A DNA stretch of 64,000 nucleotides from Microbacterium immunditiarum (lineage in GTDB: Bacteria; Actinomycetota; Actinomycetes; Actinomycetales; Microbacteriaceae). Both the position numbers and the translations under genes were made by a program. The number at the start of each line of letters is the position of its first letter. Position 1 is the first letter of the stretch. Positions 1 to 64,000 of the stretch are shown in pieces. The stretch is taken from positions 3,782,001-3,846,000 of the forward strand of contig NZ_JACCBV010000001.1 of NCBI RefSeq assembly GCF_013409785.1, written 5' to 3'. The notes beneath the pieces were generated by a model. The model worked only from the letters and a program-made list of their open reading frames with translations, was not told where the DNA came from and ran no database searches.

Positions 1-155
1 CGCGGGCCGACGGGCGCGCGTTCCTCGAGCGCGTCGCCGAGTACGGGGTGACGGCGACGGTGCATCCGTACCCGCTGTCACGCGGTGCGCAGGCGCTCCA
101 CGATCTCAAGGACGGGCGGTTCGACGGCGCGGCGGTGCTCGTTCCGGACGGCTGA
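1..155 (+). CDS. Zinc-type alcohol dehydrogenase / quinone oxidoreductase, C-terminal fragment
   Basis: The window opens inside this gene; only the last 50 codons are present, read in the frame that ends at TGA 153-155. The visible tail has the pattern of the end of medium-chain dehydrogenase/reductases: a V-x-P-Y-P-L segment, then a helix A-L-H-D-L-K-D-G-R-F-D-G and a final hydrophobic strand A-A-V-L-V. In that family this strand closes the catalytic domain. The substrate cannot be told from the tail, and the zinc-binding residues lie upstream of the window. It could equally be a zinc-free NADPH:quinone reductase. Called from a short stretch, so moderate confidence. Confidence 0.6.
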   Translation, partial: RADGRAFLERVAEYGVTATVHPYPLSRGAQALHDLKDGRFDGAAVLVPDG

Positions 156-234
156 GCCCGGCGGCCCCCCGGTGGGGCGAAGGTCCCGCCGCTCGGTGCG
201 GCGGCCACCGATCCTGGAGCGAAGGAGGATCGCC

Positions 235-666
235 ATGAAGCGCGTCGCGCGGATCGCCCTGCTCGTCACGCAGGCGTTCGTGGGGCTGACAGCGGTCGCG
301 GGCGGCGTCGCACTGATCGTCGGGAGCCTCGATCCCGCGCTCGGAACGGTGCTCGTCCCGCCCCTCGACTACCTCGACGGATCGCCGTTCACGTCGTACG
401 TCGTGCCCGGGATCGTCCTCATCGCGCTCGTGGCCGGGCCGCAGGCTGTCGCCTTCGGCCTAGGCCTGGCTCGCTCGCGGTGGTTCGTCATGACATCCGC
501 GGCCGCCGCGTTCGCGTGCGTGATCTGGATCTTCGTCCAGATGGTCTTCATCCCGTTCAGCTTCCTGCAGGCGCTGTACTTCGCTCTCGGGCTTGTCGAG
601 TTCGGGCTGGTGATGGTGCTGCTCGGTGTCCTGGATCAGCAGAGCTCGCGTGCCGCGGCGGCGTGA
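235..666 (+). CDS. Small integral membrane protein, unknown function
   Basis: A 143-residue protein that is almost entirely hydrophobic, with about four predicted membrane spans (roughly residues 5-27, 47-70, 78-100 and 107-130). The start is fixed by a strong ribosome site, GAAGGAGG at 221-228, seven bases before ATG 235. An in-frame ATG further upstream at 85 would run back into the preceding dehydrogenase and is not needed. No catalytic motif is visible, and I do not recognise the family. Its last 31 bases overlap the end of the convergent gene on the other strand. Confidence 0.7.
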   Translation: MKRVARIALLVTQAFVGLTAVAGGVALIVGSLDPALGTVLVPPLDYLDGSPFTSYVVPGIVLIALVAGPQAVAFGLGLARSRWFVMTSAAAAFACVIWIFVQMVFIPFSFLQALYFALGLVEFGLVMVLLGVLDQQSSRAAAA

Positions 667-1130
667 ATCGACGAATCGACGATGTCGTCCCATCCGAGCG
701 CGACGTCGCCCGCGACGCCGGCCGGAGTCGCGATCGCCTGCTTCACGCGCCGGTCGAGCGTCTCGGCGTCCTCGCAGCCGGTGACATCCAGCAGCACGAC
801 CTCGACGTACCGACCCCTTGCGCGCTCGAGCTCGGCGTGCAGGCGCGCGGCCGCGCGCGCGGCGGTCGCGAGGCATCCGCCCGCCGGCACGACCCCGCCG
901 TGCGAATATGCCACGAAGACGTGGGCGAGCTGCGGATGCGCCGCCGCCACGGCGGCCACGTCACGGCAGTGCGCGACCAGCCGCTTCTGCGCGTCGCGCT
1001 TGGATGTCGCGTCGCGCAGGTCGGCGCCCCACACGACCGCGCGCGGAGGCTCGAGGCCGGAGGCCTGCGTGACGGCGAGCTGCTGCAGCACCGGCAGCTG
1101 ATCGCCCCGGACGATGAGCTGTGCACCCAT
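636..1130 (-). CDS. Hypothetical protein (about 164 aa)
   Basis: Soluble, alanine-rich protein with a continuous reading frame, no signal peptide and no membrane span. A conserved-looking core contains V-V-W-G-A-D-L-R-D, then F-V-A-Y-S-H-G-G-V-V-P and V-V-L-L-D-V-T-G-C-E-D. It reads like a small alpha/beta protein with a glycine-rich loop. I do not recognise the family. The start at 1130 (MGAQLIV) is preferred because AAAGG lies about eight bases upstream; another ATG nine codons earlier at 1157 is possible. It converges on the membrane-protein gene, and the two 3' ends overlap by 31 bases. Confidence 0.5.
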   Translation of the reverse strand: MGAQLIVRGDQLPVLQQLAVTQASGLEPPRAVVWGADLRDATSKRDAQKRLVAHCRDVAAVAAAHPQLAHVFVAYSHGGVVPAGGCLATAARAAARLHAELERARGRYVEVVLLDVTGCEDAETLDRRVKQAIATPAGVAGDVALGWDDIVDSSIHAAAARELC

Positions 1131-1346
1131 GGCCTGCCTTTCGGTCACTTGTGTCAACGTGCCGACCAGACTTCCCGGCTCACCCTCGCCCCGGTTGGGA
1201 CGCGTTCACGATACGCCTGTCCCAGGACATTGGGGCCGAACGCGCGGGCGCGCCGACCGGCTATCCTTACCGGCTGGGCGAGCGATCCGTCGAGGACGCC
1301 GGTTCGTCGATCCGCCCCCATTCCACAGCGAACGGATGCCCCGACA

Positions 1347-2621
1347 ATGACCGTCCCCTCGTTCGATGCCGACCGGATCGACCGCGACACGTGCGCGGCG
1401 CTCGACGCGGCGGACCCGCTCACGCCGTTCCGCGAGCGCTTCACCCTGCCCGAGGGTGTGATCTATCTCGACGGCAACTCGCTCGGCGCACTCCCGCGCG
1501 ACACCGCCGCCGAGGTGCAGCGCGTGATCGCCGAGGAGTGGGGCTCCGGCCTCATCCGCAGCTGGAACGACGCCGGGTGGTTCGACAAGCCGCGCGCGGT
1601 GGGCGACATGATCGCCCCGCTCATCGGCGCCGCACGCGGTGAGGTCGTGATCGGCGACACGACGTCGGCCAGCCTCTTCCAGGCGACCGTCGCGGCGGCC
1701 CGGCTCCGCCCCGATCGCCGGGTGATCGTGTCGGAGCGGGGCAACTTCCCCACCGACCTCTACGTGCTCGAGAGCGTTCAGACGCTCCTCGGCGGAGACT
1801 CGCCCCTCGAGCGCAGGCTCATCTCCGACGACGGCCCGAGCCTGGACGATGTGCTCGGCGACGACGTGGCGGTCGTCGTGCTCACGCACGTGGACTACCG
1901 CACGGGTCGCATGTACGACATGGCCGACGTCACGCGCCGCGTCCATGAGGCGGGCGCGGTCATGGTGTGGGATCTGTGTCACAGCGCCGGTGCCGTGCCC
2001 GTCGACCTCAACGGGGCGGATGCGGACTTCGCGGTCGGCTGCACGTACAAGTACCTCAACGGCGGTCCCGGCGCTCCCTCGTTCCTATGGGCGGCCGAAC
2101 GACACCACGAGGACGCGCGTCCCGCGCTCACCGGATGGAACGGGCACGCCCGGCCGTTCGACTTCACGGTCGAGTACACGCCCGCGCCGGGCATCACGCG
2201 GTTCCGGGTCGGCACTCCGCAGGTGCTCGCGATCTCGGCGCTCGAGGCGAGCCTGCGCGTGTGGGCGGAGGTCGACATGGCGCAGGTCCGCGAGAAGAGC
2301 CTGCGGCTCACCGAGCTCTTCATGGCGCTCGTCGACGAGCGCCTCGCTCGGTGGGGCATCGCGGTGGTCACGCCCCGCGACCCGGCGCGGCGGGGCAGCC
2401 AGGTGTCGCTCCGCTTCGCCGACGGCTACGCGGTCATGCAGGCCCTCATCGACCGTGGTGTGATCGGCGACTTCCGCGCGCCCGACCTCATGCGCTTCGG
2501 CTTCACGCCGCTGTACGTCTCGCACGTCGATGTGTGGGACGCCGTCGCGGCACTCGAGGACATCCTGCATACCGAGGTCTGGCGCGAGGCCCGGTTCGCG
2601 CGGCGCGCAGCAGTCACCTGA
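1347..2621 (+). CDS. kynU: Kynureninase
   Basis: PLP enzyme that cleaves kynurenine to anthranilate and alanine in tryptophan catabolism; cytoplasmic. The 424-residue length is normal for the family. Family landmarks are visible: I-Y-L-D-G-N-S-L-G-A-L-P near residue 32, the W-N-D-A-G-W-F segment near 72, V-W-D-L-C-H-S-A-G near 210, and the Schiff-base lysine in G-C-T-Y-K-Y-L-N-G-G-P-G, which I place at residue 235. ATG 1347 (MTVPSFDAD) gives the usual N-terminus; the frame stays open far upstream without homology. No tryptophan dioxygenase or kynurenine formamidase lies nearby, so here it stands alone. A strong hairpin follows directly at the stop. Confidence 0.93.
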   Translation: MTVPSFDADRIDRDTCAALDAADPLTPFRERFTLPEGVIYLDGNSLGALPRDTAAEVQRVIAEEWGSGLIRSWNDAGWFDKPRAVGDMIAPLIGAARGEVVIGDTTSASLFQATVAAARLRPDRRVIVSERGNFPTDLYVLESVQTLLGGDSPLERRLISDDGPSLDDVLGDDVAVVVLTHVDYRTGRMYDMADVTRRVHEAGAVMVWDLCHSAGAVPVDLNGADADFAVGCTYKYLNGGPGAPSFLWAAERHHEDARPALTGWNGHARPFDFTVEYTPAPGITRFRVGTPQVLAISALEASLRVWAEVDMAQVREKSLRLTELFMALVDERLARWGIAVVTPRDPARRGSQVSLRFADGYAVMQALIDRGVIGDFRAPDLMRFGFTPLYVSHVDVWDAVAALEDILHTEVWREARFARRAAVT

Positions 2622-2651
2622 CCGTCCGGGTGGGGGAGCCCGGACGGTCAG
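2618..2651. terminator. Bidirectional hairpin between kynU and the globin gene
   Basis: Perfect 13-base inverted repeat: CTGACCGTCCGGG at 2618-2630 pairs with CCCGGACGGTCAG at 2639-2651, with an 8-base loop. It overlaps the kynU stop codon and sits 17 bases from the stop of the convergent globin gene, so it can serve both strands. No T-run follows, as is common in high-GC actinobacteria. Confidence 0.8.
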
Positions 2652-2667
2652 GAGTCAGAAGCCCGGG

Positions 2668-3054
2668 TCAGGCGGCCGACGCGTCCGCGACGACCTGGTC
2701 GCGCAGGGGCAGAAGCGCCCCCGCCACGGTCTGGATCGTCTCGTCGTCGACGCCGGCCTCCGCGAGCGCGGTCGCCGCGTGCCCGATGACACGGTCGAAA
2801 TCGGCGTCGGTGATGCCGCGCCCGGCGTGCGCCGCGTCGATGTCGCGACCCCTGTAGCCGTTCGGGCCGCCCGTCGCGACGGCCAGGAACAGCGCCATGT
2901 GCCGCTTCTGCTCGACCATGTCCGTGCCCTCGAAGAACGGGGCGAGGGTCTCGTCGCCGATGATGTGCCGGTACAGGCTGTCGACGACGGCGGCGATGCC
3001 GTCGCCCGCGCCGAGCCGTTCATACAGTGTCGTCGATGCGCTCGTGTCGGTCAT
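2668..3054 (-). CDS. glbN: Truncated haemoglobin (group I/N type)
   Basis: Small haem protein that binds oxygen and nitric oxide; in actinobacteria group I forms oxidise NO to nitrate. The 128-residue protein begins its globin fold at L-Y-E-R-L-G-A-G-D-G-I, has F-F-E-G-T-D-M-V-E-Q-K-R-H-M in the middle, G-G-P-N-G-Y-R-G-R-D, and the proximal histidine in A-A-H-A-G-R-G-I-T-D-A-D-F. ATG 3054 (MTDTSAS) is chosen because GGAGC precedes it at normal spacing; an ATG 13 codons upstream has no ribosome site. It is the last gene of a leftward set with a DivIVA-like gene and flavohaemoglobin, which supports a role in NO defence. Confidence 0.88.
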   Translation of the reverse strand: MTDTSASTTLYERLGAGDGIAAVVDSLYRHIIGDETLAPFFEGTDMVEQKRHMALFLAVATGGPNGYRGRDIDAAHAGRGITDADFDRVIGHAATALAEAGVDDETIQTVAGALLPLRDQVVADASAA

Positions 3055-3110
3055 GGGTGCTCCGTTCGTGGTGTGGTTGAGGGATGCCGGCACCGTGGGT
3101 GCCGCGGGAC

Positions 3111-3794
3111 TCAGGACTCGGGGCGCTGCTGGCCGTTGTTGCTCACGAACGACGAGCGGCGGTGGGGCGTGCGCTCCTCGGGCGCCTGCTCCCGGTGGGC
3201 GTTCGCGCCGAGGCGAGCGATCTCGCGCTCGAGGGACTCGAGCAGCGAATGGACCTGCGCTGACGCCATGCGCGCGAACTGGCGGGCACGGACGACCTCG
3301 TCCGGCGACGCCGGCCCCACCGCGAACAGGTCATCCGTGGCGAAGGCGGGGCCGGGCGTCTGGTCGAACGTCCACGCCGCCGGGGCGCCGGGCGAATCGG
3401 CGAACCCGCTCGGCTCGGCCACGGGTCGCGCACCCGGGCCGTGTTCGATCGAATGCGCGGCCTGCTGGGCGCGCTCGACGATCTCGCGGTACTGGTTGCG
3501 GGCGGTCTCGATGAGATCCTTCGAGTACGACTCGGCTTCCGCGACGGCGTCGTCGGCGATGCGCTGCGCCTGACTGAGCAGCAGCACCGCGCGGCTGGAG
3601 ATCTCGTTGTCCTCGGAGCTGAGGCTGGCGGTCAGCGCCTCGTTGTCGCGCCGGGCGACCTCCAGCGCATCCGCGGCGGCTGCCAGCAGGGAGTGGACCT
3701 CGGCGCGGCTGTATCCGTCGCCCTCACGAGAGAAGGATGCTCCGCGCAGCAGTTCCGGGGTGATCGGCGCGGATTGGGTCCCGGTCATGATCAT
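3111..3794 (-). CDS. DivIVA-domain coiled-coil protein
   Basis: A 227-residue protein whose N-terminus (L-L-R-G-A-S-F-S-R-E-G-D-G-Y-S-R-A-E-V) matches the start of DivIVA/Wag31-type proteins, which bind curved membranes and mark cell poles. A long heptad-rich helix covers about residues 30-125, then a proline/alanine linker, then a second helix around 175-205 and a basic tail. The start ATG 3794 has AGGAGAG six bases upstream; a second ATG two codons later is also possible. It lies 12 bases after the flavohaemoglobin stop and 57 bases before the truncated globin gene, so all three are probably co-transcribed. Its link to haem proteins is unexplained. Confidence 0.72.
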   Translation of the reverse strand: MIMTGTQSAPITPELLRGASFSREGDGYSRAEVHSLLAAAADALEVARRDNEALTASLSSEDNEISSRAVLLLSQAQRIADDAVAEAESYSKDLIETARNQYREIVERAQQAAHSIEHGPGARPVAEPSGFADSPGAPAAWTFDQTPGPAFATDDLFAVGPASPDEVVRARQFARMASAQVHSLLESLEREIARLGANAHREQAPEERTPHRRSSFVSNNGQQRPES

Positions 3795-3805
3795 GTTGCC
3801 CTCTC

Positions 3806-5101
3806 CTAGATACCCAGCCCGACGCGCGGCTGGGCGAGTTCTCGGGAGCCTGCCTGACTGCCCGTATCGCTGACGTCTTGGCTGTAGGGGTCTTCGTACT
3901 TCTCGCTGCGGATGCGGTCTGGCTCGACCCCGGCGGAGCGAAGCGTCGCCGCGGTGTGCTCGACCATGCGCGGCGAACCGCACACGAGCGCCGTGCGGCC
4001 GTACCACGGGCCATCCGCCGCCGCGATCTCGCCGATCAGCCCGCGGCGTCCCGGGAAGGACGGGTCGTCGGACACCACGAACTCCGTCTCGAGCCACGGC
4101 ACGCCCTCGTAGCGCCCGAGCTCGGGCTTGGCGTAGAACCCCCACGGATGCCGCACTCCGTGGTACAGCGCGACGTGCGGGCCCACTCCCATCGTGCGGT
4201 GCCGTTCGGCGACCTGGTCGAGGATCGCCAGCATCGGGGCGATGCCGGTGCCGCCGGCCACGAGCAGCAGGTCGGGCCATTCGCGATCCGGCGGGAGGGT
4301 CAGCCGCTCGCCGATGGGCGGACCGAGCCGCACGCGGTCGCCGGGCCGGACGTCGCGCAGGAGCGCGCCGCTGACCTGGCCGCCCGCGACGAGCTGCACG
4401 TGGAAGTCCATCGTGCGGTCGGCGCGCGGGGCGTGCGCCGGCGAGTAGTACCGCCACTGCCGGGGTCGCTGCGGGATCTCGAGCGTGACCGACTGCCCGG
4501 GCCGGTACTCGTAGTCGTCGTCGACCCGGATCGACACGGTGCCGATGTCCATGCCGCGGCGCTGCGTCGCGATCACCTCCGCGCCCCACGTCGCCGGCTG
4601 CGACTCGACCGCCTCGGCGGCGGTGATCATCGTGGTCGCGATCAGGCCGTACGCCTCGGCCCAGTCCGACGCGAGTTCGGCCGTCCAGCCGCTGCCGAGG
4701 AAGTGCTTGAGCGTGGCGAGCAGTGACGCTCCGACCGCCGGGTAGTGATCCGCGAGCGCGCCGAACTTGCGGTGGTCGCGCCCGAGGTCCTCGATGTATC
4801 CGACGACCTCGGGGAGGTTGTCGACGTTGCTGACCATGCGGCCGAGGGCTCTGACGAGCCGGTCGCGCTGCGTCGCCATGGTGACCGGGAACATGTCGCG
4901 CACCTCGGGGTGGGCGAGGAAGAGGTGCGCATAGAAATAGCCGGGCACCGCGTCCCCGTGCGCCGAGACTTGAGCCCAGGTTCGCTTGAGGGCATCGATA
5001 TCCACGCGCGAGGTATCCAATCCGTCGGGGGCCGGGTTGATAGAGGCCGACGCTAACGGGTTCTCGTGGCTGGTTACAAACCGATAACGGCGTGTCCGCA
5101 C
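3806..5101 (-). CDS. hmp: Flavohaemoglobin (nitric oxide dioxygenase)
   Basis: Three-domain enzyme that oxidises NO to nitrate using NAD(P)H; cytoplasmic. The globin domain covers about residues 30-165, with G-Y-F-Y-A-H-L-F for the B helix and the proximal histidine in D-L-G-R-D-H-R-K-F. The FAD domain has R-Q-W-R-Y-Y-S, the R-x-Y-S flavin motif, and the NAD domain has G-G-T-G-I-A-P-M and C-G-S-P-R-M-V. The 431-residue frame opens at GTG 5101, longer than usual at the N-terminus; a TTG or GTG 27-33 codons downstream (LDTSRVDID) may be the real start. First gene of the operon with the DivIVA-like and globin genes. Confidence 0.88.
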   Translation of the reverse strand: MRTRRYRFVTSHENPLASASINPAPDGLDTSRVDIDALKRTWAQVSAHGDAVPGYFYAHLFLAHPEVRDMFPVTMATQRDRLVRALGRMVSNVDNLPEVVGYIEDLGRDHRKFGALADHYPAVGASLLATLKHFLGSGWTAELASDWAEAYGLIATTMITAAEAVESQPATWGAEVIATQRRGMDIGTVSIRVDDDYEYRPGQSVTLEIPQRPRQWRYYSPAHAPRADRTMDFHVQLVAGGQVSGALLRDVRPGDRVRLGPPIGERLTLPPDREWPDLLLVAGGTGIAPMLAILDQVAERHRTMGVGPHVALYHGVRHPWGFYAKPELGRYEGVPWLETEFVVSDDPSFPGRRGLIGEIAAADGPWYGRTALVCGSPRMVEHTAATLRSAGVEPDRIRSEKYEDPYSQDVSDTGSQAGSRELAQPRVGLGI

Positions 5102-5143
5102 ACTTTCTCATCCGGCTCTCATGAAGCGCGCCGGATCGGCCGG

Positions 5144-6067
5144 CTACGAGACGCGCAGTTCCTCGGGCTCGACGACGACGTCTACCAGCGCCCCGTTCCG
5201 CCACACGGTCATCTCCATCCGCCGCCCGATGGCCGCCTCGACCATGCGTCGCTGCAGCGCGGTGGGATCGGCGATCGCGACGCCGTCGAGCGAGAGCACG
5301 ACGTCGCCCGCGTGCGCTCCCGCCGCGGCCGCGGGGCTTGCGGGCACGACCGAGACGACCTGCATGCCGACCTTCGCGCCGGCCTTCACCGCGACCTCGG
5401 GCGCCAGCGGCACGGTGGCCCCCGCGATGCCGAGCCACGCCCGCCGGACGCGTCCGGTCGTGCGGAGCGCCTCGATGATCTCGCGCGTCGTCGCGTTGAT
5501 GGGCACCGCAAGCCCGAGCCCGATGCCCGCGACGGCCGTGTTCACGCCGACCATGCGGCCCGCGCTGTCGGCGAGGACGCCGCCGCTGTTGCCGGGGTTC
5601 AGCGCGGCATCCGTCTGGATCACCTCGTCGATCACCCGCCCGGCGCGCGTCGGCAGCGAGCGCCCGAGGGCTGAGACGATGCCGGCCGTGACGCTCCCCG
5701 ACAGACCCCGCGGGTTGCCGAGCGCGACCACGAGCTGCCCGACCCCGAGCGTCGCCGCATCGCCCAGCCGCACGGGCGCCGCGGTCTCGCCGTCCGCATG
5801 GAGGACGGCCAGGTCCGACAGCGGATCGGCACCGACGACGGATGCCGGCACGACCCCGCCGTCCGAGAACGCGAGCTCCACGCGGCGTGCCCCGTCCACG
5901 ACGTGGGCGCTCGTGAGCAGGTTCCCGTCGTCGTTGATCACCGCTGCGCTTCCCGCGCCCATGCCCTGCCGCGTCTGCACGCTCACCGCAGCGAGCGAGG
6001 GCAGCACCGTCTGCGCGACGCGCATCACCGTCGAGGAGTACGCGTCGAGAGCCTCCCGATCGTCCAC
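5144..6067 (-). CDS. HtrA/DegP-like trypsin-type serine protease with PDZ domain
   Basis: Trypsin-fold protease of the S1C family with one PDZ domain; such enzymes handle misfolded proteins. The triad is visible: His in L-L-T-S-A-H-V-V-D-G, Asp in P-L-S-D-L-A-V-L, and Ser in L-N-P-G-N-S-G-G. The PDZ part follows from R-R-A-W-L-G-I-A-G-A to the end. About 307 residues from GTG 6067 (VHVDDREAL), where homology seems to begin; there is no convincing ribosome site. Most actinobacterial HtrA proteins have a membrane anchor and a long cytoplasmic arm. Neither is present here, and I see no signal peptide, so the enzyme appears to be cytoplasmic or to have a mis-assigned start. Confidence 0.82.
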   Translation of the reverse strand: MDDREALDAYSSTVMRVAQTVLPSLAAVSVQTRQGMGAGSAAVINDDGNLLTSAHVVDGARRVELAFSDGGVVPASVVGADPLSDLAVLHADGETAAPVRLGDAATLGVGQLVVALGNPRGLSGSVTAGIVSALGRSLPTRAGRVIDEVIQTDAALNPGNSGGVLADSAGRMVGVNTAVAGIGLGLAVPINATTREIIEALRTTGRVRRAWLGIAGATVPLAPEVAVKAGAKVGMQVVSVVPASPAAAAGAHAGDVVLSLDGVAIADPTALQRRMVEAAIGRRMEMTVWRNGALVDVVVEPEELRVS

Positions 6068-6158
6068 GTGAACAAGTGTCGACCTGAAGCGGATGCCGCG
6101 GCCCGAGTTCGCGCACGGCGGAACACGGCGCCGTTCCGCGACGACATCGAGCGCGTGC

Positions 6159-7466
6159 TCACCGTTCTGCCGCGACAAGCTGAGGCAGCCATTCGAACGG
6201 CTCCTTGGTGCTCAGCGGGTCGAGCGCGTCGATCAGCATCGCATGGGTGTCCTCGGACAGCTCGTGGATGCTCGCGACCCGCGCGATGAACGCCAGCAGA
6301 CCGTCGCCGTCGGCCTCCGAGAGGGCGAAGTCGCTGGACCAGCCGTGCTTGCGGTCCGCGCGGAACGCCCGCAGGATCTCCCAGAACGTGAGGTGATCGG
6401 GCTCGTTCACCGGCACCACCCGTCCGGTGAGGCGCTGCTTGATCCCCGCCTCCACGGGCTCGTCGGGCTTGCCGTCGCCGTCGGCGTCCTCACGGTTGTC
6501 CGGGTACTTCTGCGCCGTGCCGAACAGGTGGCTCCACCAGCTGCGACGCCCGCCGCAGCGCAGCAGCCGCAGACCGTGCTGCACGCCGAGCGGCTCGTGC
6601 TCGAGCTCGTCCATCGTGCTGATCGAGAGCCCGGCCGCGACGTAGCGCCGGTTGTAAGGCTTCTTGAGCCGCGCGCCCCACAGCTCGTGCATCGTGGCCA
6701 TCATCGCGAATGCCGCGAACCCGGCGCGGAAGTACTCGCTGGTGCTGCCGGTGTGGAAGTTGTGCCACGCCTGCCAGAACCATTGCAGTGCGACGTCGGG
6801 CTTCCAGTCGGATGTGCCCTCCTGCAGGTGGATCACCGCCCCGTTGAGGTACGACACCTGGAACCCGCCGCGAGCCGGATACAGCACCTTCACCTGGTCG
6901 TCGATCGCGAACCACGCATCCTGGCGCTTGAGTTCGTCGATCGTGGTTCGGTGGAGGTACCAGAGCATCGCCTGGCGACGGAACTCCACGCTGCCGAGGT
7001 CGTGCGGCTGCCCTGACGCGATGACCTTCGTGCCCAGCGACACCGACGGGCCCGACAGCTGCCCGCTGGACTTCCAGATCAGGCGCCAGTTCCGGTCGGC
7101 GATGTCGACCTTGCTGAGGTCGACGAGCGATCCGTCCTCGACGGTGAGATCGGATGCCACGAGCCGCGCCTGCACGCGGAAGAACCGCGTCTTGCCGTTG
7201 TTCTCCTCGGTCACCCGGAAGGCGCCCTGCGCGTCGGTGCGCGCGGTGCCCCACGTCGTCCAGGGGCCGCTCGCGCTGACATCCGAGGCCTGCACTTTGA
7301 CCTCGATGCCCTTGAGCGCGCGGTCCTTCGACGTGCCCTCGATCTCGCTCTCCCGCACGCGGAGCATGCCGGTGATCGTCCACGTCTTCGTGCCGCCGCC
7401 TCCGCCCCCGCCGCTCGTGTGGGGCGAGCCCGACTGCTGCGTCGTCTGCTCCTTGACCTGCTTCAT
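6159..7466 (-). CDS. Large hypothetical protein with N-terminal carboxypeptidase-regulatory-like segment
   Basis: A 435-residue protein I do not recognise. It starts with a polar stretch and a run of seven glycines. A beta-rich region at about 27-110 (G-T-A-R-T-D-A-Q-G-A-F-R-V) resembles the carboxypeptidase-regulatory/Cna-B fold, in which a small beta-sandwich carries acquired loops. The middle part is rich in tryptophan and tyrosine (L-Q-W-F-W-Q-A-W-H-N-F-H). Around 345 there is a calcium-loop-like D-A-D-G-D-G-K-P-D-E, and later A-D-G-D-G. There is no signal peptide or membrane span. It is divergent from the RidA gene. Function cannot be assigned. Confidence 0.6.
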   Translation of the reverse strand: MKQVKEQTTQQSGSPHTSGGGGGGGTKTWTITGMLRVRESEIEGTSKDRALKGIEVKVQASDVSASGPWTTWGTARTDAQGAFRVTEENNGKTRFFRVQARLVASDLTVEDGSLVDLSKVDIADRNWRLIWKSSGQLSGPSVSLGTKVIASGQPHDLGSVEFRRQAMLWYLHRTTIDELKRQDAWFAIDDQVKVLYPARGGFQVSYLNGAVIHLQEGTSDWKPDVALQWFWQAWHNFHTGSTSEYFRAGFAAFAMMATMHELWGARLKKPYNRRYVAAGLSISTMDELEHEPLGVQHGLRLLRCGGRRSWWSHLFGTAQKYPDNREDADGDGKPDEPVEAGIKQRLTGRVVPVNEPDHLTFWEILRAFRADRKHGWSSDFALSEADGDGLLAFIARVASIHELSEDTHAMLIDALDPLSTKEPFEWLPQLVAAER

Positions 7467-7608
7467 GGCTCCTCCAGCCTGTCGAGGTATGGGAGCGAGG
7501 TGGCGGGGCGTCAGATACGACGACCCGTCACATCGGCGCCATCACGCGTGACACGGAGGCAACTGCTGTCACTCGCCGCCGCGGTTACGATCGGGAGGGA
7601 GGCATCGG

Positions 7609-7998
7609 ATGACCCCTCGCGAGTCCATCGACCTGCCCGGCTTCGGGCACGAGAACCCCATTCCCGTGGCGAGCCGGAGGGGACCGTTCGTGTTCTCAGG
7701 TGCCTTGACGGGGCGCGATCCCGAGACCGGCGAGCTGCCGGCGACCCTCGACGAGCAGGTCGCGAACGTCTTCCGGCACGTGCGCGCGCTCGTGGCCGCG
7801 GTCGGCGGCACGACCGACGACATCATCAAGATGACCGTGTGGCTCGTGGACTACCGGGACCGTACCGCGCTCAACCGCGAGTGGATCGAGATCTTCCCCG
7901 ACCCTTCGTCGCGCCCGGCTCGCCACGTCGTGAGGGCCGACCTCGACTCGGGCGTCCTCGTGCAGGCCGACGTCACCGCGATCCTCGGCGAGGACTGA
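7609..7998 (+). CDS. RidA/YjgF/UK114-family enamine/imine deaminase-like protein
   Basis: Small (129 aa) member of the RidA superfamily, trimeric proteins many of which hydrolyse reactive enamine/imine intermediates from PLP enzymes. Landmarks are F-V-F-S-G-A-L-T-G-R-D near residue 27, the V-A-N-V-F-R-H-V-R-A-L-V-A-A-V-G-G-T helix, I-K-M-T-V-W-L-V-D and the C-terminal S-R-P-A-R-H-V-V. That last segment carries the arginine which in catalytic RidA proteins binds the substrate carboxylate. The start ATG 7609 follows GGGAGGGAGG at 7594-7603. It stands alone between a divergent hypothetical gene and a convergent protease gene. Confidence 0.85.
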   Translation: MTPRESIDLPGFGHENPIPVASRRGPFVFSGALTGRDPETGELPATLDEQVANVFRHVRALVAAVGGTTDDIIKMTVWLVDYRDRTALNREWIEIFPDPSSRPARHVVRADLDSGVLVQADVTAILGED

Positions 7999-8034
7999 CG
8001 CGTTGCGCCGGCCCGCGGTCGTCTCGGACGTGCG

Positions 8035-9159
8035 TCAAGGGTTCTCCTGACGTGCACGCCGGACGAGCCCGGTGAGCCGGTCGCCTCCGGCGATGAAGTT
8101 GTCCGAGCTGCTCTCGCCCGACGTTACGCCGACGACGTACGGGCCGTCCGACCAGAAGCCGAACACGGGGCTTCCGGACTGTCCCGGCCAGTTGTCGAAC
8201 GTGTCGCTCAAAAGCGCCTTGCCGCCCGAGTCGGAGTCGAAGTCGGTCTCATCCATCGCGAAGTCGCGCTGGTACGTCGCGAGCTCACCCGTCCAGCTGA
8301 AGTCCTGCGGGTAGCCGATGTTGCGCCACGGCAGGATCTCGTCGTCCCACGAGTCCGAGTACGTCCGCGCGCCGAACCACCCGAACCGGTCACCGAGACG
8401 CTGGTCGAGCACGATGACGGCGTAGTCGTCGTCGAGGTTCGTCGAGCTGTAGTTCGCGGCCGTCACCTTCTGCACGTAGTAGGCGAGTGTGCCGTACGCC
8501 GTCGCGAGCGAATTGCCGTTCGTGTAGAGCACGTCGACGCGCAGCCATCCCGGCGTCCAGTCGACGCAATGGCTGGCGGTGAGGACGTGGCGCGGACCGA
8601 TGAGCACGCCGCTGCCGCTCCAGCCCGAGGGGCGTGTCATGCGCACGAGACACCGCCACGGGTAGTGCTCGTCGTAGTACACCCACCGCCCGTCAGGGCT
8701 GAACACGGTGGTCGGCCGGATGTCACGGTCGTCGCGGTACGCCCGCAGGTCTCGCAGTCCCTTCGGCAGTCTCGGCTGGATCGCGAGGTCGTCGCGATCG
8801 ACCGGTATCGACGGCGCGAGCTCCTCGGGCTTCATGCGTGCGAGCCCGGACGTGAGCTTGCGGCTCGGCACGCGCACGGGCTCGATCGGGCTGCGCTCGA
8901 CGAGGGCTGCCCGGGTGCCCGCGATCGAGACGTTCACGCGCCATCGACCGTCGGCGGTCTGCTCGAGCGCGATGTCGGGCTTGGCGTCGGCATCAGCAGC
9001 GACGTCGAACGACGCGGTGATCTGTTCCGGAGCGGCGACCTCGTGCCGCCGGACTTCGAGCTTCGCGGTGCGGAGCTGGCGTTCGTTGAGAGGCGGATCC
9101 ATACCGCGGTTCTTCTCTTCCATGTAGAGAGGAATCGGAGACAGAGGGGGCTGATACAC
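8035..9159 (-). CDS. V8/glutamyl-endopeptidase-like serine protease
   Basis: Trypsin-fold protease of the S1B type. The triad reads His in V-L-T-A-S-H-C-V, Asp in L-D-D-D-Y-A-V-I-V-L, and Ser in W-P-G-Q-S-G-S-P-V-F. The catalytic domain covers about residues 150-374. The first 150 residues are a charged, proline-containing region that may act as a propeptide. I see no classical signal peptide at the N-terminus, which is odd for this normally secreted group; export by another route or a start that is mis-set by several codons is possible. The 3' end converges on the RidA gene. Confidence 0.8.
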   Translation of the reverse strand: MYQPPLSPIPLYMEEKNRGMDPPLNERQLRTAKLEVRRHEVAAPEQITASFDVAADADAKPDIALEQTADGRWRVNVSIAGTRAALVERSPIEPVRVPSRKLTSGLARMKPEELAPSIPVDRDDLAIQPRLPKGLRDLRAYRDDRDIRPTTVFSPDGRWVYYDEHYPWRCLVRMTRPSGWSGSGVLIGPRHVLTASHCVDWTPGWLRVDVLYTNGNSLATAYGTLAYYVQKVTAANYSSTNLDDDYAVIVLDQRLGDRFGWFGARTYSDSWDDEILPWRNIGYPQDFSWTGELATYQRDFAMDETDFDSDSGGKALLSDTFDNWPGQSGSPVFGFWSDGPYVVGVTSGESSSDNFIAGGDRLTGLVRRARQENP

Positions 9160-9187
9160 CGACTCGGACCACCGTCCGCTCGGGTGT

Positions 9188-10105
9188 TCACGCGTGCCGC
9201 TGGGTCCGTCCGTTCCACAGGTACGGCGGGTGGCCGCGTACGCCCGGCGTGACGGTGAACAGTCGACCCGACAGCGGGCTCGCGCGAAGCTGCTCGGCGG
9301 TCAGGTGCTCGGTCGCCGTCGTGATGACGAGGGTCTCGAGGTCCGGACCGGCGAACTGGGCGCACGAAGTGTGCGGAGCCGGCACGTCGATCCGGGCGAC
9401 GATCCGCCCGGTCGGCGAGATGCGCAGGACGCACCCTTCGCCCCACATCGCGACCCAGAGGTGGTCGTCGGCATCCGTCGTCATCCCGTCGGGAGCGCCG
9501 TGCTCGAACTGCCGGAAGAGCTCACGGCGGCCGATCGACCCGGTGACCGCGTCGTAGTCGCGCACGTGGATGCGCCGGTTCGTCGTGTCGATGCTGTGGA
9601 AGCGGCTGCCGTCCGTCGACCACGCCAGGCCGTTCGAGAGCCCGAGGTCATCGTCGATCACGGTCACCTCGTCGCCGTCGACCCGCATCAGCTGCTCCCC
9701 GCCCGGGCCCAGCGTGCCGACGACGAAACGCCCCCGCGGGTCCGGCTTGCCGTCGTTGAAACGGCGTTCGCGGCCCGAGATGAGCTCCGCCCCCGCACGG
9801 ATCGCGCCGTCGACCGATCGGAAGTACAGGCGGTGCGTACCGGCGACGACGAGCTCCCCCGTCTCCGCGACGGCGACCGCTCCCGCGGTATCCGGAAAGT
9901 GGTACCGCTCCTCGACCCGGATCGTGCCGTCGGGGCGGAGGCGACCCGAGTGGACCGTGCCGCTCACGATGTCGACCCACAGGATCCTCTCGCGGATGCC
10001 GTCCCACACCGGGCCTTCGGAGAGGTAGTGCGAGACGTCGGTCGCGAGCCGTGCCGTGCCCGCGGAGGGCACGTCCTCGTAGTGATGGGACACCGGCACG
10101 GTCAC
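9188..10105 (-). CDS. SMP-30/gluconolactonase-family lactonase
   Basis: Six-bladed beta-propeller hydrolase that opens sugar or other lactones with a bound divalent metal. Typical elements are E-G-P-V-W-D near residue 32 (metal-binding Glu), the R-R-F-N-D-G-K-P-D-P-R-G-R-F segment near 120, L-S-N-G-L-A-W-S-T-D-G near 160, and G-A-P-D-G-M-T-T-D-A-D-D-H-L-W-V near 215. The start is GTG 10105: its first four bases GTGA overlap the stop of the upstream M24 peptidase gene, so the two are translationally coupled. The pairing suggests linked substrates but gives no clear pathway. Confidence 0.85.
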   Translation of the reverse strand: MTVPVSHHYEDVPSAGTARLATDVSHYLSEGPVWDGIRERILWVDIVSGTVHSGRLRPDGTIRVEERYHFPDTAGAVAVAETGELVVAGTHRLYFRSVDGAIRAGAELISGRERRFNDGKPDPRGRFVVGTLGPGGEQLMRVDGDEVTVIDDDLGLSNGLAWSTDGSRFHSIDTTNRRIHVRDYDAVTGSIGRRELFRQFEHGAPDGMTTDADDHLWVAMWGEGCVLRISPTGRIVARIDVPAPHTSCAQFAGPDLETLVITTATEHLTAEQLRASPLSGRLFTVTPGVRGHPPYLWNGRTQRHA

Positions 10106-11226
10106 TCGACGATGACGAGCTCGCGCGTCGTGTTGTTGAAGCGCCGTCCGCCGTTCTCCGTGACCGTGACGATGTCCTCGATCCGCACACCGAACCGTCC
10201 GGCGAGGTAGATACCCGGCTCGATCGAGAAGCACATGCCGGGCACGGTCGGGCGCTCCTCGCCCTCCACCATGTAGGGCGGCTCGTGGGTCGTCGTGCCG
10301 ATGCCGTGGCCGGTGCGGTGGATGAAGTCGTCGCCGTATCCCGCCTCGGTGATGACGCGCCGCGCGACGCGGTCGATCTCCTGGCACGCGATGCCCGGCT
10401 GCACGGCTTCGAACGCGGTCTGCTGCGCCGCGCGGACGATGTCGTGCACCTCCTGCATCTGCGCGCTCGGCTCTCCGACCGAGACGGTGCGCGTCGTGTC
10501 GGAGCCGTACCCGTGCATGAGCCCGCCGAAGTCCATCACGACCACGTCACCCTCGGTGAGCGTCCGCTCGCCCGAGTCGTGGTGGGGGTTCGCTCCGTTG
10601 GGACCCGATGCGACGATCGTGAAATCGACCTGCTCGTGGCCGAAGTCGCGCAGGAGCCGGGCGAGGTCGGCCGCGACCTCCGTCTCCCTCCGGCCTGCGA
10701 ACGGCAGCTGCACGATCTCCTCGAACGCGGCATCCGCGGCCGCGCCCGCCGCCTCGAGGCGCGCGAGCTCGTTGGCGTCCTTCACCGCACGGAGCATCGG
10801 GAGCCGCTCGGTGATCGCGAAGTACCGGGTGCCCGCGAGCCGTCTCTGCAGGCCGAGGAGGTGCATCGCCCACGTCGAGTCCGACACGGCGTACTGCGCA
10901 CCCGGCCGCAGCAGCCCCGCGGCGACGTCATAGGGATCCTGTCCGTCGCGCCAGTCGCTGACCGCGAGCGCCGGGGCGCCGACCGCGTGCTGGAGGTCGG
11001 GCCGCTCGAGCGTGGGCACGAGCATCCGCGGCTCAGCGTCCGTACTGAGGACGAGCATCGTCAGGCGCTCGGTGATCGCCGTCGGACTGTAGCCCGTCAG
11101 CCAGAGGAGATCGGGTCCCGGGGTCACCAGGAGGCCGTCGAGCCCTTCCGCGACGGCATCCTCGACGGCGCGCTCCATGCGTGCCCGGAAGTCCCCGGTG
11201 GTGAATGCGACCGGCGCGGCGTTCAT
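10102..11226 (-). CDS. M24-family Xaa-Pro peptidase / creatinase-like metallopeptidase
   Basis: A 374-residue protein with the two-domain creatinase/prolidase layout. The N-terminal domain spans roughly 1-135. The pita-bread catalytic domain carries the metal ligands Asp in V-V-M-D-F-G-G, Asp in G-S-D-T-T-R-T, His in R-T-G-H-G-I-G, Glu in F-S-I-E-P-G-I-Y and Glu in V-R-I-E-D-I-V. This set fits a dinuclear metal aminopeptidase acting on Xaa-Pro peptides or related amides. ATG 11226 (MNAAPVAF) follows AGGAGG with good spacing. It overlaps the lactonase gene by four bases. Confidence 0.87.
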   Translation of the reverse strand: MNAAPVAFTTGDFRARMERAVEDAVAEGLDGLLVTPGPDLLWLTGYSPTAITERLTMLVLSTDAEPRMLVPTLERPDLQHAVGAPALAVSDWRDGQDPYDVAAGLLRPGAQYAVSDSTWAMHLLGLQRRLAGTRYFAITERLPMLRAVKDANELARLEAAGAAADAAFEEIVQLPFAGRRETEVAADLARLLRDFGHEQVDFTIVASGPNGANPHHDSGERTLTEGDVVVMDFGGLMHGYGSDTTRTVSVGEPSAQMQEVHDIVRAAQQTAFEAVQPGIACQEIDRVARRVITEAGYGDDFIHRTGHGIGTTTHEPPYMVEGEERPTVPGMCFSIEPGIYLAGRFGVRIEDIVTVTENGGRRFNNTTRELVIVE

Positions 11227-11377
11227 GTCGCACCTCCTCTTCATTCTGGTGGCGGTCGATGCTGCGGGTCAGGATAGGCGCTTTCCGGTCCCCGCGGGAC
11301 CTTCGTCACTCGCAGGCTGGTCGCCGCGATCTACCGTGAATCGTTCGAAACCCCGGACCGATGGAGGGAGGACGACC

Positions 11378-11929
11378 ATGAGAATCCTGGTCGCCTACGC
11401 GAGCAAGTACGGCGCGACGGAGGGCATCGCCGAACGCCTGGGAGATCGGCTCGGTGAGCGAGGCCATGAGGTCAACGTGCGCTCGTGCGCCGACACCGAC
11501 GATCCCTCCGGATACGACGCGTACGTCGTGGGGTCGGCGGTCTACGAGTTCAACTGGCGCAAGGCCGCGAGGAAGTTCGTGGAGCGGCATGCGACCGAGC
11601 TCTCAGTTCACCCCGTGTGGCTGTTCGCGAGCGGTCCGCTCGGCACGGAAGAGGTCGACAAGGACGGCAACGATGTGCTGAAGGGCGCCGAGCCGAAGCA
11701 GTTCGCCGAGTACGAGGAGCTTCTGCACCCGCGTGGGAAGCAGGTGTTCCGCGGTGCCTACGAGCATGAGAAGCTGCGCGGCGCCGACCGGATGATCGCG
11801 TGGATGCCGGCGCTGCGCGACCTCCTGCCCAACGGTGACTTCCGCCAGTGGGATGCGATCGACGCGTGGGCGGATGCGATCGCCGACGAGCTCGCCGTGT
11901 CAGCATCCGAGCCGCTCTCGAAGAGCTGA
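11378..11929 (+). CDS. Flavodoxin-domain protein (HemG-like)
   Basis: A 183-residue FMN-binding protein. The N-terminal phosphate loop L-V-A-Y-A-S-K-Y-G-A-T-E-G-I-A is the flavodoxin signature, followed by V-V-G-S-A-V-Y-E-F-N-W and W-L-F-A-S-G-P-L-G, which contact the flavin ring. This arrangement is shared with the menaquinone-dependent protoporphyrinogen dehydrogenase group, but without haem genes nearby the role may be a general electron carrier. The start follows GGAGGGAGGACG. A membrane-protein gene follows 22 bases later in the same direction. Confidence 0.82.
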   Translation: MRILVAYASKYGATEGIAERLGDRLGERGHEVNVRSCADTDDPSGYDAYVVGSAVYEFNWRKAARKFVERHATELSVHPVWLFASGPLGTEEVDKDGNDVLKGAEPKQFAEYEELLHPRGKQVFRGAYEHEKLRGADRMIAWMPALRDLLPNGDFRQWDAIDAWADAIADELAVSASEPLSKS

Positions 11930-11951
11930 CGGCCGCACGAATGGGGGGTCG

Positions 11952-12662
11952 ATGATGAGAAGGCTGTCTGTTCAGATCATCCTCGGCGGGCTGATCGTGG
12001 TCGCGGGGGTGCTGCTCCTCCTCGAGGCGACGGGGACGATGACGTCGCCCCGGATCGTGTGGGCGGTGCTGCTCGCGGCGGCGAGCGCGGTGTTCTGGTT
12101 CGTGTTCTCGGCCGATCGATCCTCATGGTGGGCGGCGATCCCCGGTGCGGCCCTGCTCGGGGCAGCGCTCGTCGTCGTGATGGAACTCGATCCGCAGGGT
12201 CTCGGCCAGTGGACCGAGGTGCCGTTCCTCGCGCTGCTCGGTGTGGGGTTCTGGGTCGTGTACTTCCGCGACGTCGACCGCTGGTGGGCGGTCATTCCGG
12301 CAGGCGTCCTTCTGACGCTGGCGATCGTCGCGGGCCTCTCGTCCGTCGCCGACGGCCCGATGATCGGAGCGATCCTGCTCTTCGGCGTGGCAGTCACCTT
12401 CGCCCTCGTCGCCCTTCTGCCCGGCGGGGCGTCGCGACGGCGGTGGGCGTGGATACCCGCCGCGGCCGCCGCCCTCGTCGCGATCGTGATCCTCTTCAGC
12501 GCCGGCAGGTGGTTCGTTCTCCTCAACTACGTGTGGCCTGTGCTCGTGATCGCCGCCGGCGTGTTCGTGGTCTGGCGTGCGGTGGGGCGCGGAGGGCATC
12601 GCGCCGACGAGCGAGAGCTGGCCGGCTCCGACGGACCGGTGTCCGAAGACCCCCGGCAGTGA
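11952..12662 (+). CDS. Multi-spanning membrane protein, unknown function
   Basis: A 236-residue protein with about eight hydrophobic segments; the first covers residues 6-25, the next pairs lie at about 32-50, 54-75, 80-97, 103-125, 127-147 and 155-170, with the last near 180-205. The C-terminal 30 residues are charged and cytoplasmic-looking (G-H-R-A-D-E-R-E-L-A-G-S). Aromatic S-W-W and R-W-W pairs sit at the start of two helices. I do not recognise the family. ATG 11952 has GGGGGG just upstream; the next codon is also ATG. Probably co-transcribed with the flavodoxin gene; its 3' end abuts the convergent RNase-like gene. Confidence 0.7.
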   Translation: MMRRLSVQIILGGLIVVAGVLLLLEATGTMTSPRIVWAVLLAAASAVFWFVFSADRSSWWAAIPGAALLGAALVVVMELDPQGLGQWTEVPFLALLGVGFWVVYFRDVDRWWAVIPAGVLLTLAIVAGLSSVADGPMIGAILLFGVAVTFALVALLPGGASRRRWAWIPAAAAALVAIVILFSAGRWFVLLNYVWPVLVIAAGVFVVWRAVGRGGHRADERELAGSDGPVSEDPRQ

Positions 12663-12664
12663 GC

Positions 12665-14050
12665 TCAGATACGCACTCGTTCGAGATGCTCGGGCACGCG
12701 GGCCTGCCAGCCGAGCCGCTGCTTCAGCCGCGCGCGAAGCGAATCGGCGGCCTCGCGCTCGCCGTGCACCGCGTACGCGATCTCGGGCGGTGCGTCGACC
12801 GCGGACAGCCACTCGAACAGCTCGTCCGCGTCGGCATGCGCTGACATGCCGTCGATCGACACGACCTCCGCCCGGATCTGCACGTCGCCGCCGAAGATCC
12901 GCAGGGACGTCGCGCCGCCCAGGAGGGCGGACCCGCGTGTCCCGCCGGCCTGGTAGCCGACGAGCACGATCGCGTTCTTCCGGTCGCCGCCATATGCCGC
13001 CAGGTGGTGGAGGATCCGTCCTCCCGTGAGCATGCCGCTCGCCGACAGGATGATCATCGGACCGCCGCGGAGGTTGAGGAGCTTCGACTCATCGACGTCG
13101 TGGACGAGATTCGCGAGGTCGTACATCCGGCGGAATCGCTGAGGATCGACCCGATGCTCGTGCGGATACCGCTGGTAGATGCCCGCCGCGTCGATCGCCA
13201 TGGGGCTGTTGAGGTAGACGGGCACGTCGGGCACGCGGCCGCTGTCGATGAGCCGTGACAAGTGGTACAGCACGGTCTCGGTGCGTCCCACCGCGAACGC
13301 GGGGATCAGCACGACCCCGCCGCGCTTCACGACGCGGTTGACGACATCGGCGAGGACCTCCTCGGGGTCGATCGTCGGGTGCGTGCGATCGCCGTAGGTC
13401 GACTCGGTGACGAAGACATCCGCATGCTCGAGCGGCCGGGGCGGCAGCATGATCGGGTCGTGCGGGCGGCCGAGGTCGCCTGTGAACCGCACCGATCGCC
13501 CGCCGACCTCGACGCGCACGCCCGATGCCCCCAGGATGTGCCCGGCGGGTATGAGGGTGAACCGGATGCCCCGCCCCACGTCGCGCGGAGCGTCGAAGTC
13601 GACGGACACGAAGCTCTGCAGCGACCGCTCCGCGTCCTCCGCGGTGTACAGCGGGCGCGGCTTCGCGTGCTTCGAGTAGCCGTGGCGCTCGGCGCGCTTC
13701 GCCTCCTCCTCGGCGAGGTAGCCGCTGTCGGGAAGCATGATCCCGGCCAGATCCGTGGTGCCCGCAGTCGCGTACACCGGACCGCTGAACCCGTCGCGCA
13801 CCAGCGCGGGCACGTATCCGGAATGGTCGAGGTGGGCATGCGTGAGCACGACGGCGGTGATCGAATCGGGCGCGATCGGAAAAGGTGCGCGATTGCGCTC
13901 GCGCAGCACCTTGTAGCCCTGGAACATGCCGCAGTCGACCAGCAGCCTCGTCGACTCGAACTCGATCAGGAACCTCGAACCCGTGACCGAGTCGGCGCCG
14001 CCCAGGAACTGCAGTGTCGGCGCGCCGCCGGGATCCGACTGGCCTCGCAT
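12665..14050 (-). CDS. Beta-CASP metallo-beta-lactamase-fold RNA-processing protein
   Basis: Metallo-beta-lactamase plus beta-CASP protein of the CPSF73/RNase Z-like group; such proteins are zinc nucleases. Motifs in order: F-L-G-G-A-D-S-V-T-G near residue 15, T-H-A-H-L-D-H-S-G (H-x-H-x-D-H), P-A-G-H-I-L-G-A-S-G, F-T-G-D-L-G-R, then the beta-CASP motifs V-T-E-S-T-Y-G-D-R-T, I-L-S-A-S-G-M-L-T-G-G-R and the final M-S-A-H-A-D. At 461 residues it has the normal length, without a KH domain. The start ATG 14050 (MRGQSDPGG) is chosen by homology; a GTG two codons upstream is an alternative. Confidence 0.88.
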   Translation of the reverse strand: MRGQSDPGGAPTLQFLGGADSVTGSRFLIEFESTRLLVDCGMFQGYKVLRERNRAPFPIAPDSITAVVLTHAHLDHSGYVPALVRDGFSGPVYATAGTTDLAGIMLPDSGYLAEEEAKRAERHGYSKHAKPRPLYTAEDAERSLQSFVSVDFDAPRDVGRGIRFTLIPAGHILGASGVRVEVGGRSVRFTGDLGRPHDPIMLPPRPLEHADVFVTESTYGDRTHPTIDPEEVLADVVNRVVKRGGVVLIPAFAVGRTETVLYHLSRLIDSGRVPDVPVYLNSPMAIDAAGIYQRYPHEHRVDPQRFRRMYDLANLVHDVDESKLLNLRGGPMIILSASGMLTGGRILHHLAAYGGDRKNAIVLVGYQAGGTRGSALLGGATSLRIFGGDVQIRAEVVSIDGMSAHADADELFEWLSAVDAPPEIAYAVHGEREAADSLRARLKQRLGWQARVPEHLERVRI

Positions 14051-14137
14051 GGGCACATCCTGGCACGGTCTCGACGTGCGGGCCATGCCTCCTCGGCCCC
14101 ACTCGCCGTGCGCCCATCGCCGGGGCGCGCGAGCAGC

Positions 14138-14524
14138 CCGTACGGTCAGCGCGCCGCGGTCACGCCGGAGGCGTACGAGGCGTGGGCAGGCCCCGAGGGC
14201 ACGCACACGGTCCAGCTCGCGAAGGGCAAGGCGCTCGTGACGCAGCTCATGGACGACCTCGGCCTCGACGCGATCGTCTACCCGAGCGGCAACGCGTACT
14301 CGACGATCGGCAGCAACATGCGCCTCAGCCCGAACACGGGGATGCCGGCCGTGACGGTTCCGATGGGCTGGGTCGCCGCGATCGGCAACTCCCCCGCCGG
14401 AAACGTCAACCTCGAGTGGCTCGGGCGCGACTTCGCGGAAGGACCGCTGCTCGGGCTCGCGTACGCCTTCGAGCAGGCGACGCACGCGCGCACCGCGCCC
14501 GCGCCGTACGGGCCGTTGCAGTAG
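14138..14524 (+). pseudogene. Amidase (amidase-signature family) 3' remnant
   Basis: About 125 codons that match only the C-terminal part of amidase-signature hydrolases: A-Y-E-A-W-A-G-P-E-G, then L-D-A-I-V-Y-P-S-G-N-A-Y, N-T-G-M-P-A-V-T-V-P-M-G-W and E-G-P-L-L-G-L-A-Y-A-F-E-Q-A-T at the end. The catalytic Lys-Ser-Ser part would lie about 300 codons upstream, but that DNA is occupied by the beta-CASP gene on the other strand. No start codon or ribosome site is present. The break with the neighbour lies around 14051-14140, probably a deletion junction. Confidence 0.78.
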
Positions 14525-14639
14525 CGCGAAGAGGAGAGCCGCCGGCGCCGGGCAGCGGAACCCCGCTCCGCCCCCGGCGCTGGGAGGTTCGAGACCTGGC
14601 ATCCGGAAACCGGCGCTTGGACCACGCGCCTAATCTGTG

Positions 14640-14655
14640 TAATCTATACAATTAT
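14640..14655. promoter_or_regulatory. AT-rich candidate operator, copy 1 (TAATCTATACAATTAT)
   Basis: TAATCTATACAATTAT stands out in GC-rich DNA, overlaps the start codon of the flavin reductase fusion gene and is preceded at 14631 by another TAATCT. Very similar sequences lie before the ABC permease gene (18869-18885) and the aldehyde dehydrogenase gene (26143-26158). A leaderless promoter is an alternative reading of this copy. Confidence 0.45.
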
Positions 14656-15853
14656 GCCGACGACTTTATCTCCGGCGATCGAGCCGCGTGAGTTCCGCAA
14701 CGTGCTCGGGCACTTCCCCACGGGCGTGTGCATCGTCACCGCCATGGAGGGCGGTAAGCCGATCGGGATGGTCGTGGGCTCGTTCACGTCGGTGTCCCTC
14801 GACCCCCCGCTCGTCGCCTTCCTGGCAGACCGTTCCTCGACCACCTTCCCCCGGATCCGGGAAGCGACGACCTTCTGCGTGAACGTCCTCGCGGCCGACC
14901 AGGAGGCGCTCTGCCGCTCCTTTGCGACCCGCGGGGCGGACAGGTTCGCCGACGTCGAGTGGCGCGCGGCGCCCTCCGGTGCGCCGATCCTCGAGAACGT
15001 CGTCGCCTGGATCGACTGCGTGCCGGACGCGATCCACGAGGCGGGCGACCACTACATCCACATCGGCCGGGTGACCGACCTGGCGGTCGAGAACCCCACC
15101 CTGCCCCTGCTCTTCTTCCAGGGAGGCTACGGCGCGTTCACGCTGGGCTCGCTCGTGATGGGCGCGAACCCCGCGATGGCCGAGCACCTGGCCATCGCCG
15201 ACCGTGCCCGCGACGAGATGACCGCGCTCGCCGGACGCTCCGACGTCGAGGTGCTGGCACTCGGCGCCTGCACCGACACCTTCATCGTCGTGGCATCCGC
15301 GTCACCCAGTGGATCGACCGCCCCGCTGCGGATCGGCACAGCGCTGCCGTTCGCACCCCCCGCAGGACGGATCTTCGTCGCGTGGGCAGGGCAGGAGTCC
15401 ATCCACGCCTGGTACGAGCGCAGCGCCGAGCCGCTCACCGCGGCCGAGCGTGAACGGCTCGACGCCGAGGTCGACGCGGTGCGACGTCACGGATGGACTC
15501 CGGCCTTCTACTCCGACCGCATGGAAGACCTGTGGCAGACGCTCGGCCAGATCGGCAAGGTGGGTCAGACCCCCATGCTCGTCCGGCACGTCTCCCAGTT
15601 GGTCGCCTCTCTCGAGCGCCACAGCACACCGGAAGACGTCGACGAGAAGACCGCCGGCACCGTCCAATCCCTGATGGCGCCGATCTTCGGAACCGACGGC
15701 CAGGTCGCCTTGATGCTCTCGCTGTCGGGTATCCCGAGGGGGTCGTCCCTCTCGCGCATCGAAGAGCTCCGCGACGACCTCCTCGCCGTCTGTGGGCGGG
15801 TCACCGCCTCGCTGGGAGGACGCGTGCCCCCAGAGCTCGCCGACGGCCGCTGA
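14654..15853 (+). CDS. Flavin reductase domain fused to an IclR-type effector-binding domain
   Basis: Two-domain protein of 399 residues. Residues 1-165 are a flavin-reductase-like (HpaC/PPOX-fold) domain: G-H-F-P-T-G-V-C-I-V-T-A, S-F-T-S-V-S-L-D-P-P-L-V, F-C-V-N-V-L-A and H-Y-I-H-I-G-R-V. These enzymes supply reduced FMN to two-component monooxygenases. Residues about 185-390 match the C-terminal ligand-binding domain of IclR regulators: a P-L-R-I-G segment, L-T-A-A-E-R-E-R-L-D-A-E-V-D-A-V-R-R-H-G-W, and L-M-L-S-L-S-G-I-P-R-G-S-S. No helix-turn-helix is present, so it should not bind DNA directly. It faces the leftward cluster of two LLM monooxygenases, its likely partners. Ligand control of the reductase is inference. 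Confidence 0.82.
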   Translation: MPTTLSPAIEPREFRNVLGHFPTGVCIVTAMEGGKPIGMVVGSFTSVSLDPPLVAFLADRSSTTFPRIREATTFCVNVLAADQEALCRSFATRGADRFADVEWRAAPSGAPILENVVAWIDCVPDAIHEAGDHYIHIGRVTDLAVENPTLPLLFFQGGYGAFTLGSLVMGANPAMAEHLAIADRARDEMTALAGRSDVEVLALGACTDTFIVVASASPSGSTAPLRIGTALPFAPPAGRIFVAWAGQESIHAWYERSAEPLTAAERERLDAEVDAVRRHGWTPAFYSDRMEDLWQTLGQIGKVGQTPMLVRHVSQLVASLERHSTPEDVDEKTAGTVQSLMAPIFGTDGQVALMLSLSGIPRGSSLSRIEELRDDLLAVCGRVTASLGGRVPPELADGR

Positions 15854-15940
15854 TCTCACCCGCGGCCGTCGCGCAGCATGGCGACGCTGACTCGGGCCGT
15901 CCGGCCCCTGCGCCGCCTCGCCTCTTGCGGCGCCGACGCG

Positions 15941-15984
15941 GTCAGCCGCGCGGGGCGGCGATCTCGCAGCCCCGCGCGGCTGAC
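15941..15984. terminator. Bidirectional hairpin
   Basis: Perfect 15-base inverted repeat: GTCAGCCGCGCGGGG at 15941-15955 pairs with CCCCGCGCGGCTGAC at 15970-15984, loop of 14. It lies between the convergent flavin reductase fusion and ABC ATPase genes and can stop transcription from both sides. Confidence 0.85.
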
Positions 15985-15994
15985 CTCTCCGTGC

Positions 15995-17110
15995 CTATGC
16001 CGCCGCGTCGAGGTCGGACGCCGGCGCGGCATCCGCGGGGAACGACCGGAGCCGACGAAGGTCGATCGCGACGAACAGCTCATCACCCGGCTGGAGGTCG
16101 CGCACCCACGCGTCCGCGACGCGGGCGTGCAGGCGCTCGCCGTTCACATCCACGACCACGTCCTGGTGGCGGCCGCCGTACTCCGCAGTGACGAGGATCC
16201 CACGCAGAGCCAGCTCGTCCTCCTTCGGCGCAGGGGCCTCACGACGCACCTGGACATCGTCGGGCAGCACACACGACACCGCGCGGTCGGCGTCGCCTTC
16301 GACGCCCAGCCGCGCGACCGGCACCTGCGCACCGGAGGTCGACCGCCACATCGCGCCGTCGCGCTTCCACTCGACGCGATTCGACAGCCCGATGAACGTC
16401 GCGACATACTCGGTCGCCGGTTCGAGAAAGAGCTGCTCCGGCGTGGCGATCTGCTCGATCCGGCCGTCGCGCATGATCGCGATCCGATCTCCGAGCGCCA
16501 ATGCCTCGTCCTGGTCGTGGGTCACGAGCACCGCGGTGAACCCGAGCTCCTGGTGGAGCTCCTTGATCTCGCTCCGCACCTGCTGCCGCAGTTTCGCATC
16601 GAGGTTGCTGAGCGGTTCATCCATGAGCACGATCCGCGGCTGGGCGACGAGCCCGCGCGCGAGCGCCACACGCTGCTGCTGCCCGCCGCTGAGCTGACCC
16701 GGGTAGCGGCCGGCGAGCTCGGTGCATCGCACCAGCTCGAGCGCCTTCTCGGGCCAGCCGTCGCGGATCTCCTGCTTCATGCGGCGCACCTTGAGCGGAT
16801 AGGCGACGTTCTGGCGCACGGTCATGTGCGGCCACAGAGCGTACGACTGGAACACCATCCCGATGTCGCGTTTGTGCGTCGGGACATTGATCCGCTTCGC
16901 CGCGTCGAAGATCGTCTGTCCACCGAAGCGGAGCGTCCCGCCGTCGGGCGTCTCCAGCCCGGCGATGCAGCGGAGCGTCGTGGTCTTGCCGCATCCGCTC
17001 GGGCCGAGCAGGACGAGGAACTCGCCCTCCTCGATCCGGAGATCCAGCCCGTCCATGACGACGTTGCCGGCATACTCCTTGGTCAAGCCGTTTATCGTGA
17101 CACTGGCCAT
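15995..17110 (-). CDS. ABC importer ATPase (PotA/FbpC type)
   Basis: Cytoplasmic ATP-driving subunit. Walker A is G-P-S-G-C-G-K-T-T-T near residue 38, Q-loop F-Q-S-Y-A-L-W-P near 87, signature L-S-G-G-Q-Q-Q-R-V near 138, Walker B I-V-L-M-D-E-P-L-S-N-L-D near 158 and the switch histidine in V-T-H-D-Q. The last 130 residues form a TOBE-type regulatory part, typical of importers for iron(III), polyamines, phosphonates or sugars. ATG 17110 (MASVTING) is preferred; 16 codons upstream another ATG exists without homology. It lies 13 bases after the permease stop and belongs with the lipoprotein at 26.2-27.3 kb. Confidence 0.9.
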   Translation of the reverse strand: MASVTINGLTKEYAGNVVMDGLDLRIEEGEFLVLLGPSGCGKTTTLRCIAGLETPDGGTLRFGGQTIFDAAKRINVPTHKRDIGMVFQSYALWPHMTVRQNVAYPLKVRRMKQEIRDGWPEKALELVRCTELAGRYPGQLSGGQQQRVALARGLVAQPRIVLMDEPLSNLDAKLRQQVRSEIKELHQELGFTAVLVTHDQDEALALGDRIAIMRDGRIEQIATPEQLFLEPATEYVATFIGLSNRVEWKRDGAMWRSTSGAQVPVARLGVEGDADRAVSCVLPDDVQVRREAPAPKEDELALRGILVTAEYGGRHQDVVVDVNGERLHARVADAWVRDLQPGDELFVAIDLRRLRSFPADAAPASDLDAAA

Positions 17111-17123
17111 TCCCTTACCTCTC

Positions 17124-18830
17124 TCACAGCCTGTCGAGTACTTTGCGTCCGCCGACACTCACGGCGATGATCAAGCCGACCGCGGTTACCGCGGACATGA
17201 TGATGCTCATGACGGCGACCATCGGATACGTCGCGTACACCCACTGCTGGTAGAGCAGCGTTCCGAGGACCTGCGTCGTCGTCGACCGCACGAACAGCGA
17301 CGCCGCGAACTCGTGCGTCAGGATGACGAACATCAGCACGCTCGCCCCCGCGAGCGCTCCCCGCATCATCGGCACGAGCACCGTCAGGTGCGCGCGAATC
17401 GGTCCGGCTCCCGCCGCCCTCGCGGCGTCCTCGAATGCGGAGCCCAGCGAGAGGCGGGCCGTCAGCTGCATCCGGACCGAGAACGGCAGCACGAGAACGA
17501 TGTAGACGAGGACAATCAGGATTGGGTTCCCGTACAGCATGAAGGGATTGCCGAGGTAGGCGTACAGGAAGGACACGCCGAAGACGACCGCCGGGATCCC
17601 GAGGGGGATCTGGACCAGCACGTCGACGATCGCCCGGACAACACCGCTTCCGCGCCGACGATAGAGAAGCTCGGCGACGAGGTACCCGAGGGGAAGCGCC
17701 ACGGCCATAGCCGCGAGCGATGTCCAGATGCTCGTCCACATCGCGTCCATGATCGCGCTCGTCTCGAAGGCCTTCGCATAGTGGTCGAAGGTCAGGGTCG
17801 TGAAGTCGACCAAGCCCGTCCAATATGGCTGCAGCGAGACGAAGATGATTGCGCCGAACGGCAGGACCAGCGTGACGATCCCGTAGGTCGCGATCATCGG
17901 GGCCGCCAGCCTGGACGGCTTGATCGGCCGTGCAGCTCCCTTGAGCCCGACGCTGACGAAGCGGAAGTCCTTCCGCAGGAGCAGTCGCTGAGCGATGATG
18001 AACACGACGCCCGCGATCAGCAGCGGTGAGGCGACCGCGGCGGCCACGGGGAAGTCGGTCGGGTCCTGCCCGCCGAATCGGTACACCTCCGTGGCGAGCA
18101 CCCGGATCCCGTCGCGGACTCCGAGGAACTGCGGGGCGGTGAGCTGCCCGAGGCCCAACAGCAGCGCGAACGCGGTGGCGTAGACGAGAGCCGGACGAAG
18201 CGACGGCAGCACTACGGAGAAGAACGCCCGCACGGGCGATGCGCCCGCGACCGACGCCGACTCGATCGTCTCGAAGTTCAACTGCCGAAGGCTCGACTGC
18301 ACGAACAGAAAGATGAGCGGCACCATCTGGAGGCCGGTCACGAAGACGATGCCCGGAACCGTGTAGATGTTGAGCGGACCGCTCGGCATGCCGATCGGCG
18401 GGATCTCCACATCGACGAAGGGCAGCGCTCGCAGGACGATGTTCACATAGCCGACCGTCGGCGAGAGAAGGAAGGCCCAGCCGACGACGACCGCCACAGC
18501 GGGGAGGACGACCGGAAGGATCGGCACGACCGCGAGCCACGAGGACCTTCGCGGAAGGCGCTGGGCGAACCAGGCGAGCGCCGTGCCGACCACGACCGAG
18601 ATGACGAGCGAGCCGACGCCCAGAAGGGCAGTCGTCAGCAGCGTGTCCCAGATGCCCGGGGTCGCGAGAGCCTCTTCGTAGGCGCGTCCGCCGTCCGCGA
18701 GCGCGAGCACCTGAATCTGGACGAGGGGGAAGACGACCAGTGCCAGCAGGACGAGCAGCAGCCCGAATCCGAGGCCGTGTTTGCGCACCCATAGGCCAAT
18801 TGCCCTGCGCCGAGCGGCTTCACCGGACAT
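17124..18830 (-). CDS. ABC importer permease, double-length (FbpB/PhnU-like)
   Basis: Inner-membrane permease of 568 residues with about twelve spans, formed by two copies of the six-span permease unit in one chain. Each half carries an EAA-type loop: A-S-V-A-G-A-S-P-V-R-A-F-F near residue 205 and A-A-R-A-A-G-A-G-P-I-R-A-H near 480. This layout is known for Fe3+ and 2-aminoethylphosphonate importers, where one polypeptide replaces two permeases. It is followed by its ATPase. ATG 18830 has GGAGGGTAG upstream. The binding-protein gene is not adjacent but lies beyond the catabolic genes, at the right end of the same cluster. Confidence 0.9.
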   Translation of the reverse strand: MSGEAARRRAIGLWVRKHGLGFGLLLVLLALVVFPLVQIQVLALADGGRAYEEALATPGIWDTLLTTALLGVGSLVISVVVGTALAWFAQRLPRRSSWLAVVPILPVVLPAVAVVVGWAFLLSPTVGYVNIVLRALPFVDVEIPPIGMPSGPLNIYTVPGIVFVTGLQMVPLIFLFVQSSLRQLNFETIESASVAGASPVRAFFSVVLPSLRPALVYATAFALLLGLGQLTAPQFLGVRDGIRVLATEVYRFGGQDPTDFPVAAAVASPLLIAGVVFIIAQRLLLRKDFRFVSVGLKGAARPIKPSRLAAPMIATYGIVTLVLPFGAIIFVSLQPYWTGLVDFTTLTFDHYAKAFETSAIMDAMWTSIWTSLAAMAVALPLGYLVAELLYRRRGSGVVRAIVDVLVQIPLGIPAVVFGVSFLYAYLGNPFMLYGNPILIVLVYIVLVLPFSVRMQLTARLSLGSAFEDAARAAGAGPIRAHLTVLVPMMRGALAGASVLMFVILTHEFAASLFVRSTTTQVLGTLLYQQWVYATYPMVAVMSIIMSAVTAVGLIIAVSVGGRKVLDRL

Positions 18831-18868
18831 CTACCCTCCGCTTCATTGCGAACCTCGTCGAGCCAAAA

Positions 18869-18885
18869 GACTTATACATATTAAT
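18869..18885. promoter_or_regulatory. AT-rich candidate operator, copy 2
   Basis: GACTTATACATATTAAT, about 40 bases upstream of the permease start, within a 35-base AT-rich island (18865-18900) that also holds TGATTGCATAC. It shares TATACA and the flanking AT pattern with the copies at 14640 and 26143. It may be an operator, the promoter itself, or both. Confidence 0.4.
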
Positions 18886-18938
18886 GATTGCATACATCAG
18901 CTTGCGTCGCCACTTGAGCACGGGCATTCGCCCGCGGT

Positions 18939-18958
18939 GTGACGGATGATCCCGTCAC
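18939..18958 (-). terminator. Short hairpin at the end of the TPP-enzyme gene
   Basis: GTGACGG and CCGTCAC (7-base arms, 6-base loop) overlap the stop codon of the thiamine-diphosphate enzyme gene. Moderate strength; it may separate this gene from the transporter genes that follow on the same strand. Confidence 0.4.
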
Positions 18959-20607
18959 CGTTGCTCTGACCTGTCGTGGAACCCGACGAGCGCCAGCGGA
19001 TCGAGGTGGACGTCGACCAGGAGAGGCCGTGTGCGCTCCTCGATAGCCGACGAGACGGCCGCGAAGTCGCCGATCGATGTGACCGTGACCGCGTCGAAGC
19101 CCAGGCTCCGTGCCATGTCGCCGAAGTCCGGCCAGTCGAAGGTCGTCAAAGCGGTCGCCAGCTCGGAGTCCTCGCTTTCGGAGGCGAGGTAGAAGTGATA
19201 CTCCGAGCTGTAGGAGCGGTCGTTCATCACGACGACGATCAGATCCAGCGAGTTGCGCACGGCCGTGTGAAGCTCGTAGTGCGACATCATGAAGGCGCCG
19301 TCGCCGACGACCAGGACTGTCGGCGCGTCGGGTCGGCCCACGGCGACCCCCATCGCCGCCCCCAGGGCGAGACCGATCGAGCCGAACCCGCCGATCGGGG
19401 CCAGCCAGTGCCGCGGGGACTCGACCGTCAGGTGCTGCATGGGTGCGATGACATAGCGCCCCCCATCGGTCACGACGTTGGCACCTCGGGGCTTCGCCTG
19501 CTCCAGCTTCATCGTGAACTCGTGCAGATCGACGGTCCCCGCAGCCCGCGAGGTCGCATACGGTGCGGGCTCCGCGGTATCCGCGCCCGACGGCGTCGCG
19601 CCGCTCCACGCTTCGCGGCTCGACGACTCGCGCCGGTCGAGCTCGGCATGGAGAGCGCCGGCGACATCTCGTACGTCGCCGACGATGCCAAGAGTCTGCG
19701 GGAAGATCGCGCCGATATTGGCTCGTTCGCGGTCCACCTGGATGATCGCCTTGTCCTCGAGCAGGTAGCCGTGATCGGCCGTCCAGACGTTCAAACCCGC
19801 GCCGAAGGCGATGATGAGATCCGAGTCCCGGATGACGGCCTTGGCCTGATCCGACGAGAATCCGCCGAACGTCCCGATGCTCGCCGGCGAACCGGAGAAG
19901 AAGCTCTTCGCTTTCATCGTCGTCGCGACGGGAGCGCCCAAGCGCTCCGCCAGAACGTCGAGGTCGCCTCGCGCGTCAGCCAGGAACGCTCCCCATCCCG
20001 CAAGGAGAAGGGGCTTGGTCGCCCGCTCGATGAGCGTAGCGGCGGCATCCACGTCGGTGCGGGCGGCGGAAGGGGTGCGGGCGTCGTCATTCGTCGCCTG
20101 CGACGGCGATCCGTCGAAGTCCGACATCGCGATCGACGTCGGCAGATCGAGGACGACGGGGCGCTGCTCGACGAGGGCGATCCGGACTGCACGACCGAGA
20201 TCGTCGACGGCGGTCGCGACGCTGCGCACCTCTACGTAGGCGGCGCCCGTCGGCGCCACCACGGCCGCCTGGTCGATCCCCTGCACGTTTCCGGGCATCT
20301 CGAATCGGTCGTCGGCGATGACAAGCAGGGGGCTGTGGTTGCGTGCCGCCTCCACCAGCGCCGTGAAGGCGTTGGTGAGGGCCGGCCCTGCCCCGATCGC
20401 GGCGACACCGAGCCGCCCAGTCGAGTGCTGGTACCCGAGGGCCCCGAGCACCGCGCCGTCCTCGCGGACCATGCGGACGCAGCGTGCGCCGTGGCGGTTG
20501 ACGAGCTCGTCGACGACCATCATCGTGCCGGCCCCCAGCAAGCCGAAGACCGTCGAGACGTCGTGGTCCTCCGAGAGGGAGCGGGCGAGCGCGGCGAAGA
20601 CCTTCAT
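18955..20607 (-). CDS. Thiamine-diphosphate enzyme of the acetolactate synthase / 2-oxoacid decarboxylase family
   Basis: Three-domain ThDP enzyme, 550 residues. The N-terminal PYR domain has V-F-G-L-L-G and the cofactor-activating glutamate in M-V-R-E-D-G-A-V-L-G-A-L-G-Y. The central domain contains K-P-L-L-L-A-G-W-G-A. The C-terminal PP domain has the ThDP/Mg motif, beginning V-V-G-D-G-A-F-M-M and ending M-N-D-R-S-Y. Such enzymes carboligate or decarboxylate 2-oxo acids, or cleave 2-hydroxyacyl groups; the substrate here is unknown. ATG 20607 (MKVFAAL) follows GAAGGAG. It sits in the LLM cluster, so it may process a product of the oxygenase steps. Confidence 0.82.
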   Translation of the reverse strand: MKVFAALARSLSEDHDVSTVFGLLGAGTMMVVDELVNRHGARCVRMVREDGAVLGALGYQHSTGRLGVAAIGAGPALTNAFTALVEAARNHSPLLVIADDRFEMPGNVQGIDQAAVVAPTGAAYVEVRSVATAVDDLGRAVRIALVEQRPVVLDLPTSIAMSDFDGSPSQATNDDARTPSAARTDVDAAATLIERATKPLLLAGWGAFLADARGDLDVLAERLGAPVATTMKAKSFFSGSPASIGTFGGFSSDQAKAVIRDSDLIIAFGAGLNVWTADHGYLLEDKAIIQVDRERANIGAIFPQTLGIVGDVRDVAGALHAELDRRESSSREAWSGATPSGADTAEPAPYATSRAAGTVDLHEFTMKLEQAKPRGANVVTDGGRYVIAPMQHLTVESPRHWLAPIGGFGSIGLALGAAMGVAVGRPDAPTVLVVGDGAFMMSHYELHTAVRNSLDLIVVVMNDRSYSSEYHFYLASESEDSELATALTTFDWPDFGDMARSLGFDAVTVTSIGDFAAVSSAIEERTRPLLVDVHLDPLALVGFHDRSEQR

Positions 20608-20662
20608 CAGTACATCTCCTTCGATGCAGTTAACTGGCAACTATTGCAAGGATGAAATGGAC

Positions 20663-21898
20663 TCACGCATGCGAGCCCACCTGGTGGTAGACGGCACGGC
20701 ACAACGCGAGGACGTCCCGGCGGCGGAAGTGACCGAGAGCGCCCATTGCCGGGTCGGACGTGACCAGACCAGACACCGCGGTCTCGTACTGCGCCAGCAG
20801 AAGGATCCGGACGTCTCGGTCCGGATCGATCGCCCACCAGGTGCCGAAGCCGCCGGACCACCCGTAGGCTCCTCGCCCCGGCCGAAGGCCCGTGGGGAGG
20901 GCTTCCGGCTCGAGAAGGACCGCGACGCCGTAGCCGAAGCCGTGCGCCGCGAAGAAGTCGTCCACGCCCAGCGCCGGCAGCGCCCGCTGCTCGGGCGTCA
21001 GCTTGTTCGTCGTCATCGTCGTCACGGACTCCGGCGAGAGCAGGCGGACGCCGCCGAGCTCGCCGCCCCCGCCGAGCATGCCCAGGAAGCGCATGTAGTC
21101 GTCCGCCGTCGAGTAGAGCCCGCCACCCGCGGACTCGAAGACCGGACGCTCGCGCGCGATGATGCTCACGTCCACCACGCCGGACGGCGTCGAGCGGTAC
21201 ATCCGAGCGACACGCCCGACGTCGCCGGGCCGGACCCAGAACCCCGTGTCGCGCATGCCGAGCGGCTCGAAGACGCGCTCCGCCATGACCTCGCCGAGAC
21301 CTCGACCGAACTCCCTCTGGATGAGCACGCCGAGCACGTCGGTCGAGAGGCCGTACCGGAATCGCGCTCCGGGGTCGATGGGCTGAGGGAGGCTGCCCAG
21401 GCGCTCGGCCCACTCCTGCGCGGTGACGGTCGTACCCAGCGGCGGCCCGAGCCTCTCCCGCATCCGCTCGCCGAGCTCTCCCGATTCGTCGTGCGCGTAA
21501 GGAATCCCCGAGCGCTGCGTGAGCAGGTCCTCCACCGTGATCTCGCGGTCCGCCGGACGCTCACCGCCGTCGCCGCTGATCACGCGGCGGTGGGCCAGTT
21601 CGGGAATCCAGCGCGAGACGCCGTCGTCGAGACGCAGCCGTCCCTCCTCGATGAGCTGCAGCGCGACCACCGTCGTGATCGGCTTGGTCATGGATGCGAT
21701 CTGGAAGATCGTCGACGCTTCCATCGGCGATCCGTCCGTGGACCGCGTGCCGAACGCCGTCACGGCGGGCGCCGCGCCGCCTCGGGACACGGCCACGACG
21801 GCGCCCACTGCGGCCGGCACTTCCGCGTAGACCGCTGCAAGCTCGTCCTGCACCGCGGTCAGGTCCACCCGGACGACCCCTTCACTCGCCGCTCGCAT
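20663..21898 (-). CDS. Class C beta-lactamase-like serine hydrolase (EstB-type esterase)
   Basis: About 411 residues. The nucleophile motif S-x-x-K is visible as A-S-M-T-K near residue 70, with Y-x-x in F-R-Y-G-L-S-T-D for the second catalytic element. G-Y-G-V-A and Y-G-W-S-G-G-F-G-T-W follow toward the end. This fold includes esterases, lactone and amide hydrolases as well as beta-lactamases. No signal peptide is present, so it probably acts inside the cell on a pathway intermediate rather than on penicillins. The start overlaps the end of the LLM gene by 17 bases; a GTG ten codons further in, behind GAAGGGG, is an alternative. Confidence 0.82.
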   Translation of the reverse strand: MRAASEGVVRVDLTAVQDELAAVYAEVPAAVGAVVAVSRGGAAPAVTAFGTRSTDGSPMEASTIFQIASMTKPITTVVALQLIEEGRLRLDDGVSRWIPELAHRRVISGDGGERPADREITVEDLLTQRSGIPYAHDESGELGERMRERLGPPLGTTVTAQEWAERLGSLPQPIDPGARFRYGLSTDVLGVLIQREFGRGLGEVMAERVFEPLGMRDTGFWVRPGDVGRVARMYRSTPSGVVDVSIIARERPVFESAGGGLYSTADDYMRFLGMLGGGGELGGVRLLSPESVTTMTTNKLTPEQRALPALGVDDFFAAHGFGYGVAVLLEPEALPTGLRPGRGAYGWSGGFGTWWAIDPDRDVRILLLAQYETAVSGLVTSDPAMGALGHFRRRDVLALCRAVYHQVGSHA

Positions 21899-23018
21899 CC
21901 GGATGCAGCGGCGCCTCCATCTCGTGGAGGACCGGCAGCACTTCCTTCGCGAAGAGCCTCACACTCGCCTCGACCTCCGCAAGAGGCATCTCGCCGAAGT
22001 AGGGATTGATCGTGATCTCGGAGAACGAGCACACCTTCTGGAGCGCGCCGACCCGCTCGATGATGGTCTCGGGCGACCCGATGAGCAGGTTGGACTCGTC
22101 GTAGCGGCGAGACGGACCCGCCGTCACCGCGGTCGCCGATCCCTTCCCCTCGGCGTAGGACTCGTAGCCCTTCACCCCCACGAAGTTCGAGGGGTCGTCG
22201 AAGCCGTAGTGCAGGCGGACATCACGATTGGCCTGCTCGACGTACTCGGCGGCACGGACCGCCTCCTGGTCGGTCGGCGCGCAATAGGCGAACAGCACGT
22301 TCTTCGGCTGGACCGGCGAGAGTCCTGCTTCACGACGGATCTCGTTCACTCGACGGACCTCCTGGGCCGCGACATCGAGCGGCTTGTTGCCCACGAAGAG
22401 CGGTGTCAATCCCGCGCGCGCGTTCTTCTCGAGAGAGGGGCCCGTCGACGACGCGCCGTGCAGACGTCCGGCCAGATCCGAGCTCACCGGCGCCGGTCGG
22501 ATCGATGTCTCCGGGATCGTGAAGACCTCCCCCTCGAAGGAGAAGGACTCCTGCGTGAAGGCGGCGGTCAAGATGTCGATCGTCTCGTCAAGCCTCTGGC
22601 GACTCTCGTCACGAGGCACCCCGAGACAGTCGAACTCTGCCTTCGCGACACCCCGTCCGAGGCCGATGACCTCGTACCGCCCGGACGACAGGTTGTCGAG
22701 GTAGGCGATCTCGTGCGCAAGCTGGACGGGGTGCCACCATGGCGCCACGAGGATCATCGTGCCGAAGGTGATCCGCTCCGTCCGCCCTGCGAAATACGCG
22801 AGGACCTGCAAGGGGTTGGGGCACATGCCGTACGGGCTGCCGAAGTGCTGCGGGAACCACAGCCCGTCGAATCCGAGAGGTTCGGCGAGATCGCCGATCG
22901 CGTGGATCTTCTGCAGCACGGTCGAGTCGGAGACCACCGGAATCCGCGTCCTGTCGCCCTCGTGGAATCGCATCGTGTCGAACGAGTTGTGCGGGCCGAG
23001 TCCCAGATTGACCTTCAT
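21882..23018 (-). CDS. LLM-class flavin-dependent monooxygenase A
   Basis: Bacterial-luciferase-like TIM-barrel oxygenase of 378 residues that uses reduced FMN from a partner reductase. Landmarks are P-L-G-F-D-G-L-W-F-P-Q-H-F-G near residue 50, R-T-E-R-I-T-F-G-T-M-I near 85, L-D-N-L-S-S-G-R-Y-E-V-I-G-L-G-R-G near 112, the insertion around 150-240, and G-S-P-E-T-I-I-E-R-V toward the C-terminus. ATG 23018 (MKVNLGLG) follows GAGGG. It is 16 bases from the next LLM gene and translationally close to the serine hydrolase. Two LLM enzymes in one operon suggest either a two-component hetero-oligomer, as in luciferase, or successive steps. Confidence 0.88.
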   Translation of the reverse strand: MKVNLGLGPHNSFDTMRFHEGDRTRIPVVSDSTVLQKIHAIGDLAEPLGFDGLWFPQHFGSPYGMCPNPLQVLAYFAGRTERITFGTMILVAPWWHPVQLAHEIAYLDNLSSGRYEVIGLGRGVAKAEFDCLGVPRDESRQRLDETIDILTAAFTQESFSFEGEVFTIPETSIRPAPVSSDLAGRLHGASSTGPSLEKNARAGLTPLFVGNKPLDVAAQEVRRVNEIRREAGLSPVQPKNVLFAYCAPTDQEAVRAAEYVEQANRDVRLHYGFDDPSNFVGVKGYESYAEGKGSATAVTAGPSRRYDESNLLIGSPETIIERVGALQKVCSFSEITINPYFGEMPLAEVEASVRLFAKEVLPVLHEMEAPLHPDASGE

Positions 23019-23033
23019 CCCTCGCACCCCATC

Positions 23034-24122
23034 TCAGTCGATCGCGTCCGCGGGCCTGTTCGGGATGACCCGAGGACGCACCTCTTCGGCGATCAGGCGC
23101 AGGCTCTCGTTCCAGCGCGCCGGGTCGTCCATGAAGTCGTGGCCCAGGACGAGAGTCGTCCCCCAGCCGCCGGTCGCCTCCACCATCTCGTTCAGCTTCG
23201 CGGCGACCGTCTCGGGGCTGCCGACGTACATCTGCTCTCGTGCGAGCTCGTCGATGGTGGCATTCAGGTCCCACACCGGCTTCACATTCGAGCGCTGTGC
23301 GCGGCGCTGCTCGTGGGGAACCATGTACTCGAGCCACGTGCGGGCGATGGGGCCGTCGCGAACGATCGACATGGCTTCCGCATCGGTGTCGGCGACAACC
23401 ATGGTGAGCGTCACGCGGTGCTGCGAGCGGTCCTTGGGCGCTTCGCGCCCCGCCGCCCGCGCGGAGGTGACGTACGTCCGCCAGTGATCGGCGATGATCG
23501 CCGCACTCGCCCCGAACGACATCGGGGCGAGACCCCGCTCGCCGGCGACCTTGATCGACGTCGAGCCCGGACTGGCACCACCCAGAGCGACCGTGAGCGA
23601 TCCGCCGAAGGGTCGCAGCGAACGCATCCGCTGCACCTCGATCGGGACCTCCGGCAGGGACGACTTCCAGTAGGTGCCGTCGTGCTCGAAAGGCTCGCCT
23701 GACCAGACCTTCTCCATGACGTCGAGAGACTCGAGAGTCATAGCCAGCTTGTCCGCGGTCGGCTCGACGCCGTGCAGCAGCCCATCGAACGGGTTCAGGC
23801 CCGTCGCGAGGCCGAGGATGTATCGCCCCTCCGCGATGTTGCTCATCCAGGCCGCCTGGGACGCGAGATGTCCCGGGTGGTGATACGGCGCGAGGTGCGC
23901 CGCGGGTCCGATCGTGATGCGCTCGGTGCGCTCCACCGCCGCGGCGAGCACGAGCTCCGGATTGGGGATGTTCTCCCACGCGTTGGTGAAGTGCTCCCCG
24001 ACCCACGCCTCGTCCAGGCCTGCGACCTCAGCCTGGACCGCCTGCTCGACCGCCCAGTGGAAGGTCTGACGTGCCGTCCGCTCCGGATGGATGAACGGCG
24101 TCTGGAATAGTCCGAACTTCAT
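23034..24122 (-). CDS. LLM-class flavin-dependent monooxygenase B
   Basis: Second luciferase-like oxygenase, 362 residues. It starts M-K-F-G-L-F-Q-T-P-F, with L-D-E-A-W-V-G-E-H-F near residue 37, R-T-E-R-I-T-I-G-P-A-A-H near 66, Y-H-H-P-G-H-L-A near 80, G-R-Y-I-L-G-L-A-T-G near 100, and Y-V-G-S-P-E-T-V-A-A-K near 300. The H-x-x-P-x-H-L-A segment and the E-H-F motif are typical of this class. It shows only distant similarity to its neighbour, so it is not a recent duplicate. Its start is 25 bases from the VOC gene. Confidence 0.88.
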   Translation of the reverse strand: MKFGLFQTPFIHPERTARQTFHWAVEQAVQAEVAGLDEAWVGEHFTNAWENIPNPELVLAAAVERTERITIGPAAHLAPYHHPGHLASQAAWMSNIAEGRYILGLATGLNPFDGLLHGVEPTADKLAMTLESLDVMEKVWSGEPFEHDGTYWKSSLPEVPIEVQRMRSLRPFGGSLTVALGGASPGSTSIKVAGERGLAPMSFGASAAIIADHWRTYVTSARAAGREAPKDRSQHRVTLTMVVADTDAEAMSIVRDGPIARTWLEYMVPHEQRRAQRSNVKPVWDLNATIDELAREQMYVGSPETVAAKLNEMVEATGGWGTTLVLGHDFMDDPARWNESLRLIAEEVRPRVIPNRPADAID

Positions 24123-24147
24123 TGTTTCTTCCTTGCCTTTCGGGTGT

Positions 24148-24645
24148 TCACTCGGTCGAAGCGGTGGGGCCGGGATCGCGAACCGTCTGGATCAACTCGA
24201 CGACATAGCCGTTCGGGTCGGTCGCGAAGGCGATGGGCGGTGCGCCCGGGACCACGACCAGCGGGCCGTCCTCGACTGAGAACCCGAGATCGCGAAGCCG
24301 CTGCATCGTCGAGGTGACGTCGGGGACACCGATGCCGATGTGGCCGAATCCGTTGCCGGGCCCGAACGGCCCGGGGTCGTCCCACTTGCGCGCGAGCTCG
24401 ATGGTCCCGCCGGGAGCCTGACCCGGGAAACCGAGGAAGAGGGCGGTCACCCGGCGCGAGGGGATGTCAAGGCGATCCGTCTCCTCCATTCCGAGACCGT
24501 CGATGTAGAACCGGAGCGCTTCCTCGAATGAGGCCACACGCAGCATCGTGTGAAGCACGCGCGGAATGCGGACGTCCGTCCCGTTCACCCATCGTTCGGG
24601 GTCGAACGCCTCCCCCTGACCCGCTTGCGTGTGTGATGTGCTCAT
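24148..24645 (-). CDS. VOC/glyoxalase-superfamily protein
   Basis: A 165-residue protein with two beta-alpha-beta-beta-beta units. The first begins P-R-V-L-H-T-M-L-R-V at residue 28, with L-R-F-Y-I-D-G-L-G-M; the second has G-F-G-H-I-G-I-G-V-P-D-V near 100 and ends A-F-A-T-D-P-N-G-Y-V-V-E-L. The His, His and Glu at these points are the usual metal ligands, as in glyoxalase I and extradiol enzymes. In this cluster it may be a lyase or isomerase acting on an oxygenated intermediate. ATG 24645 overlaps the stop of the aldehyde dehydrogenase gene (ATGA). Confidence 0.85.
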   Translation of the reverse strand: MSTSHTQAGQGEAFDPERWVNGTDVRIPRVLHTMLRVASFEEALRFYIDGLGMEETDRLDIPSRRVTALFLGFPGQAPGGTIELARKWDDPGPFGPGNGFGHIGIGVPDVTSTMQRLRDLGFSVEDGPLVVVPGAPPIAFATDPNGYVVELIQTVRDPGPTASTE

Positions 24646-26099
24646 CCGGTTACCTCGTCGCTTGCGATGTCGAGCCAGACGGACTTGTTCTCGGTGTAGG
24701 CCAGGATGGCGTCGAAGCCGTTCTCGCGACCGATGCCGCTGTCCTTGTATCCCCCGAAGGGAACGTTGAACGAAAGCTTCCGGTAGGTGTTGATCCACAC
24801 GGTTCCCGCTCGGAGGCTCGCCGCCACCCGGTGCGCGCGCTTGACGTCACGCGTCCACACCCCGGCCGCCAGTCCGTAGCGGGTGTCGTTGGCCATCGCG
24901 ACGGCGTCCTGCTCCCCGTCGAAGGAGAGGACGGAGAGCACGGGGCCGAAGATCTCGTCGCGCGCGATGTCCATGTCGTTGCGCACACCGGTGAAGATCG
25001 TCGGCTCGATGAAGCACCCCGTCGACGGGTCGACGGGACGACGGCCCCCGACCACGAGCTCCGCGCCCTGGCGAACGCCGGTCTCGACGTACCGCTCGAT
25101 CTTCTGGAGCTGCGCCTCGAATGCGATCGGCCCCATGTCGGTCGACTCGAGCAGAGGGTCACCCAGCCGCATGCCCCGGGCCCGGTCGGCCAGCCGGGAG
25201 ACGACTTCGTCGTGGATCCCCCGCTGCACGAGCAGCCGAGACCCGGCAGTGCACACCTGGCCCGAGGCCGCGAAGATCCCGCCGACGATCCCGTCCAAGG
25301 CTGCATCGACGTCGGCATCCTCGAAGACGATGCTGGGGGACTTGCCGCCGAGCTCCAGCGTGACCGGTGCGAGGTGTCCGGCCGCAGCCCGCATGACGTC
25401 GATTCCCGTCGCGGTCGAGCCGGTGAAGGCGACCTTCGCGACGCCGTCATGCGCGCTCAAGGCGGCTCCCGCGTCGCGGAAGCCGGTCACCACGTTGAAG
25501 ACTCCCGGCGGGAACCCCGCCCGCTCCACGAGCTCGCCCAGCATCAGCGTGGTCACGGGCGTGTGCTCGGCCGGCTTCGCGACGAACGTGCAGCCCGCCG
25601 CGAGCGCTGGCGCCAGCTTGAAGGTGAGGACGAGCAGCGGCGCGTTCCAGGGCAGGATCGCGCCGACGACCCCGACGGGTTCCCGCCGGGTGTAGATGAG
25701 GAACGAGGGGTCTGCCGACGGGATGACCGCGCCGTGCACCTTGTCTGCGACACCCGCGAAGTACCGGTACCAGTCCGGCAGCTGAGCGATCTGTGCGCGG
25801 TTCTCACGGATCACGCGCCCGTTGTCCGAGCTCTCGGCGACCGCGAGCTCCTCCACGTTCTCTTCGATGAGGTCCGCGAGCCGGTGGATGAGACTGCCAC
25901 GGGCCGTCGCCGTCATCCGGCCCCACTCGCCGTCGAAGGCGGCCTGCGCCGCGCGCACCGCCCGATCGACATCGCGTCCGGATGCACGTGGCACCTGCGC
26001 CCACGTCTGCCCGGTGAAGGGGTTGACGCTCGGGAAGTCCTCCCCGTCGAGCGCGTCGACCCAGCTGCCACCGATGAGCATCTTGTGTCGGGCGATCAT
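24642..26099 (-). CDS. NAD(P)+-dependent aldehyde dehydrogenase
   Basis: Normal-length (485 aa) class-I-type aldehyde dehydrogenase that oxidises an aldehyde to its acid. The oxyanion-hole Asn is in L-P-W-N-A-P-L, the general-base Glu in V-T-L-E-L-G-G-K-S-P, and the catalytic Cys in A-S-G-Q-V-C-T-A-G-S. Cofactor contacts include F-T-G-S-T-A-T-G and K-P-A-E-H-T-P. ATG 26099 (MIARHKM) follows AAAGGGGACC. It is the first gene of the catabolic part of the cluster, and translationally coupled to the VOC gene. The natural aldehyde is unknown. Confidence 0.92.
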   Translation of the reverse strand: MIARHKMLIGGSWVDALDGEDFPSVNPFTGQTWAQVPRASGRDVDRAVRAAQAAFDGEWGRMTATARGSLIHRLADLIEENVEELAVAESSDNGRVIRENRAQIAQLPDWYRYFAGVADKVHGAVIPSADPSFLIYTRREPVGVVGAILPWNAPLLVLTFKLAPALAAGCTFVAKPAEHTPVTTLMLGELVERAGFPPGVFNVVTGFRDAGAALSAHDGVAKVAFTGSTATGIDVMRAAAGHLAPVTLELGGKSPSIVFEDADVDAALDGIVGGIFAASGQVCTAGSRLLVQRGIHDEVVSRLADRARGMRLGDPLLESTDMGPIAFEAQLQKIERYVETGVRQGAELVVGGRRPVDPSTGCFIEPTIFTGVRNDMDIARDEIFGPVLSVLSFDGEQDAVAMANDTRYGLAAGVWTRDVKRAHRVAASLRAGTVWINTYRKLSFNVPFGGYKDSGIGRENGFDAILAYTENKSVWLDIASDEVTG

Positions 26100-26142
26100 C
26101 CGGAGGTCCCCTTTGCACCCAGGTGAATGATGTACAGCTTCA

Positions 26143-26158
26143 TAATCTTTACATAAAT
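26143..26158. promoter_or_regulatory. AT-rich candidate operator, copy 3 (TAATCTTTACATAAAT)
   Basis: TAATCTTTACATAAAT lies about 45 bases upstream of the aldehyde dehydrogenase start. It matches copy 1 in 11 of the first 11-12 positions except one A/T change, which is unlikely by chance at this GC content. A place for promoter or operator of the catabolic transcript. Confidence 0.45.
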
Positions 26159-26187
26159 AAACTTGGGCTTCAACCCTCATTTCGAGG

Positions 26188-26225
26188 CGATGCGCCCCGC
26201 CGTCCGTGGACAGCGGGGCGCATCG
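26188..26225 (-). terminator. Hairpin after the solute-binding-protein gene
   Basis: Perfect 13-base inverted repeat: CGATGCGCCCCGC at 26188-26200 pairs with GCGGGGCGCATCG at 26213-26225, loop of 12. It lies just after the lipoprotein gene and before the aldehyde dehydrogenase gene on the same strand, so the lipoprotein can be made from its own transcript. Confidence 0.8.
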
Positions 26226-26247
26226 AGATCGCGAGGATCAGTTCGAC

Positions 26248-27324
26248 TCAGCGGAATAGCTCATTCCACTTCGCCGTGTACTCCTCCCACCACTCGAGGT
26301 CGAGCACTCGTTCTGGATTGACGAGCTCGACGTTCGACGACGCGCCGATCGTGTCGGGCTGGACAGCGGAGAGCGGTGTGGCGCCTCCGTGAGCGGTCGC
26401 ACGCTGACCCTCTTCAGACGCGAAGAAGTCGAGGAACACCTGGGCCGCGTTCGGGTTCTTCGCCGACTCCACGGCGAGGAAGACGTTCGGCACACCCCAC
26501 ACGGGGTCAGGCACCGTGAACTCGATCGGAGCGCCCTCCTCCTTCCGCACGGACATGTCGGCCGCGGAGACGAACGTGCCGATCGCGATCTCTCCCGCGA
26601 GCAGCCCCTCCTGCATGGCGAGCGCGCTGGCGTAGATCGTCGGCTCCTGCTTGGCCAGTTCCTCGAGGAATCCATCGCTCGTGTTGTCCTCGAGGAACTG
26701 ATACCAGTCCGCATGGATCGCGATGATCGCGGGGTCGACGACGCCGATCGCGCCGTTGCCGTACGCCGGGTCGAGGAGATCCTCGTAGCTGGTGATCTCT
26801 CCGTTGAACAGCTGGGTGTTCCATCCCACCACCAGCAGCCCGAGCGGCGACAGGATCAGCTTGTCCTCGCGGACCCAGCCGCTGTCCGTCCACTCCGGGT
26901 CTTCGAAGACAGGACCCTCCAGCTCTGTGAACCATCCGTCCTCGTTGAGCTTCTCTTCGAGCCAGGCGAAGTTCACCGAGGTCACCACGTCGGCACCCTC
27001 GGCGCCGGTCGAGTGCTCCGCCTCGAGAGCGGCGGTCATGTCGGCGGTGCCGATCACGCGCACGTCGACGCTGATCTCGGGGTACTTCGCCTCGAATGCC
27101 TCCTTGAGCCCCTCTCGAGCCGTCTCGGGAGCGACGGTGTACCAGACGACCTTCCCCTCCTCCTTCGCGGCCTCGACGATCGCCTCCCATTCCGCGTCGA
27201 CAGGTCCGTCGCTCGGCGCTGAGGTCTCGCCTCCCCCGCCGCCGCCGCTCGAGCAGCCGGCGATGAGCGCGACCGCCGCGACGATCCCGGCGATCCCCAT
27301 CCACTTACGCCTGGGTGTTCTCAT
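26248..27324 (-). CDS. ABC importer solute-binding lipoprotein (AfuA/FutA type)
   Basis: Extracytoplasmic binding protein of 358 residues with a lipoprotein signal: basic start, hydrophobic core and the lipobox L-I-A-G-C near residue 25, then a Gly/Ser linker. The mature part begins with E-G-K-V-V-W-Y-T-V-A-P-E-T, the typical first strand of Fe3+/polyamine/phosphonate-type binding proteins. The tyrosine pairs that would bind ferric iron are not evident, so an organic ligand is more likely. ATG 27324 follows AAAGGA. It pairs with the permease and ATPase at 16.0-18.8 kb, separated from them by seven catabolic genes. Confidence 0.87.
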   Translation of the reverse strand: MRTPRRKWMGIAGIVAAVALIAGCSSGGGGGGETSAPSDGPVDAEWEAIVEAAKEEGKVVWYTVAPETAREGLKEAFEAKYPEISVDVRVIGTADMTAALEAEHSTGAEGADVVTSVNFAWLEEKLNEDGWFTELEGPVFEDPEWTDSGWVREDKLILSPLGLLVVGWNTQLFNGEITSYEDLLDPAYGNGAIGVVDPAIIAIHADWYQFLEDNTSDGFLEELAKQEPTIYASALAMQEGLLAGEIAIGTFVSAADMSVRKEEGAPIEFTVPDPVWGVPNVFLAVESAKNPNAAQVFLDFFASEEGQRATAHGGATPLSAVQPDTIGASSNVELVNPERVLDLEWWEEYTAKWNELFR

Positions 27325-27620
27325 GCTGTGTTCCTTTCCCTGGACTGCTTCGTCGTCGACCGGCATCGTCGCCGGCACACCAGAGTTCCCGGTAATGCTT
27401 GCAATCCTAATAATATTTAGCCTCGAAGACAAGCGCCGGTTTTCTCAGCTCGGTTCGCGGATGCCGCATCCCCCGTGACGCGAGCGCGTGGACGCTCTTT
27501 CCTGGTCCAGGTGCTCGTCGCCTAGACTCCCCTGAAGTCCCCCAACGTACGATGTCGTGTTCCCCGATACGACGCCGTATCCCCACGCGGGCTCCCCACC
27601 CGCAGTACATCGGAGTGCAT
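27325..27620. other. Intergenic region between divergent genes
   Basis: About 300 bases with no credible gene. It must hold the promoters of the lipoprotein gene (leftward) and the VWA protein gene (rightward). An AT-rich island at 27393-27420 (TAATGCTTGCAATCCTAATAATATTTAG) is the only conspicuous element; its TGCAATC part recurs in inverted form near 18888. Confidence 0.4.
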
Positions 27621-29309
27621 GTGGTTCGAATGCAGCCGAACACCGATACCGGCAGCATCCCCACGCGAGCCGCCGCGCGCGCGGCGCAGCGGCGCAGGCG
27701 GCAGCTCGTGCTCTGGGGGGTCATCGGCCTCCTCGTCGTCGTGCTCGTCGTGGTACTCAGCGTCGTGTTCACGCGCGGCGCCGCCGGCGAGCCCGAGCAG
27801 GAGCCGGCCGTCACCGGCGAGTGCCTGCCCTCAGCTCTCAGCATCACGGCCGACCCGGCGGTCGCCGGGGCGCTCGAGGCGGTCGTCGCCGACCTCGCCG
27901 CGGATCGCTCCGACTGCCCGGAAGTGACGATCACGACCGAAGACAGCGCGGTCACCGCCGCGGCGCTGGCCCAGGGGACGGCTCCCGGGTTCGACGTGTG
28001 GGTCCCCGACTCCTCGATGTGGCCCGCGCGGGTCGCCGGCCAGGCCGAGCTGACCGGTGCGGATGCCCCCGAACTCGTCGTCGGCGACCCCGTCGCGACC
28101 ACGCCGGTCGTCTTCGCGGCGACGGATGCCACGGCCACCGTGCTCGGCGCCGAAGCCGGTTTCGGAAGCCTCGCCCAGCGCGCGGTCGCGCCCGTGCTGC
28201 CCGATCCGTCCGCGGTGGCCGCGAGCTCGGCAGCCCTGCTCGCGCTGCAGACCGCGGTCGGCGGGGACGCGCGCACCTTCACGGGGCTCGTGCTCGGCCT
28301 CGACGCCCAGGGTGTCGTTCCCACGACGGCGGACGCGCTCGCCGCGGCATCCGCTGCGACCTCGCCCACCGTCGCCGTCACCACCGAGCAGGCGGTGCTG
28401 GAGTACAGCGGCGATCCCGCCCTCGTGCCGGTCTATCCCGCCGACGTGAAGCCCACCGTGACCGTGTCTCTGGTGACTCTCGCGGATGCGTCGGACGACA
28501 CGCTCGACGCCGTCGACGCGCTCACCGCCGCCATCGCCGATGGGGGCGACCTGCTCGCCGAGCACGGCCTGCGCGACGCCTCGGGGGCCGCGCTCGACTC
28601 GGCCGGGGACGGCGCCTCGAGCGCCGTGACCGAGCCCGCCGACGGCGCCAACCAGGCCGAGGCGCTGCGCACGTGGGAGGTGCTCACCGCACCCTCGCGG
28701 ATGCTCGCGCTCAACGACGTGTCGGGTTCGATGTCGCAGCCGGCGACCGCGGACATGAGCCGCATCGACCTGTTCGGGCAGGCGGCCGTGCGCGCGATCA
28801 ACTCCATGTCGACCGACTCCTCCCTCGCGATCTGGGTCTTCTCGAGCCGCCGGATCGGCGGACAGGACTGGCAGGAGGTCGTGCCGTTCGGCTCGCTCGG
28901 CGACCCGGCGCACAAACAGCGGACGATCGACACGGCGAACTCGCTCGACAGCCTCGTCGGGGGCGGGACGGGTCTCTACGACAGCGTCCTCGCGGCGGTG
29001 AAGTACATGCGCGAGACGTACGTGCCCGGTCAGGTCAACCTCGTCCTGCTCAACACCGACGGGTTCAACGAGGAGGATGACGGCCTCGACCTGCCGGGCC
29101 TGCTCGCCGAGCTCGAGAAGCTTCGCGACCCGGCCAAGCCGGTCGCGGTGATCGCCATCGGCTACGGACCCGACACCGACCAGGCCGCCCTGGAGCAGAT
29201 CGCCGCCGCCACCGACGGCGCCGCGTACCAGGCGCTGCAGCCGACCGACATCGGCGCGGTCCTCGTCGACGCGACCACGCAGCGAGGATGCCGGCCGAAC
29301 TGCGGCTGA
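27621..29309 (+). CDS. Membrane-anchored von Willebrand factor A protein with binding-protein-like domain
   Basis: About 562 residues. An Arg/Ala-rich cytoplasmic start is followed by one strong membrane span (L-W-G-V-I-G-L-L-V-V-V-L near residues 28-50). The middle of the protein (about 65-340) resembles a periplasmic binding-protein fold. The last 200 residues are a VWA domain: the metal site D-x-S-x-S reads N-D-V-S-G-S-M-S, with a Thr in G-G-G-T-G-L-Y and Asp in L-N-T-D-G-F. Such proteins bind ligands or proteins outside the cell. GTG 27621 has CGGAG five bases upstream; ATG 27630 is an alternative start. It stands alone. Confidence 0.78.
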   Translation: MVRMQPNTDTGSIPTRAAARAAQRRRRQLVLWGVIGLLVVVLVVVLSVVFTRGAAGEPEQEPAVTGECLPSALSITADPAVAGALEAVVADLAADRSDCPEVTITTEDSAVTAAALAQGTAPGFDVWVPDSSMWPARVAGQAELTGADAPELVVGDPVATTPVVFAATDATATVLGAEAGFGSLAQRAVAPVLPDPSAVAASSAALLALQTAVGGDARTFTGLVLGLDAQGVVPTTADALAAASAATSPTVAVTTEQAVLEYSGDPALVPVYPADVKPTVTVSLVTLADASDDTLDAVDALTAAIADGGDLLAEHGLRDASGAALDSAGDGASSAVTEPADGANQAEALRTWEVLTAPSRMLALNDVSGSMSQPATADMSRIDLFGQAAVRAINSMSTDSSLAIWVFSSRRIGGQDWQEVVPFGSLGDPAHKQRTIDTANSLDSLVGGGTGLYDSVLAAVKYMRETYVPGQVNLVLLNTDGFNEEDDGLDLPGLLAELEKLRDPAKPVAVIAIGYGPDTDQAALEQIAAATDGAAYQALQPTDIGAVLVDATTQRGCRPNCG

Positions 29310-29382
29310 GCGACGCTGCGAGCCCGCCGCATCTCACCCGGGGCTTCTTCGTGGCCATGTCATCCCGACCGAAACGTGACCG

Positions 29383-29694
29383 TCAGGAACCCGCGACGCT
29401 CCGGTTGACAGCTCGCGTCGCCGAGAACTTGAGCACCGTGTAGTCGTCGATCTGCATCGAGCCGTCTCCGTCCGCGAAGCGGACACGGTGACCCTTGTGC
29501 TCCTGCGGGTAGAACCTGCCGAATCCGGTGAGCGTGACCTTGTTCCCCTGCGACACCAGGTCGATCAGCTCTTCGATGAATGCGTCGTAGACCTGCTGCG
29601 TGACCCCCAGCGGGAGCTTCCCCCGGCGCGCAACGCGCTGAACGAACTCCCTCCTGCTCACGCGCCCCTGCTCGAGCCCTGCGATCGTGCTCAT
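29383..29694 (-). CDS. HU/IHF-family DNA-binding protein
   Basis: About 103 residues with the histone-like fold: two N-terminal helices (S-R-R-E-F-V-Q-R-V-A-R-R-G, then V-Y-D-A-F-I-E-E-L-I-D-L-V), followed by G-N-K-V-T-L-T-G-F-G-R-F-Y-P-Q-E-H, the segment leading into the DNA-binding arm, and an arm and strand region ending K-F-S-A-T-R-A-V-N. The arm is shorter and less basic than in true HU. The start is uncertain: ATG 29694 (MSTIAG) has AAGG close upstream, while ATG 29709 and 29751 also stay in frame. It is a single gene, convergent with the VWA gene. Confidence 0.8.
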   Translation of the reverse strand: MSTIAGLEQGRVSRREFVQRVARRGKLPLGVTQQVYDAFIEELIDLVSQGNKVTLTGFGRFYPQEHKGHRVRFADGDGSMQIDDYTVLKFSATRAVNRSVAGS

Positions 29695-30075
29695 ACCTTG
29701 CCATCCCATGCTGCTCGCCGATGCGAGCGGTACGTGAGCCCCGGCAGACACTCAACCCAGTACCGGGACTCTGTCCACGTGGAAGACGTGTCGACGTCAG
29801 TGCGCGCTCGTCCCTCCCTCGAAGTTAGTCACATGCCTGGTGAAGTTCACTGATAAAGGTGACAAGGCATCGTTTTCGCCTCGTCTACCATCGCATCAGG
29901 GGGAGGCATCCTCTGACGGGCGCTCGATTGCGCGGGTGAGGCGATGGCTTGCTCGGTCTCGGCCTCGCGGCCGCCGCAGTGGTCGAAGCAGCGTTCGGCT
30001 GAGGTCACCGCGCCGGGACCTTCGACCCCTCGCCGGGTGCGCACCCGGCGCATCGTGGTGTTCGAGGAGGCAGAG
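29695..30075. other. Intergenic region between divergent genes
   Basis: About 380 bases without a supported gene. It must hold the divergent promoters of the HU-like and PPOX genes. An AT-richer stretch at 29838-29880 contains GTGAAGTTCACTGATAAAGG followed by TGAC, with the small palindrome GTGAA-GTTCAC. No clear -35/-10 pair could be fixed. Confidence 0.35.
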
Positions 30076-30543
30076 ATGTTCACGAATCCCGCACCGTCGC
30101 GGACCGACGATGTCGTCGAGGTCCTGACCGAGGAGCAGTGCTGGAACCTGCTCGACCGCTGCGAACTGGGTCGTCTCGCGGTGGTCGCCGATGGCGCTCC
30201 CGAGATCTTCCCCGTCAACTACGTCACCGACGGTCCCTACGTGCTCTTCCGGACCGCGCCCGGCACGAAGCTGGAGAAGCTCGCCGAGAGCCCGCAAGTC
30301 GCGTTCGAGGTCGACGAGTACGACGACACACACGCCGCGAGCGTGATCCTCAAGGGCGTCGCCCACCGCCTCACCGTGCAGAGCGAGATCGACGCCGCCG
30401 AGGAGCTCGCACTCGAGTCGTGGATCCCGACGCTGAAGTACCGGTGGGTGCGGATCACGGCGACCGAGGTCTCCGGTCGCCGGTTCCCACGAGGACCCGA
30501 ACCGGAGCGCTACCGGGCCTCGCGCGATGACCGCGACGGGTAG
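30076..30543 (+). CDS. Pyridoxamine 5'-phosphate oxidase-like (PPOX-fold) flavoprotein
   Basis: A 155-residue split-barrel protein. The characteristic start L-T-E-E-Q-C-W-N-L-L, then L-G-R-L-A-V-V-A-D-G-A-P-E-I-F-P-V-N-Y, and V-L-F-R-T-A-P-G-T-K-L match the actinobacterial PPOX/nitroreductase-like group. Members bind FMN or F420 and often belong to stress regulons. S-V-I-L-K-G-V-A follows on the next strand. ATG 30076 has GGAGGCAGAG directly upstream, which rules out the earlier ATG at 29944. There is no membrane span. Its physiological substrate cannot be told. Confidence 0.85.
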   Translation: MFTNPAPSRTDDVVEVLTEEQCWNLLDRCELGRLAVVADGAPEIFPVNYVTDGPYVLFRTAPGTKLEKLAESPQVAFEVDEYDDTHAASVILKGVAHRLTVQSEIDAAEELALESWIPTLKYRWVRITATEVSGRRFPRGPEPERYRASRDDRDG

Positions 30544-30663
30544 GTCGCGTCACGGCCTCCCCATCCCTCGCCCTGACGAACGCCGCCCGCGTGCGATCCT
30601 CTCTTTGGCCCGCTCGACGTAGCTCGCGACATCGACCTCTCACCGCGCCTGGAGTCGCCGCCC

Positions 30664-33516
30664 TTACGGCGCGGCAGACTCGAGGAGGGCGAGTTCGTGT
30701 GCCCTCCCGGTCGCCTCCGTGCGGGTGCGGCATCCGAGTTTCGCCAGGATGCTGCGCACGTGCATGTCGACGGTCCGCGGGCTGAGGAAGAGGAGGCTTG
30801 CGATCTCGCGGTTGGTCCGCCCGACCGCGACGAGACGGAGGATCTCGAGCTCACGCCGTGTGAGGCCGCCGTTCTCGAGATCGCGCGCCGCACGGCGGCC
30901 CAGCCGCTCATCGAGGGACTCGCCGGATGCCTCGAGATCCGCCGCCGTGCGGTGCGCGAAGGGACGCGCATCGAGCTTCCTGAACGTCCGATACGCGCCT
31001 GTCATGCGCTCCACCCCCATCGCGCGGTCGCCCGCGGCGGTGAGCGCGGTCCCCAGGCGCGCCTGGGTCAGCGCGCGCTCGAACGGCGCATCGATTTCGC
31101 CCAGCCGGTCGAACGCCTGCGCGAACTGCTCCGCCGCCGTCGCGTGATCGCGCTCGACCATCGCCACCTCGCCCAATGCATGCGCCAGCGCCGCCAGACA
31201 GTCCGCGCTTCCGAATCGCGGCGCCCAGGACGCGCTCGCGTCGGCGCACGCGTACACCAGCTCGGTGTCGCCGCGCCGTGCGCCGAAGGTCGCTGCGAGC
31301 CGCAATGTGCGCGGGCGGCCCGACACCATCTGCTCGACCCGCATCGTCACGAGCGCACGCCAGCCCCCGGGTTGGACGCCGCGGAGTTCGTCCACCAAGG
31401 CGAGGCCGCACGCGCTCTCCTCCTCCACCCCCGCGAGGCCGAGATCACGCGCGAACGCAAGTGATCTGCGGAGGTGCCGACGGGCCCGCGACGTGAAGCC
31501 CCGCGCGGCGGCGACGAGACCGAGCGTGAGAAGGGCGTGCGCGCTGCTGGCCCCGTCCTCGAGCTCCGTTCGCTGAAGAAGATCCCGCGCCAACCCCTCC
31601 GCTCGCGTCCACTCCCCGCGGTTCCGCAGCACCATGGCCAGGCAGCTCAGGCAGAAGTGCTCGTCTTCGCTGAGGCCGTTGTTGCGGCAGTGGGCGACGG
31701 CGTCGTCGAGAGCCGATTGCGCGGCCGGGTAGTCGGCCCAATCGTTCGCGAGTGCGCCGAGCGCCCAGTAGGCGGTGGCGGCTGCCTCGACATGGTGGTT
31801 GTCCAGCGCGAGTCCGAGCGCCGACCGCATCAGCTCGAACCCTTCTTCGCGGCGCCCGGATCTGCCCACCATGAACCCCCTGAGGCTCAGACACTCGGAT
31901 TCGAGGTCCGATCTGCCCACACTGCGAGCCGCCGCGTGCGCCCGGTCGAGGGCACCGTGCGCGGCGACGGGATCATCGCGCCAGAGGCCGCCGGCCGCCA
32001 CGATCCAGTCGCCCGCTGCTTCCGCCAAGACATCTGCGGCCTCGAATGCCTCCGCAGCCCGGGTGCGTGCAGCCGCCGCCTTCGGCGAAGCGCCCTGAAG
32101 CTCGTACACGGTGGCGAGCCGTCGCTGGACGCCTGCCACCCGCTCGCGGTCGGAGGTGCCGTCGAGGCCAGCGTCGACCTCCTCCCACGCTCGTGCGGCC
32201 TCGCTGAGCTCGCCGCAGAGCTGAGCGCAGCGTCCCAGCTCCTCGAGGAGATCCAGCCGGCCAGGCTCATCCTCTCCGTCCGGCCAGGCTTCGAGCGCCG
32301 TCCGAGCGGATGCCGCCGCGTCCCGGTACGCGTGCACGTCGCACGATCGCCGGGTAGCCCGCACGAGCAGTGGACGTGCACGGTCCGGCTCCCGTGCGGC
32401 CAACCAGTGGTGCGCGGCGAGCGCCGGCTCGGCTCCGCGTTCTTCGAGCAGGCGACCCACGTCTCGATGGAGGGATCGGCGCCGTTGCCACGGAGTGTCG
32501 GCGTGCAGCGCCTCCCTGACCAGGTCGTGACGGAACGCGACGGTCCCCGGCTGCGCATCACGGAGCACACCGAGGTCGACGAGCTCGCCCACCCCGGCGT
32601 CGCATCCGAGCGCTGTGAGAAGGTCGAGGTCCACGAAGACGCCGACGACGGCGGATGCCTCGAGAGCGCGCCGACCTTCGGATGACAGCCCCTCGACCCT
32701 CAGCCGGACCATGTCGCGCAACGTCTCGGGGATCGGGACGATCGAGCCCTCCTCGAGCTCGATGCCGCGAGGGCCGGGAACCAGTCGACCACCTGCCTGC
32801 AAGGCCGCCGCCAGCTCTTCCACGAAGAACGGCACGCCCTGGGTCCGGTCGTACAACGCGGCACGCAGCATCGGACCGGGTTCCCCTCCGAGGACCCGCG
32901 CGGCGAGCACGGCGGTCTCGTCCGCGTCGAGCCGCGCCACGGTGATCTCCGTCAGCCGCCCGGCGCGGCGGAGGTCCACCCGCAGTCGCCGCAGCGGATG
33001 CCCGCGCGGTATCTCCTCGCTCCGATAGGCGCCGATCACGAGCAGAGGCCACTCCTCCGCGGCCTCCGCGAGCGAGGGCAGCAGGTCGAGGGTCGCCGCA
33101 TCCGCCCACTGCAGGTCGTCGAGGAGGATGACCGTCGCAGAGCGAGTCGCGATCGCCGCGAGGGCGCCGCGCACCGCCTCGACCAGGGTCTCGCGATCGG
33201 CCGCGCTGATCGCCGGGCCGAGCTCGGGCACGATGGCGCCGAGAGTGCCGGCGAGGGGGCCGTCGAGCTCGAGCCCGCCAGGCTCGCGGCGAAGGTACTC
33301 TCGCAGCACTGCGGCGATCGGCGCATACGGCGAGGACGAGCGCTGGTCGGCGACTGCTCTCAGCGTGGCCAGCCCTCCGCCGGCCGTGGCGGCCTCGGCC
33401 AGTCGGGTCTTGCCCACACCCGCCTCGCCGGCGAGCAGCACGAGTCCGCCGCGGCCTGTGGCGGCGGCCGAGATCACGCCGGCGAGCTGCTCGAGCTCCC
33501 GTTCGCGACCGACCAT
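30664..33516 (-). CDS. Large ATP-binding LuxR-family (LAL) transcriptional regulator
   Basis: A 950-residue regulator of the MalT/LAL group. The N-terminal NTPase begins M-V-G-R-E-R-E-L-E-Q-L, with Walker A L-A-G-E-A-G-V-G-K-T-R-L near residue 35 and Walker B V-I-L-L-D-D-L-Q-W-A-D near 130. The long centre consists of TPR-like alpha-helical repeats, which serve as an effector or protein sensor. The last 65 residues form the helix-turn-helix: L-T-R-R-E-L-E-I-L-R-L-V-A, then T-N-R-E-I-A-S-L-L-F-L-S-P-R-T-V. ATG 33516 follows CGGAGGGGCG. No target is evident; the neighbouring genes are transcribed separately. Confidence 0.92.
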   Translation of the reverse strand: MVGRERELEQLAGVISAAATGRGGLVLLAGEAGVGKTRLAEAATAGGGLATLRAVADQRSSSPYAPIAAVLREYLRREPGGLELDGPLAGTLGAIVPELGPAISAADRETLVEAVRGALAAIATRSATVILLDDLQWADAATLDLLPSLAEAAEEWPLLVIGAYRSEEIPRGHPLRRLRVDLRRAGRLTEITVARLDADETAVLAARVLGGEPGPMLRAALYDRTQGVPFFVEELAAALQAGGRLVPGPRGIELEEGSIVPIPETLRDMVRLRVEGLSSEGRRALEASAVVGVFVDLDLLTALGCDAGVGELVDLGVLRDAQPGTVAFRHDLVREALHADTPWQRRRSLHRDVGRLLEERGAEPALAAHHWLAAREPDRARPLLVRATRRSCDVHAYRDAAASARTALEAWPDGEDEPGRLDLLEELGRCAQLCGELSEAARAWEEVDAGLDGTSDRERVAGVQRRLATVYELQGASPKAAAARTRAAEAFEAADVLAEAAGDWIVAAGGLWRDDPVAAHGALDRAHAAARSVGRSDLESECLSLRGFMVGRSGRREEGFELMRSALGLALDNHHVEAAATAYWALGALANDWADYPAAQSALDDAVAHCRNNGLSEDEHFCLSCLAMVLRNRGEWTRAEGLARDLLQRTELEDGASSAHALLTLGLVAAARGFTSRARRHLRRSLAFARDLGLAGVEEESACGLALVDELRGVQPGGWRALVTMRVEQMVSGRPRTLRLAATFGARRGDTELVYACADASASWAPRFGSADCLAALAHALGEVAMVERDHATAAEQFAQAFDRLGEIDAPFERALTQARLGTALTAAGDRAMGVERMTGAYRTFRKLDARPFAHRTAADLEASGESLDERLGRRAARDLENGGLTRRELEILRLVAVGRTNREIASLLFLSPRTVDMHVRSILAKLGCRTRTEATGRAHELALLESAAP

Positions 33517-33555
33517 CGGATCGCCCCTCCGCACGCGGTGAGTCTATCCAGGCGG

Positions 33556-33587
33556 GAGCACCCACGGTTCGGGGTCCGCGGGTGCTC
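33556..33587 (-). terminator. Hairpin between the propeller-protein and LAL genes
   Basis: GAGCACCCACGG at 33556-33567 pairs with CCGCGGGTGCTC at 33576-33587 with one mismatch and an 8-base loop. It is located after the stop of the leftward secreted beta-propeller gene and before the LAL regulator gene. Confidence 0.7.
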
Positions 33588-33621
33588 ACCTGCGCCGCGA
33601 CCAGTCGGCGCGCCCCCTCAG

Positions 33622-34563
33622 TCAGCGCGTGCTGACGAAGATGTCGCCGTCTCGGCCGAAGTACAGCCGGTGCCCGTCGCCCGACAGCGAGGGCCGCGTC
33701 TCGGCTCCGGCTGTGCTGACCGCGCTGACGACCACGGGCTCGCTCCACCCGCCGCTCGTGCCCTTGGCCGAACCGGGGCGGTTGGCGCTGTAGATGTCGA
33801 AGAGGCCGGGACCACCGACGCGGTTCGACGCGAACACGATCTCCATGCCGTCTCGGCCGACGTTCGGCATCACGTCATGCATCTCGGTGTTGAGCTCGGC
33901 CACTGGTTCGCCGGGGCCGAAGGCCAGAGCTCCGATCTGCGGGCTGGCGTAGATGTCCTGGTCGTCTTCGAGCGAGCCGGGCTGCTGGAAATTCGCGCCG
34001 CTGGAGAAGTACAGGTACGTCGTCGAGCCGGTCGTCACGAGCGACGGGCCGTACTCCCAGCCCGCGGTGTTCGGACCGTTCGGCGCGCAGCCGAGGTTGC
34101 GCGGTGCCGTCCACCCAGCTGGTCCGGACACCCGGTGCACGATGTAGATGTCTCCCCCGCCGCACGCCGCCGTGCCGTACGCGTCGACGCCACCGCGGGT
34201 CGAGACGAAGAGGAGCGATCCGTCGGCGAGCGGCGTCGGGCAGAAGTCCTGCGTTGCGCTGTTGATCGGCGCAGGCAGCTGCACGGGAGCGTTGAAGCTC
34301 CCCGCCCTATCGACGCGGGCCGCGACCCAGATGTCGTTGTCGGGACCGCCGCGCATCGAGGCGATGTACAGCTCCTGACCGTTCGGCGACTCGATCGGGC
34401 ATCCGTCCGCCTGCGGTGCGTTGACGCCGGACACCGCAGCGGCCTCGCCCCACCCGCCGTCGGCTCCGTACGGCAGGCCGCTCGCAGCGGTCGGCGCGAA
34501 GGCCATCGTCCCCGCGAAGACGACGGCCACGACAGTGAATGCCCCGCGCGTGATTCGATTCAT
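33622..34563 (-). CDS. Secreted TolB/PD40-type beta-propeller protein
   Basis: A 313-residue protein with a signal peptide: M-N-R-I-T-R-G-A at the start, a hydrophobic core, and likely cleavage after A-P-T-A-A-S-G near residue 29. The mature part repeats the PD40 pattern several times, for example G-Q-E-L-Y-I-A-S-M-R-G-G-P-D-N-D-I-W-V, S-L-L-F-V-S-T-R-G-G, E-I-V-F-A-S-N-R-V-G-G and H-R-L-Y-F-G-R-D-G-D-I-F-V. The blades form a ring, and such proteins bind partners or carbohydrates. No catalytic motif is visible. GGGAGGG lies about eight bases before ATG 34563. Confidence 0.82.
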   Translation of the reverse strand: MNRITRGAFTVVAVVFAGTMAFAPTAASGLPYGADGGWGEAAAVSGVNAPQADGCPIESPNGQELYIASMRGGPDNDIWVAARVDRAGSFNAPVQLPAPINSATQDFCPTPLADGSLLFVSTRGGVDAYGTAACGGGDIYIVHRVSGPAGWTAPRNLGCAPNGPNTAGWEYGPSLVTTGSTTYLYFSSGANFQQPGSLEDDQDIYASPQIGALAFGPGEPVAELNTEMHDVMPNVGRDGMEIVFASNRVGGPGLFDIYSANRPGSAKGTSGGWSEPVVVSAVSTAGAETRPSLSGDGHRLYFGRDGDIFVSTR

Positions 34564-34802
34564 GAGGCTTTCCCTCCCTTGAACCCGGAGCGTTCGTGCC
34601 CGGTGCCGGCGGCCGCCCGGTCGGGCTCGCCGCGAGGCTCACGCTACGAAGGGACGAGGCTTGCGAACCTGCGTCGCATTGCCGTACTTCCGGGGTCGAC
34701 ATGCCGTATTTCGGCGCGCTGATCACAGCCACAACCCGTGTTCGGCGGACGGATGCAGCGCGAGGCCATCGATCCCGTAGGCGAGAGTCGCCCGCCTTCT
34801 GC

Positions 34803-35072
34803 CTACCAGACGATGCCGCCCCCGGCCGAGATGCCGGCCCACGTCAGCGCGATGAAGATCGCGGCGAACACGACAGGCGCGATCCCCTTGCCGTCGCGCG
34901 CGAGGCCCTTGAGGAGGGCGATCACGGCGAGGATCGCGGCGACGATGGAGAGGCCGCCACCCAGGACCAGCCCGATGAACAGCGGGATGGGCATGAGCAG
35001 GAGACCCGCCAGGCCGAACCAGAACGCGGCCCACGCGGTCGGGTTCGATCGGCCTGCGACAGGAGACGACAT
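34803..35072 (-). CDS. Small DUF4190-like membrane protein
   Basis: An 89-residue protein with two membrane spans: residues about 16-50 form a hydrophobic stretch with A-A-F-W-F-G-L-A-G-L-L-L and L-S-I-V-A-A-I-L-A-V-I-A-L, and a further span at about 64-85. This resembles DUF4190-type proteins. The start ATG 35072 is preceded by GGAGGC at unusually short spacing. The gene begins eight bases after the stop codon of a truncated ABC ATPase, and may owe its present promoter to that fusion. Confidence 0.65.
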   Translation of the reverse strand: MSSPVAGRSNPTAWAAFWFGLAGLLLMPIPLFIGLVLGGGLSIVAAILAVIALLKGLARDGKGIAPVVFAAIFIALTWAGISAGGGIVW

Positions 35073-35079
35073 GCCTCCA

Positions 35080-35256
35080 TCATGTCGTGCCCGTCTGCGA
35101 CTCTGAACCGCTGGCGCTACTCCCAGCGGAGGAACCGGATCCGTTCGGCCCCAGGATCCCGAAGATCTCACCCGCCTCGATCTCAAGGTCCAGACCATCG
35201 ACCGCGACCGTCGCGCCATAGGTCTTGCGCAGGCCGCGGACCTCGATGATCGCCAT
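35080..35256 (-). pseudogene. ABC transporter ATPase, 5' fragment ending at Walker A
   Basis: Fifty-eight codons starting at ATG 35256: [14 protein letters not shown], then [13 protein letters not shown] and [11 protein letters not shown]. This is the unmistakable beginning of an ABC drug-exporter-type ATPase. The homology stops inside the Walker A loop, where K-T-T should follow; instead a Ser/Gly-rich tail of 17 residues leads to TGA at 35080. Without the lysine it cannot hydrolyse ATP. It is probably a deletion product. A ribosome site is not obvious. Confidence 0.85.
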
Positions 35257-35360
35257 GACGGCAGCATGTCAGAGCACGCGCCCGCGACCCAAGCATCCGG
35301 GGTCGATGCGAGCCATGACCGCGCGCCCGTCATGCGGCATCGAGTCGCACTATCAGGAAC

Positions 35361-35384
35361 GAATTCTGTACAACGTTGGAATTC
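35361..35384. promoter_or_regulatory. LacI-type candidate operator 1, before the tandem esterase gene
   Basis: GAATTC-TGTACAACGTTG-GAATTC: a 24-base element whose core TACAACGTTG has the CG-centred form of LacI-family sites, framed by two GAATTC repeats. It lies just before a TTGACC -35-like box at 35389-35394 and about 165 bases upstream of the start. No LacI-family gene is in the window. Confidence 0.5.
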
Positions 35385-35431
35385 CCTCTTGACCTCGGCT
35401 CACCTGAGACACGACGATGGGGCTTGCGGTG

Positions 35432-35447
35432 TTTACGACGTTGTAAA
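35432..35447. promoter_or_regulatory. LacI-type candidate operator 2 (TTTACGACGTTGTAAA)
   Basis: A 16-base palindrome with a single mismatch, centred on CG, the classical LacI/GalR-family layout. It lies downstream of the likely promoter (TTGACC 35389-35394 and GACGAT at 35413-35418), 100 bases before the start of the esterase gene. Together with operator 1 it brackets the promoter, a layout suited to looping repression. Confidence 0.6.
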
Positions 35448-35547
35448 TCGCTTCGGCGGAGCTTCGTCGTCGGTCCGTCCGAGCCCCCTCGGGCCGGCCA
35501 CACTCCCGCATGACGCGGTGCGGGAGGTACACGAGAGGAAATCGAAG

Positions 35548-37770
35548 GTGATTCTGACAGATCAAGGGCGGGGCACCGAAAGGCGCTCCCGTCGTGCGTG
35601 GGTGGCGATGACCACTGCGGTCGCGTTGGGAGTGTCGACACTCCTCGCGGCCCAACCGGCCGCAGCCGCCGAAGACCCGTGGGTCGCCGAGATCGACAAC
35701 GTCATCTCGGACGTCTACCGGTTCACTGTTCCCAACTCGGCGATCCAGCCGGCGACCGGCATCACCGGCGCGGTCGTCGCGGTCGAAGGCAACTTCGCTC
35801 CGGGCAAGACCTGGACGACCCTCAACATGGGGCTCAGCGGAGGCAACTGGACTTCGACCATCGGCCCGCTCGAGCCGGGGCTGTATTACTACCAGTACTC
35901 GGCACGGCCGTCGTGGGGCGAGGACGCCATCCCGTTCCGCAATCCCGCCAGCCCGCAGGAGGTGACCTCGAAGCCGACGTGGAACACGCTGTTCGTCGAC
36001 GGCCCGGGCGCCGAGTGGCTCGCGGATGCGCCGGCGGGCGGCAGCCTCGACGAGCTCACCTACGACAGCTCGGTCACAGGCACCGAGCGCTCGGCTCTGG
36101 TGTGGACGCCCCCCGGCTACGACGAGAACCGCGCGGAGCCGTACCCGGTGCTCTACCTCCTCCAGGACGAGGGCCAGAGCTATCGCGAATGGGTGGAGCT
36201 CGGGCGATTGAAGCAGATCCTCGACAACCTGACGGTCGACGGGGACATCGAGCCGACGGTCGTCGTCATGGGCGACGGCGAGACGGATGAGGTCCGCGGT
36301 GAGGTGGTCAAGAACCTCCTGCCGGCCGCGGAGGGGTCGTTCCACATCTCCAGCGACCCGGCTGATCGGGCGATCGCCGGCATCGGCCGTGGTGCCGAGC
36401 AGGCTCTCAGCCTCCTCGTCAGCGCCACGGGAGAGTTCTCGAAGGTCGGCTCGTTCTCGGGCTACCTCGAGCGCAACGTCGGCAAGGGCAAGGCGCGACA
36501 GATCAACGACGCGACCGACCTCATCCGTCTGTACGTCGGCAACGTCACCGACCCTCGGTACAACGACACGGTCGCGCTCGCCGACAAGCTCGATGACAGC
36601 GGTGTCGAGTTCCAGTCGGACGGCTCCGACCCCGAGACCGGCGGCACGTGGGACACGTGGCAGAAGAGCCTCCATGACTTCGCGCTGCGCGCGCTCGGAT
36701 CGCCGGCCGACACCGGGCCGAGCGAGGGGCATCTCCCGCTCGAGCCGCACTCGCTCCCGGCATCCGGCACGACCCCGACGCCGTGGATCGACGAGAACGG
36801 AGTCGTCACGTTCGAGACGGGCACCGAGTTCGCCGACGCGAACAACGTGACGGTGTGGGGCAACTTCGGTCCTGCCGGCAGCTGGCCGCGCACCCCGATG
36901 ACCAAGCAGGACGACGGGCGCTGGCGTCTGACGATGCCTGTCGAGTCCGGCTCGTACTACTACAAGTTCGTCGTCGAGGGTGTCGACCACAAGGACGAGA
37001 CCAACCCGACGACGGTCTTCTCGGAGCCGAACTGGAGCACGTTCCAGGTTCCGGGCGACGACACGCTCCGCGGCGAGTACACGACCCCGGTCGCACCCGA
37101 GTCGCGCGGTGACGTCGAGATCATGAACTACACGAGCACGGCGAACGGCAATCCGGTGCGCTCCGCATATGTGTGGACGCCGCCGGACTACGACCCCCAG
37201 CGGGAGGAGCCCTACCCGGTGTTCTACCTTCAGCACGGTGGCGGACAGACGTGGACGGACTGGATCGAGGTCGGCTTCGCCGCCCAGATCCTGGACAACC
37301 ACTACCTCCGCGGCAACACCGAGCCGATGGTGGTCGTGATGGCCAACGGCAACGGCGTGAACTTCCCCAACGAGATCACGCAGGCCATCACGGTGACCGC
37401 CGAGGCGCAGTACAACGTCAGCAGCGACGGTGAAGACCGCGCTCTGGCCGGCCTGTCGCTGGGTTCCGGACACACCCTCAGCACGCTGTGGGCGCACCCG
37501 GGCGAGTTCGCCTACATCGGGGCGATGTCGGCGTTCGGCAACGTTCCCGCAAACGCGGATGTCGCGGCGATCAACGCCGGGACCAAGCTGCTGCGCGTCT
37601 ACTCCGGTGACGTCCAGGACTTCACCTACGGAGCGACGCTGAGCCTGATCAGCAGCCTGACCAACCGCGGTGTCGTGCACGAGTTCGCACCGATCATCCC
37701 CGGCCCGCACAGCTGGGACGTGTGGCAGAAGTCGCTGATCGACTTCCTGCCACGTCTGTTCCAGGACTGA
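35548..37770 (+). CDS. Secreted tandem esterase: two CBM-like plus esterase-D modules, first one degenerate
   Basis: A 740-residue exported protein. The signal peptide has an arginine pair (R-R-S-R-R-A-W-V), a hydrophobic core and cleavage after P-A-A-A-A. Two similar modules follow, each an early-set beta domain (V-E-G-N-F-A-P-G... and V-W-G-N-F-G-P-A...) plus an enterochelin-esterase-like alpha/beta hydrolase. Module 2 has the nucleophile in A-G-L-S-L-G-S-G and the histidine in P-G-P-H-S-W-D-V-W. In module 1 the same places read A-G-I-G-R-G-A-E and G-G-T-W-D-T-W, so Ser and His are lost. GTG 35548 follows GAGAGGAAA. Two CG-centred operators lie upstream; polysaccharide ester or siderophore-like substrates are possible. 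Confidence 0.85.
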   Translation: MILTDQGRGTERRSRRAWVAMTTAVALGVSTLLAAQPAAAAEDPWVAEIDNVISDVYRFTVPNSAIQPATGITGAVVAVEGNFAPGKTWTTLNMGLSGGNWTSTIGPLEPGLYYYQYSARPSWGEDAIPFRNPASPQEVTSKPTWNTLFVDGPGAEWLADAPAGGSLDELTYDSSVTGTERSALVWTPPGYDENRAEPYPVLYLLQDEGQSYREWVELGRLKQILDNLTVDGDIEPTVVVMGDGETDEVRGEVVKNLLPAAEGSFHISSDPADRAIAGIGRGAEQALSLLVSATGEFSKVGSFSGYLERNVGKGKARQINDATDLIRLYVGNVTDPRYNDTVALADKLDDSGVEFQSDGSDPETGGTWDTWQKSLHDFALRALGSPADTGPSEGHLPLEPHSLPASGTTPTPWIDENGVVTFETGTEFADANNVTVWGNFGPAGSWPRTPMTKQDDGRWRLTMPVESGSYYYKFVVEGVDHKDETNPTTVFSEPNWSTFQVPGDDTLRGEYTTPVAPESRGDVEIMNYTSTANGNPVRSAYVWTPPDYDPQREEPYPVFYLQHGGGQTWTDWIEVGFAAQILDNHYLRGNTEPMVVVMANGNGVNFPNEITQAITVTAEAQYNVSSDGEDRALAGLSLGSGHTLSTLWAHPGEFAYIGAMSAFGNVPANADVAAINAGTKLLRVYSGDVQDFTYGATLSLISSLTNRGVVHEFAPIIPGPHSWDVWQKSLIDFLPRLFQD

Positions 37771-37796
37771 CGCGTCAGCCGGCAAGCCGCGAATAG

Positions 37797-37839
37797 GGTC
37801 CCGTGAGGGTGGGGACAGTACTCCCGCCCTCACGGGGCC
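37797..37839. terminator. Hairpin downstream of the tandem esterase gene
   Basis: GGTCCCGTGAGGGTGGG at 37797-37813 pairs with CCCGCCCTCACGGGGCC at 37823-37839 (17 base pairs, two of them G-U type), loop of 9. It lies between the convergent esterase and YjbR-like genes. Confidence 0.85.
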
Positions 37840-37858
37840 TTGCGCTGTCGCGTGGGTG

Positions 37859-38239
37859 TCACCTGTCGGCGTTCGGACCAGGCCCGGGCCCCAACGGATG
37901 CGCCAGGTCATAGGCCCGCGAGAGCTTCAGCGGGACGACCATGCGCCATCCGTCCACAACGAACTCTCGAGCCTCACCCGAATCGAGCGACGCAAGGTCG
38001 GACTCGACCCAGTTGAATCGAAGGTCTGAGGTCGCCGGCATCCGAAACTTCTTCGGGTCTCCCCCGACGAGTGCGGCCCGCTCCTCCTTCGGGAACGCGA
38101 ACCCCATCTGCAGGTTGTCGAGAGAGAACGCGACATACACGATCTGCCCGACCCTGAACTTCAGTCGACCCCGCACGTAGACCGGATAGGACCGCTCGAG
38201 TTCCGACCCGAGGTCCAGGACGTCTTCCAGCACCGCCAT
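37859..38239 (-). CDS. MmcQ/YjbR-like protein
   Basis: A 126-residue protein matching the actinobacterial branch of the MmcQ/YjbR family, proteins of the CyaY-like fold with unproven DNA-binding role. Recognisable pieces are F-A-F-P-K-E-E-R-A-A-L-V near residue 47, K-F-R-M-P near 63, L-R-F-N-W-V near 73, and F-V-V-D-G-W-R-M-V-V-P near 95. ATG 38239 (MAVLEDVL) is chosen; a GTG three codons earlier is possible. It lies 12 bases after the stop of the preceding small gene, so the two are probably co-transcribed. Confidence 0.78.
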   Translation of the reverse strand: MAVLEDVLDLGSELERSYPVYVRGRLKFRVGQIVYVAFSLDNLQMGFAFPKEERAALVGGDPKKFRMPATSDLRFNWVESDLASLDSGEAREFVVDGWRMVVPLKLSRAYDLAHPLGPGPGPNADR

Positions 38240-38251
38240 CGATCGCACCCC

Positions 38252-38551
38252 TCAGCGGAGCGCCACCGGGAAGAGCTCCGTGCGCGCAACCACCCGGTCG
38301 CGGTCGCTCGCGAGCGCCACACGGTCGGGGTCGGTGACGTAGGCGTCGAGCGCCGCGGCATCCGGGAATCGATACAGCTGGACCTCGTGCGGTCGGCCCT
38401 CCGCACCGTCACCGACAGCGCGCTGGATGACCTCGCCGCCGTGGCGTGGAACAAGCGTCAGGACGCGGTCCTCGTAGGCGGTGAGGCCTGCGGCCTCGCC
38501 GTCGCGGGCCCACAGAAGGCAGCACAGCAGGATCTCGGGGCCGTTGCTCAC
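38252..38551 (-). CDS. Dimeric alpha-beta-barrel protein (DUF1330/YCII-like)
   Basis: A 99-residue ferredoxin-like-fold protein: an early strand L-L-C-C-L-L-W-A-R, the helix A-Y-E-D-R-V-L-T-L-V, the strand V-Q-L-Y-R-F-P-D-A-A-A-L-D-A-Y and the closing V-V-A-R-T-E-L-F. This pattern is shared by DUF1330-, EthD- and ABM-type proteins, most without known activity. No ligand residues can be assigned. First gene of a two-gene unit with the YjbR-like gene. Confidence 0.68.
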   Translation of the reverse strand: MSNGPEILLCCLLWARDGEAAGLTAYEDRVLTLVPRHGGEVIQRAVGDGAEGRPHEVQLYRFPDAAALDAYVTDPDRVALASDRDRVVARTELFPVALR

Positions 38552-38845
38552 TCGCCGATCCTATGGGGGGTCGCGGGCCCGGTTCCACGGGGTTCAACCC
38601 CCCGACGACATCAACGGCGATATCGCCCAGAGCACGGGCCGCGGCGAGGACTGACCTCGCCGTGGGGAAGGCGCACATCGTGCAGGACGTGCATTTCACG
38701 AATATGCGGTTCGATCGCGCAGTGGTCGAGTTCGACTCGATCGCGCACAAGATGGCCGAGTCGGTGGGCTACACCGCCACACTCTCCCTCTATCGTGCGG
38801 TGCCCGCATCCGGTCTCTCCCGGCGACGCCGGGTAGGGTGGCGAG

Positions 38846-39556
38846 GTGACAGCGGCCACTCCCCCGAGCCCCGCCCCGGCACCGCGGCCGGGCGCGATCT
38901 ACTTCCTCGGGCGGGTGGTTCTGCGACCGCTGTTCTGGGTGTTGTACCGTCCGCGCATCGTCGGTCGAGAGAACGTCCCGAAGCGAGGCCTGGTGCTGCT
39001 CGCGAGCAACCACCTCGCGTCGCTCGATACGGTGATCATCCCGACGGCCGCGACCCGTCCGGTCCAGTTCCTCATCAAGTCGTCGTACTTCACGGGCCCC
39101 GGAATCCTCGGCCGCTTCAAGCGATGGTTCTTCACCTCGATCGGCGGGGTTCCGGTGTACCGCGCGACGGGTCGCGATGCACGCGCCGCGCTCGACGCCG
39201 GCAGCAGCATCCTGCGCGCCGGCAGCGTGTTCGCGGTCTTCCCCGAGGGCACCCGCTCGCGCGACGGCAAGCTGCACCACGGCCACGGCGGCGCGGCGTG
39301 GATGGCGCGCGACACCGGCGCGACGGTCGTGCCCGTTGGACTGATCGGCACCGGCACCGTCAAGCCGTTCAACCATCTGCTGCCGGGCAGGCCGCGCGTG
39401 GAGGTGCGCTTCGGCAGGCCGCTCGATCTCAGCGACCTTGATGGCGTGCCCGACGGAAAGGCTCGTCGCGAGATCACCGAGCGGATGATGGCGGCGATCG
39501 CCCGCTTGAGCGGACAGGAACGCTCGGGCAGCGTCAACGCGTCGTCGCGTGACTGA
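38846..39556 (+). CDS. plsC: 1-acyl-sn-glycerol-3-phosphate acyltransferase
   Basis: Peripheral membrane enzyme that acylates lysophosphatidate to phosphatidate in phospholipid synthesis. The four acyltransferase blocks are visible: N-H-L-A-S-L-D (N-H-x4-D) near residue 54, the second block I-G-G-V-P-V-Y-R-A-T near 98, F-P-E-G-T-R-S near 131, and V-V-P-V-G-L-I-G near 160. The 236-residue length is typical. The start is GTG 38846 behind GCGAG; the first 20 residues are proline-rich. No membrane span is strong. It is a single gene. Confidence 0.9.
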   Translation: MTAATPPSPAPAPRPGAIYFLGRVVLRPLFWVLYRPRIVGRENVPKRGLVLLASNHLASLDTVIIPTAATRPVQFLIKSSYFTGPGILGRFKRWFFTSIGGVPVYRATGRDARAALDAGSSILRAGSVFAVFPEGTRSRDGKLHHGHGGAAWMARDTGATVVPVGLIGTGTVKPFNHLLPGRPRVEVRFGRPLDLSDLDGVPDGKARREITERMMAAIARLSGQERSGSVNASSRD

Positions 39557-40022
39557 CCCGGCCGTCGCGTTCAGCGCCATGCGACCGGCGTGGGCCTCGT
39601 CGTGATCACCCCGCACGCTGAGCGTCAGGTCGGCTGCAGGAACGTCCACCGGTGAACCTCTGGGTCCTCGGGTCGGTACTGCCGGCCCCAGGGTGCCTCG
39701 GTCGGCTCGCTGAGGATCGTCCGCGCTTGCCGCCTGCCCGTCCTCATGGCCGAGCATCGGCGCGCCCGAGTCCTACTCCTCCGGGCTCGACATCGACTGG
39801 GCTATCGTCCTCTTCCTCCCTTCTGGTTCCGGGGTCCGCTGCTCGCCCTGGCGACCTGGGCGTACGCGGTCCATCGCGCCGAGTCATCGGTCGGCGAGTC
39901 GCTGCGATCACCGCGCACGCCCAGCCTGCGGTCCGCTGACGAAGACGGGGCGGATGCCGGCAACCGTGGTTTCCCGGGGCTCCGGCCTCCTCGCACCGGC
40001 GCGGCGCTACTACGATGCGGGC
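39557..40022. other. Gene-free stretch between plsC and the PAP2 gene
   Basis: About 466 bases in which no open frame shows a family motif, ribosome site or consistent codon use. Short frames exist on both strands, but I do not support any of them. No strong repeat or hairpin was seen. Confidence 0.4.
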
Positions 40023-40706
40023 ATGCCGTTGCTCCGTGCCGTGATCCTGCCGGGGCTCGGCGCGATCGCCGTGCTGGCGGCGGTTGGGCGGGCGACCCGG
40101 TTCGTCGGCGGCGACGACCCACGCGAGGACCGGGCCGTGCGCGCGCTCCAGCGCAGGTTCGGCCACGGGGCGGGCGACGCCGATGCCGCCGTTGCGACTG
40201 ACCCCGCCGACCCGACATCACCCCGCGGGTTGATCGACCGGGTCACCTGGCCGCTCTCGTGGTACTCCGGCGTGGAGCAGACCGTCGCGAACGGGGCGAT
40301 CTGGTGCGGCATCACCTGGCTGCTCACCCGCGACCGGCGCGCAGCGATCGCCCCCGCGGCGGCGCTCACCCTCGAGACCGGGATCTTCCTCGCGTCCGCG
40401 GCCCTCGTCGGACGGCCACGGCCGAAGGGCGTGTGGCGCCCCGAGCACCCGCACGCGACCTCGTCGTTCCCGTCCGGACACACGGGAGGCGCCTTCGCGC
40501 TGCACGGCATCCTCGCCGACCTGCTCGAAATCCACGGTGCCCGGGGCGCGCGGCTTCTCGGCCCTCTCCTTCGATACGGGATCCCCGGAGCGATCGCATT
40601 CTCACGCGTCTACCGCGGCCAGCACCACATCTCGGACACCGTCGCGGGCGCCCTGCTCGGACGGTGGAGTGCCCGTGTCGTGCGGCGGGAGCTGATGTCG
40701 TCGTAG
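40023..40706 (+). CDS. PAP2-family lipid phosphatase
   Basis: Membrane phosphatase of 227 residues, acting on phosphatidate or undecaprenyl-pyrophosphate-like lipids. The three phosphatase motifs are present: G-R-P-R-P-K-G (motif 1) near residue 132, P-S-G-H-T-G-G near 152, and S-R-V-Y-R-G-Q-H-H-I-S-D near 198. About four hydrophobic segments surround them, the first at residues 5-22. ATG 40023 (MPLLRAV) is preferred over an ATG 23 codons upstream because the membrane segment starts there. Together with plsC it may serve lipid turnover, but they are 466 bases apart. Confidence 0.85.
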   Translation: MPLLRAVILPGLGAIAVLAAVGRATRFVGGDDPREDRAVRALQRRFGHGAGDADAAVATDPADPTSPRGLIDRVTWPLSWYSGVEQTVANGAIWCGITWLLTRDRRAAIAPAAALTLETGIFLASAALVGRPRPKGVWRPEHPHATSSFPSGHTGGAFALHGILADLLEIHGARGARLLGPLLRYGIPGAIAFSRVYRGQHHISDTVAGALLGRWSARVVRRELMSS

Positions 40707-41028
40707 GCAAGCCGGATGCCCCGCCCGGCGGCCGCGCGGATCTGGCGGGCGCCCGACTCCGCGCCTCGATGTAGGCAAATCGGCGCTTGGTCGGCGGCGG
40801 CCACGGGCGCGCTTCTCACCTGTCGCAGGGCTCAGCCGTCATATCCCCGGAAGGATGCAACCATCTGCCAGCCAACGAGTCGAGCTCGGTCGAGTCGAAC
40901 TGAACGGTGAGTAGTGCCCCTTAACGTGGTGTAGCCGCGGTGACCCGCCTCGTCGCTATGACGTGAGCGCGGTCACCGTGTGATCCTTCGAGGAAACTCT
41001 CACATCCCACTCGAAAGGCATCATCACG

Positions 41029-41728
41029 GTGACCGCACCTCATATTGTCGACCCTGCCAGGCCTGCTTGCTGAAAGCGCTGACCGACGCGTCCCCCGATC
41101 TGATGCGCGGCCTGCTGCAGACCATGACCAACGCGTTGCTGTCTGCCGACGCGGACGCTGTCGTCGGCGCGGAATGGGGCAAGCCCAGCCCGACCCGCAC
41201 GACGCAGCACAACGGCTACCGGCACCGCGACCTCGATACCCGGGTCGGCACGATCGACGTGCAGATTCCGAAGCTGCGGCAGGGCACGTACTTCCCGGAG
41301 TGGCTGCTGGAGCGCCGCAAACGCGCCGAGACGGCGCTGATCACCGTCGTTGCCGACTGCTACCTCGCCGGGGTCTCGACCCGCCGGATGGACAAGCTCG
41401 TGAAGACCTCGGGATCCACTCGCTGTCGAAGTCGCAGGTGTCCCGGATGGCGGCGGAGCTCGACGAGCACGTCGAGCAGTTCCGGCACCGCCCGCTCGCG
41501 GAGGCTGGCCCGTTCACGTTCGTCGCCGCTGACGCGCTGACCATGAAGGTCCGTGAAGGCGGCCGGGTCACGGGCGCGGTCGTGCTGGTCGCGACCGGGG
41601 TGAACGGCGACGGGCACCGCGAGGTCCTCGGCCTGCGGGTCGCCACCAGCGAGACCGGCGCGGCATGGAACTCGTTCTTCGCCGACGCCCGAGACGAGCA
41701 CGGCCGATCACCTTCATCTGCACCATGA
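41029..41728 (+). pseudogene. IS256-family (mutator-type) transposase, frameshifted and 3'-truncated
   Basis: Remnant of about 230 of the usual 400 codons. Reading goes V-T-A-P-H-I-V-D-P from GTG 41029, changes frame twice around 41065-41082 (an extra A each time), continues L-T-D-A-S-P-D-L-M to K-L-V-K-T, then shifts by one lost C at about 41407 into L-G-I-H-S-L-S-K-S-Q-V-S. The catalytic D-A-L-T-M-K-V-R-E segment is present. It stops at F-F-A-D-A, where the second catalytic aspartate region should follow. A possible left end lies near 40913 (GTAGTGCCCC). It marks the left border of the catabolic region. Confidence 0.85.
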
Positions 41729-41846
41729 TCGATACCTGCACCGGCTCCTTCCGACTCCAGCACCTCGGACCGCCGGAGGTCGACCCAGCTAACCGACCTG
41801 CCGGAACGCGAACCGGTCTGCGGGCGAGACTCCACCGTATGCCGAG

Positions 41847-42395
41847 TCAGGCCGCTCTCGTCGCGAGCGAGTGGTAGTTCCCCGCGAAGAACACCAGCGG
41901 CTCGCCCGCGCTCGCCTCGGACCAGCTGGTGGCGCTCGCGAGGACAACGTCATGATCGCCGGCGTGCGCGACGGTCTCGATCCGCGCATCGAGCCAGCCG
42001 AGCGCGTCCGCGAGCACGGGGTGACCGGCAGGAGTGAGCGTCCAGTCGTCGTCCGCGAACTTGTCGACATCCTTGCGTGCGAATCGACGCGAGACGTGCT
42101 CGTGGTCGGCACGCAGGATCGAGACAGCGAACTCTCCGATCGGGCGCAGCGCGGCCCAGGTGCGGCTCGAAGGCATCGGGTAGAACGCAACCATCGGGGG
42201 GTCGAGCGAAACCGAGGTGAACGAGTTGCACGCCATTCCGACCGGGCCGTCACCGGTCATCGCCGTGATGAGCACGACCCCTGTCGGGTATCGCCCGAGG
42301 GCGTCGCGGAAGCCACGCTGCAGCAATTCTGCGGTGCCGCGTTGCTTGTCGTGGCGCAGGGAGCGGCCGGTGGCAGCAATGGTCGAGCGCGTCAT
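41847..42395 (-). CDS. Flavin reductase (FMN:NAD(P)H) domain protein
   Basis: A 182-residue protein of the HpaC/RutF-like group that supplies reduced flavin to a monooxygenase. Landmarks: A-L-G-R-Y-P-T-G-V-V-L-I-T-A near residue 27, C-N-S-F-T-S-V-S-L-D-P-P-M-V near 49, F-A-V-S-I-L-R-A near 80, and G-D-H-D-V-V-L-A near 145. ATG 42395 follows GGAGAGG; an earlier in-frame ATG at 42422 lies inside the likely operator. It is the last gene of the leftward series that begins with an LLM monooxygenase 15.5 kb upstream, its most likely partner. Confidence 0.88.
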   Translation of the reverse strand: MTRSTIAATGRSLRHDKQRGTAELLQRGFRDALGRYPTGVVLITAMTGDGPVGMACNSFTSVSLDPPMVAFYPMPSSRTWAALRPIGEFAVSILRADHEHVSRRFARKDVDKFADDDWTLTPAGHPVLADALGWLDARIETVAHAGDHDVVLASATSWSEASAGEPLVFFAGNYHSLATRAA

Positions 42396-42421
42396 GAGCG
42401 ACAATCCTCTCCGTTGAGACA

Positions 42422-42441
42422 TTGTCATAAGCGTATCACAA
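42422..42441. promoter_or_regulatory. Palindromic candidate operator before the flavin reductase gene
   Basis: TTGTCATAAGCGTATCACAA: 8-base arms with one mismatch and a 4-base centre, covering a TATGAC -10-like sequence on the minus strand. It sits between the flavin reductase gene and an IclR gene, whose product is the obvious candidate to bind it. Confidence 0.55.
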
Positions 42442-42516
42442 ATGAACAAACTGATGCCACGACGAATCACTATTGAACGTCCATGCCCGAGCGTACGCGA
42501 CCCGCACGCGGCCTCA

Positions 42517-43203
42517 TCAGCGGTGAGAAGCGAGGATGCTCTCCGCCGCGGTACGCGCGAACGAAGCGAGCTCGGCCTCTTCGGCGGCCGTGCGTAGCCC
42601 CTCGCCCGCCACCGAGACCATCGAGACGCACGCGGGGATGCCGTTGAGAACGAGGGCCACGGCGACGCCGTACGGCGGGCGTTCCGTCGGGACGGTGAAA
42701 GTGCCGACGTAACCCTGTTCTCGCGCCCGCGTGACGAGTGGATCCTCACCGGGCTCGTACGGCCGCAGACTCAATGTGGCGACTCTCGGGGGAAGCATGC
42801 CTTCCGGCATGCGGTACCCGACAGGCGTCATGAGATGGACTGCCGGACGAGTTGGAGTCGCGTGGATCGCGACGACGAGCGCGTCGCCGTCGGACACCAC
42901 CAGCATGGCGGAGTAATCCGTCGCGTCGGCGGCGGCCTGCAACGCGGGGCGCGCTCGTTCATTGAACGGGTCGTTGAACGCCTTCGCGAGTTCCAGGATG
43001 CCGATCCCCAATTGGTACAGCTTGCCCTCGCCTCGGCGAATCAACCGCGCTGACTCGAGTGACCGAAGCTGTCGGTACAGCGGCGGGCGCTGGGTGTCGA
43101 GGCGCCGCGCGAGCTCGGACACCGACAGTCCCTCCGGATTCTCCGCGAGCTCGAAGAGCACACGGATGCCTCGATCAACCGTCGTCGAACCGTCTTGCGC
43201 CAT
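42517..43203 (-). CDS. IclR-family transcriptional regulator (c)
   Basis: A 228-residue regulator. The N-terminal winged helix-turn-helix reads G-I-R-V-L-F-E-L-A-E, then L-S-V-S-E-L-A-R-R-L-D-T-Q-R-P-P-L-Y-R-Q-L-R-S-L. The effector domain covers about 80-225, with A-M-L-V-V-S-D-G-D-A-L-V-V and the closing helix A-R-T-A-A-E-S-I-L. The domain is somewhat shorter than usual. It lies between the aldolase and flavin reductase genes with gaps of about 110-120 bases on each side, so it may have its own promoter. One of three IclR genes of this region. Confidence 0.88.
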   Translation of the reverse strand: MAQDGSTTVDRGIRVLFELAENPEGLSVSELARRLDTQRPPLYRQLRSLESARLIRRGEGKLYQLGIGILELAKAFNDPFNERARPALQAAADATDYSAMLVVSDGDALVVAIHATPTRPAVHLMTPVGYRMPEGMLPPRVATLSLRPYEPGEDPLVTRAREQGYVGTFTVPTERPPYGVAVALVLNGIPACVSMVSVAGEGLRTAAEEAELASFARTAAESILASHR

Positions 43204-43315
43204 TTCTGTCCGCCTTCACCCCATCGTGCTCTCAACCGTTGCTCCATGAAGCTTACGGTCGTGGTTTCGGCGGTGACGGCGAAGTGCACAAGCGCGCAGC
43301 GTCCCCCGGTATTCG

Positions 43316-44020
43316 TCAGCGGTCGTGCGGCGTCTCGGCAGTTCTCAACCACATGTCCCACGCACGGCCGACCTGGCCCGCATTCGTGGTCGCTGCACTA
43401 TGCCCCTCTTGCTCGGTCAGATAGCGCACCGTTCCGAGCGAGATCGCGTCGCGCTGCAATGCGGCATTCTTCTCGGCGTAGATGGCGCGGTATACGGCAA
43501 GCGGCAGTGAGCCCGCGACCGTGACGGAGCCGTGGCCCCGCATGAGCGCCATGGGCGCGTCGCCCAGCGCCGCCGCGAGGGCGACGCCCAGGCCGGGATC
43601 GCGGATGAGCAGGTCGGTCCCGTCACCCCCGATGTCGGCGATTTCGAATCGGGCGACCCCGCCGCTGAGAAAGCCGGCCATATGGAAAACGGGACGGAGC
43701 GGAGCCTCCGTCACCCCGAACGGGATCACCGCAGGAGAGTGGCTGTGGACGACGGCAAGCACGTCGGGACGTGCCCGGTAGATCTCGGAATGGATGTAGC
43801 GCTCGAGGTACGGCTTGCGGTCGTCACCCGTGTTTCCGTCGAGGTCGAAGTCTTGGACGTCCGAGGCCGCAACCAGCGCGGGAGCCATGTTGCGGGCCAG
43901 CAGGAAGCGGTTCGGGTCGCTCTCGGAACGAACACTCACGTGTCCGAACGCGTCGAGCACTCCCTGGCTGACCAGGATGTGGTTCGCCTGCGCGAGCAGT
44001 TCGCTCTGGCTGGTTGACAT
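43316..44020 (-). CDS. Class II aldolase/adducin-family protein
   Basis: A 234-residue zinc enzyme of the fuculose-phosphate aldolase type. The zinc-binding histidines are in V-V-H-S-H-S-P-A and later in M-R-G-H-G-S-V; the start is rich in N-H-I-L-V-S-Q-G-V-L-D-A-F-G-H-V-S-V-R, typical for the family, in which the G-H-x-S segment binds phosphate or carboxylate. Family members cleave or decarboxylate hydroxy acids. In this operon it may split the carbon skeleton after deamination. It follows the aldehyde dehydrogenase by 44 bases. Confidence 0.86.
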   Translation of the reverse strand: MSTSQSELLAQANHILVSQGVLDAFGHVSVRSESDPNRFLLARNMAPALVAASDVQDFDLDGNTGDDRKPYLERYIHSEIYRARPDVLAVVHSHSPAVIPFGVTEAPLRPVFHMAGFLSGGVARFEIADIGGDGTDLLIRDPGLGVALAAALGDAPMALMRGHGSVTVAGSLPLAVYRAIYAEKNAALQRDAISLGTVRYLTEQEGHSAATTNAGQVGRAWDMWLRTAETPHDR

Positions 44021-44064
44021 GTCGAGTCCTCTCGGTGTGGCGCGGTCGAGGTGGGCGCCGATGT

Positions 44065-45558
44065 TCAGGCGGAGCGGAATACGCCGTCGACGCGTCTAGG
44101 CACGCGCGACGTGCCATTGATCGCGGCGCGCACCGGCGCAGGAAGTGAGCTATCGGGCACGGATTGGTAGGCGACCGGTCGCACGAAGCGGTCCAGGGCC
44201 GCAGCGCCGACCGAGGTCGATGCGGGTTGGGAGGTGGCGGGCCAGGGCCCGCCGTGTTGCTGCGCCCACGTCCAGGCGACGCCGGTCGGCCAGTCGCCTA
44301 CGGTCACGCGGCCGGTCTGCGAGGCGAGCACCTCCACGAAGCGTGCCGTGTCGGGGTCGTCGTCGCCGTCCGCGAACACAGCACCGGTCAGGCTGGCCTG
44401 GAGCGTGGCCAGCGCTGCCGTCGCCTGGTCGATCTGCTCGTACTCGACGACGACCGCGACCGCGCCAAAGCACTCCTCGAGCAGACGACTGCCTGCTCGA
44501 ATGGCATCGAGTGGTGCCGACAGCACAGCGGCGTCCGCCGACCAGCCCTCCCCGTTACCCTCAATTCGAGCGACCACGGTGGCACCCGCGCCGACCAGAC
44601 CGTCGATGCCCTGAGCGGTCGCGTGGGCGATCGCCTCGGTGAGCATCACCGGCGGAGGCGACTGACCCAGCGCACGACCGACCGCCTCGGCGGCGCCGTG
44701 CCCGGCAGGGACGAGGAGCAGCCCAGGCTTGGTACAGAACTGGCCGGAGCCAAGCGTGAAAGAGCCAGCGAAGCCATCCGCGATCTCGTCCATGCGCGCG
44801 GCGGCCCGGGGTGTGACCACGACGGGGTTGACCGTGCCCATCTCGGCGAAGACCGGGATGACGTCGTCGCGCTCGTTTGCGATCCGCCAGAGCGCGAGCC
44901 CACCCCGCTGCGAACCGGTGAAGCCGACAGCCCGAACTCCCGGCGCGCGCACGAGTTCAGCACCGATCTCAAGACCGACTACGAGCGAGAGCGTGCCATC
45001 GGGCGCACCCGCTTCCGCAAGCGCCGCCTGTGCGATCGCGACGAGGCGGATGCACGTGTGCACGTGTGCGGGATGCGCCTTGACGATCACCGGGCACCCC
45101 GCCGCGATCGCCGAACCGGTGTCGTTGCCCAGCGCTCCGAATGCGAACGGGAAGTTGCTCGCCCCGAAAACGGCAACCGGGCCGACCGGCCGGTTTGCCC
45201 GCACGAGGCGCGGCGACGTAGCCGTCGGGTTGTCGACTGCGATACCTAGGTAGCTGCCCTCCGCGGCGACGGTGCCGTAGAACCTCAGTTGATCGGCCAT
45301 CCTGCCGACTTCGCCGCTGAGGCGTGCTTCGCCCAGCGCCGTCTCCGTATCAGCGAGCCCCACGAGCTCATCGCGGTGCGCTTCGAGCGCTTCCGCGATG
45401 CGACCCAGCCACCGCTCTCGCTCGACAGCAGATGTTTCGCTCAGCACGCGTGCGGCCGCGACGGCGGACATGACCACGCCGTCGAGCTCCCCCGGCGCGG
45501 TGTCCTCCACGGCCGCGAGCGCGACACCGTCGCGGGGCCGGAAGCTGACGGTCGTCAT
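44065..45558 (-). CDS. Aldehyde dehydrogenase, 2-oxoglutarate-semialdehyde dehydrogenase type
   Basis: A 497-residue enzyme of the unusual ALDH branch that includes 2,5-dioxovalerate (2-oxoglutarate semialdehyde) dehydrogenase. Characteristic pieces: F-G-A-S-N-F-P-F-A-F near residue 130, V-I-V-K-A-H-P-A-H near 158, G-F-T-G-S-Q-R-G-G near 212, catalytic Glu in F-A-E-M-G-T-V-N-P near 240, and catalytic Cys in G-S-G-Q-F-C-T-K-P-G-L near 270. It overlaps the transaminase stop by four bases (ATGA), so both are made together. The pair converts an omega-amino acid to its semialdehyde and then to a dicarboxylic acid. Confidence 0.88.
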   Translation of the reverse strand: MTTVSFRPRDGVALAAVEDTAPGELDGVVMSAVAAARVLSETSAVERERWLGRIAEALEAHRDELVGLADTETALGEARLSGEVGRMADQLRFYGTVAAEGSYLGIAVDNPTATSPRLVRANRPVGPVAVFGASNFPFAFGALGNDTGSAIAAGCPVIVKAHPAHVHTCIRLVAIAQAALAEAGAPDGTLSLVVGLEIGAELVRAPGVRAVGFTGSQRGGLALWRIANERDDVIPVFAEMGTVNPVVVTPRAAARMDEIADGFAGSFTLGSGQFCTKPGLLLVPAGHGAAEAVGRALGQSPPPVMLTEAIAHATAQGIDGLVGAGATVVARIEGNGEGWSADAAVLSAPLDAIRAGSRLLEECFGAVAVVVEYEQIDQATAALATLQASLTGAVFADGDDDPDTARFVEVLASQTGRVTVGDWPTGVAWTWAQQHGGPWPATSQPASTSVGAAALDRFVRPVAYQSVPDSSLPAPVRAAINGTSRVPRRVDGVFRSA

Positions 45559-46898
45559 GCGAGGGTCCTGGTCGCTTCGGCGAGAACGTCAAGGGCGTCC
45601 TCCAGAAGATCGTCGCTGATCACGAGCGGCGGCAGCAGGCGGATCACATTGCTGTACGTGCCGGCCGTGAGCGTGAGCACGCCGCGCGCGTTGGCATGCG
45701 CTGCGACCTTCTTCGCGGCGTCAGGGTCCGGTGTGCGCGTGCCGGGAACGACGAACTCCATGGCCAGCATCGCGCCACGCCCGCGCACGTCTCCGATGGC
45801 GGCGCACTCGGCCTGCAGTTCCTTCAGCCGCGGCATCACGACCTCCTCGATGTGGCGGGCACGGCCGGGGAGATCTTCGTCCACGATCACGTCGAGGGCT
45901 GCGATGGCAGCGGCACACGCGACGGGGTTTCCCGCGTAGGTGCCTCCGAGGCCACCAGCGCGCACCGAGTCCATGATCTCTGCGCGGCCGGTGACCGCCG
46001 AGAGTGGCATGCCCGCCGCGAGTGCCTTGGCAGTGAGAACGATGTCGGGGACCACGCCCTCGTGGTCGACAGCGAACAGATCCCCCGTGCGCGCAAGCCC
46101 GGCTTGGATCTCGTCGGCGATGAAGACGATTCCATTCTCTTTCGCGAACTGCGCGACCTTCGTCATGTACCCCTCGGGCAACACGATGAATCCGCCTTCG
46201 CCTTGAACGGGCTCGACGATGATCGCCGCGACGTTGGCGGTTCCGACCTGTGTCGTGATCTGGTCGACGAGCTGCTCGAACGCCTCCTCCGCGATGCCGG
46301 TCTCCGTGGTGGCGGCGCCGGCCCAGCGGTACGGGTACGGCGACGGTACCCGGTAGACCTCGGGCGCGAACGGGCCGAACCCTTCCTTGTAGGGGACGTT
46401 CTTTCCCGTCATTGTCATCGTCAACAGGGTTCGGCCGTGATAGGCGTGGCCGAGGACCACGATGGCATCGCGACCGGTCCAGGTGCGCGCGATCTTAACC
46501 GCGTTCTCGACCGCTTCCGCACCAGTGCTGAAAAGCCCGGTGCGCTTCTCGAATTCGCCGGGGGTGAGACGGTTGAGCCTTTCGGCGACCTCTAGTGCGG
46601 ATTCGTACTCGGTGACCATGAAGCATGTGTGCGTGAAGCGATCGGCCTGCTCGCGTATCGCAGCGGTGACACGCGGATGCGATGCTCCCACGCTCGTGAC
46701 CGCGATTCCCGATGCCAGGTCGATGAGGTGGTTGCCGTCGACGTCGACAAGGATCCCCTCGCTCGCCTCCGCGATGAAGACAGGTAGGGTGACACCGAAG
46801 CCGGCTGCGATGTTCGACTCACGGCGGGCCTGAAGTTCGGTGGACAGCGGGCCTGGGATCGCCGTCTTGAGGATGCGGCGCTGCTCGGGCTCAGTCAC
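45555..46898 (-). CDS. gabT: 4-aminobutyrate-type omega-aminotransferase
   Basis: Class III PLP aminotransferase, 447 residues, normal length. The C-I-style PLP pocket shows F-S-T-G-A-E-A-V-E-N-A-V-K near residue 128, Y-H-G-R-T-L-L-T near 155, F-I-A-D-E-I-Q-A-G-L-A-R-T-G near 258, and the PLP lysine in L-T-A-K-A-L-A-A-G-M-P-L near 292. The sequence agrees with actinobacterial GabT, which deaminates GABA, but beta-alanine or 5-aminovalerate are close alternatives. It starts 14 bases after an IclR gene and overlaps the aldehyde dehydrogenase gene. Confidence 0.9.
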   Translation of the reverse strand: MTEPEQRRILKTAIPGPLSTELQARRESNIAAGFGVTLPVFIAEASEGILVDVDGNHLIDLASGIAVTSVGASHPRVTAAIREQADRFTHTCFMVTEYESALEVAERLNRLTPGEFEKRTGLFSTGAEAVENAVKIARTWTGRDAIVVLGHAYHGRTLLTMTMTGKNVPYKEGFGPFAPEVYRVPSPYPYRWAGAATTETGIAEEAFEQLVDQITTQVGTANVAAIIVEPVQGEGGFIVLPEGYMTKVAQFAKENGIVFIADEIQAGLARTGDLFAVDHEGVVPDIVLTAKALAAGMPLSAVTGRAEIMDSVRAGGLGGTYAGNPVACAAAIAALDVIVDEDLPGRARHIEEVVMPRLKELQAECAAIGDVRGRGAMLAMEFVVPGTRTPDPDAAKKVAAHANARGVLTLTAGTYSNVIRLLPPLVISDDLLEDALDVLAEATRTLA

Positions 46899-46912
46899 GG
46901 GGGTTCTCCTTG

Positions 46913-47725
46913 CTATGAGTAAGGCGTGCCTGCATGTGCGGGCAGGAAGTCGTAGATGAATTCGAGCTCGTGTGCCCCGCGCTCTAGAACCTCGCGATGC
47001 TCACGCCGGATCTCCGGCGTGAGCCGGCTGCGTGGTCCCGCGATACTCAGCGCTGCATACGGACGCCCGCTTGGGTTGCGGACGGCGCAGCTCGTCGATC
47101 CGGCTCCTTCGAACGCGTCGGCTCCGAGGACTGCGTCGTCCTGGTTCACTGCGAAGCCGGCGGCTCGAATCTCGTCGAGTGCCGCGAGCAGGGCGCGCCG
47201 GTCAGCCAAGGCTCCGTGCGGCTTCGGCAGATCGCCGGTCGGGTAGAGCTCACGAACCTCGGCGTCGTCGAGGGCGGCGAGCAGGCACCGACCGATGCTG
47301 TACATGTAAGCGGGAGCGATCTCACCCGTGCGCACGCGAGCGGCCACGACCGCATCCTCCGCGGTCACACCTGCGACGAACCGCACGGAGGCTCCGTCGA
47401 GCACGGCGAGATGCACCGTCGCCTGTGACTCCGCCGCCATCCGCTGCAGCGTCGCATGTGCCGCTCCGATCACTGGAGTCCGACGTTGGATAAGCGATCC
47501 CAACCGGACGAGCCGAGGACCGCCCGCATATTCGCCGTCCTCGGTCAGAACCACGTAACCCGCATCCTCCAAGGGATCCATCGTCCGCTTCGCCGAGCGC
47601 TGGGTCACTCCCCAGCGAACGGACAGAGCCTCGAGCGACATGCTGCGCTCCATCTCGAGCAGCCCGAGGATGTCGAGAAACCTCCCCGACGCAGCCATCC
47701 ACGCGTCGGGCCGGTGGCCGCTCAC
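46913..47725 (-). CDS. IclR-family transcriptional regulator (b)
   Basis: A 270-residue IclR protein. The winged helix region is F-L-D-I-L-G-L-L-E, then M-S-L-E-A-L-S-V-R-W-G-V-T-Q-R-S-A-K-R-T-M-D. The effector domain has V-H-L-A-V-L-D-G-A-S-V-R-F-V, Y-M-Y-S-I-G-R-C-L-L-A-A-L and P-Y-A-A-L-S-I-A-G-P. The GTG start at 47725 overlaps the stop of the upstream IclR gene (GTGA), an unusual tandem of two coupled regulators. The two proteins may form hetero-oligomers or sense different intermediates; this is inference. Confidence 0.87.
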   Translation of the reverse strand: MSGHRPDAWMAASGRFLDILGLLEMERSMSLEALSVRWGVTQRSAKRTMDPLEDAGYVVLTEDGEYAGGPRLVRLGSLIQRRTPVIGAAHATLQRMAAESQATVHLAVLDGASVRFVAGVTAEDAVVAARVRTGEIAPAYMYSIGRCLLAALDDAEVRELYPTGDLPKPHGALADRRALLAALDEIRAAGFAVNQDDAVLGADAFEGAGSTSCAVRNPSGRPYAALSIAGPRSRLTPEIRREHREVLERGAHELEFIYDFLPAHAGTPYS

Positions 47726-48498
47726 TCGAGGACCTCGGTGATCGCCGCGGTCGCGGCGCGCAGCTCTGCGACACTGCCGCCGAGGAGGGCCGGCCGATAG
47801 CGGTCGATGGGCATCATGACGCTGACGGCTCCCACCACTTCGCCGCCTCGTCCGCGCACGCTCATCGCGAAGCTCACCAGATCCGGGTCATTCTCCGCGA
47901 CCGAAAGTGCGAATCCCCGCGCCCGAGTCGCATCGAGTTCTGCGCCGAGTCGGATCATCTCGGGCGACTGCGAGCCGAGCGCTGAATGGAGCCGGTCGAC
48001 GTCCTTGAGCGCCATCTCGGCCAGGATGGCGCGCCCCCCGGCGGACCCCCGCGCGGGAACGACCAGGCCGAGGCGGCTGACCACGTGGAGCTCTGCGGTC
48101 GACTCGACGCAGTCGACCACTTGCACGCCTGCGCCTGTGATCGCGGCAGGGTTCGTCGTCATCAGCATCATGAGATTGACGGTCTCACCGAGCGACGCGC
48201 TGAGCCGTTCCAGGGATTCGTGTGCGGCGGTGATGATGCGCGCCCGTCCGCCGGCGCGACTGACGCTGCCCAGAGCCGGACCGGGGACGTACTCGCGCTT
48301 GTCTCCCTGCACAACGAACCCGCGGTGACGGAGAGTCGACAGCAGCCGGTGCGCGGTCGAAAGGGCGACGCCGAGTTCCGTGGCTACGTCCGAGACTCGG
48401 ACTACTCCGTCCCTGCGCAGGATGAGGAGGATTCGCAGGACATTGTCCGCCGAGTCGAGAATCGGCTGGCGTGGTTGCTTCGGCGTGACGTCGGGCAC
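47722..48498 (-). CDS. IclR-family transcriptional regulator (a)
   Basis: About 258 residues. Helix-turn-helix: N-V-L-R-I-L-L-I-L-R-R, then V-R-V-S-D-V-A-T-E-L-G-V-A-L-S-T-A-H-R-L-L-S-T-L. The effector domain includes V-N-L-M-M-L-M-T-T-N, R-L-G-L-V-V-P-A-R-G-S-A-G-G-R-A and the end V-V-G-A-V-S-V-M-M-P. GTG 48498 is preferred: AGGAGAA lies upstream inside the last codons of the SDR gene. An ATG at 48543 would overlap that gene by 38 bases. It is coupled to regulator b by a 4-base overlap. Confidence 0.88.
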   Translation of the reverse strand: MPDVTPKQPRQPILDSADNVLRILLILRRDGVVRVSDVATELGVALSTAHRLLSTLRHRGFVVQGDKREYVPGPALGSVSRAGGRARIITAAHESLERLSASLGETVNLMMLMTTNPAAITGAGVQVVDCVESTAELHVVSRLGLVVPARGSAGGRAILAEMALKDVDRLHSALGSQSPEMIRLGAELDATRARGFALSVAENDPDLVSFAMSVRGRGGEVVGAVSVMMPIDRYRPALLGGSVAELRAATAAITEVLE

Positions 48499-48505
48499 GA
48501 GCAGA

Positions 48506-49300
48506 TCAATTCTCCTGGCCGGCCGCGTTCCACGGAGTGTCATAGCGTCCGACCCCGGCGGCGCCATCGACGCGCACGTCCTCACCGCTCACGAACGCGG
48601 AGCGCGACGACAGCAGATAGCACACGACATCGGCGATGTCGGTTGCCGTCGGCGTATGCGCGAGGGGCGTCGCCTGCCGTGCGCGGGCCGCGTACTCGGG
48701 CGACACGAATGGGCCGATGCCCTCGCGATAGCCGTGGTCGACGAGACCGGGCGCGACGGAGTTCACGCGGATTCCGTGCGCTCCGACCTCCATGGCGAGG
48801 ATCTTCGTGAGCATCACCAGGGCCGCCTTCGAGGTGGAGTAGCGCCCGCCGCCTACTCGGCCGGTGTACGCCGCGCCGCTCGCCATCGTCACGATCGAGC
48901 CGGGAGTGCCGCTCGCGATCATGGCCCGGGCGGCGGCCGTTGTAACTACGAATGAGCCCGTGAGGTTCGGGGTCATGACGGTGTTCCAGTCGGCGACGCT
49001 CAGGCTGAGCAGCTCCCCATAAGGGGCGATGCCGACGTTGCTGGACACCGCGTCGAGTGGGCCGAACTCCGCTTCGGTCGCGGCGACAGCATCCGTCATC
49101 ACCGTCTCGTCGGCGACGTCCCCCGCGATGGCGACCACGCGGTGACCGTGGGCCTGCAAGCGCGCCGCGCTCACGGCGAGCCGGTCGGCGTTGAGGTCGA
49201 CCATGCCCACGGCCGCGCCATCGCGAACAAGCTGCTCGGTGACCGCGAGGCCGATGCCGTCAGCGGCGCCCGTGACGAACGCGACGCTCGGCGACGTCAT
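48506..49300 (-). CDS. Short-chain dehydrogenase/reductase
   Basis: Classical SDR of 264 residues that oxidises or reduces an alcohol/ketone with NAD(P). The cofactor loop is V-T-G-A-A-D-G-I-G-L near residue 9, with D-L-N in M-V-D-L-N-A-D near 36 pointing to NAD(H). The S-S-N-V-G-I segment lies near 85, and the catalytic Ser and Y-x-x-x-K are in T-M-A-S-G-A-A-Y and G-R-Y-S-T-S-K-A. A proline-glycine pair follows in S-V-A-P-G-L-V. It overlaps the preceding hydrolase gene by four bases, so it acts in the same pathway. Confidence 0.9.
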   Translation of the reverse strand: MTSPSVAFVTGAADGIGLAVTEQLVRDGAAVGMVDLNADRLAVSAARLQAHGHRVVAIAGDVADETVMTDAVAATEAEFGPLDAVSSNVGIAPYGELLSLSVADWNTVMTPNLTGSFVVTTAAARAMIASGTPGSIVTMASGAAYTGRVGGGRYSTSKAALVMLTKILAMEVGAHGIRVNSVAPGLVDHGYREGIGPFVSPEYAARARQATPLAHTPTATDIADVVCYLLSSRSAFVSGEDVRVDGAAGVGRYDTPWNAAGQEN

Positions 49301-50199
49301 GCCGGCACCGCGGCGAATCGGTCGGCGAACCGCTGGATGAAGCGCGTGACGTGACCCGCGACTTCGTCCGGCTTCTCGCGGAATGCGAGGTGACCCGCCC
49401 TGTGCACGAACGACAGGGACAGCTCTGCCGAGGTGGTGGCGAGGAAGTTCATGGTCTCGACCGCGAAGATCCCTTCAGACAGGGGGTCGTCGGCTCCCCA
49501 GATCAACTGGATGGGCACGTCGTAGCCGTGGTCGCGCGCCCAGGCGAACATCTGCCCTTTGGTGAAGAGCAGGTCGCTGCGCAGACGACCGGCCGCTCCG
49601 GGCTGCGCGACGATCTCGACCGCCGACGTGTGCGCGGCTGACGATGTCAGATCTTCGAGCACGGGCGCGAGTCCGTCGAGGTGGCGGGTGCTGAACGACA
49701 TGCGTTCCAGTGCCCAAAGTTGCGGGCTGCCGGCGCCGGACGGTGGGTTGAGCAGCACGACGTCGGAGGGCATGTCGCCGGTGGGTGCGGCCTCCGTGGC
49801 GTTGAGCAGCGAAACCGACCGCGCCCGGAACGGATATTCGCCCGTGCGCGCGAGTACTATCGCGAGCAGCCCCCCGTCGTCGTGACCGACCAGGTGCGCC
49901 GCCTCGAGACCAAGTTCATGCGCGACGCCGAGCACGGCGTGGGCGGCGCCCGCGAACGTGAGGTCATCGAGCCCGCGGGCGCGCGTGCCACCGGCCCCGG
50001 GCAGGTCGATCATGATCACCCGGTGGGACGCGGCGAGGCTCTCGGCGAACGGCCCCCAAAGATCCGATGACGAGCACCACAGGGCACGGCCGGGCGATCC
50101 ACCGTGCAGCAGAATGACGGGTTCACCCTCCCCTGCCTGCAGGAGACGAACGGCGAGACCGTCGACGACGACGGTGGACTCAGCAAACGGCGAAGTCAC
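49297..50199 (-). CDS. Alpha/beta hydrolase with Asp at the nucleophile position
   Basis: A 300-residue alpha/beta hydrolase. The oxyanion loop is L-L-H-G-G-S-P-G near residue 32, and the nucleophile elbow reads V-G-H-D-D-G-G-L, so the nucleophile is Asp instead of Ser. The acid lies in W-G-A-D-D-P-L and the histidine in H-R-A-G-H-L-A-F. Asp nucleophiles occur in epoxide hydrolases and haloalkane dehalogenases, suggesting C-O or C-halogen cleavage through an alkyl-enzyme ester. GTG 50199 has GGAGGAGG upstream and overlaps the neighbouring hydrolase gene by 20 bases. Confidence 0.85.
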   Translation of the reverse strand: MTSPFAESTVVVDGLAVRLLQAGEGEPVILLHGGSPGRALWCSSSDLWGPFAESLAASHRVIMIDLPGAGGTRARGLDDLTFAGAAHAVLGVAHELGLEAAHLVGHDDGGLLAIVLARTGEYPFRARSVSLLNATEAAPTGDMPSDVVLLNPPSGAGSPQLWALERMSFSTRHLDGLAPVLEDLTSSAAHTSAVEIVAQPGAAGRLRSDLLFTKGQMFAWARDHGYDVPIQLIWGADDPLSEGIFAVETMNFLATTSAELSLSFVHRAGHLAFREKPDEVAGHVTRFIQRFADRFAAVPA

Positions 50200-51115
50200 G
50201 GGATTCGACCTCCTCCAGGAATCGGGTCACGATCTGTGCGAACCACTCCGGGTGCTCGCGGTACGGGTAGTGGCCGCACTTGTCAACGACCGACAGGTAG
50301 GTGCGCTTCTCAGAGCGCCGCACGGTGTCGAATAGCGCGAGCCCGCGGCTGAGGTGCGCCGTGCGGTCATCGCGTCCCCACACGATCTGAGTCGGGCGCT
50401 GGAGGCGACCCTCGGCGAGCCACTGGAGTGTCACTCGCTTGTCCTTCGCCAGTTCAGGCAGGAAGAGCCCGCCCAGAAGGTCGTGCTCGCGGCATTCGCG
50501 TACACCCTTCTGGTACTGCTCCGACTCAACGATCGACCAGGACTGCGCGATGAACTCGTCCGTGACCCAGTCGCGCTGATAGCAGTAGTTCTGATAGAGC
50601 CAGCGCGCGCCCGCCGGCGAAACGCCGATCGGCGGATTCGAGAGCGTCACCTCGTTGGTGGCGACTCCCGGAGACAGCGTGCCGCTGTTGACGATCGTCA
50701 GGCTGCGAACGAGGTCCTGCCGCTCGAGAGTGGTGCGGGTGGCGATGTATCCGCCCCGCGAGTGGCCGACGAGGTGCACAGGCCCGAGGTCGAGCACCTC
50801 CAGGAAGTGCATGAGGTGATCGACGACCTTGGCCATCGTGTAGTCCTCGAGCCGCAGCGGCGCATCAGAGTAGCCTTGCCCTGGCTTGTCGTAGGCGATC
50901 ACGCGGTGAGTGCCTTTCAGCGCGTGGAATGCGGGGGCCCAGGAGTTCGCCCCACTGGCGGCGGATGCTCCGCCGAAATTGCCACCGTATACGAATACGA
51001 CGGGGGCGCCGGTGCCCGCAGCGGCGTACCACGTACGGATGCCGTCGACATCGATCCACGAGCCGCCGGGGAGGTCGTAGTAAGTCGGAACGGGTTCGTC
51101 GAGCCGGCTGCTCAT
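50180..51115 (-). CDS. Alpha/beta hydrolase with Ser nucleophile (C-C, ester or amide hydrolase)
   Basis: A 311-residue hydrolase of the meta-cleavage-hydrolase/RutD-like group. Nucleophile elbow V-G-H-S-R-G-G-Y near residue 135, oxyanion region V-Y-G-G-N-F-G-G near 46, Asp in W-G-R-D-D-R-T near 248 and His in K-C-G-H-Y-P-Y-R near 285. The start ATG 51115 overlaps the deacetylase stop by four bases. Family members open aryl ring-fission products or hydrolyse esters and carbamates. It may act on the product of the monooxygenase and deacetylase steps. Confidence 0.87.
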   Translation of the reverse strand: MSSRLDEPVPTYYDLPGGSWIDVDGIRTWYAAAGTGAPVVFVYGGNFGGASAASGANSWAPAFHALKGTHRVIAYDKPGQGYSDAPLRLEDYTMAKVVDHLMHFLEVLDLGPVHLVGHSRGGYIATRTTLERQDLVRSLTIVNSGTLSPGVATNEVTLSNPPIGVSPAGARWLYQNYCYQRDWVTDEFIAQSWSIVESEQYQKGVRECREHDLLGGLFLPELAKDKRVTLQWLAEGRLQRPTQIVWGRDDRTAHLSRGLALFDTVRRSEKRTYLSVVDKCGHYPYREHPEWFAQIVTRFLEEVESRDFAVC

Positions 51116-51981
51116 CGCTGGAATCCCTCGGGGTTGCTGAGCACCCAGTCGGCCATCGACTGCTTGGTGCACCACCACACGTTCTCGTGCGCTTTCGCGT
51201 GTTCGAGCGTCCGTCGCAACGTCGGGATGAAGCTGGGGCGGCCGGCCATGTGGCAGTGGAGCACGATGTCGGTCCACGACGGGAAGCCTGCGAGACCCTC
51301 GGCGTAGCAGGTGTCGAACTGGTCGCGGAAGCCCTGGAAGAACACCTCGGTGCCGTTGTTGGGCATGATCCAGTGGACGAAGTCGTTGGCCGCCATGTTC
51401 GCCTTCGGCAGGACGGCGATCACTCGGTCGCCGACGTCCTGGAGGAAGGGCACATCGTCGCTGGCGTCATCGCCTAGCCACGTTATTCCCGCGTCAAGCA
51501 TGATGTCGGGAGTCTTGTCGGTGCTGGAGTTCGCGGGGCTGGCCCACCCGGTCGGGCGGACTCCGGATGCGGCCTGGATGGCGTCGAGCGTGTCCGCGAC
51601 GGTACGGCGCTCTCCCTCTTCGCCGGCCTCGTTCATGAAGCGGTCGTTGACCCAGCCATGACCCACGACGTCGTGGCCAGCGTCGGCGATCGCGGCGACG
51701 ACCTGCGGCCAGTCCGCCGCAATCTTCCCCGAGATCGAGAAGGAAGCGTGAACTCCGTACTCGTCGAACAAGTCGAGCAGCCGCCAGACCCCGGTTCGCA
51801 CACCGTACTCGCCGTATGACAGCGAGAACGCGTCTCTCGTGCCCTTCTGTGCCTGTAGGGCGACGTGCGATTGGTTGTCGAAGGCTTCGAGCGCGACGCC
51901 GATCGACATCGCGATCGTCGCGTCGCTTGGCCAGGCGACGGTGCGTCTGGCCGCCTCGCGAGCGCTCTTCCAATTGGTCAT
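51112..51981 (-). CDS. NodB-type polysaccharide deacetylase-family amidohydrolase (PuuE/imidase-like)
   Basis: A 289-residue cytoplasmic member of the NodB-fold family. The metal-site regions are recognisable: F-S-L-S-Y-G-E-Y-G-V-R near residue 52 where classical deacetylases have T-F-D-D, H-D-V-V-G-H-G-W near 103, the W-A-S-P segment near 145 and V-L-H-C-H-M-A-G near 240. This pattern is that of allantoinase PuuE and cyclic-imide hydrolases rather than of chitin deacetylases. No signal peptide is present, in line with ring opening of a small cyclic amide inside the cell. ATG 51981 follows GGAGGAG. Confidence 0.82.
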   Translation of the reverse strand: MTNWKSAREAARRTVAWPSDATIAMSIGVALEAFDNQSHVALQAQKGTRDAFSLSYGEYGVRTGVWRLLDLFDEYGVHASFSISGKIAADWPQVVAAIADAGHDVVGHGWVNDRFMNEAGEEGERRTVADTLDAIQAASGVRPTGWASPANSSTDKTPDIMLDAGITWLGDDASDDVPFLQDVGDRVIAVLPKANMAANDFVHWIMPNNGTEVFFQGFRDQFDTCYAEGLAGFPSWTDIVLHCHMAGRPSFIPTLRRTLEHAKAHENVWWCTKQSMADWVLSNPEGFQR

Positions 51982-52012
51982 TGCGTGTACTCCTCCAGAA
52001 CGTGTACTAGGT

Positions 52013-52042
52013 GCCGGGACGGGCAATGCGGCCCGTCCCGGC
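52013..52042 (-). terminator. Hairpin between the Liv-type binding protein and the hydrolase genes
   Basis: Perfect 12-base inverted repeat GCCGGGACGGGC / GCCCGTCCCGGC with a 6-base loop, 14 bases after the binding-protein stop. The next gene in the same direction starts 32 bases further on. It may be a partial terminator or an mRNA-stability hairpin. Confidence 0.75.
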
Positions 52043-52055
52043 TGACCTTGCATGC

Positions 52056-53369
52056 TCAGCCTTCAAGCGAGGCGAGCACACCGTCGAGGTCGATGACGTC
52101 GGCATCGACGTGCTCCCACTGTCGGGAGCCACCGTTGAACTGCTGCATCCGCACGCTCTCGAACGGGATGGGGTCGGTCGCCGACGTGTTGAACGTGATG
52201 CCGGGCGCCGCCATCGGAACGGTGACGTCCTTCAGGTTGAGTGCCTGGTTGATGACGTCGACGCGGGTAAGTGCGGGGGCGGAGCGGAGGATCTCGGCGA
52301 TCAGCTGGGCCTGCAGCCAGCCGGTGGCCATGTCGATGCTCGGTTCCTCACCGGGTGCATACTCGGCCGCGGCAGTGACGAACTCCTCGTACTCGGGTGA
52401 GGACTCGTCCAGCGGCACCTTGTTGGTGCCGCTGACCACCCCGTCTGCGGCGACGGGGTCGGCGAGATGGGTAACGACCGAGCAGGTGAAGCTGACGAGG
52501 ATGTGCGGCTGCCAGTCCGCATCCCGGATGCCGTTGATGGCCTGGGGGCAGGTCGCTCCGGCGCCGGCGAGGATCACGGTGTCCACGCCTGCAGCCTTGA
52601 GGTTGGTGATCTGTGCGGTCACGGTCGGGTCGCCAACCTGGTAGGCCTCGACGAGCGTGAGCTCGGCATCGGTGCCCTCGAGGCCAGCCGTCACGCCGGC
52701 GGTGAACGCGTCCTGCAGGGCGCCGGCCAGCGCGAGAATGCCAACCTTCTGCGACTGCCAGGTGTCGATCGCGTGAGTCGCGAGGCCGTAGGCGTCGGAT
52801 GCGTAGGGCACGAGGCCGTCGGTCGTGTTCAGGTGCGCGAGGCGAGACGACATCGGCTCGCCGCCGACCGTGGACAGGAGGATCGGAACGCATTCGGCGT
52901 TGAGCTGATCCCACACGGATGTGGTGCCGGCGGAACTCTGGATGCCCACCATCGCGAAGACCTGCTCCTCCTGCAGGAGTTCGTTGGTGTTCGAGACGGC
53001 CTTGGTCGGGTCGTACTGGTCGTCCTTGCCGATGAACGTGATCGTGCGCCCGTCGATGCCTCCCTCGGTCGCGTTGAGGTGCTCGAAGTAGGCCTTCATG
53101 CCGCGGGCGACGGCGCCGATGTTGGCGAGCGGCCCGCTGTCGGGGTAGGTCGCGCCGAGTTTTATCTCGTCATCGGAGATTCCCTGCGATGGCTGGTAGT
53201 TCTCGCAATCGGCGACGTCGACGGCACCTGGAGCGGCTGTGGGAGTGGGACCGTCCGGTTCGGCACTGGCGGACGATCCGCGGCCGGTGCAACCGGAGAG
53301 GACGAGGCCGAGCGCGAGCACAGCCGCGGTGGTGAGCAGCGCTTTGTGGGCGCGGGAGGGGAGGGTCAT
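52056..53369 (-). CDS. Branched-chain-amino-acid-type (LivJ/K) solute-binding lipoprotein
   Basis: Extracytoplasmic binding protein, 437 residues. Lipoprotein signal with lipobox L-V-L-S-G-C near residue 26. The mature domain starts I-K-L-G-A-T-Y-P-D-S-G-P-L-A-N-I-G, the classical type-I binding fold, with G-R-T-I-T-F-I-G-K-D-D near 105. Liv-type systems carry amino acids, amides, urea and aromatic acids, so the ligand is open; the gene neighbours suggest a nitrogen compound. The start overlaps the LivM stop by four bases. Confidence 0.9.
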   Translation of the reverse strand: MTLPSRAHKALLTTAAVLALGLVLSGCTGRGSSASAEPDGPTPTAAPGAVDVADCENYQPSQGISDDEIKLGATYPDSGPLANIGAVARGMKAYFEHLNATEGGIDGRTITFIGKDDQYDPTKAVSNTNELLQEEQVFAMVGIQSSAGTTSVWDQLNAECVPILLSTVGGEPMSSRLAHLNTTDGLVPYASDAYGLATHAIDTWQSQKVGILALAGALQDAFTAGVTAGLEGTDAELTLVEAYQVGDPTVTAQITNLKAAGVDTVILAGAGATCPQAINGIRDADWQPHILVSFTCSVVTHLADPVAADGVVSGTNKVPLDESSPEYEEFVTAAAEYAPGEEPSIDMATGWLQAQLIAEILRSAPALTRVDVINQALNLKDVTVPMAAPGITFNTSATDPIPFESVRMQQFNGGSRQWEHVDADVIDLDGVLASLEG

Positions 53370-54424
53370 GCCATTTCCTTTCGGGCGAGCTGAGCCGAGG
53401 AGCCGCGGCTGTGCGGCTGCTCGGTTGTGCTTGTTTGTTGTGCAGTGCGGGTGCGGGGAGTGGAAGGAAGGATGCGGTCGACGAGGCGACCGATGGCGCC
53501 GGCGATGCCATCGCGCATGACGAGCACCACGATGATCAGCACCGCGCCATAGATCACTTGCGCGAGCACGGGATCCGCTTCAGAGAGCATCACCGGAAGG
53601 CGCTCGGCGATTGCGGCACCGATGATCGGACCGAGGATGGACGTCGATCCGCCGACCACGAGCGCCGCGAGGAACTCGATGGACCCTCCGACGGTGACGT
53701 ACACCGTGTCGGAGGAGATGACGCCCTGGGTGACCGAGAACAGCGCACCCGCCGCGCCCGTGAACGCGGCGCTCAGTGCGAATACGCCGATCTTGGCGCG
53801 AGCGATGTCGACGCCCATGGCGACGGCAGCGGTCTCGTTGTCACGCATGGCGACCAGGGCAAGACCCGAGCGACCCTGCGCGACGTTGTGGGCCATGACC
53901 ATTGCAGCGATCACGACGATGAGGGCGACGAAGAACCCGAACTGGTCGCTTGCCAGGCCGGTCCATTCCGGTGCCGGCATTCGCGGAAGGACCTTGCCGA
54001 GGTTGCCGCCCGTGAGGTCCTTCAACTTGAGGATCAAGCTCGGGAACATCGCAGCGATCGCCATGGTGATGATCGCCAGATACAAGCCCTTGATTCGCAG
54101 CGCAGGCACGCTGATGGCAAGGCCTCCAACAGTGGCGAAGACCACAGCGACCGGGAAGGCCGCATACCACTCCCACCCGGCATCCTTGACCAGGATGGCT
54201 GCGGTGTAGGCGCCGATGCCGAACAGTGCGCTGTGGCCGATCGAGGTCACGCCGCCGAAGCCGGTGAGCATGCTCAGGCCGATCGCTGGCAGGGCGACGA
54301 TGAGGACGCGCGTGTAGTTCTGCACCACGAACGGAAGGTTCGTGAAGGGAATCGTGACGGCGAACACCAGGGCCACCGCACACACCACGAAGAAGAGGTT
54401 GCGCTTCGTCAGGAGGCGTCTCAT
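53366..54424 (-). CDS. livM: Liv-type ABC permease LivM
   Basis: Membrane permease of 352 residues with about nine spans. Typical LivM features: P-A-I-G-L-S-M-L-T-G-F-G-G near residue 45, G-H-S-A-L-F-G-I-G-A-Y-T, the long loop with R-I-K-G-L-Y-L-A-I-I-T, and the M-R-D-N-E-T-A-A contact loop for the ATPases, near residue 200. The C-terminal 40 residues are polar and cytoplasmic. Four-base overlaps join it to LivH upstream and to the binding protein downstream. Confidence 0.92.
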   Translation of the reverse strand: MRRLLTKRNLFFVVCAVALVFAVTIPFTNLPFVVQNYTRVLIVALPAIGLSMLTGFGGVTSIGHSALFGIGAYTAAILVKDAGWEWYAAFPVAVVFATVGGLAISVPALRIKGLYLAIITMAIAAMFPSLILKLKDLTGGNLGKVLPRMPAPEWTGLASDQFGFFVALIVVIAAMVMAHNVAQGRSGLALVAMRDNETAAVAMGVDIARAKIGVFALSAAFTGAAGALFSVTQGVISSDTVYVTVGGSIEFLAALVVGGSTSILGPIIGAAIAERLPVMLSEADPVLAQVIYGAVLIIVVLVMRDGIAGAIGRLVDRILPSTPRTRTAQQTSTTEQPHSRGSSAQLARKEMA

Positions 54425-55305
54425 GCGCGCACCACCTTGACGCTGCCGAAGAGACCCGCGGGCTTCGCGAGCATGACCACCAACATCACGATGACCGGAA
54501 CCGCAAGTGACAGGTCAGTGCCGATGAAGGGCACGTACCCGGTGATTAGGCTTCCCGCCACTCCGAGCGCCAGGCCCGCCACGATCGCGCCGATGGGGGA
54601 GTCGAAGCCGCCGAGAGTGGCAGAAGCCATCGCGTACACGAGCACGGGGAGCATCATCGCCGGCTGCAGGAACAGCCCGAGGCTCGTCACCAGCGCCCCC
54701 GCAATCGCGCCGAGGGATGCGGCCAGACCCCACCCGACCGCCAGCAGACGGGACGTAGGAAGTCCCGCGAGTTTTCCTGACTCGGTGTTCTCAGCCACCG
54801 CCCGCAGTCCGAGTCCGAGCTTGGTGTGGTTGAAAAGCGCCCATAGTCCCACGCTGATGACGGCGAGTGTTGCGACTGCCCCGAGCGTGTCGAAAGGGAT
54901 CACAACACCGCTGAGGGTGATGTTGCCGACGGGGAACAACGAAGGCAGTTCCCGCGGATCCGACTTGAACAGCCACAGACCGATCGAGTTCAACAGGGTG
55001 TAGAGGCCGATCATCACGATCACCATGACGAGATGGTCTCCGCGGGGAACGATGCGGATGAGCCCGCGCTCCAGACCAGCGCCCGCAAGGAAGGACACAA
55101 TCACGGCGAGCGCCAATGCGAGCCAGATGTTGAACCCGATGCTGACGAGGAGCCAGACTCCGTAGGTCGACAGCATCGCGAGTTCACCCTGCGCGAAGTT
55201 GACCGTGCCGGAACTGCGGAACACCAGCACGAGTGCGAGCGCGAGCGCGGCGTAGATGCTGCCGTCGCCGAGTCCGTCGATGACGCGCTGCACGAAGAGG
55301 TCCAT
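54421..55305 (-). CDS. livH: Liv-type ABC permease LivH
   Basis: A 294-residue permease with about eight spans. LivH landmarks: D-G-L-G-D-G-S-I-Y-A-A-L-A-L near residue 10, F-A-Q-G-E-L-A-M-L near 36, and the A-T-P-ase contact loop G-L-G-L-R-A-V-A-E-N-T-E near 165, with G-G-F-D-S-P-I-G-A near 232. It follows the LivM/LivH order typical of actinobacteria, starting one base before the LivF stop. It pairs with LivM to form the channel. Confidence 0.92.
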   Translation of the reverse strand: MDLFVQRVIDGLGDGSIYAALALALVLVFRSSGTVNFAQGELAMLSTYGVWLLVSIGFNIWLALALAVIVSFLAGAGLERGLIRIVPRGDHLVMVIVMIGLYTLLNSIGLWLFKSDPRELPSLFPVGNITLSGVVIPFDTLGAVATLAVISVGLWALFNHTKLGLGLRAVAENTESGKLAGLPTSRLLAVGWGLAASLGAIAGALVTSLGLFLQPAMMLPVLVYAMASATLGGFDSPIGAIVAGLALGVAGSLITGYVPFIGTDLSLAVPVIVMLVVMLAKPAGLFGSVKVVRA

Positions 55306-55306
55306 G

Positions 55307-56023
55307 TCAGCCTCCTAGGTAGGCCTGGCGCAGCGCGTCGCCGGTGAGAAGCTCTGCCGCGGGGCGGCTCGCGGAGAGATAGCCAGAGGTGAGTACATGT
55401 GCGCGGTCCGCGATGCCCAACGCCAGCTCGGCCGTCTGTTCGACGATGAGCATGGATAGCTTTCCGGTCTTCGCCAGTTCGCCGAGCTGCGCGAACAGTT
55501 CTTGCGTCATGATCGGCGATAGTCCAAGCGAGGGCTCGTCCAGCAGGAGGAGGCGTGGATTCGACATCAGGGCCCGCACCACCGCGAGCATCTGCTGCTC
55601 GCCGCCAGACAGGCTGCCGGCCAGCTGCGGGAGACGATCAGCGAGACGGGGGAAGACCTCCAGCCAACGCTCACGCTGTTCGTCGGCGGCACGGCGGTCT
55701 CGACGTGAGTACGCGCCGATGCGAAGGTTCTCGTCGACCGTCATGTTGACGAAGGTTCCCCGGCCCTGCGGTACAAGTGCGATTCCCAGGCGCGTACGCT
55801 GTTCGGCTGATCGTCCCCGCAGGGACACTCCATCAAGACGGGCCTCGCCTGTGAACGGAAGGAGTCCGGCGATTGCACGCATCGCGGTCGTCTTGCCGGC
55901 ACCGTTGGAGCCGAGCAGAACGACGACTTCATTGCGGCCGATTGTGAACGACACGTCGCGCAACACCTGAACGTTGCCGTATCCCGCACGCAGACCGCTG
56001 ACTTCGAGCAGGGACTGGCTCAT
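55307..56023 (-). CDS. livF: Liv-type ABC ATPase LivF
   Basis: A 238-residue ATPase. Walker A L-G-S-N-G-A-G-K-T-T near residue 37, signature L-S-G-G-E-Q-Q-M-L near 138, Walker B L-L-L-L-D-E-P-S-L-G-L near 160 and the switch region I-V-E-Q-T-A near 195 (Gln-Thr where many have His). P-Q-G-R-G-T-F near 85 is typical of LivF. The start overlaps the LivG stop by four bases (ATGA). Confidence 0.93.
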   Translation of the reverse strand: MSQSLLEVSGLRAGYGNVQVLRDVSFTIGRNEVVVLLGSNGAGKTTAMRAIAGLLPFTGEARLDGVSLRGRSAEQRTRLGIALVPQGRGTFVNMTVDENLRIGAYSRRDRRAADEQRERWLEVFPRLADRLPQLAGSLSGGEQQMLAVVRALMSNPRLLLLDEPSLGLSPIMTQELFAQLGELAKTGKLSMLIVEQTAELALGIADRAHVLTSGYLSASRPAAELLTGDALRQAYLGG

Positions 56024-56787
56024 GCCGCCTTCCCCAAGTAGGCGCGGATGACATCCGGATTGTTGACGACCGACTGCGGATCGCCCTCCGCGACCTTTCG
56101 GCCCGCGTCGAGCACAACCACGTGATCTGCGACGGTCATCACCATGCCGATGTGATGCTCGACGAGAAGAACGGTGAGATCGCGCCGTTCGGCGATGTCG
56201 CGCACGAGCTGCGCAAGTTCCTCCACCTCGCTGTGATCGAGACCGTTGGCGGGCTCGTCCAGCATGAGCAGCTGGGGGTCCGACATGAGGGCACGCGCGA
56301 GTTCGACCCGTTTCTGTGTGCCGAATGGAAGCGACGACACGGTCGTCTCGGCTACGTGGGTCAACCCGATCTCATCGATCACGGCATCGGCCTTCGCGCG
56401 GGTGGCTTGCATCTCGCGACGTGCCCGGGGAAGCCGCAGCAGGTCGGCGACCATGCCGGATGAGGTAGCCCCGTGTGCACCGGCAAGCACGTTCTCGCGC
56501 ACGGTGAGAGTGCCGAAGAGCGCGAGATTCTGGAACGTGCGGGCAATGCCGATCCGGACCGCGTCATGAGCACGTACGGCGAGCACATCGATGGCGTTGA
56601 TTGTGATCGCACCGTTGGATGGCCGGTAGAGACGGCTGATGCAGTTGAACAGCGACGTCTTGCCCGCCCCGTTCGGGCCGATGAGAGCGCACACCGTGCC
56701 GGGCTGAACAGAGAAGCTGAGACCCGACAGCACCTGTAGGCCACCGAAGTGGAGACTGACCGCCTTCACCTCGAGGTGCGCGCTCAC
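56020..56787 (-). CDS. livG: Liv-type ABC ATPase LivG
   Basis: A 255-residue ATPase. Walker A I-G-P-N-G-A-G-K-T-S near residue 38, the relaxed signature L-P-F-G-T-Q-K-R-V-E-L-A-R typical of LivG, Walker B L-L-M-L-D-E-P-A-N-G-L-D and the switch His in V-E-H-H-I-G-M-V-M. The start is GTG 56787, whose GTGA overlaps the stop of the LLM monooxygenase gene. The frame stays open upstream, but that sequence belongs to the other gene. Confidence 0.92.
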   Translation of the reverse strand: MSAHLEVKAVSLHFGGLQVLSGLSFSVQPGTVCALIGPNGAGKTSLFNCISRLYRPSNGAITINAIDVLAVRAHDAVRIGIARTFQNLALFGTLTVRENVLAGAHGATSSGMVADLLRLPRARREMQATRAKADAVIDEIGLTHVAETTVSSLPFGTQKRVELARALMSDPQLLMLDEPANGLDHSEVEELAQLVRDIAERRDLTVLLVEHHIGMVMTVADHVVVLDAGRKVAEGDPQSVVNNPDVIRAYLGKAA

Positions 56788-57956
56788 CAGGACCAGCCCC
56801 GCTCGCTCGGCGGAGTCCACACCCCACGCTCGGCCAGGGCCGAGAAGACTCCTTCGAGCCGTGCGATCTCTTCTGGTGCCCACAGGAACGGGGTGAGGAG
56901 GAAGTTCTTCAGCCCGGTTTCGCGTTGGATACCGGCGAGCTGCTCGGCGACGGTCTCGGAGGTGCCGACAAGAACGCTGCTGCCGGCACCGACGCCGATA
57001 CGGCGGATCTGTTCGTCCCAGGGCAGTCCCTCGAGAAGCTTTGCGTACGTTGCGCTGTTCGCCAGGAAGAATTTCGCGAAGCCGGCACCCGCTTCCACAT
57101 CGACAGCGTCGAGGAACCATTGGTAGCGCTCCTGCGCCTCCTCTTCGGTGTCGCCGAGGACGATCGAGATCGATCCCGCGACCTGCACGGCGCCCGGCTC
57201 TCGGCCGGCCGCCTCGGCTGCCGCCGCCACGTTCTCAACCTGTGCTCGCACGATTTCGACGTCGTCGACCACCGCAGTGAAGCCGAAGTCGCAGTGGCCC
57301 GCAATCGTCTCGATCCCTGCCGGAGAAACTCCGGGGTTGAAGATGGGCGGCATCGCCTGCACCGGAACCGGACCTGCCATGGTGCCGGCCACATCGACGA
57401 ACTCTCCGTGGAATTCGACCTTCTCCCCGACGCCCGCTGCCCACAGCGCCTTGACTGCAGCGATGGACTCGCGCGCCTGGTCGTAGCGACGCTCGTCCGG
57501 AACGTCATCCCCACCGAACAGCGCCGATTCGCCAGCCTTCACCCCGGGAACCGCGTTCCAAGCCCAGCGCCCGTTGCTGATCGCATCGAGGTTCGAACCG
57601 ATGCGGGCGATGACCGCGGCCGGCAGATACCGCGTGTGCAGCGTCGTCACCACCCCCAGGTGTTCGGTCGCGAGCATGACCACGGGGGCCCAAAGAGGTG
57701 CGTAGATTCGCGGCTCGCCGTGGCCTGCCGCGATGTTCGCGGGTGCGTTGGCAGCGTAGGTGTCGGCGAAGAATGCGTAATCGAAGCCGACACGTTCGAC
57801 CGTCCGAGCTAGTGCCTGGTGCACGCCGACGTCGAGTGGATTCGGGTTCGCGGCAGCGACCGTCCCGGAAGTAACGTTCTGCGACTTCGTGTTCGGCCAC
57901 ATCAGGCCGAACCGCATCTGATCGTCGATGCGGCGCTTCTTGGGCATCATCGCCAT
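56784..57956 (-). CDS. LLM-class flavin-dependent monooxygenase C (RutA-like)
   Basis: Luciferase-like oxygenase of about 390 residues and first gene of the 17-gene leftward series. Landmarks: R-F-G-L-M-W-P-N near residue 16, V-G-F-D-Y-A-F-F-A-D-T-Y near 57, L-G-V-V-T-T-L-H-T-R-Y near 100, D-A-I-S-N-G-R-W-A-W-N near 125, and V-L-V-G-T-S-E-T-V-A near 340. This form (with N-A-V-P-G after the N-G-R segment) is that of ring- or C-N-cleaving oxygenases such as RutA. Reduced FMN should come from the flavin reductase at the far end of the series. ATG 57956 (MAMMPKK) has GAGGGG upstream. Confidence 0.88.
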   Translation of the reverse strand: MAMMPKKRRIDDQMRFGLMWPNTKSQNVTSGTVAAANPNPLDVGVHQALARTVERVGFDYAFFADTYAANAPANIAAGHGEPRIYAPLWAPVVMLATEHLGVVTTLHTRYLPAAVIARIGSNLDAISNGRWAWNAVPGVKAGESALFGGDDVPDERRYDQARESIAAVKALWAAGVGEKVEFHGEFVDVAGTMAGPVPVQAMPPIFNPGVSPAGIETIAGHCDFGFTAVVDDVEIVRAQVENVAAAAEAAGREPGAVQVAGSISIVLGDTEEEAQERYQWFLDAVDVEAGAGFAKFFLANSATYAKLLEGLPWDEQIRRIGVGAGSSVLVGTSETVAEQLAGIQRETGLKNFLLTPFLWAPEEIARLEGVFSALAERGVWTPPSERGWSW

Positions 57957-58016
57957 GGGACAGAACCCCTCGTGTCGTCTCGTCCCGACGACGACGTCGG
58001 GTTCGTTGGTGTACCC

Positions 58017-58047
58017 ACTATATGAACGCACACATCCGGCCTGTCAA
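58017..58047 (-). promoter_or_regulatory. Candidate promoter of the leftward catabolic operon
   Basis: On the minus strand, TTGACA (58047-58042) and TATAGT (58022-58017) are separated by 19 bases, 60 bases upstream of the LLM gene start. Both boxes match the sigma-70-type consensus well; the spacer is slightly long, which is often seen in activator-dependent promoters. Confidence 0.6.
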
Positions 58048-58059
58048 CAAATCGGACCT

Positions 58060-58080
58060 ACTTTCCTTCATGCGGAAAGT
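58060..58080. promoter_or_regulatory. IclR-type candidate operator before the catabolic promoter
   Basis: ACTTTCC-TTCATGC-GGAAAGT, a perfect 7-base inverted repeat containing TTTCC/GGAAA. IclR-family proteins bind palindromes with such GGAAA/TTTCC halves. It lies 12 bases upstream of the -35 box, a position suited to activation. Three IclR genes are in the operon below. Confidence 0.6.
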
Positions 58081-58140
58081 GTGACGGGACAGGCGGGTAC
58101 TCCCCCCGCCGATGTCGGGATTGAGCGCGCTGGAATCAGC

Positions 58141-59250
58141 GTGTCCAAGATCAGGGGTCAATCCCCCATCGATCCGAGCGACGCGAAGATCACAATCGGT
58201 GAACTCGCGAAGGACTGGCTGCTCGACCAGGAGGCGGTGCTGAAGCCGTCGTCGTTTCATCCGATCGAGTCCGTTTGGCGAAACCGAGTCCAGCCGCGAT
58301 GGGGACCGTTCACGTTGGGGCCGTCCGGTACAGCGACGTCCGAGGCTGGATAACCAAGCTGACTGAGGAGGTCGGCGCTGTGACCGTGATTCGGTCACAC
58401 GGCATCCTTTCCGCACCCTCTACGTCGCTGTCCGAGATCGAAGGATCGCCGAGAACGCTTTGCGAGGCATGCGGCTTCCGAGGAAGACACCCAAGCGCGG
58501 GGTCCACCTGACGCACTCCCAAGTCGAGCGGCTTGCCGCGACATCCAAGTATCCGGAGGTTGTCTACGTCCTTGCCTACACGGGGCTGCGCTGGGGTGAG
58601 ATGAGTGGCCTCCGTGTGTGCGCGACCTCAACACGACCCGTCGACGCGTATTCGTGCAGGAGAACGCGGTGATGGTGAATGGAGCCGTCCACCTCGGATC
58701 GCCGAAGTCCCATGCATCGCGGTCAGTCCCGTATCCCGCCTTCGTAGATCACGTCCTGCGTGCGTGCGTCGTCGGCAAGGCCCCTGATGCGTTCCTGTTC
58801 GGGAATGGCGGAGCCCCGCTGAAGCTGCCCAACTCAAAGGACGGATGGTTCGCGGCCGCGGTGCGGCGCGCCATGAAGGAGGATCCGGACTTCTTGCGCG
58901 TGACACCTCACGACCTGCGACACACCGCCGCGAGCCTCGCGATCAGTACTGAGGCGAACGTAAAGGCGGTGCAACGCATGCTGGGCCACGCCTCAGCGGC
59001 AATGACTCTCGACATCTACGCCGATCCGTTTGATAGCGATCTCGATGACGTCGCGGGCGCACTCGGACGGGCGCGCCAGGATGTCTATGTGCTGATGGAG
59101 GCGGGGGGCATCTCCGACCCGGGCGGCGATCACTTCCTCGCCGGAACAAACCACGAGTGTGTGGGCAGTCACGATAGGCGCGATCCCGGTAGCCGCGTGT
59201 GTAAGCCGCAGCGAAGCGGACCGCTGGGTGCGCGAGGCGCAGGCGACTGA
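58141..59250 (+). pseudogene. Tyrosine site-specific integrase, frameshifted
   Basis: Phage/ICE-type integrase spread over three frames. From 58141: K-I-T-I-G-E-L-A-K-D-W-L and S-S-F-H-P-I-E-S-V-W-R (core-binding domain), then V-H-V-G-A-V-R-Y-S-D-V after a lost G near 58302, R-G-M-R-L-P-R-K-T-P-K-R after a lost C near 58412, and a third break near 58620. Catalytic residues are kept: Arg in Y-T-G-L-R-W-G-E, H-D-L-R-H, G-H-A-S and the nucleophile in L-D-I-Y-A-D. The N-terminal arm-binding part is missing. The gene ends 320 bases from a tRNA-Ser 3' end. Confidence 0.88.
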
Positions 59251-59568
59251 TCACGACCAGGGTTCGTCTTCGTACCGAATCTGGGAACTGGCAATCGCCC
59301 CGGCGGGACCTATCAGTCATTGACCCGGCGAAGCCGTTGATCTGTCGTTCCTCGCGAGACCGACAAGAACGTCGCCGAGGGAATCGTTGATCGAGCGCAG
59401 GGCGTCCTCACACGCAGTCGGCATGAGGCGTGTGGACGGGAGCTGACGATCCTCGTCAGCGCCGCGTCCCGTACCCGTTTTTCGCGTTTCTTACGCACGC
59501 GCCCGGTCCCCGACATTTCCGAAGGCCCCGACTCCCGCGGAATCACGCGGGTATCGGGGCCCGGATTC
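59251..59568. other. Non-coding stretch between the integrase remnant and the tRNA-Ser 3' end
   Basis: About 320 bases. The only clear structure is the strong hairpin at 59524-59561, listed separately. Short frames exist, but none has family motifs. Confidence 0.4.
59524..59561. terminator. Strong hairpin next to the tRNA-Ser 3' end
   Basis: GGCCCCGA-CT-CCCGCG pairs with CGCGGG-TA-TCGGGGCC around a 6-base loop. On the minus strand it follows the tRNA-like 3' end by seven bases, as a natural tRNA terminator would. Confidence 0.75.
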
Positions 59569-59594
59569 TGGCGGTGACGGTGGGATTTGAACCC
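59569..59594 (-). repeat. tRNA-Ser 3' end, probable attachment-site core
   Basis: On the minus strand the 26 bases read GGG-TTCAAAT-CCCAC-CGTCACC-G-CCA: T-loop, 3' half of the T-stem, 3' acceptor strand, discriminator G and CCA, which fits serine tRNA. The 5' half of the T-stem no longer pairs (TC instead of GT), and no anticodon arm lies upstream. It is therefore a tRNA end and not a gene, the usual form of an integration crossover site. Confidence 0.75.
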
Positions 59595-59627
59595 GAAGAG
59601 GCTCGGTCGCTATCGCTGTCATCTCTC

Positions 59628-61008
59628 AGGACATCGGTGACGAATCTGTATCAGGACATCGGTGACAGTTCCGGCTTCGTTGGTGGTGACACTTCTCGGC
59701 TCTATCTGTGAGGGATGAGTCGTCACGTGTTGAGCCTGTTGATCCTCGCGTCCGTCTCGCGATCACCCAGTGGCCGCCTGACGCGCCGCGCGGGGCGGTG
59801 ACGACGTTCTGTGTCGAGCACGAGATCTCGCGGAAGACGTTCTACGCGATCCGCAAGCGGGCCCTGGAGGAAGGGCAGGCGGCGGCGCTGGAGCCGCGTT
59901 CGCGTCGCCCGACGCGCAGTTGCCGACGACTATTGCCGACGAGGTGAAGCGGCAGGCGATCGGGGTGCGGGCCGCGCTGGAGTCGTCCGGCCTGGATCAC
60001 GGGCCGATCAGCGTGCACGACAAGATGCGGGCTCTCGGGATGAGCCCGGTGCCGTCGATCGCGGCGTTGGCGCGGATCTTCCGGGAGGCCGGCGTTGCCC
60101 GGGCCGAGCCGCGGAAGAAGCCACGTGCCGCGTATCGGCGGTTGGTGTATCCGGCGCCGAACGCGTGCTGGCAGCTGGACGCGACCGAGTACGTCCTCGC
60201 TGGCGGCCGCAAGTGCGTGATCTTCCAGCTCATCGACGACCACTCCGCTACGCGGTCGCCTCCCATGCGGCGACCGGGAGACCGCGAGGGACGCGATCCG
60301 TGTGGTGCGCAAGGCGATCAAGGCGCACGGTGTCCCGCAGCGGCTGCTCTCCGACAACGGCGTGGCGCTGAACCCGACTCGTCGCGGTTACCTGGGGCAG
60401 CTGGTCGCCTACGTGACCCGGCTGGGCGTGGAGCCGATCACCGGGAAGCCGAACAAGCCGACCACGCAGGGCAAGAACGAGCGGTTCCATCTCCATCAGA
60501 CCCTGTTCCGCTGGCTGGACAAGCAGCCCATCGCCCGCAATCTGCGGGAGCTGCAGGCGCAGATCGACCGGTTCGACCACATCTACAACACCGAACGCGG
60601 ACATCAGGCGCTACCCGGCCGGATCACCCCGACGGCCGCGTGGGAGGCGACGCCGAAAGCCGACCCTCCCCGCCCCAGACCGGTGCCGCGGAAGCCGCAC
60701 GAACCGGCACCACCCTCGCCGTCGCCGAACGGCCGGGTACGCGACGGCATCCGGATCGTCACGGTCCACCCGAACGGCTCGATCAAAGCCCGCGGCGTCG
60801 TCTTCAACGTCAGCTACCCGCTCCGCGGGCAAGACGTGTTCGTGATCTTCGATCCCGCCGGCCTCATGGTATTCGAGACCGCGGCACCCTACTCATCGAG
60901 CACGCCTGGCCCCCGCCCGGCGTGAAGTACGTCGGCAACGGCAAGCCCCGTGGGCCCCGAGGAAGAGAACTGTCACCCAAGTCCTGAGACACGAACTGTC
61001 ACCGATGT
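59628..61008 (+). mobile_element. IS481-like insertion sequence
   Basis: Terminal inverted repeats ACATCGGTGACAGTTC at 59656-59671 and its complement at 60993-61008 enclose a transposase remnant. At the left end AGGACATCGGTGAC occurs twice as a direct repeat (59628-59641 and 59653-59666). At the right end GAACTGTCACC also occurs twice (60967 and 60993). Element size of about 1.35 kb fits the family. It inserted close to the tRNA-Ser end. Confidence 0.8.
59708..60925 (+). pseudogene. IS481-family DDE transposase, frameshifted
   Basis: About 400 codons split by three single-base losses. The N-terminal helix-turn-helix has F-C-V-E-H-E-I-S-R-K-T-F-Y; a lost C near 59913 leads to L-P-T-T-I-A-D-E-V-K. 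The integrase core has the first Asp in C-W-Q-L-D-A-T-E-Y. Lost C and G near 60252 and 60281 disturb the part after L-I-D-D-H-S. The second Asp is in L-L-S-D-N-G-V-A and the Glu in Q-G-K-N-E-R-F-H. All three catalytic residues are intact. If the frame breaks are real, the protein cannot be made. Confidence 0.87.
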
Positions 61009-61155
61009 GGATGACGTTCAGATCTTCTCAAATCCCCCTCATGTCCGGAGCCGGCAGCAACCGACACTGGAGGACGCCGGCGTGGGTGGTCACCGGCTCC
61101 GTTGCTCGGTCTCCTGCGAGCACAAGGGCGCGGCGAGCGGGCGGGCGTGGTCCGG

Positions 61156-61431
61156 TCAGGCGAGCATCATGAAGAGCTTCTCGAGCTCCTCCGTCGTGAG
61201 GCCGTCTCTGGCTTCTGCGGCGGCGGGGTCGGTGACGCAGTCTTTCATCGCCGTGGAGACGATAGCGAAGCCAGCGCGGTCGAGCGCTGACGAAACCGCT
61301 GAAAGCTGGGTGACCACGTCACGGCAGGATCTTCCCTCTTCCACCGCGGTGATCACCGCCTCCAGCTGGCCGCGCGCCCGACGGAGGCGGTTGACGATTC
61401 GGCGCTGCGCGTCGGCATCGGTTGTGCTCAT
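61156..61431 (-). CDS. CsoR/CstR-family repressor, persulfide-sensing type
   Basis: A 91-residue four-helix repressor of the DUF156 family: R-R-I-V-N-R-L-R-R-A-R-G-Q-L near residue 10, the first cysteine in G-R-S-C-R-D-V-V near 36, and the second in M-K-D-C-V-T near 65. The copper-sensing type has a histidine four residues before the second cysteine; here that residue is Ala. Two cysteines without the histidine are the mark of persulfide-sensing CstR proteins. Three matching palindromes lie near the divergent sulfur genes. It probably forms an operon with the membrane protein and thioredoxin genes. Confidence 0.85.
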   Translation of the reverse strand: MSTTDADAQRRIVNRLRRARGQLEAVITAVEEGRSCRDVVTQLSAVSSALDRAGFAIVSTAMKDCVTDPAAAEARDGLTTEELEKLFMMLA

Positions 61432-61468
61432 GTTCTCTCCTCTGATCAGCCTCGGACGGATACCGGGC

Positions 61469-61747
61469 TCACTCCACGCCTATGGGGGTGGGGGCCTCCG
61501 GATACCCGAAGGCCTCTTCAGGCACTGGCTCATTGCGGCGGCGCACAAGATCGGACGTGCACCGTCCGCTGATGGCAGTGACGGCAATCACCGTGGCGGC
61601 AAGACCGGCGGGAACGGCGATCCACCATTGGTCGGCAAAGCTGATCGCGAATGCGGCGACGACAAGCGCAACGACCCCGCGGAGGACCCGTTCCGCTCGC
61701 GTGCGGCTGGCCGAAGCGCAGGAATTCAGCGGATCCGCGCCTGTCAT
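61469..61747 (-). CDS. DUF2892-like small membrane protein
   Basis: A 92-residue protein with two adjacent membrane spans (about 24-40 and 43-60), and a cysteine just after the second (I-S-G-R-C-T-S-D-L). This is the layout of the DUF2892 membrane part found attached to YgaP-type rhodaneses. The C-terminus is proline-rich and cytoplasmic. The start overlaps the thioredoxin stop by four bases. Context: sulfur detoxification. Confidence 0.78.
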   Translation of the reverse strand: MTGADPLNSCASASRTRAERVLRGVVALVVAAFAISFADQWWIAVPAGLAATVIAVTAISGRCTSDLVRRRNEPVPEEAFGYPEAPTPIGVE

Positions 61748-62112
61748 CGACCGCCTCCCTGCTCGGCGATCTTCGTGCGGACGTCATCCATGTCCAAACC
61801 CTTCACCGCAGCGATGACCTGCTCGAGGGCGGGAGCGGGCAGCGCCCCGGGCTGGGAGAAGACGAGTATCCCCTCACGGAATGCCATGAGCGTCGGTATC
61901 GAGGTGATCTGGAATCCAGCAGCCAGTTCGCGTTCTGCCTCCGTGTCCACCTTCCCGAAGATCACGTCCTCGTTCTGCTGGGACGCCGTCTCGTACACCG
62001 GAGCGAAACCCCGACAAGGGCCGCACCATGCCGCCCAAAAGTCGATGAGGACGATGTCGTTGCCTGCGATAGTCGGCGCCAGCGTTTCTTTGGTGATGTC
62101 GATGGTGGCCAT
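61744..62112 (-). CDS. trxA: Thioredoxin
   Basis: A 122-residue thioredoxin with active site F-W-A-A-W-C-G-P-C-R near residue 32 and the cis-proline in I-T-S-I-P-T-L-M near 75. It reduces disulfides and, in sulfur modules, persulfides on rhodanese and dioxygenase. No ribosome site is visible; TATATGAT lies 7-14 bases upstream of ATG 62112, so the mRNA may be leaderless. The CstR-type operator at 62124-62139 covers this promoter. Confidence 0.92.
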   Translation of the reverse strand: MATIDITKETLAPTIAGNDIVLIDFWAAWCGPCRGFAPVYETASQQNEDVIFGKVDTEAERELAAGFQITSIPTLMAFREGILVFSQPGALPAPALEQVIAAVKGLDMDDVRTKIAEQGGGR

Positions 62113-62123
62113 GCTTACATCAT

Positions 62124-62139
62124 ATACCCCCGGGGGTTT
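62124..62139. promoter_or_regulatory. CstR-type operator 1 (ATACCCCCGGGGGTTT)
   Basis: Palindrome with A/T ends and a C5-G5 centre, 12 bases upstream of the thioredoxin start. CsoR/CstR repressors bind such A-T-A-C-C-C-C/G-G-G-G-T-A-T elements. One arm differs from the consensus (TTT for TAT). Confidence 0.75.
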
Positions 62140-62140
62140 C

Positions 62141-62497
62141 CTAGGGGTTATGATCCAGATTTCCCCACCATGGCTCGGCGGCGAGCCGCGAGTGAAACTC
62201 CGCGAGCGCGTCTACACCGCCGCTGGCGTAGGCGAGCCAGTCGCTGCCCGCATCGCGCGCATGCAGCCCAGACAGTCGCTCGCGCCACGTGGCTGACAGC
62301 TGCGCAACTGCAGCGGGCGTCGCGCCCTGCAACTTCAGCTCGCGCAGTGCGACCCATCGACCCTCGGCGTACTTCACACCGGGGACGGGCACGCCCGATT
62401 TGGTGAAGCTGCACACGGAGGCGCCGCCCGCTGCGCGCTCGATCACACTCACCGCATCGGCGGTCATCTCCTCCAGCACGGAGATCGCGTCGATCAT
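62141..62497 (-). CDS. Hypothetical protein of the sulfur module
   Basis: A 118-residue soluble protein I do not recognise. It begins with an amphipathic helix (I-D-A-I-S-V-L-E-E-M-T-A-D-A-V), has a single Cys in S-V-C-S-F-T-K-S-G, then V-P-V-P-G-V-K-Y-A-E-G-R-W-V-A-L and a helical C-terminus ending P-W-W-G-N-L. ATG 62497 (MIDAISV) is chosen because GAGAGAGCGGG precedes it. The gene is divergent from the small Cys-rich gene and shares with it the promoter region holding two CstR-type operators. Confidence 0.65.
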   Translation of the reverse strand: MIDAISVLEEMTADAVSVIERAAGGASVCSFTKSGVPVPGVKYAEGRWVALRELKLQGATPAAVAQLSATWRERLSGLHARDAGSDWLAYASGGVDALAEFHSRLAAEPWWGNLDHNP

Positions 62498-62582
62498 CGC
62501 TCGCCCGCTCTCTCGACTCGGCGAGTAACTTCCACATCCACGAGTTCCACCCTCCGCCGCCACTGCGCGTTTGACAATCGAT

Positions 62583-62598
62583 ATACCCCCTAGGGTAT
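62583..62598. promoter_or_regulatory. CstR-type operator 2 (ATACCCCCTAGGGTAT) with TTGACA box
   Basis: Near-perfect palindrome with the same A/T ends. It begins seven bases after a TTGACA -35 box (62571-62576), with TATCGT at 62596-62601 as possible -10, so a bound repressor would cover the rightward promoter. Confidence 0.8.
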
Positions 62599-62618
62599 CG
62601 TTTGGAGCCACCGAACGA

Positions 62619-62634
62619 ATACCCCCTGGCGTAT
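62619..62634. promoter_or_regulatory. CstR-type operator 3 (ATACCCCCTGGCGTAT)
   Basis: A third copy of the palindrome with two centre changes, 36 bases from copy 2 (start to start) and 32 bases before the start of the Cys-rich gene. The spacing, close to 3.5 helical turns, may let two repressor tetramers bind. Confidence 0.75.
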
Positions 62635-62665
62635 TTCACGCCTCAAGGGTCAACGAGGAGCACAC

Positions 62666-62851
62666 ATGTGTAGAGCTGTCACCTGCCGAACCTGCAAGAA
62701 GACCACGTGGGCTGGATGCGGCCAGCACGTCGCAATGGTGAAGAAGACGGTGCCGACGGCCCAGTGGTGCAACGGGAAGCACACGCAAGCGGAGATCGAT
62801 GAAGCTCGGGCTGAGCGCGGAGGCTTCTTCTCCCGCTTGTTCGGGCACTGA
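62666..62851 (+). CDS. Small cysteine-rich protein (61 aa)
   Basis: Sixty-one residues with five cysteines and three histidines: M-C-R-A-V-T-C-R-T-C-K-K-T-T-W-A-G-C-G-Q-H, then W-C-N-G-K-H. The C-x4-C-x2-C and C-x2-H patterns suggest zinc binding or a redox/persulfide carrier. The end G-F-F-S-R-L-F-G-H is typical of a short actinobacterial family without known role. ATG 62666 follows GAGGAG. It comes first under the CstR-controlled promoter and before the dioxygenase gene. Confidence 0.78.
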   Translation: MCRAVTCRTCKKTTWAGCGQHVAMVKKTVPTAQWCNGKHTQAEIDEARAERGGFFSRLFGH

Positions 62852-62932
62852 CACTCCCCCGGCTCCGGGGACTCCTGAACCACTGAACGTTTCCGCATTT
62901 CACGAACGTCGCATCCTAGGAAGGGATTGATC

Positions 62933-64000
62933 ATGCTGCTTGAGCGCATCTATGACGAAGACCTCGCGCAGGCGAGCTACTTCATCGGCTGCCAGGCGAA
63001 GGGGGAGGCTGTCGTCGTCGACCCTCGTCGTGACCTCGACGCGTACCTAGCTCTCGCGTCAAAGCACGGCATGAGGATCGTCGCCGTCACCGAGACGCAC
63101 ATCCATGCGGATTACCTCTCGGGCACTCGCGAGCTCGCCGCGAAGACCGGCGCACAGATGTACGTCTCCGATGAGGGTGGGCCCGATTGGACGTACTCCG
63201 CCCTCTTCGATGACGCCGTGCGCATGAAGCACGGCCAGAAGATCCCCCTCGGCAACATCGTGCTGGAGGCCGTGCACACGCCCGGGCACACGCCGGAGCA
63301 CATGTCGTTCCTCATCACCGACGGGGCACAGTCCAGCGAGCCCGGCTTCATGCTGACCGGCGACTTCGTGTTCGTCGGCGACGTCGGTCGCCCCGACCTG
63401 CTCGACGAAGCGGCGGGTTACACCGACACACGCTTCCAGGGGGCGAAAGATCTGTTCGCAAGTCTGCGAGACCGATTCCTCACCCTGCCCGATTATGTGC
63501 AGGTCCTCCCTGCCCACGGCTCAGGCTCAGCGTGCGGCAAGGCTCTCGGCGCCATCGCCGCGTCAACCGTCGGCTACGAGCGCAACTTCTCCTGGTGGGG
63601 CAACTACCTGAAAGAGAATGACGAACAGGGTTTCATCGATGAGCTGCTCAGCGGGCAACCGGATGCACACGCGTACTTCGGTCGGATGAAGCAGCAGAAC
63701 AAGGCCGGACCGGCAATCATCGGCGATGCACCCGAGCTTGTCGAGTACAGCCCGGACGACCTTGCGGAGGCGCTTCAGAAGGACAGCGTGATCTTCGTAG
63801 ACACTCGCCACAACAGCCAGGTGCACGAGGGGACGATCGCTCGTTCCCTCAACATTCCGGGAGTCGCGAAGGCAGCCAGCTATGGAGCATGGGTCATCGA
63901 CCCCGACAACGAGCCCAGGCCCCTCGTTCTCCTCGCGGAATCGCGAGCGATGGCGGAAGAGATCCGCGACCATCTCGTGCGCGTCGGCATCGACACCGCG
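62933..64000 (+). CDS. Persulfide dioxygenase-rhodanese fusion, C-terminus outside the window
   Basis: At least 356 codons from ATG 62933 (MLLERIYDED, behind AAGGGA), still open at the window end. Residues 1-240 are a metallo-beta-lactamase-fold ETHE1-like dioxygenase: T-H-I-H-A-D-Y-L-S-G for the metal ligands, H-T-P-G-H-T-P-E-H, G-D-F-V-F-V-G-D-V-G-R-P-D and L-P-A-H-G-S-G-S. From about 270 a rhodanese-like domain starts (V-I-F-V-D-T-R). Such enzymes oxidise glutathione-type or low-molecular persulfides to sulfite, with the rhodanese moving sulfur on. Under control of the CstR-type operators. Confidence 0.9.
   Translation, partial: MLLERIYDEDLAQASYFIGCQAKGEAVVVDPRRDLDAYLALASKHGMRIVAVTETHIHADYLSGTRELAAKTGAQMYVSDEGGPDWTYSALFDDAVRMKHGQKIPLGNIVLEAVHTPGHTPEHMSFLITDGAQSSEPGFMLTGDFVFVGDVGRPDLLDEAAGYTDTRFQGAKDLFASLRDRFLTLPDYVQVLPAHGSGSACGKALGAIAASTVGYERNFSWWGNYLKENDEQGFIDELLSGQPDAHAYFGRMKQQNKAGPAIIGDAPELVEYSPDDLAEALQKDSVIFVDTRHNSQVHEGTIARSLNIPGVAKAASYGAWVIDPDNEPRPLVLLAESRAMAEEIRDHLVRVGIDTA

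Follow-up and report, generated by a model that had tools for sequence, protein, structure and literature searches.

The question raised by this locus is whether a block of 17 genes (41847–57956) in a 64,000-nucleotide stretch of Microbacterium immunditiarum DNA (the window) constitutes a single catabolic operon, as proposed in the initial annotation, and on what compound its products might act. With gene starts chosen by eye from the sequence, all 17 reading frames proved free of internal stops and directed leftward (Table 1), and the many four-base overlaps described previously were confirmed at 8 of the 16 junctions. One further junction has a 20-base overlap and another a 1-base gap, the remaining gaps comprising 74 bases between the genes for the binding protein and the PuuE-like enzyme, 7 between SDR and IclR1, 14 between IclR2 and GabT, 44 between the aldehyde dehydrogenase (ALDH) and the aldolase, 112 between the aldolase and IclR3, and 121 between IclR3 and the flavin reductase. 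Genes 1–14 are thus tightly packed by virtue of overlaps and short gaps, and the loosely spaced IclR3 and flavin reductase genes may be separate units. The hairpin within the 74-base gap is not followed by a T run, and the gap at the same place in a Leucobacter relative (locus L004) is only 14 bases. Scans for promoter consensus matches (0 versus 1.2 expected) and terminators (5 versus 6.5 expected) were uninformative.

Table 1. Features of the gene block and its borders. Percentages are to the corresponding genes of Leucobacter locus L004.
Feature	Position	Strand	Remarks
LLM flavin oxygenase, core gene 1	56784..57956	-	390 aa
LivG-type ATPase, core gene 2	56020..56787	-	GTG start, 4-base overlap with LLM stop; 60.6%
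LivF-type ATPase, core gene 3	55307..56023	-	62.3%
LivH-type permease, core gene 4	54421..55305	-	BPD_transp_2; 68.6%
LivM-type permease, core gene 5	53366..54424	-	BPD_transp_2; 54.3%
Substrate-binding protein, core gene 6	52056..53369	-	Peripla_BP_6; lipobox-like LSGC; 49.8%
74-base gap between core genes 6 and 7	51982..52055	-	Contains a G+C-rich hairpin with arms of 11-12 bases
PuuE-like ring amidohydrolase, core gene 7	51112..51981	-	289 aa
Alpha/beta hydrolase 1, core gene 8	50180..51115	-	GHSRG (Ser); 63.3%
Alpha/beta hydrolase 2, core gene 9	49297..50199	-	GHDDG; 36.5% and 54.3% in two L004 frames
SDR dehydrogenase, core gene 10	48506..49300	-	52.1%
IclR-type regulator 1	47722..48498	-	HTH_IclR and IclR_C
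IclR-type regulator 2	46913..47725	-	IclR_C
GABA transaminase GabT	45555..46898	-	NCBIfam NF004714 and TIGR00700, both exceeded
NADP-type aldehyde dehydrogenase	44065..45558	-	Nearest sequences 1eyy and 3v4c
Class II aldolase-like	43316..44020	-	Nearest NCBIfam PhtC decarboxylase, under cut-off
IclR-type regulator 3	42517..43203	-	Pfam IclR HTH only, no IclR_C match
Flavin reductase	41847..42395	-	Flavin_Reduct; 121 bases past IclR3
Truncated Mutator-type transposase, left border	40980..41540	+	Transposase_mut, profile 18-127 of 379
Tyrosine integrase remnant, right border	58618..59250	+	Phage_integrase, profile 52-169 of 172
rve_3 transposase piece	60302..60925	+	

A search for clusters of the same gene order revealed that the first ten genes, running from the LLM oxygenase through LivG, LivF, LivH, LivM, the binding protein, the PuuE-like enzyme and two alpha/beta hydrolases to the SDR, are present in unchanged order at L004, and that a second Leucobacter locus retains nine of them in order up to the end of its contig. 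Genes for GabT, ALDH, the aldolase and the flavin reductase were found in neither Leucobacter stretch, the second of which ends with its contig. Since these loci keep the first ten genes, or nine of them up to a contig end, without the enzymes that follow, the block was divided into a core (48506–57956) and an extension (41847–48498), and the sharing of order across ten genes indicates that the core arrangement is more than chance. A catabolic-type cluster uniting an LLM oxygenase and a PuuE-like hydrolase with a Liv importer and further enzymes downstream is therefore real, and its core is rare, but the conserved unit is not the whole set of 17; the seven genes of the extension look like a local addition, found here only. 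One of the core-bearing genomes is that of L. sulfamidivorax, which, going by a paper title, is reportedly a sulfonamide degrader.

The locus is best interpreted as a horizontally acquired catabolic module, the core of which would import a small cyclic compound and open its ring by oxygenation and hydrolysis, a reading to which a probability of about 0.5 is assigned. Uptake of the compound, perhaps amide-like, would proceed via a dedicated Liv/HAAT-type ABC system, the component set of which is complete (two ATPases, two BPD_transp_2 permeases and one Peripla_BP_6 protein). The LLM enzyme, with FMNH2, would then oxygenate the ring and cleave a carbon-heteroatom bond, perhaps via the type of flavin-N5-peroxide postulated for DszA, RutA and HcbA1, and the PuuE-like enzyme would hydrolyse a bond in a cyclic amide or imide. 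Hydrolase 1, with its predicted Ser nucleophile, may split an ester, amide or C-C bond in the opened chain, and the SDR may oxidise or reduce a carbinol or ketone; the role of hydrolase 2, in which the nucleophile position changes, is uncertain. The extension could feed an omega-amino acid or semialdehyde product to central metabolism and supply reduced flavin, with the module presumably controlled by the IclR-type regulators. Nitrogen in the substrate is plausible, and the cyclic amide or imide suggested in the initial annotation is a candidate favoured by the PuuE-like enzyme. What is established comprises the content and order of the genes, their conservation and the fold class of the products; the reactions, their sequence and a place for any part of the extension in the same pathway are proposed.

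The description of the oxygenase as RutA-like was correct in so far as the protein belongs with the LLM enzymes. However, membership of RutA was rejected (NCBIfam TIGR03612: 67.7 bits versus a cut-off of 498.3), the NtaA/DmoA model was likewise not reached (TIGR03860: 159.2 bits versus 279.7), and in fold rankings BdsA/DszA, the riboflavin lyase RcaE and HcbA1 are nearest, with RutA lower. The available text of the published motif work gives the N5-peroxide motif as F/L, T/S, NxV (x branched), A and F/L/Y (PMC8234197). When the motif residues were mapped onto the alignment by hand, F62, T105, N134, V136 and F226 were found in 22/22 rows. The window LLM resembles the group C FMN oxygenases DszA/BdsA, HcbA1 and RcaE in fold and at five O2-pocket positions, but departs from the motif in having Ala135 in place of the branched x and Pro208 for the motif Ala, with 25–26% identity by structure. 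Moreover, LadA and EmoA have fold scores as high as that of HcbA1, and since both lie outside the N5 group as delimited in the portion of the published work available, this, like the two departures from the motif, counts against the preferred reading.

The PuuE-like enzyme groups with PuuE allantoinase, its structure lying closer to those of PuuE and HP0310 than to those of CE4 deacetylases. It nevertheless differs from PuuE and from the HP0310/HxnM cyclic imidase group, with 28% identity to PuuE by structure and a score of 135.8 bits against NCBIfam PuuE (TIGR03212), for which the cut-off of 424.6 was not reached. HP0310 was inactive on allantoin and every other compound tried in its paper, which, since it belongs to the PuuE fold group, counts against the preferred reading, as does the observation that 9/14 PuuE-like relatives (≥50% identity, contigs >30 kb) have no LLM counterpart on a contig of the same length. 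With regard to the alpha/beta hydrolases, the Asp nucleophile assigned previously to hydrolase 2 is present in the window but is not conserved in this comparison of the window with the two Leucobacter copies, which read GHAES and GHAEA and have Ala at that position.

Genes within the extension were in part as originally described. The omega-transaminase is a clear GABA transaminase, exceeding two NCBIfam models, and the supposed 2-oxoglutarate-semialdehyde-type enzyme is indeed an ALDH, but its nearest sequences are NADP-type and the displayed NCBIfam models all fall far under cut-off. The omega-amino acid proposed as end product is pointed to solely by these two enzymes, both encoded in the non-conserved part. 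Similarly, IclR3 has the HTH match expected of a third IclR regulator but lacks the C-terminal domain match in Pfam. IclR1 shares 32% with an IclR gene located upstream of the L004 core, and no shared operator was detected between the window and Leucobacter upstream regions, either by eye or by palindrome scan. Judging from its sequence, the flavin reductase is a possible supplier of FMNH2, but the absence of such a gene beside the Leucobacter core counts against the module as envisaged.

Horizontal acquisition is suggested by the mobile-element remnants at either border (Table 1), although the G+C content of the core (0.662) is only a little under that of the left flank (0.694), which counts against it. 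Nor did a clear empty site emerge in the two genomes compared (G017 and G028), in which the left-flank genes are arranged differently and both stretches are without a match to any of the 17 proteins (E≤1e-20). A plasmid home was rejected on the basis of tblastn, in which 582 plasmid records for the PuuE-like protein and 815 for the LLM all showed <60% identity; of four plasmid neighbourhoods retrieved, the two with annotation do not include the core gene set, and 20 pattern matches among viral contigs included no relatives.

An alternative reading, that all 17 genes form a single operon converting one N-heterocycle or cyclic amide to an omega-amino acid, draws on the packing of genes 1–14 with its eight four-base overlaps, on the enclosure of the entire set between the same mobile-element remnants, on the suitability of the flavin reductase and GabT/ALDH for such chemistry, and on the aldolase-like gene, which is as rare as the core (1/297 genomes, E≤1e-30). 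It is nonetheless unlikely, given that both Leucobacter loci are without the extension, that the last two genes are preceded by the widest gaps, and that the genome encodes a second GabT (57% identity) elsewhere. Additionally, none of the best 120 of 7775 ALDH relatives was on a contig equal in length to a core-bearing one, a weak test of co-occurrence because of the number of relatives. About as unlikely is a module of the same type acting on a ring without nitrogen, i.e. a cyclic sulfone, thioether or lactone, in which the LLM would resemble DszA or riboflavin lyase in its action and the PuuE-like enzyme would attack a different bond. The sulfone-cleaving BdsA is the closest LLM fold, and the sequences most similar to hydrolases 1 and 2 are those of ester and C-C hydrolases (for hydrolase 1, monoalkyl phthalate and meta-cleavage hydrolases are the closest in the PDB), but characterised PuuE-like relatives work on small cyclic amides, and sulfur assimilation is the best Pfam/NCBIfam match for none of the 17 genes.

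A divergent form of the Rut pyrimidine, riboflavin/lumichrome, pyridine or trigonelline pathway appears highly improbable. In the pyridine and trigonelline pathways an LLM or a flavin reductase works alongside hydrolases and dehydrogenases, as is also the case for Rut (RutA-G) and, in so far as the sources available describe them, the RcaE/Lum systems; riboflavin lyase is also second among PDB profile matches to the LLM. The Rut operon resembles the locus in combining an LLM oxygenase, alpha/beta hydrolase and flavin reductase within one catabolic cluster, but it has a permease where the locus has a Liv ABC importer, the PuuE-like hydrolase is an addition of the locus, the RutA, RutD and RutF models are far under cut-off for the window proteins, and RutB, RutC, RutE and RutG have no model among the NCBIfam matches listed and no such Pfam domain in the 17 proteins. 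The lumichrome cluster, as described in the available part of its report, encodes P450, xanthine oxidase, Rieske and extradiol dioxygenase enzymes (PMC12746152), and the riboflavin/lumichrome route was rejected since Pfam assigns none of these to the 17 proteins. The preferred module finds a further parallel in the Aspergillus nidulans hxn nicotinate pathway. According to the accessible text, in which no LLM oxygenase appears, this proceeds by oxidation, then opening of a cyclic imide by a hydrolase related to HP0310, then amide hydrolysis, with HxnN where the window has alpha/beta hydrolases (PMC9304392). No pathway with exactly this gene set was found in a literature search that covered few subscription papers, in agreement with the initial annotation.

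Catabolic clusters without a known substrate are common in themselves; what is defined here is a compact ten-gene unit, the substrate of which is open to direct assay. If the preferred reading is correct, it would add another subfamily to the few FMN oxygenases that cut stable carbon-heteroatom bonds, and a further ring-opening role for PuuE-type hydrolases. The LLM subfamily is discrete, with 33 database proteins and a sister clade in a different operon type; when a tree with 9 labelled rows served as a control, those labelled as PuuE-linked formed one clade, as they also did in 41/500 label shuffles. Operons of the sister clade (clade B; L024 and L036) resemble those of clade A in having a related LLM (51 and 55% identity), an SDR, hydrolases and an adjoining ABC importer, but the importer is Opp-type, the hydrolases are Amidohydro_2, M19 and M20, and the Liv, PuuE-like and alpha/beta hydrolase genes are lacking. 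It is tentatively proposed that the subfamily, with Pro for the O2-pocket Ala, may initiate an undescribed actinobacterial route by cyclic amide oxygenolysis in clade A, with clade B acting in parallel on a peptide-like substrate. The two might even act on different portions of a single larger natural product, since at least three assemblies contain both clade A and clade B.

The ten genes running from the LLM flavin oxygenase to the SDR form a catabolic-type module that is real, rare and conserved, and apparently mobile; the seven genes that follow (the extension: IclR1, IclR2, GabT, ALDH, a class II aldolase-like gene, IclR3 and the flavin reductase, FlavRed) are seen beside this core in the source genome only. 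In that genome, a single contig of 3.9 Mb with the window at 3782001-3846000, ORF reading from 57956 to 41847 gave seventeen leftward frames with no internal stops and 4-base overlaps at 8 of the 16 gene junctions; the initial annotation had described seventeen leftward genes with many such overlaps. Starts were set by eye. Several mechanical ORFs, among them those of LivG, hydrolase 1 and FlavRed, bear spurious N-terminal extensions. The largest intergenic gaps are SBP/PuuE-like (74 bases), ALDH/aldolase (44), aldolase/IclR3 (112) and IclR3/FlavRed (121).

Coordinates of features in the window and in related loci
Feature	Location	Strand	Remark
Core, genes 1-10	48506-57956	-	
Extension, genes 11-17	41847-48498	-	
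Hydrolase 2	49297-50199		elbow Asp
Hydrolase 2, Leucobacter	L004:17840-18740		elbow Ala
Hydrolase 2, Leucobacter	L005:9028-9469		elbow Ala
Hairpin, SBP/PuuE-like	51982-52055		strong, G+C-rich
IclR3	42517-43203		
FlavRed	41847-42395		
FlavRed-like stretch	14683-14821	+	139 bases, 72% identity
Mutator-type transposase	40980-41540		truncated; block border
Integrase remnant	58618-59250		block border
rve_3 piece	60302-60925		block border
Clade B operon	L036:452-15479		
Clade B operon	L024:8321-19413		
S. chartreusis plasmid cluster	L018:13198-20316		

The LLM query confirmed four loci in genome contigs: two are from Leucobacter, at 60 and 59%, and the others are fragments from Chloroflexi, at 29 and 28%. 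One Leucobacter locus, L004 from Candidatus Leucobacter sulfamidivorax, has the gene order of the window (LLM, LivG, LivF, LivH, LivM, SBP, PuuE-like, hydrolase 1, hydrolase 2, SDR) at 49.8-68.6% identity, apart from hydrolase 2, which is split over two frames (36.5% and 54.3%) by what may be an assembly error. The other, L005, holds core genes 1-9, its contig stopping within hydrolase 2, and both have an IclR gene upstream of LLM. A scan of nine ORFs flanking the L004 core on either side (ten counting the IclR gene) matched eight upstream, namely ScpA, pseudouridine synthase, prephenate dehydrogenase, cytidylate kinase, EngA, DUF817, RraA-like and YhhN; the single downstream ORF scanned gave no match. 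The family assignments made initially broadly held, with details corrected: hydrolase 2 may not be a classical hydrolase, since its elbow Asp is Ala in both Leucobacter copies. The L004 gap between SBP and PuuE-like genes is 14 bases and lacks the hairpin, which in the window possibly sets transporter versus enzyme levels.

The search for clusters of the same gene order recovered the core; a link between core and extension was seen in the source genome only. GabT, ALDH, aldolase and FlavRed are without match in L004 or L005 (E<=1e-5), and the proposal of one conserved seventeen-gene operon is not supported. With IclR1, IclR2, GabT, ALDH and aldolase sitting close downstream, these five genes may share a transcript with the core. 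GabT-type genes occur elsewhere in Leucobacter genomes, one on the core's own contig ∼75-85 kb off, and GabT has a second copy in its own genome (57% identity); around ten such loci (eight Leucobacter, two own genome; flanks <=1.5 kb) the best ALDH match was 28%. The ALDH family is large (7775 relatives at E<=1e-60), and none of the best 120 lies on a contig matched in size to a core-bearing one. The aldolase-like gene is rare, being found at E<=1e-30 in 1 of 297 genomes, its own. In Pfam, IclR3 matched the IclR HTH and not IclR_C. The FlavRed-like stretch, which shares its 72% identity with the FlavRed gene, hints at a further flavin reductase within the window.

In samples of 396 genomes from the phylum and 396 from the order, which overlap, PuuE-like was found at E<=1e-60 in its own genome alone. 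LLM occurred at E<=1e-70 in 2 of 398 family genomes (its own and G849) and in 2 of 54 Leucobacter-genus genomes, both already known and one with two copies; among 98 relatives the top match beyond its own genome was 35% (E 4e-24). Among the 7998 candidates with most shared words, which alone were scored, the protein database gave 33 LLM proteins including the query (E<=1e-40, identity at least 46%). For five more assemblies, equal contig sizes give indirect evidence that LLM and PuuE-like are physically linked: Nocardioidaceae (129099), Micromonospora sp. MA102 (143705) and Nonomuraea sp. NPDC050790 (120673), with agreeing organism names; Leucobacter sp. USHLN153 (463942), named from the PuuE-like side only; and a fifth (51334). 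With each 90% cluster represented by its longest contig only, and counting contigs >30 kb, this presumed linkage covers 5 of 14 PuuE-like relatives (at least 50% identity); for LLM relatives of clade A the figure is 5 of 7. Because of the border remnants, the sparse distribution and a modest G+C shift (core 0.662, extension 0.676, left flank 0.694, right flank 0.648), the evidence points to horizontal gain of the block; left-flank comparison with genomes G017 and G028 demonstrated no empty site. The excerpts of literature compared, PMC12746152 among them, hold no description of this gene set, in line with the initial statement that no described pathway is known to have exactly this set.

The LLM tree (36 rows) splits into clades A and B of 18 rows each (support 100/100), with F[NS]PG in every clade A row and FNAG in every clade B row. 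All seven rows labelled PuuE-linked fall in clade A, a clustering equalled by 41 of 500 label shuffles, the labels being few. The two clade B operons examined hold a parallel, undescribed gene set: L024 (genome G849) and L036 (the second LLM copy in the L004 genome) share an Opp-type SBP, ATPases, LLM, Amidohydro_2, M19, M20 and SDR. L024 additionally carries a flavin reductase, while a PanE-like gene, a permease and a further LLM are present in L036. The L. sulfamidivorax genome has both clades, as do Leucobacter allii (P0127, P0144) and the Nocardioidaceae contig (P0129, P0148). The Streptomyces chartreusis plasmid cluster combines two LLMs, one of them a distant relative (34%), with an esterase, RibBA and a flavin reductase, as though it brought its own flavin supply.
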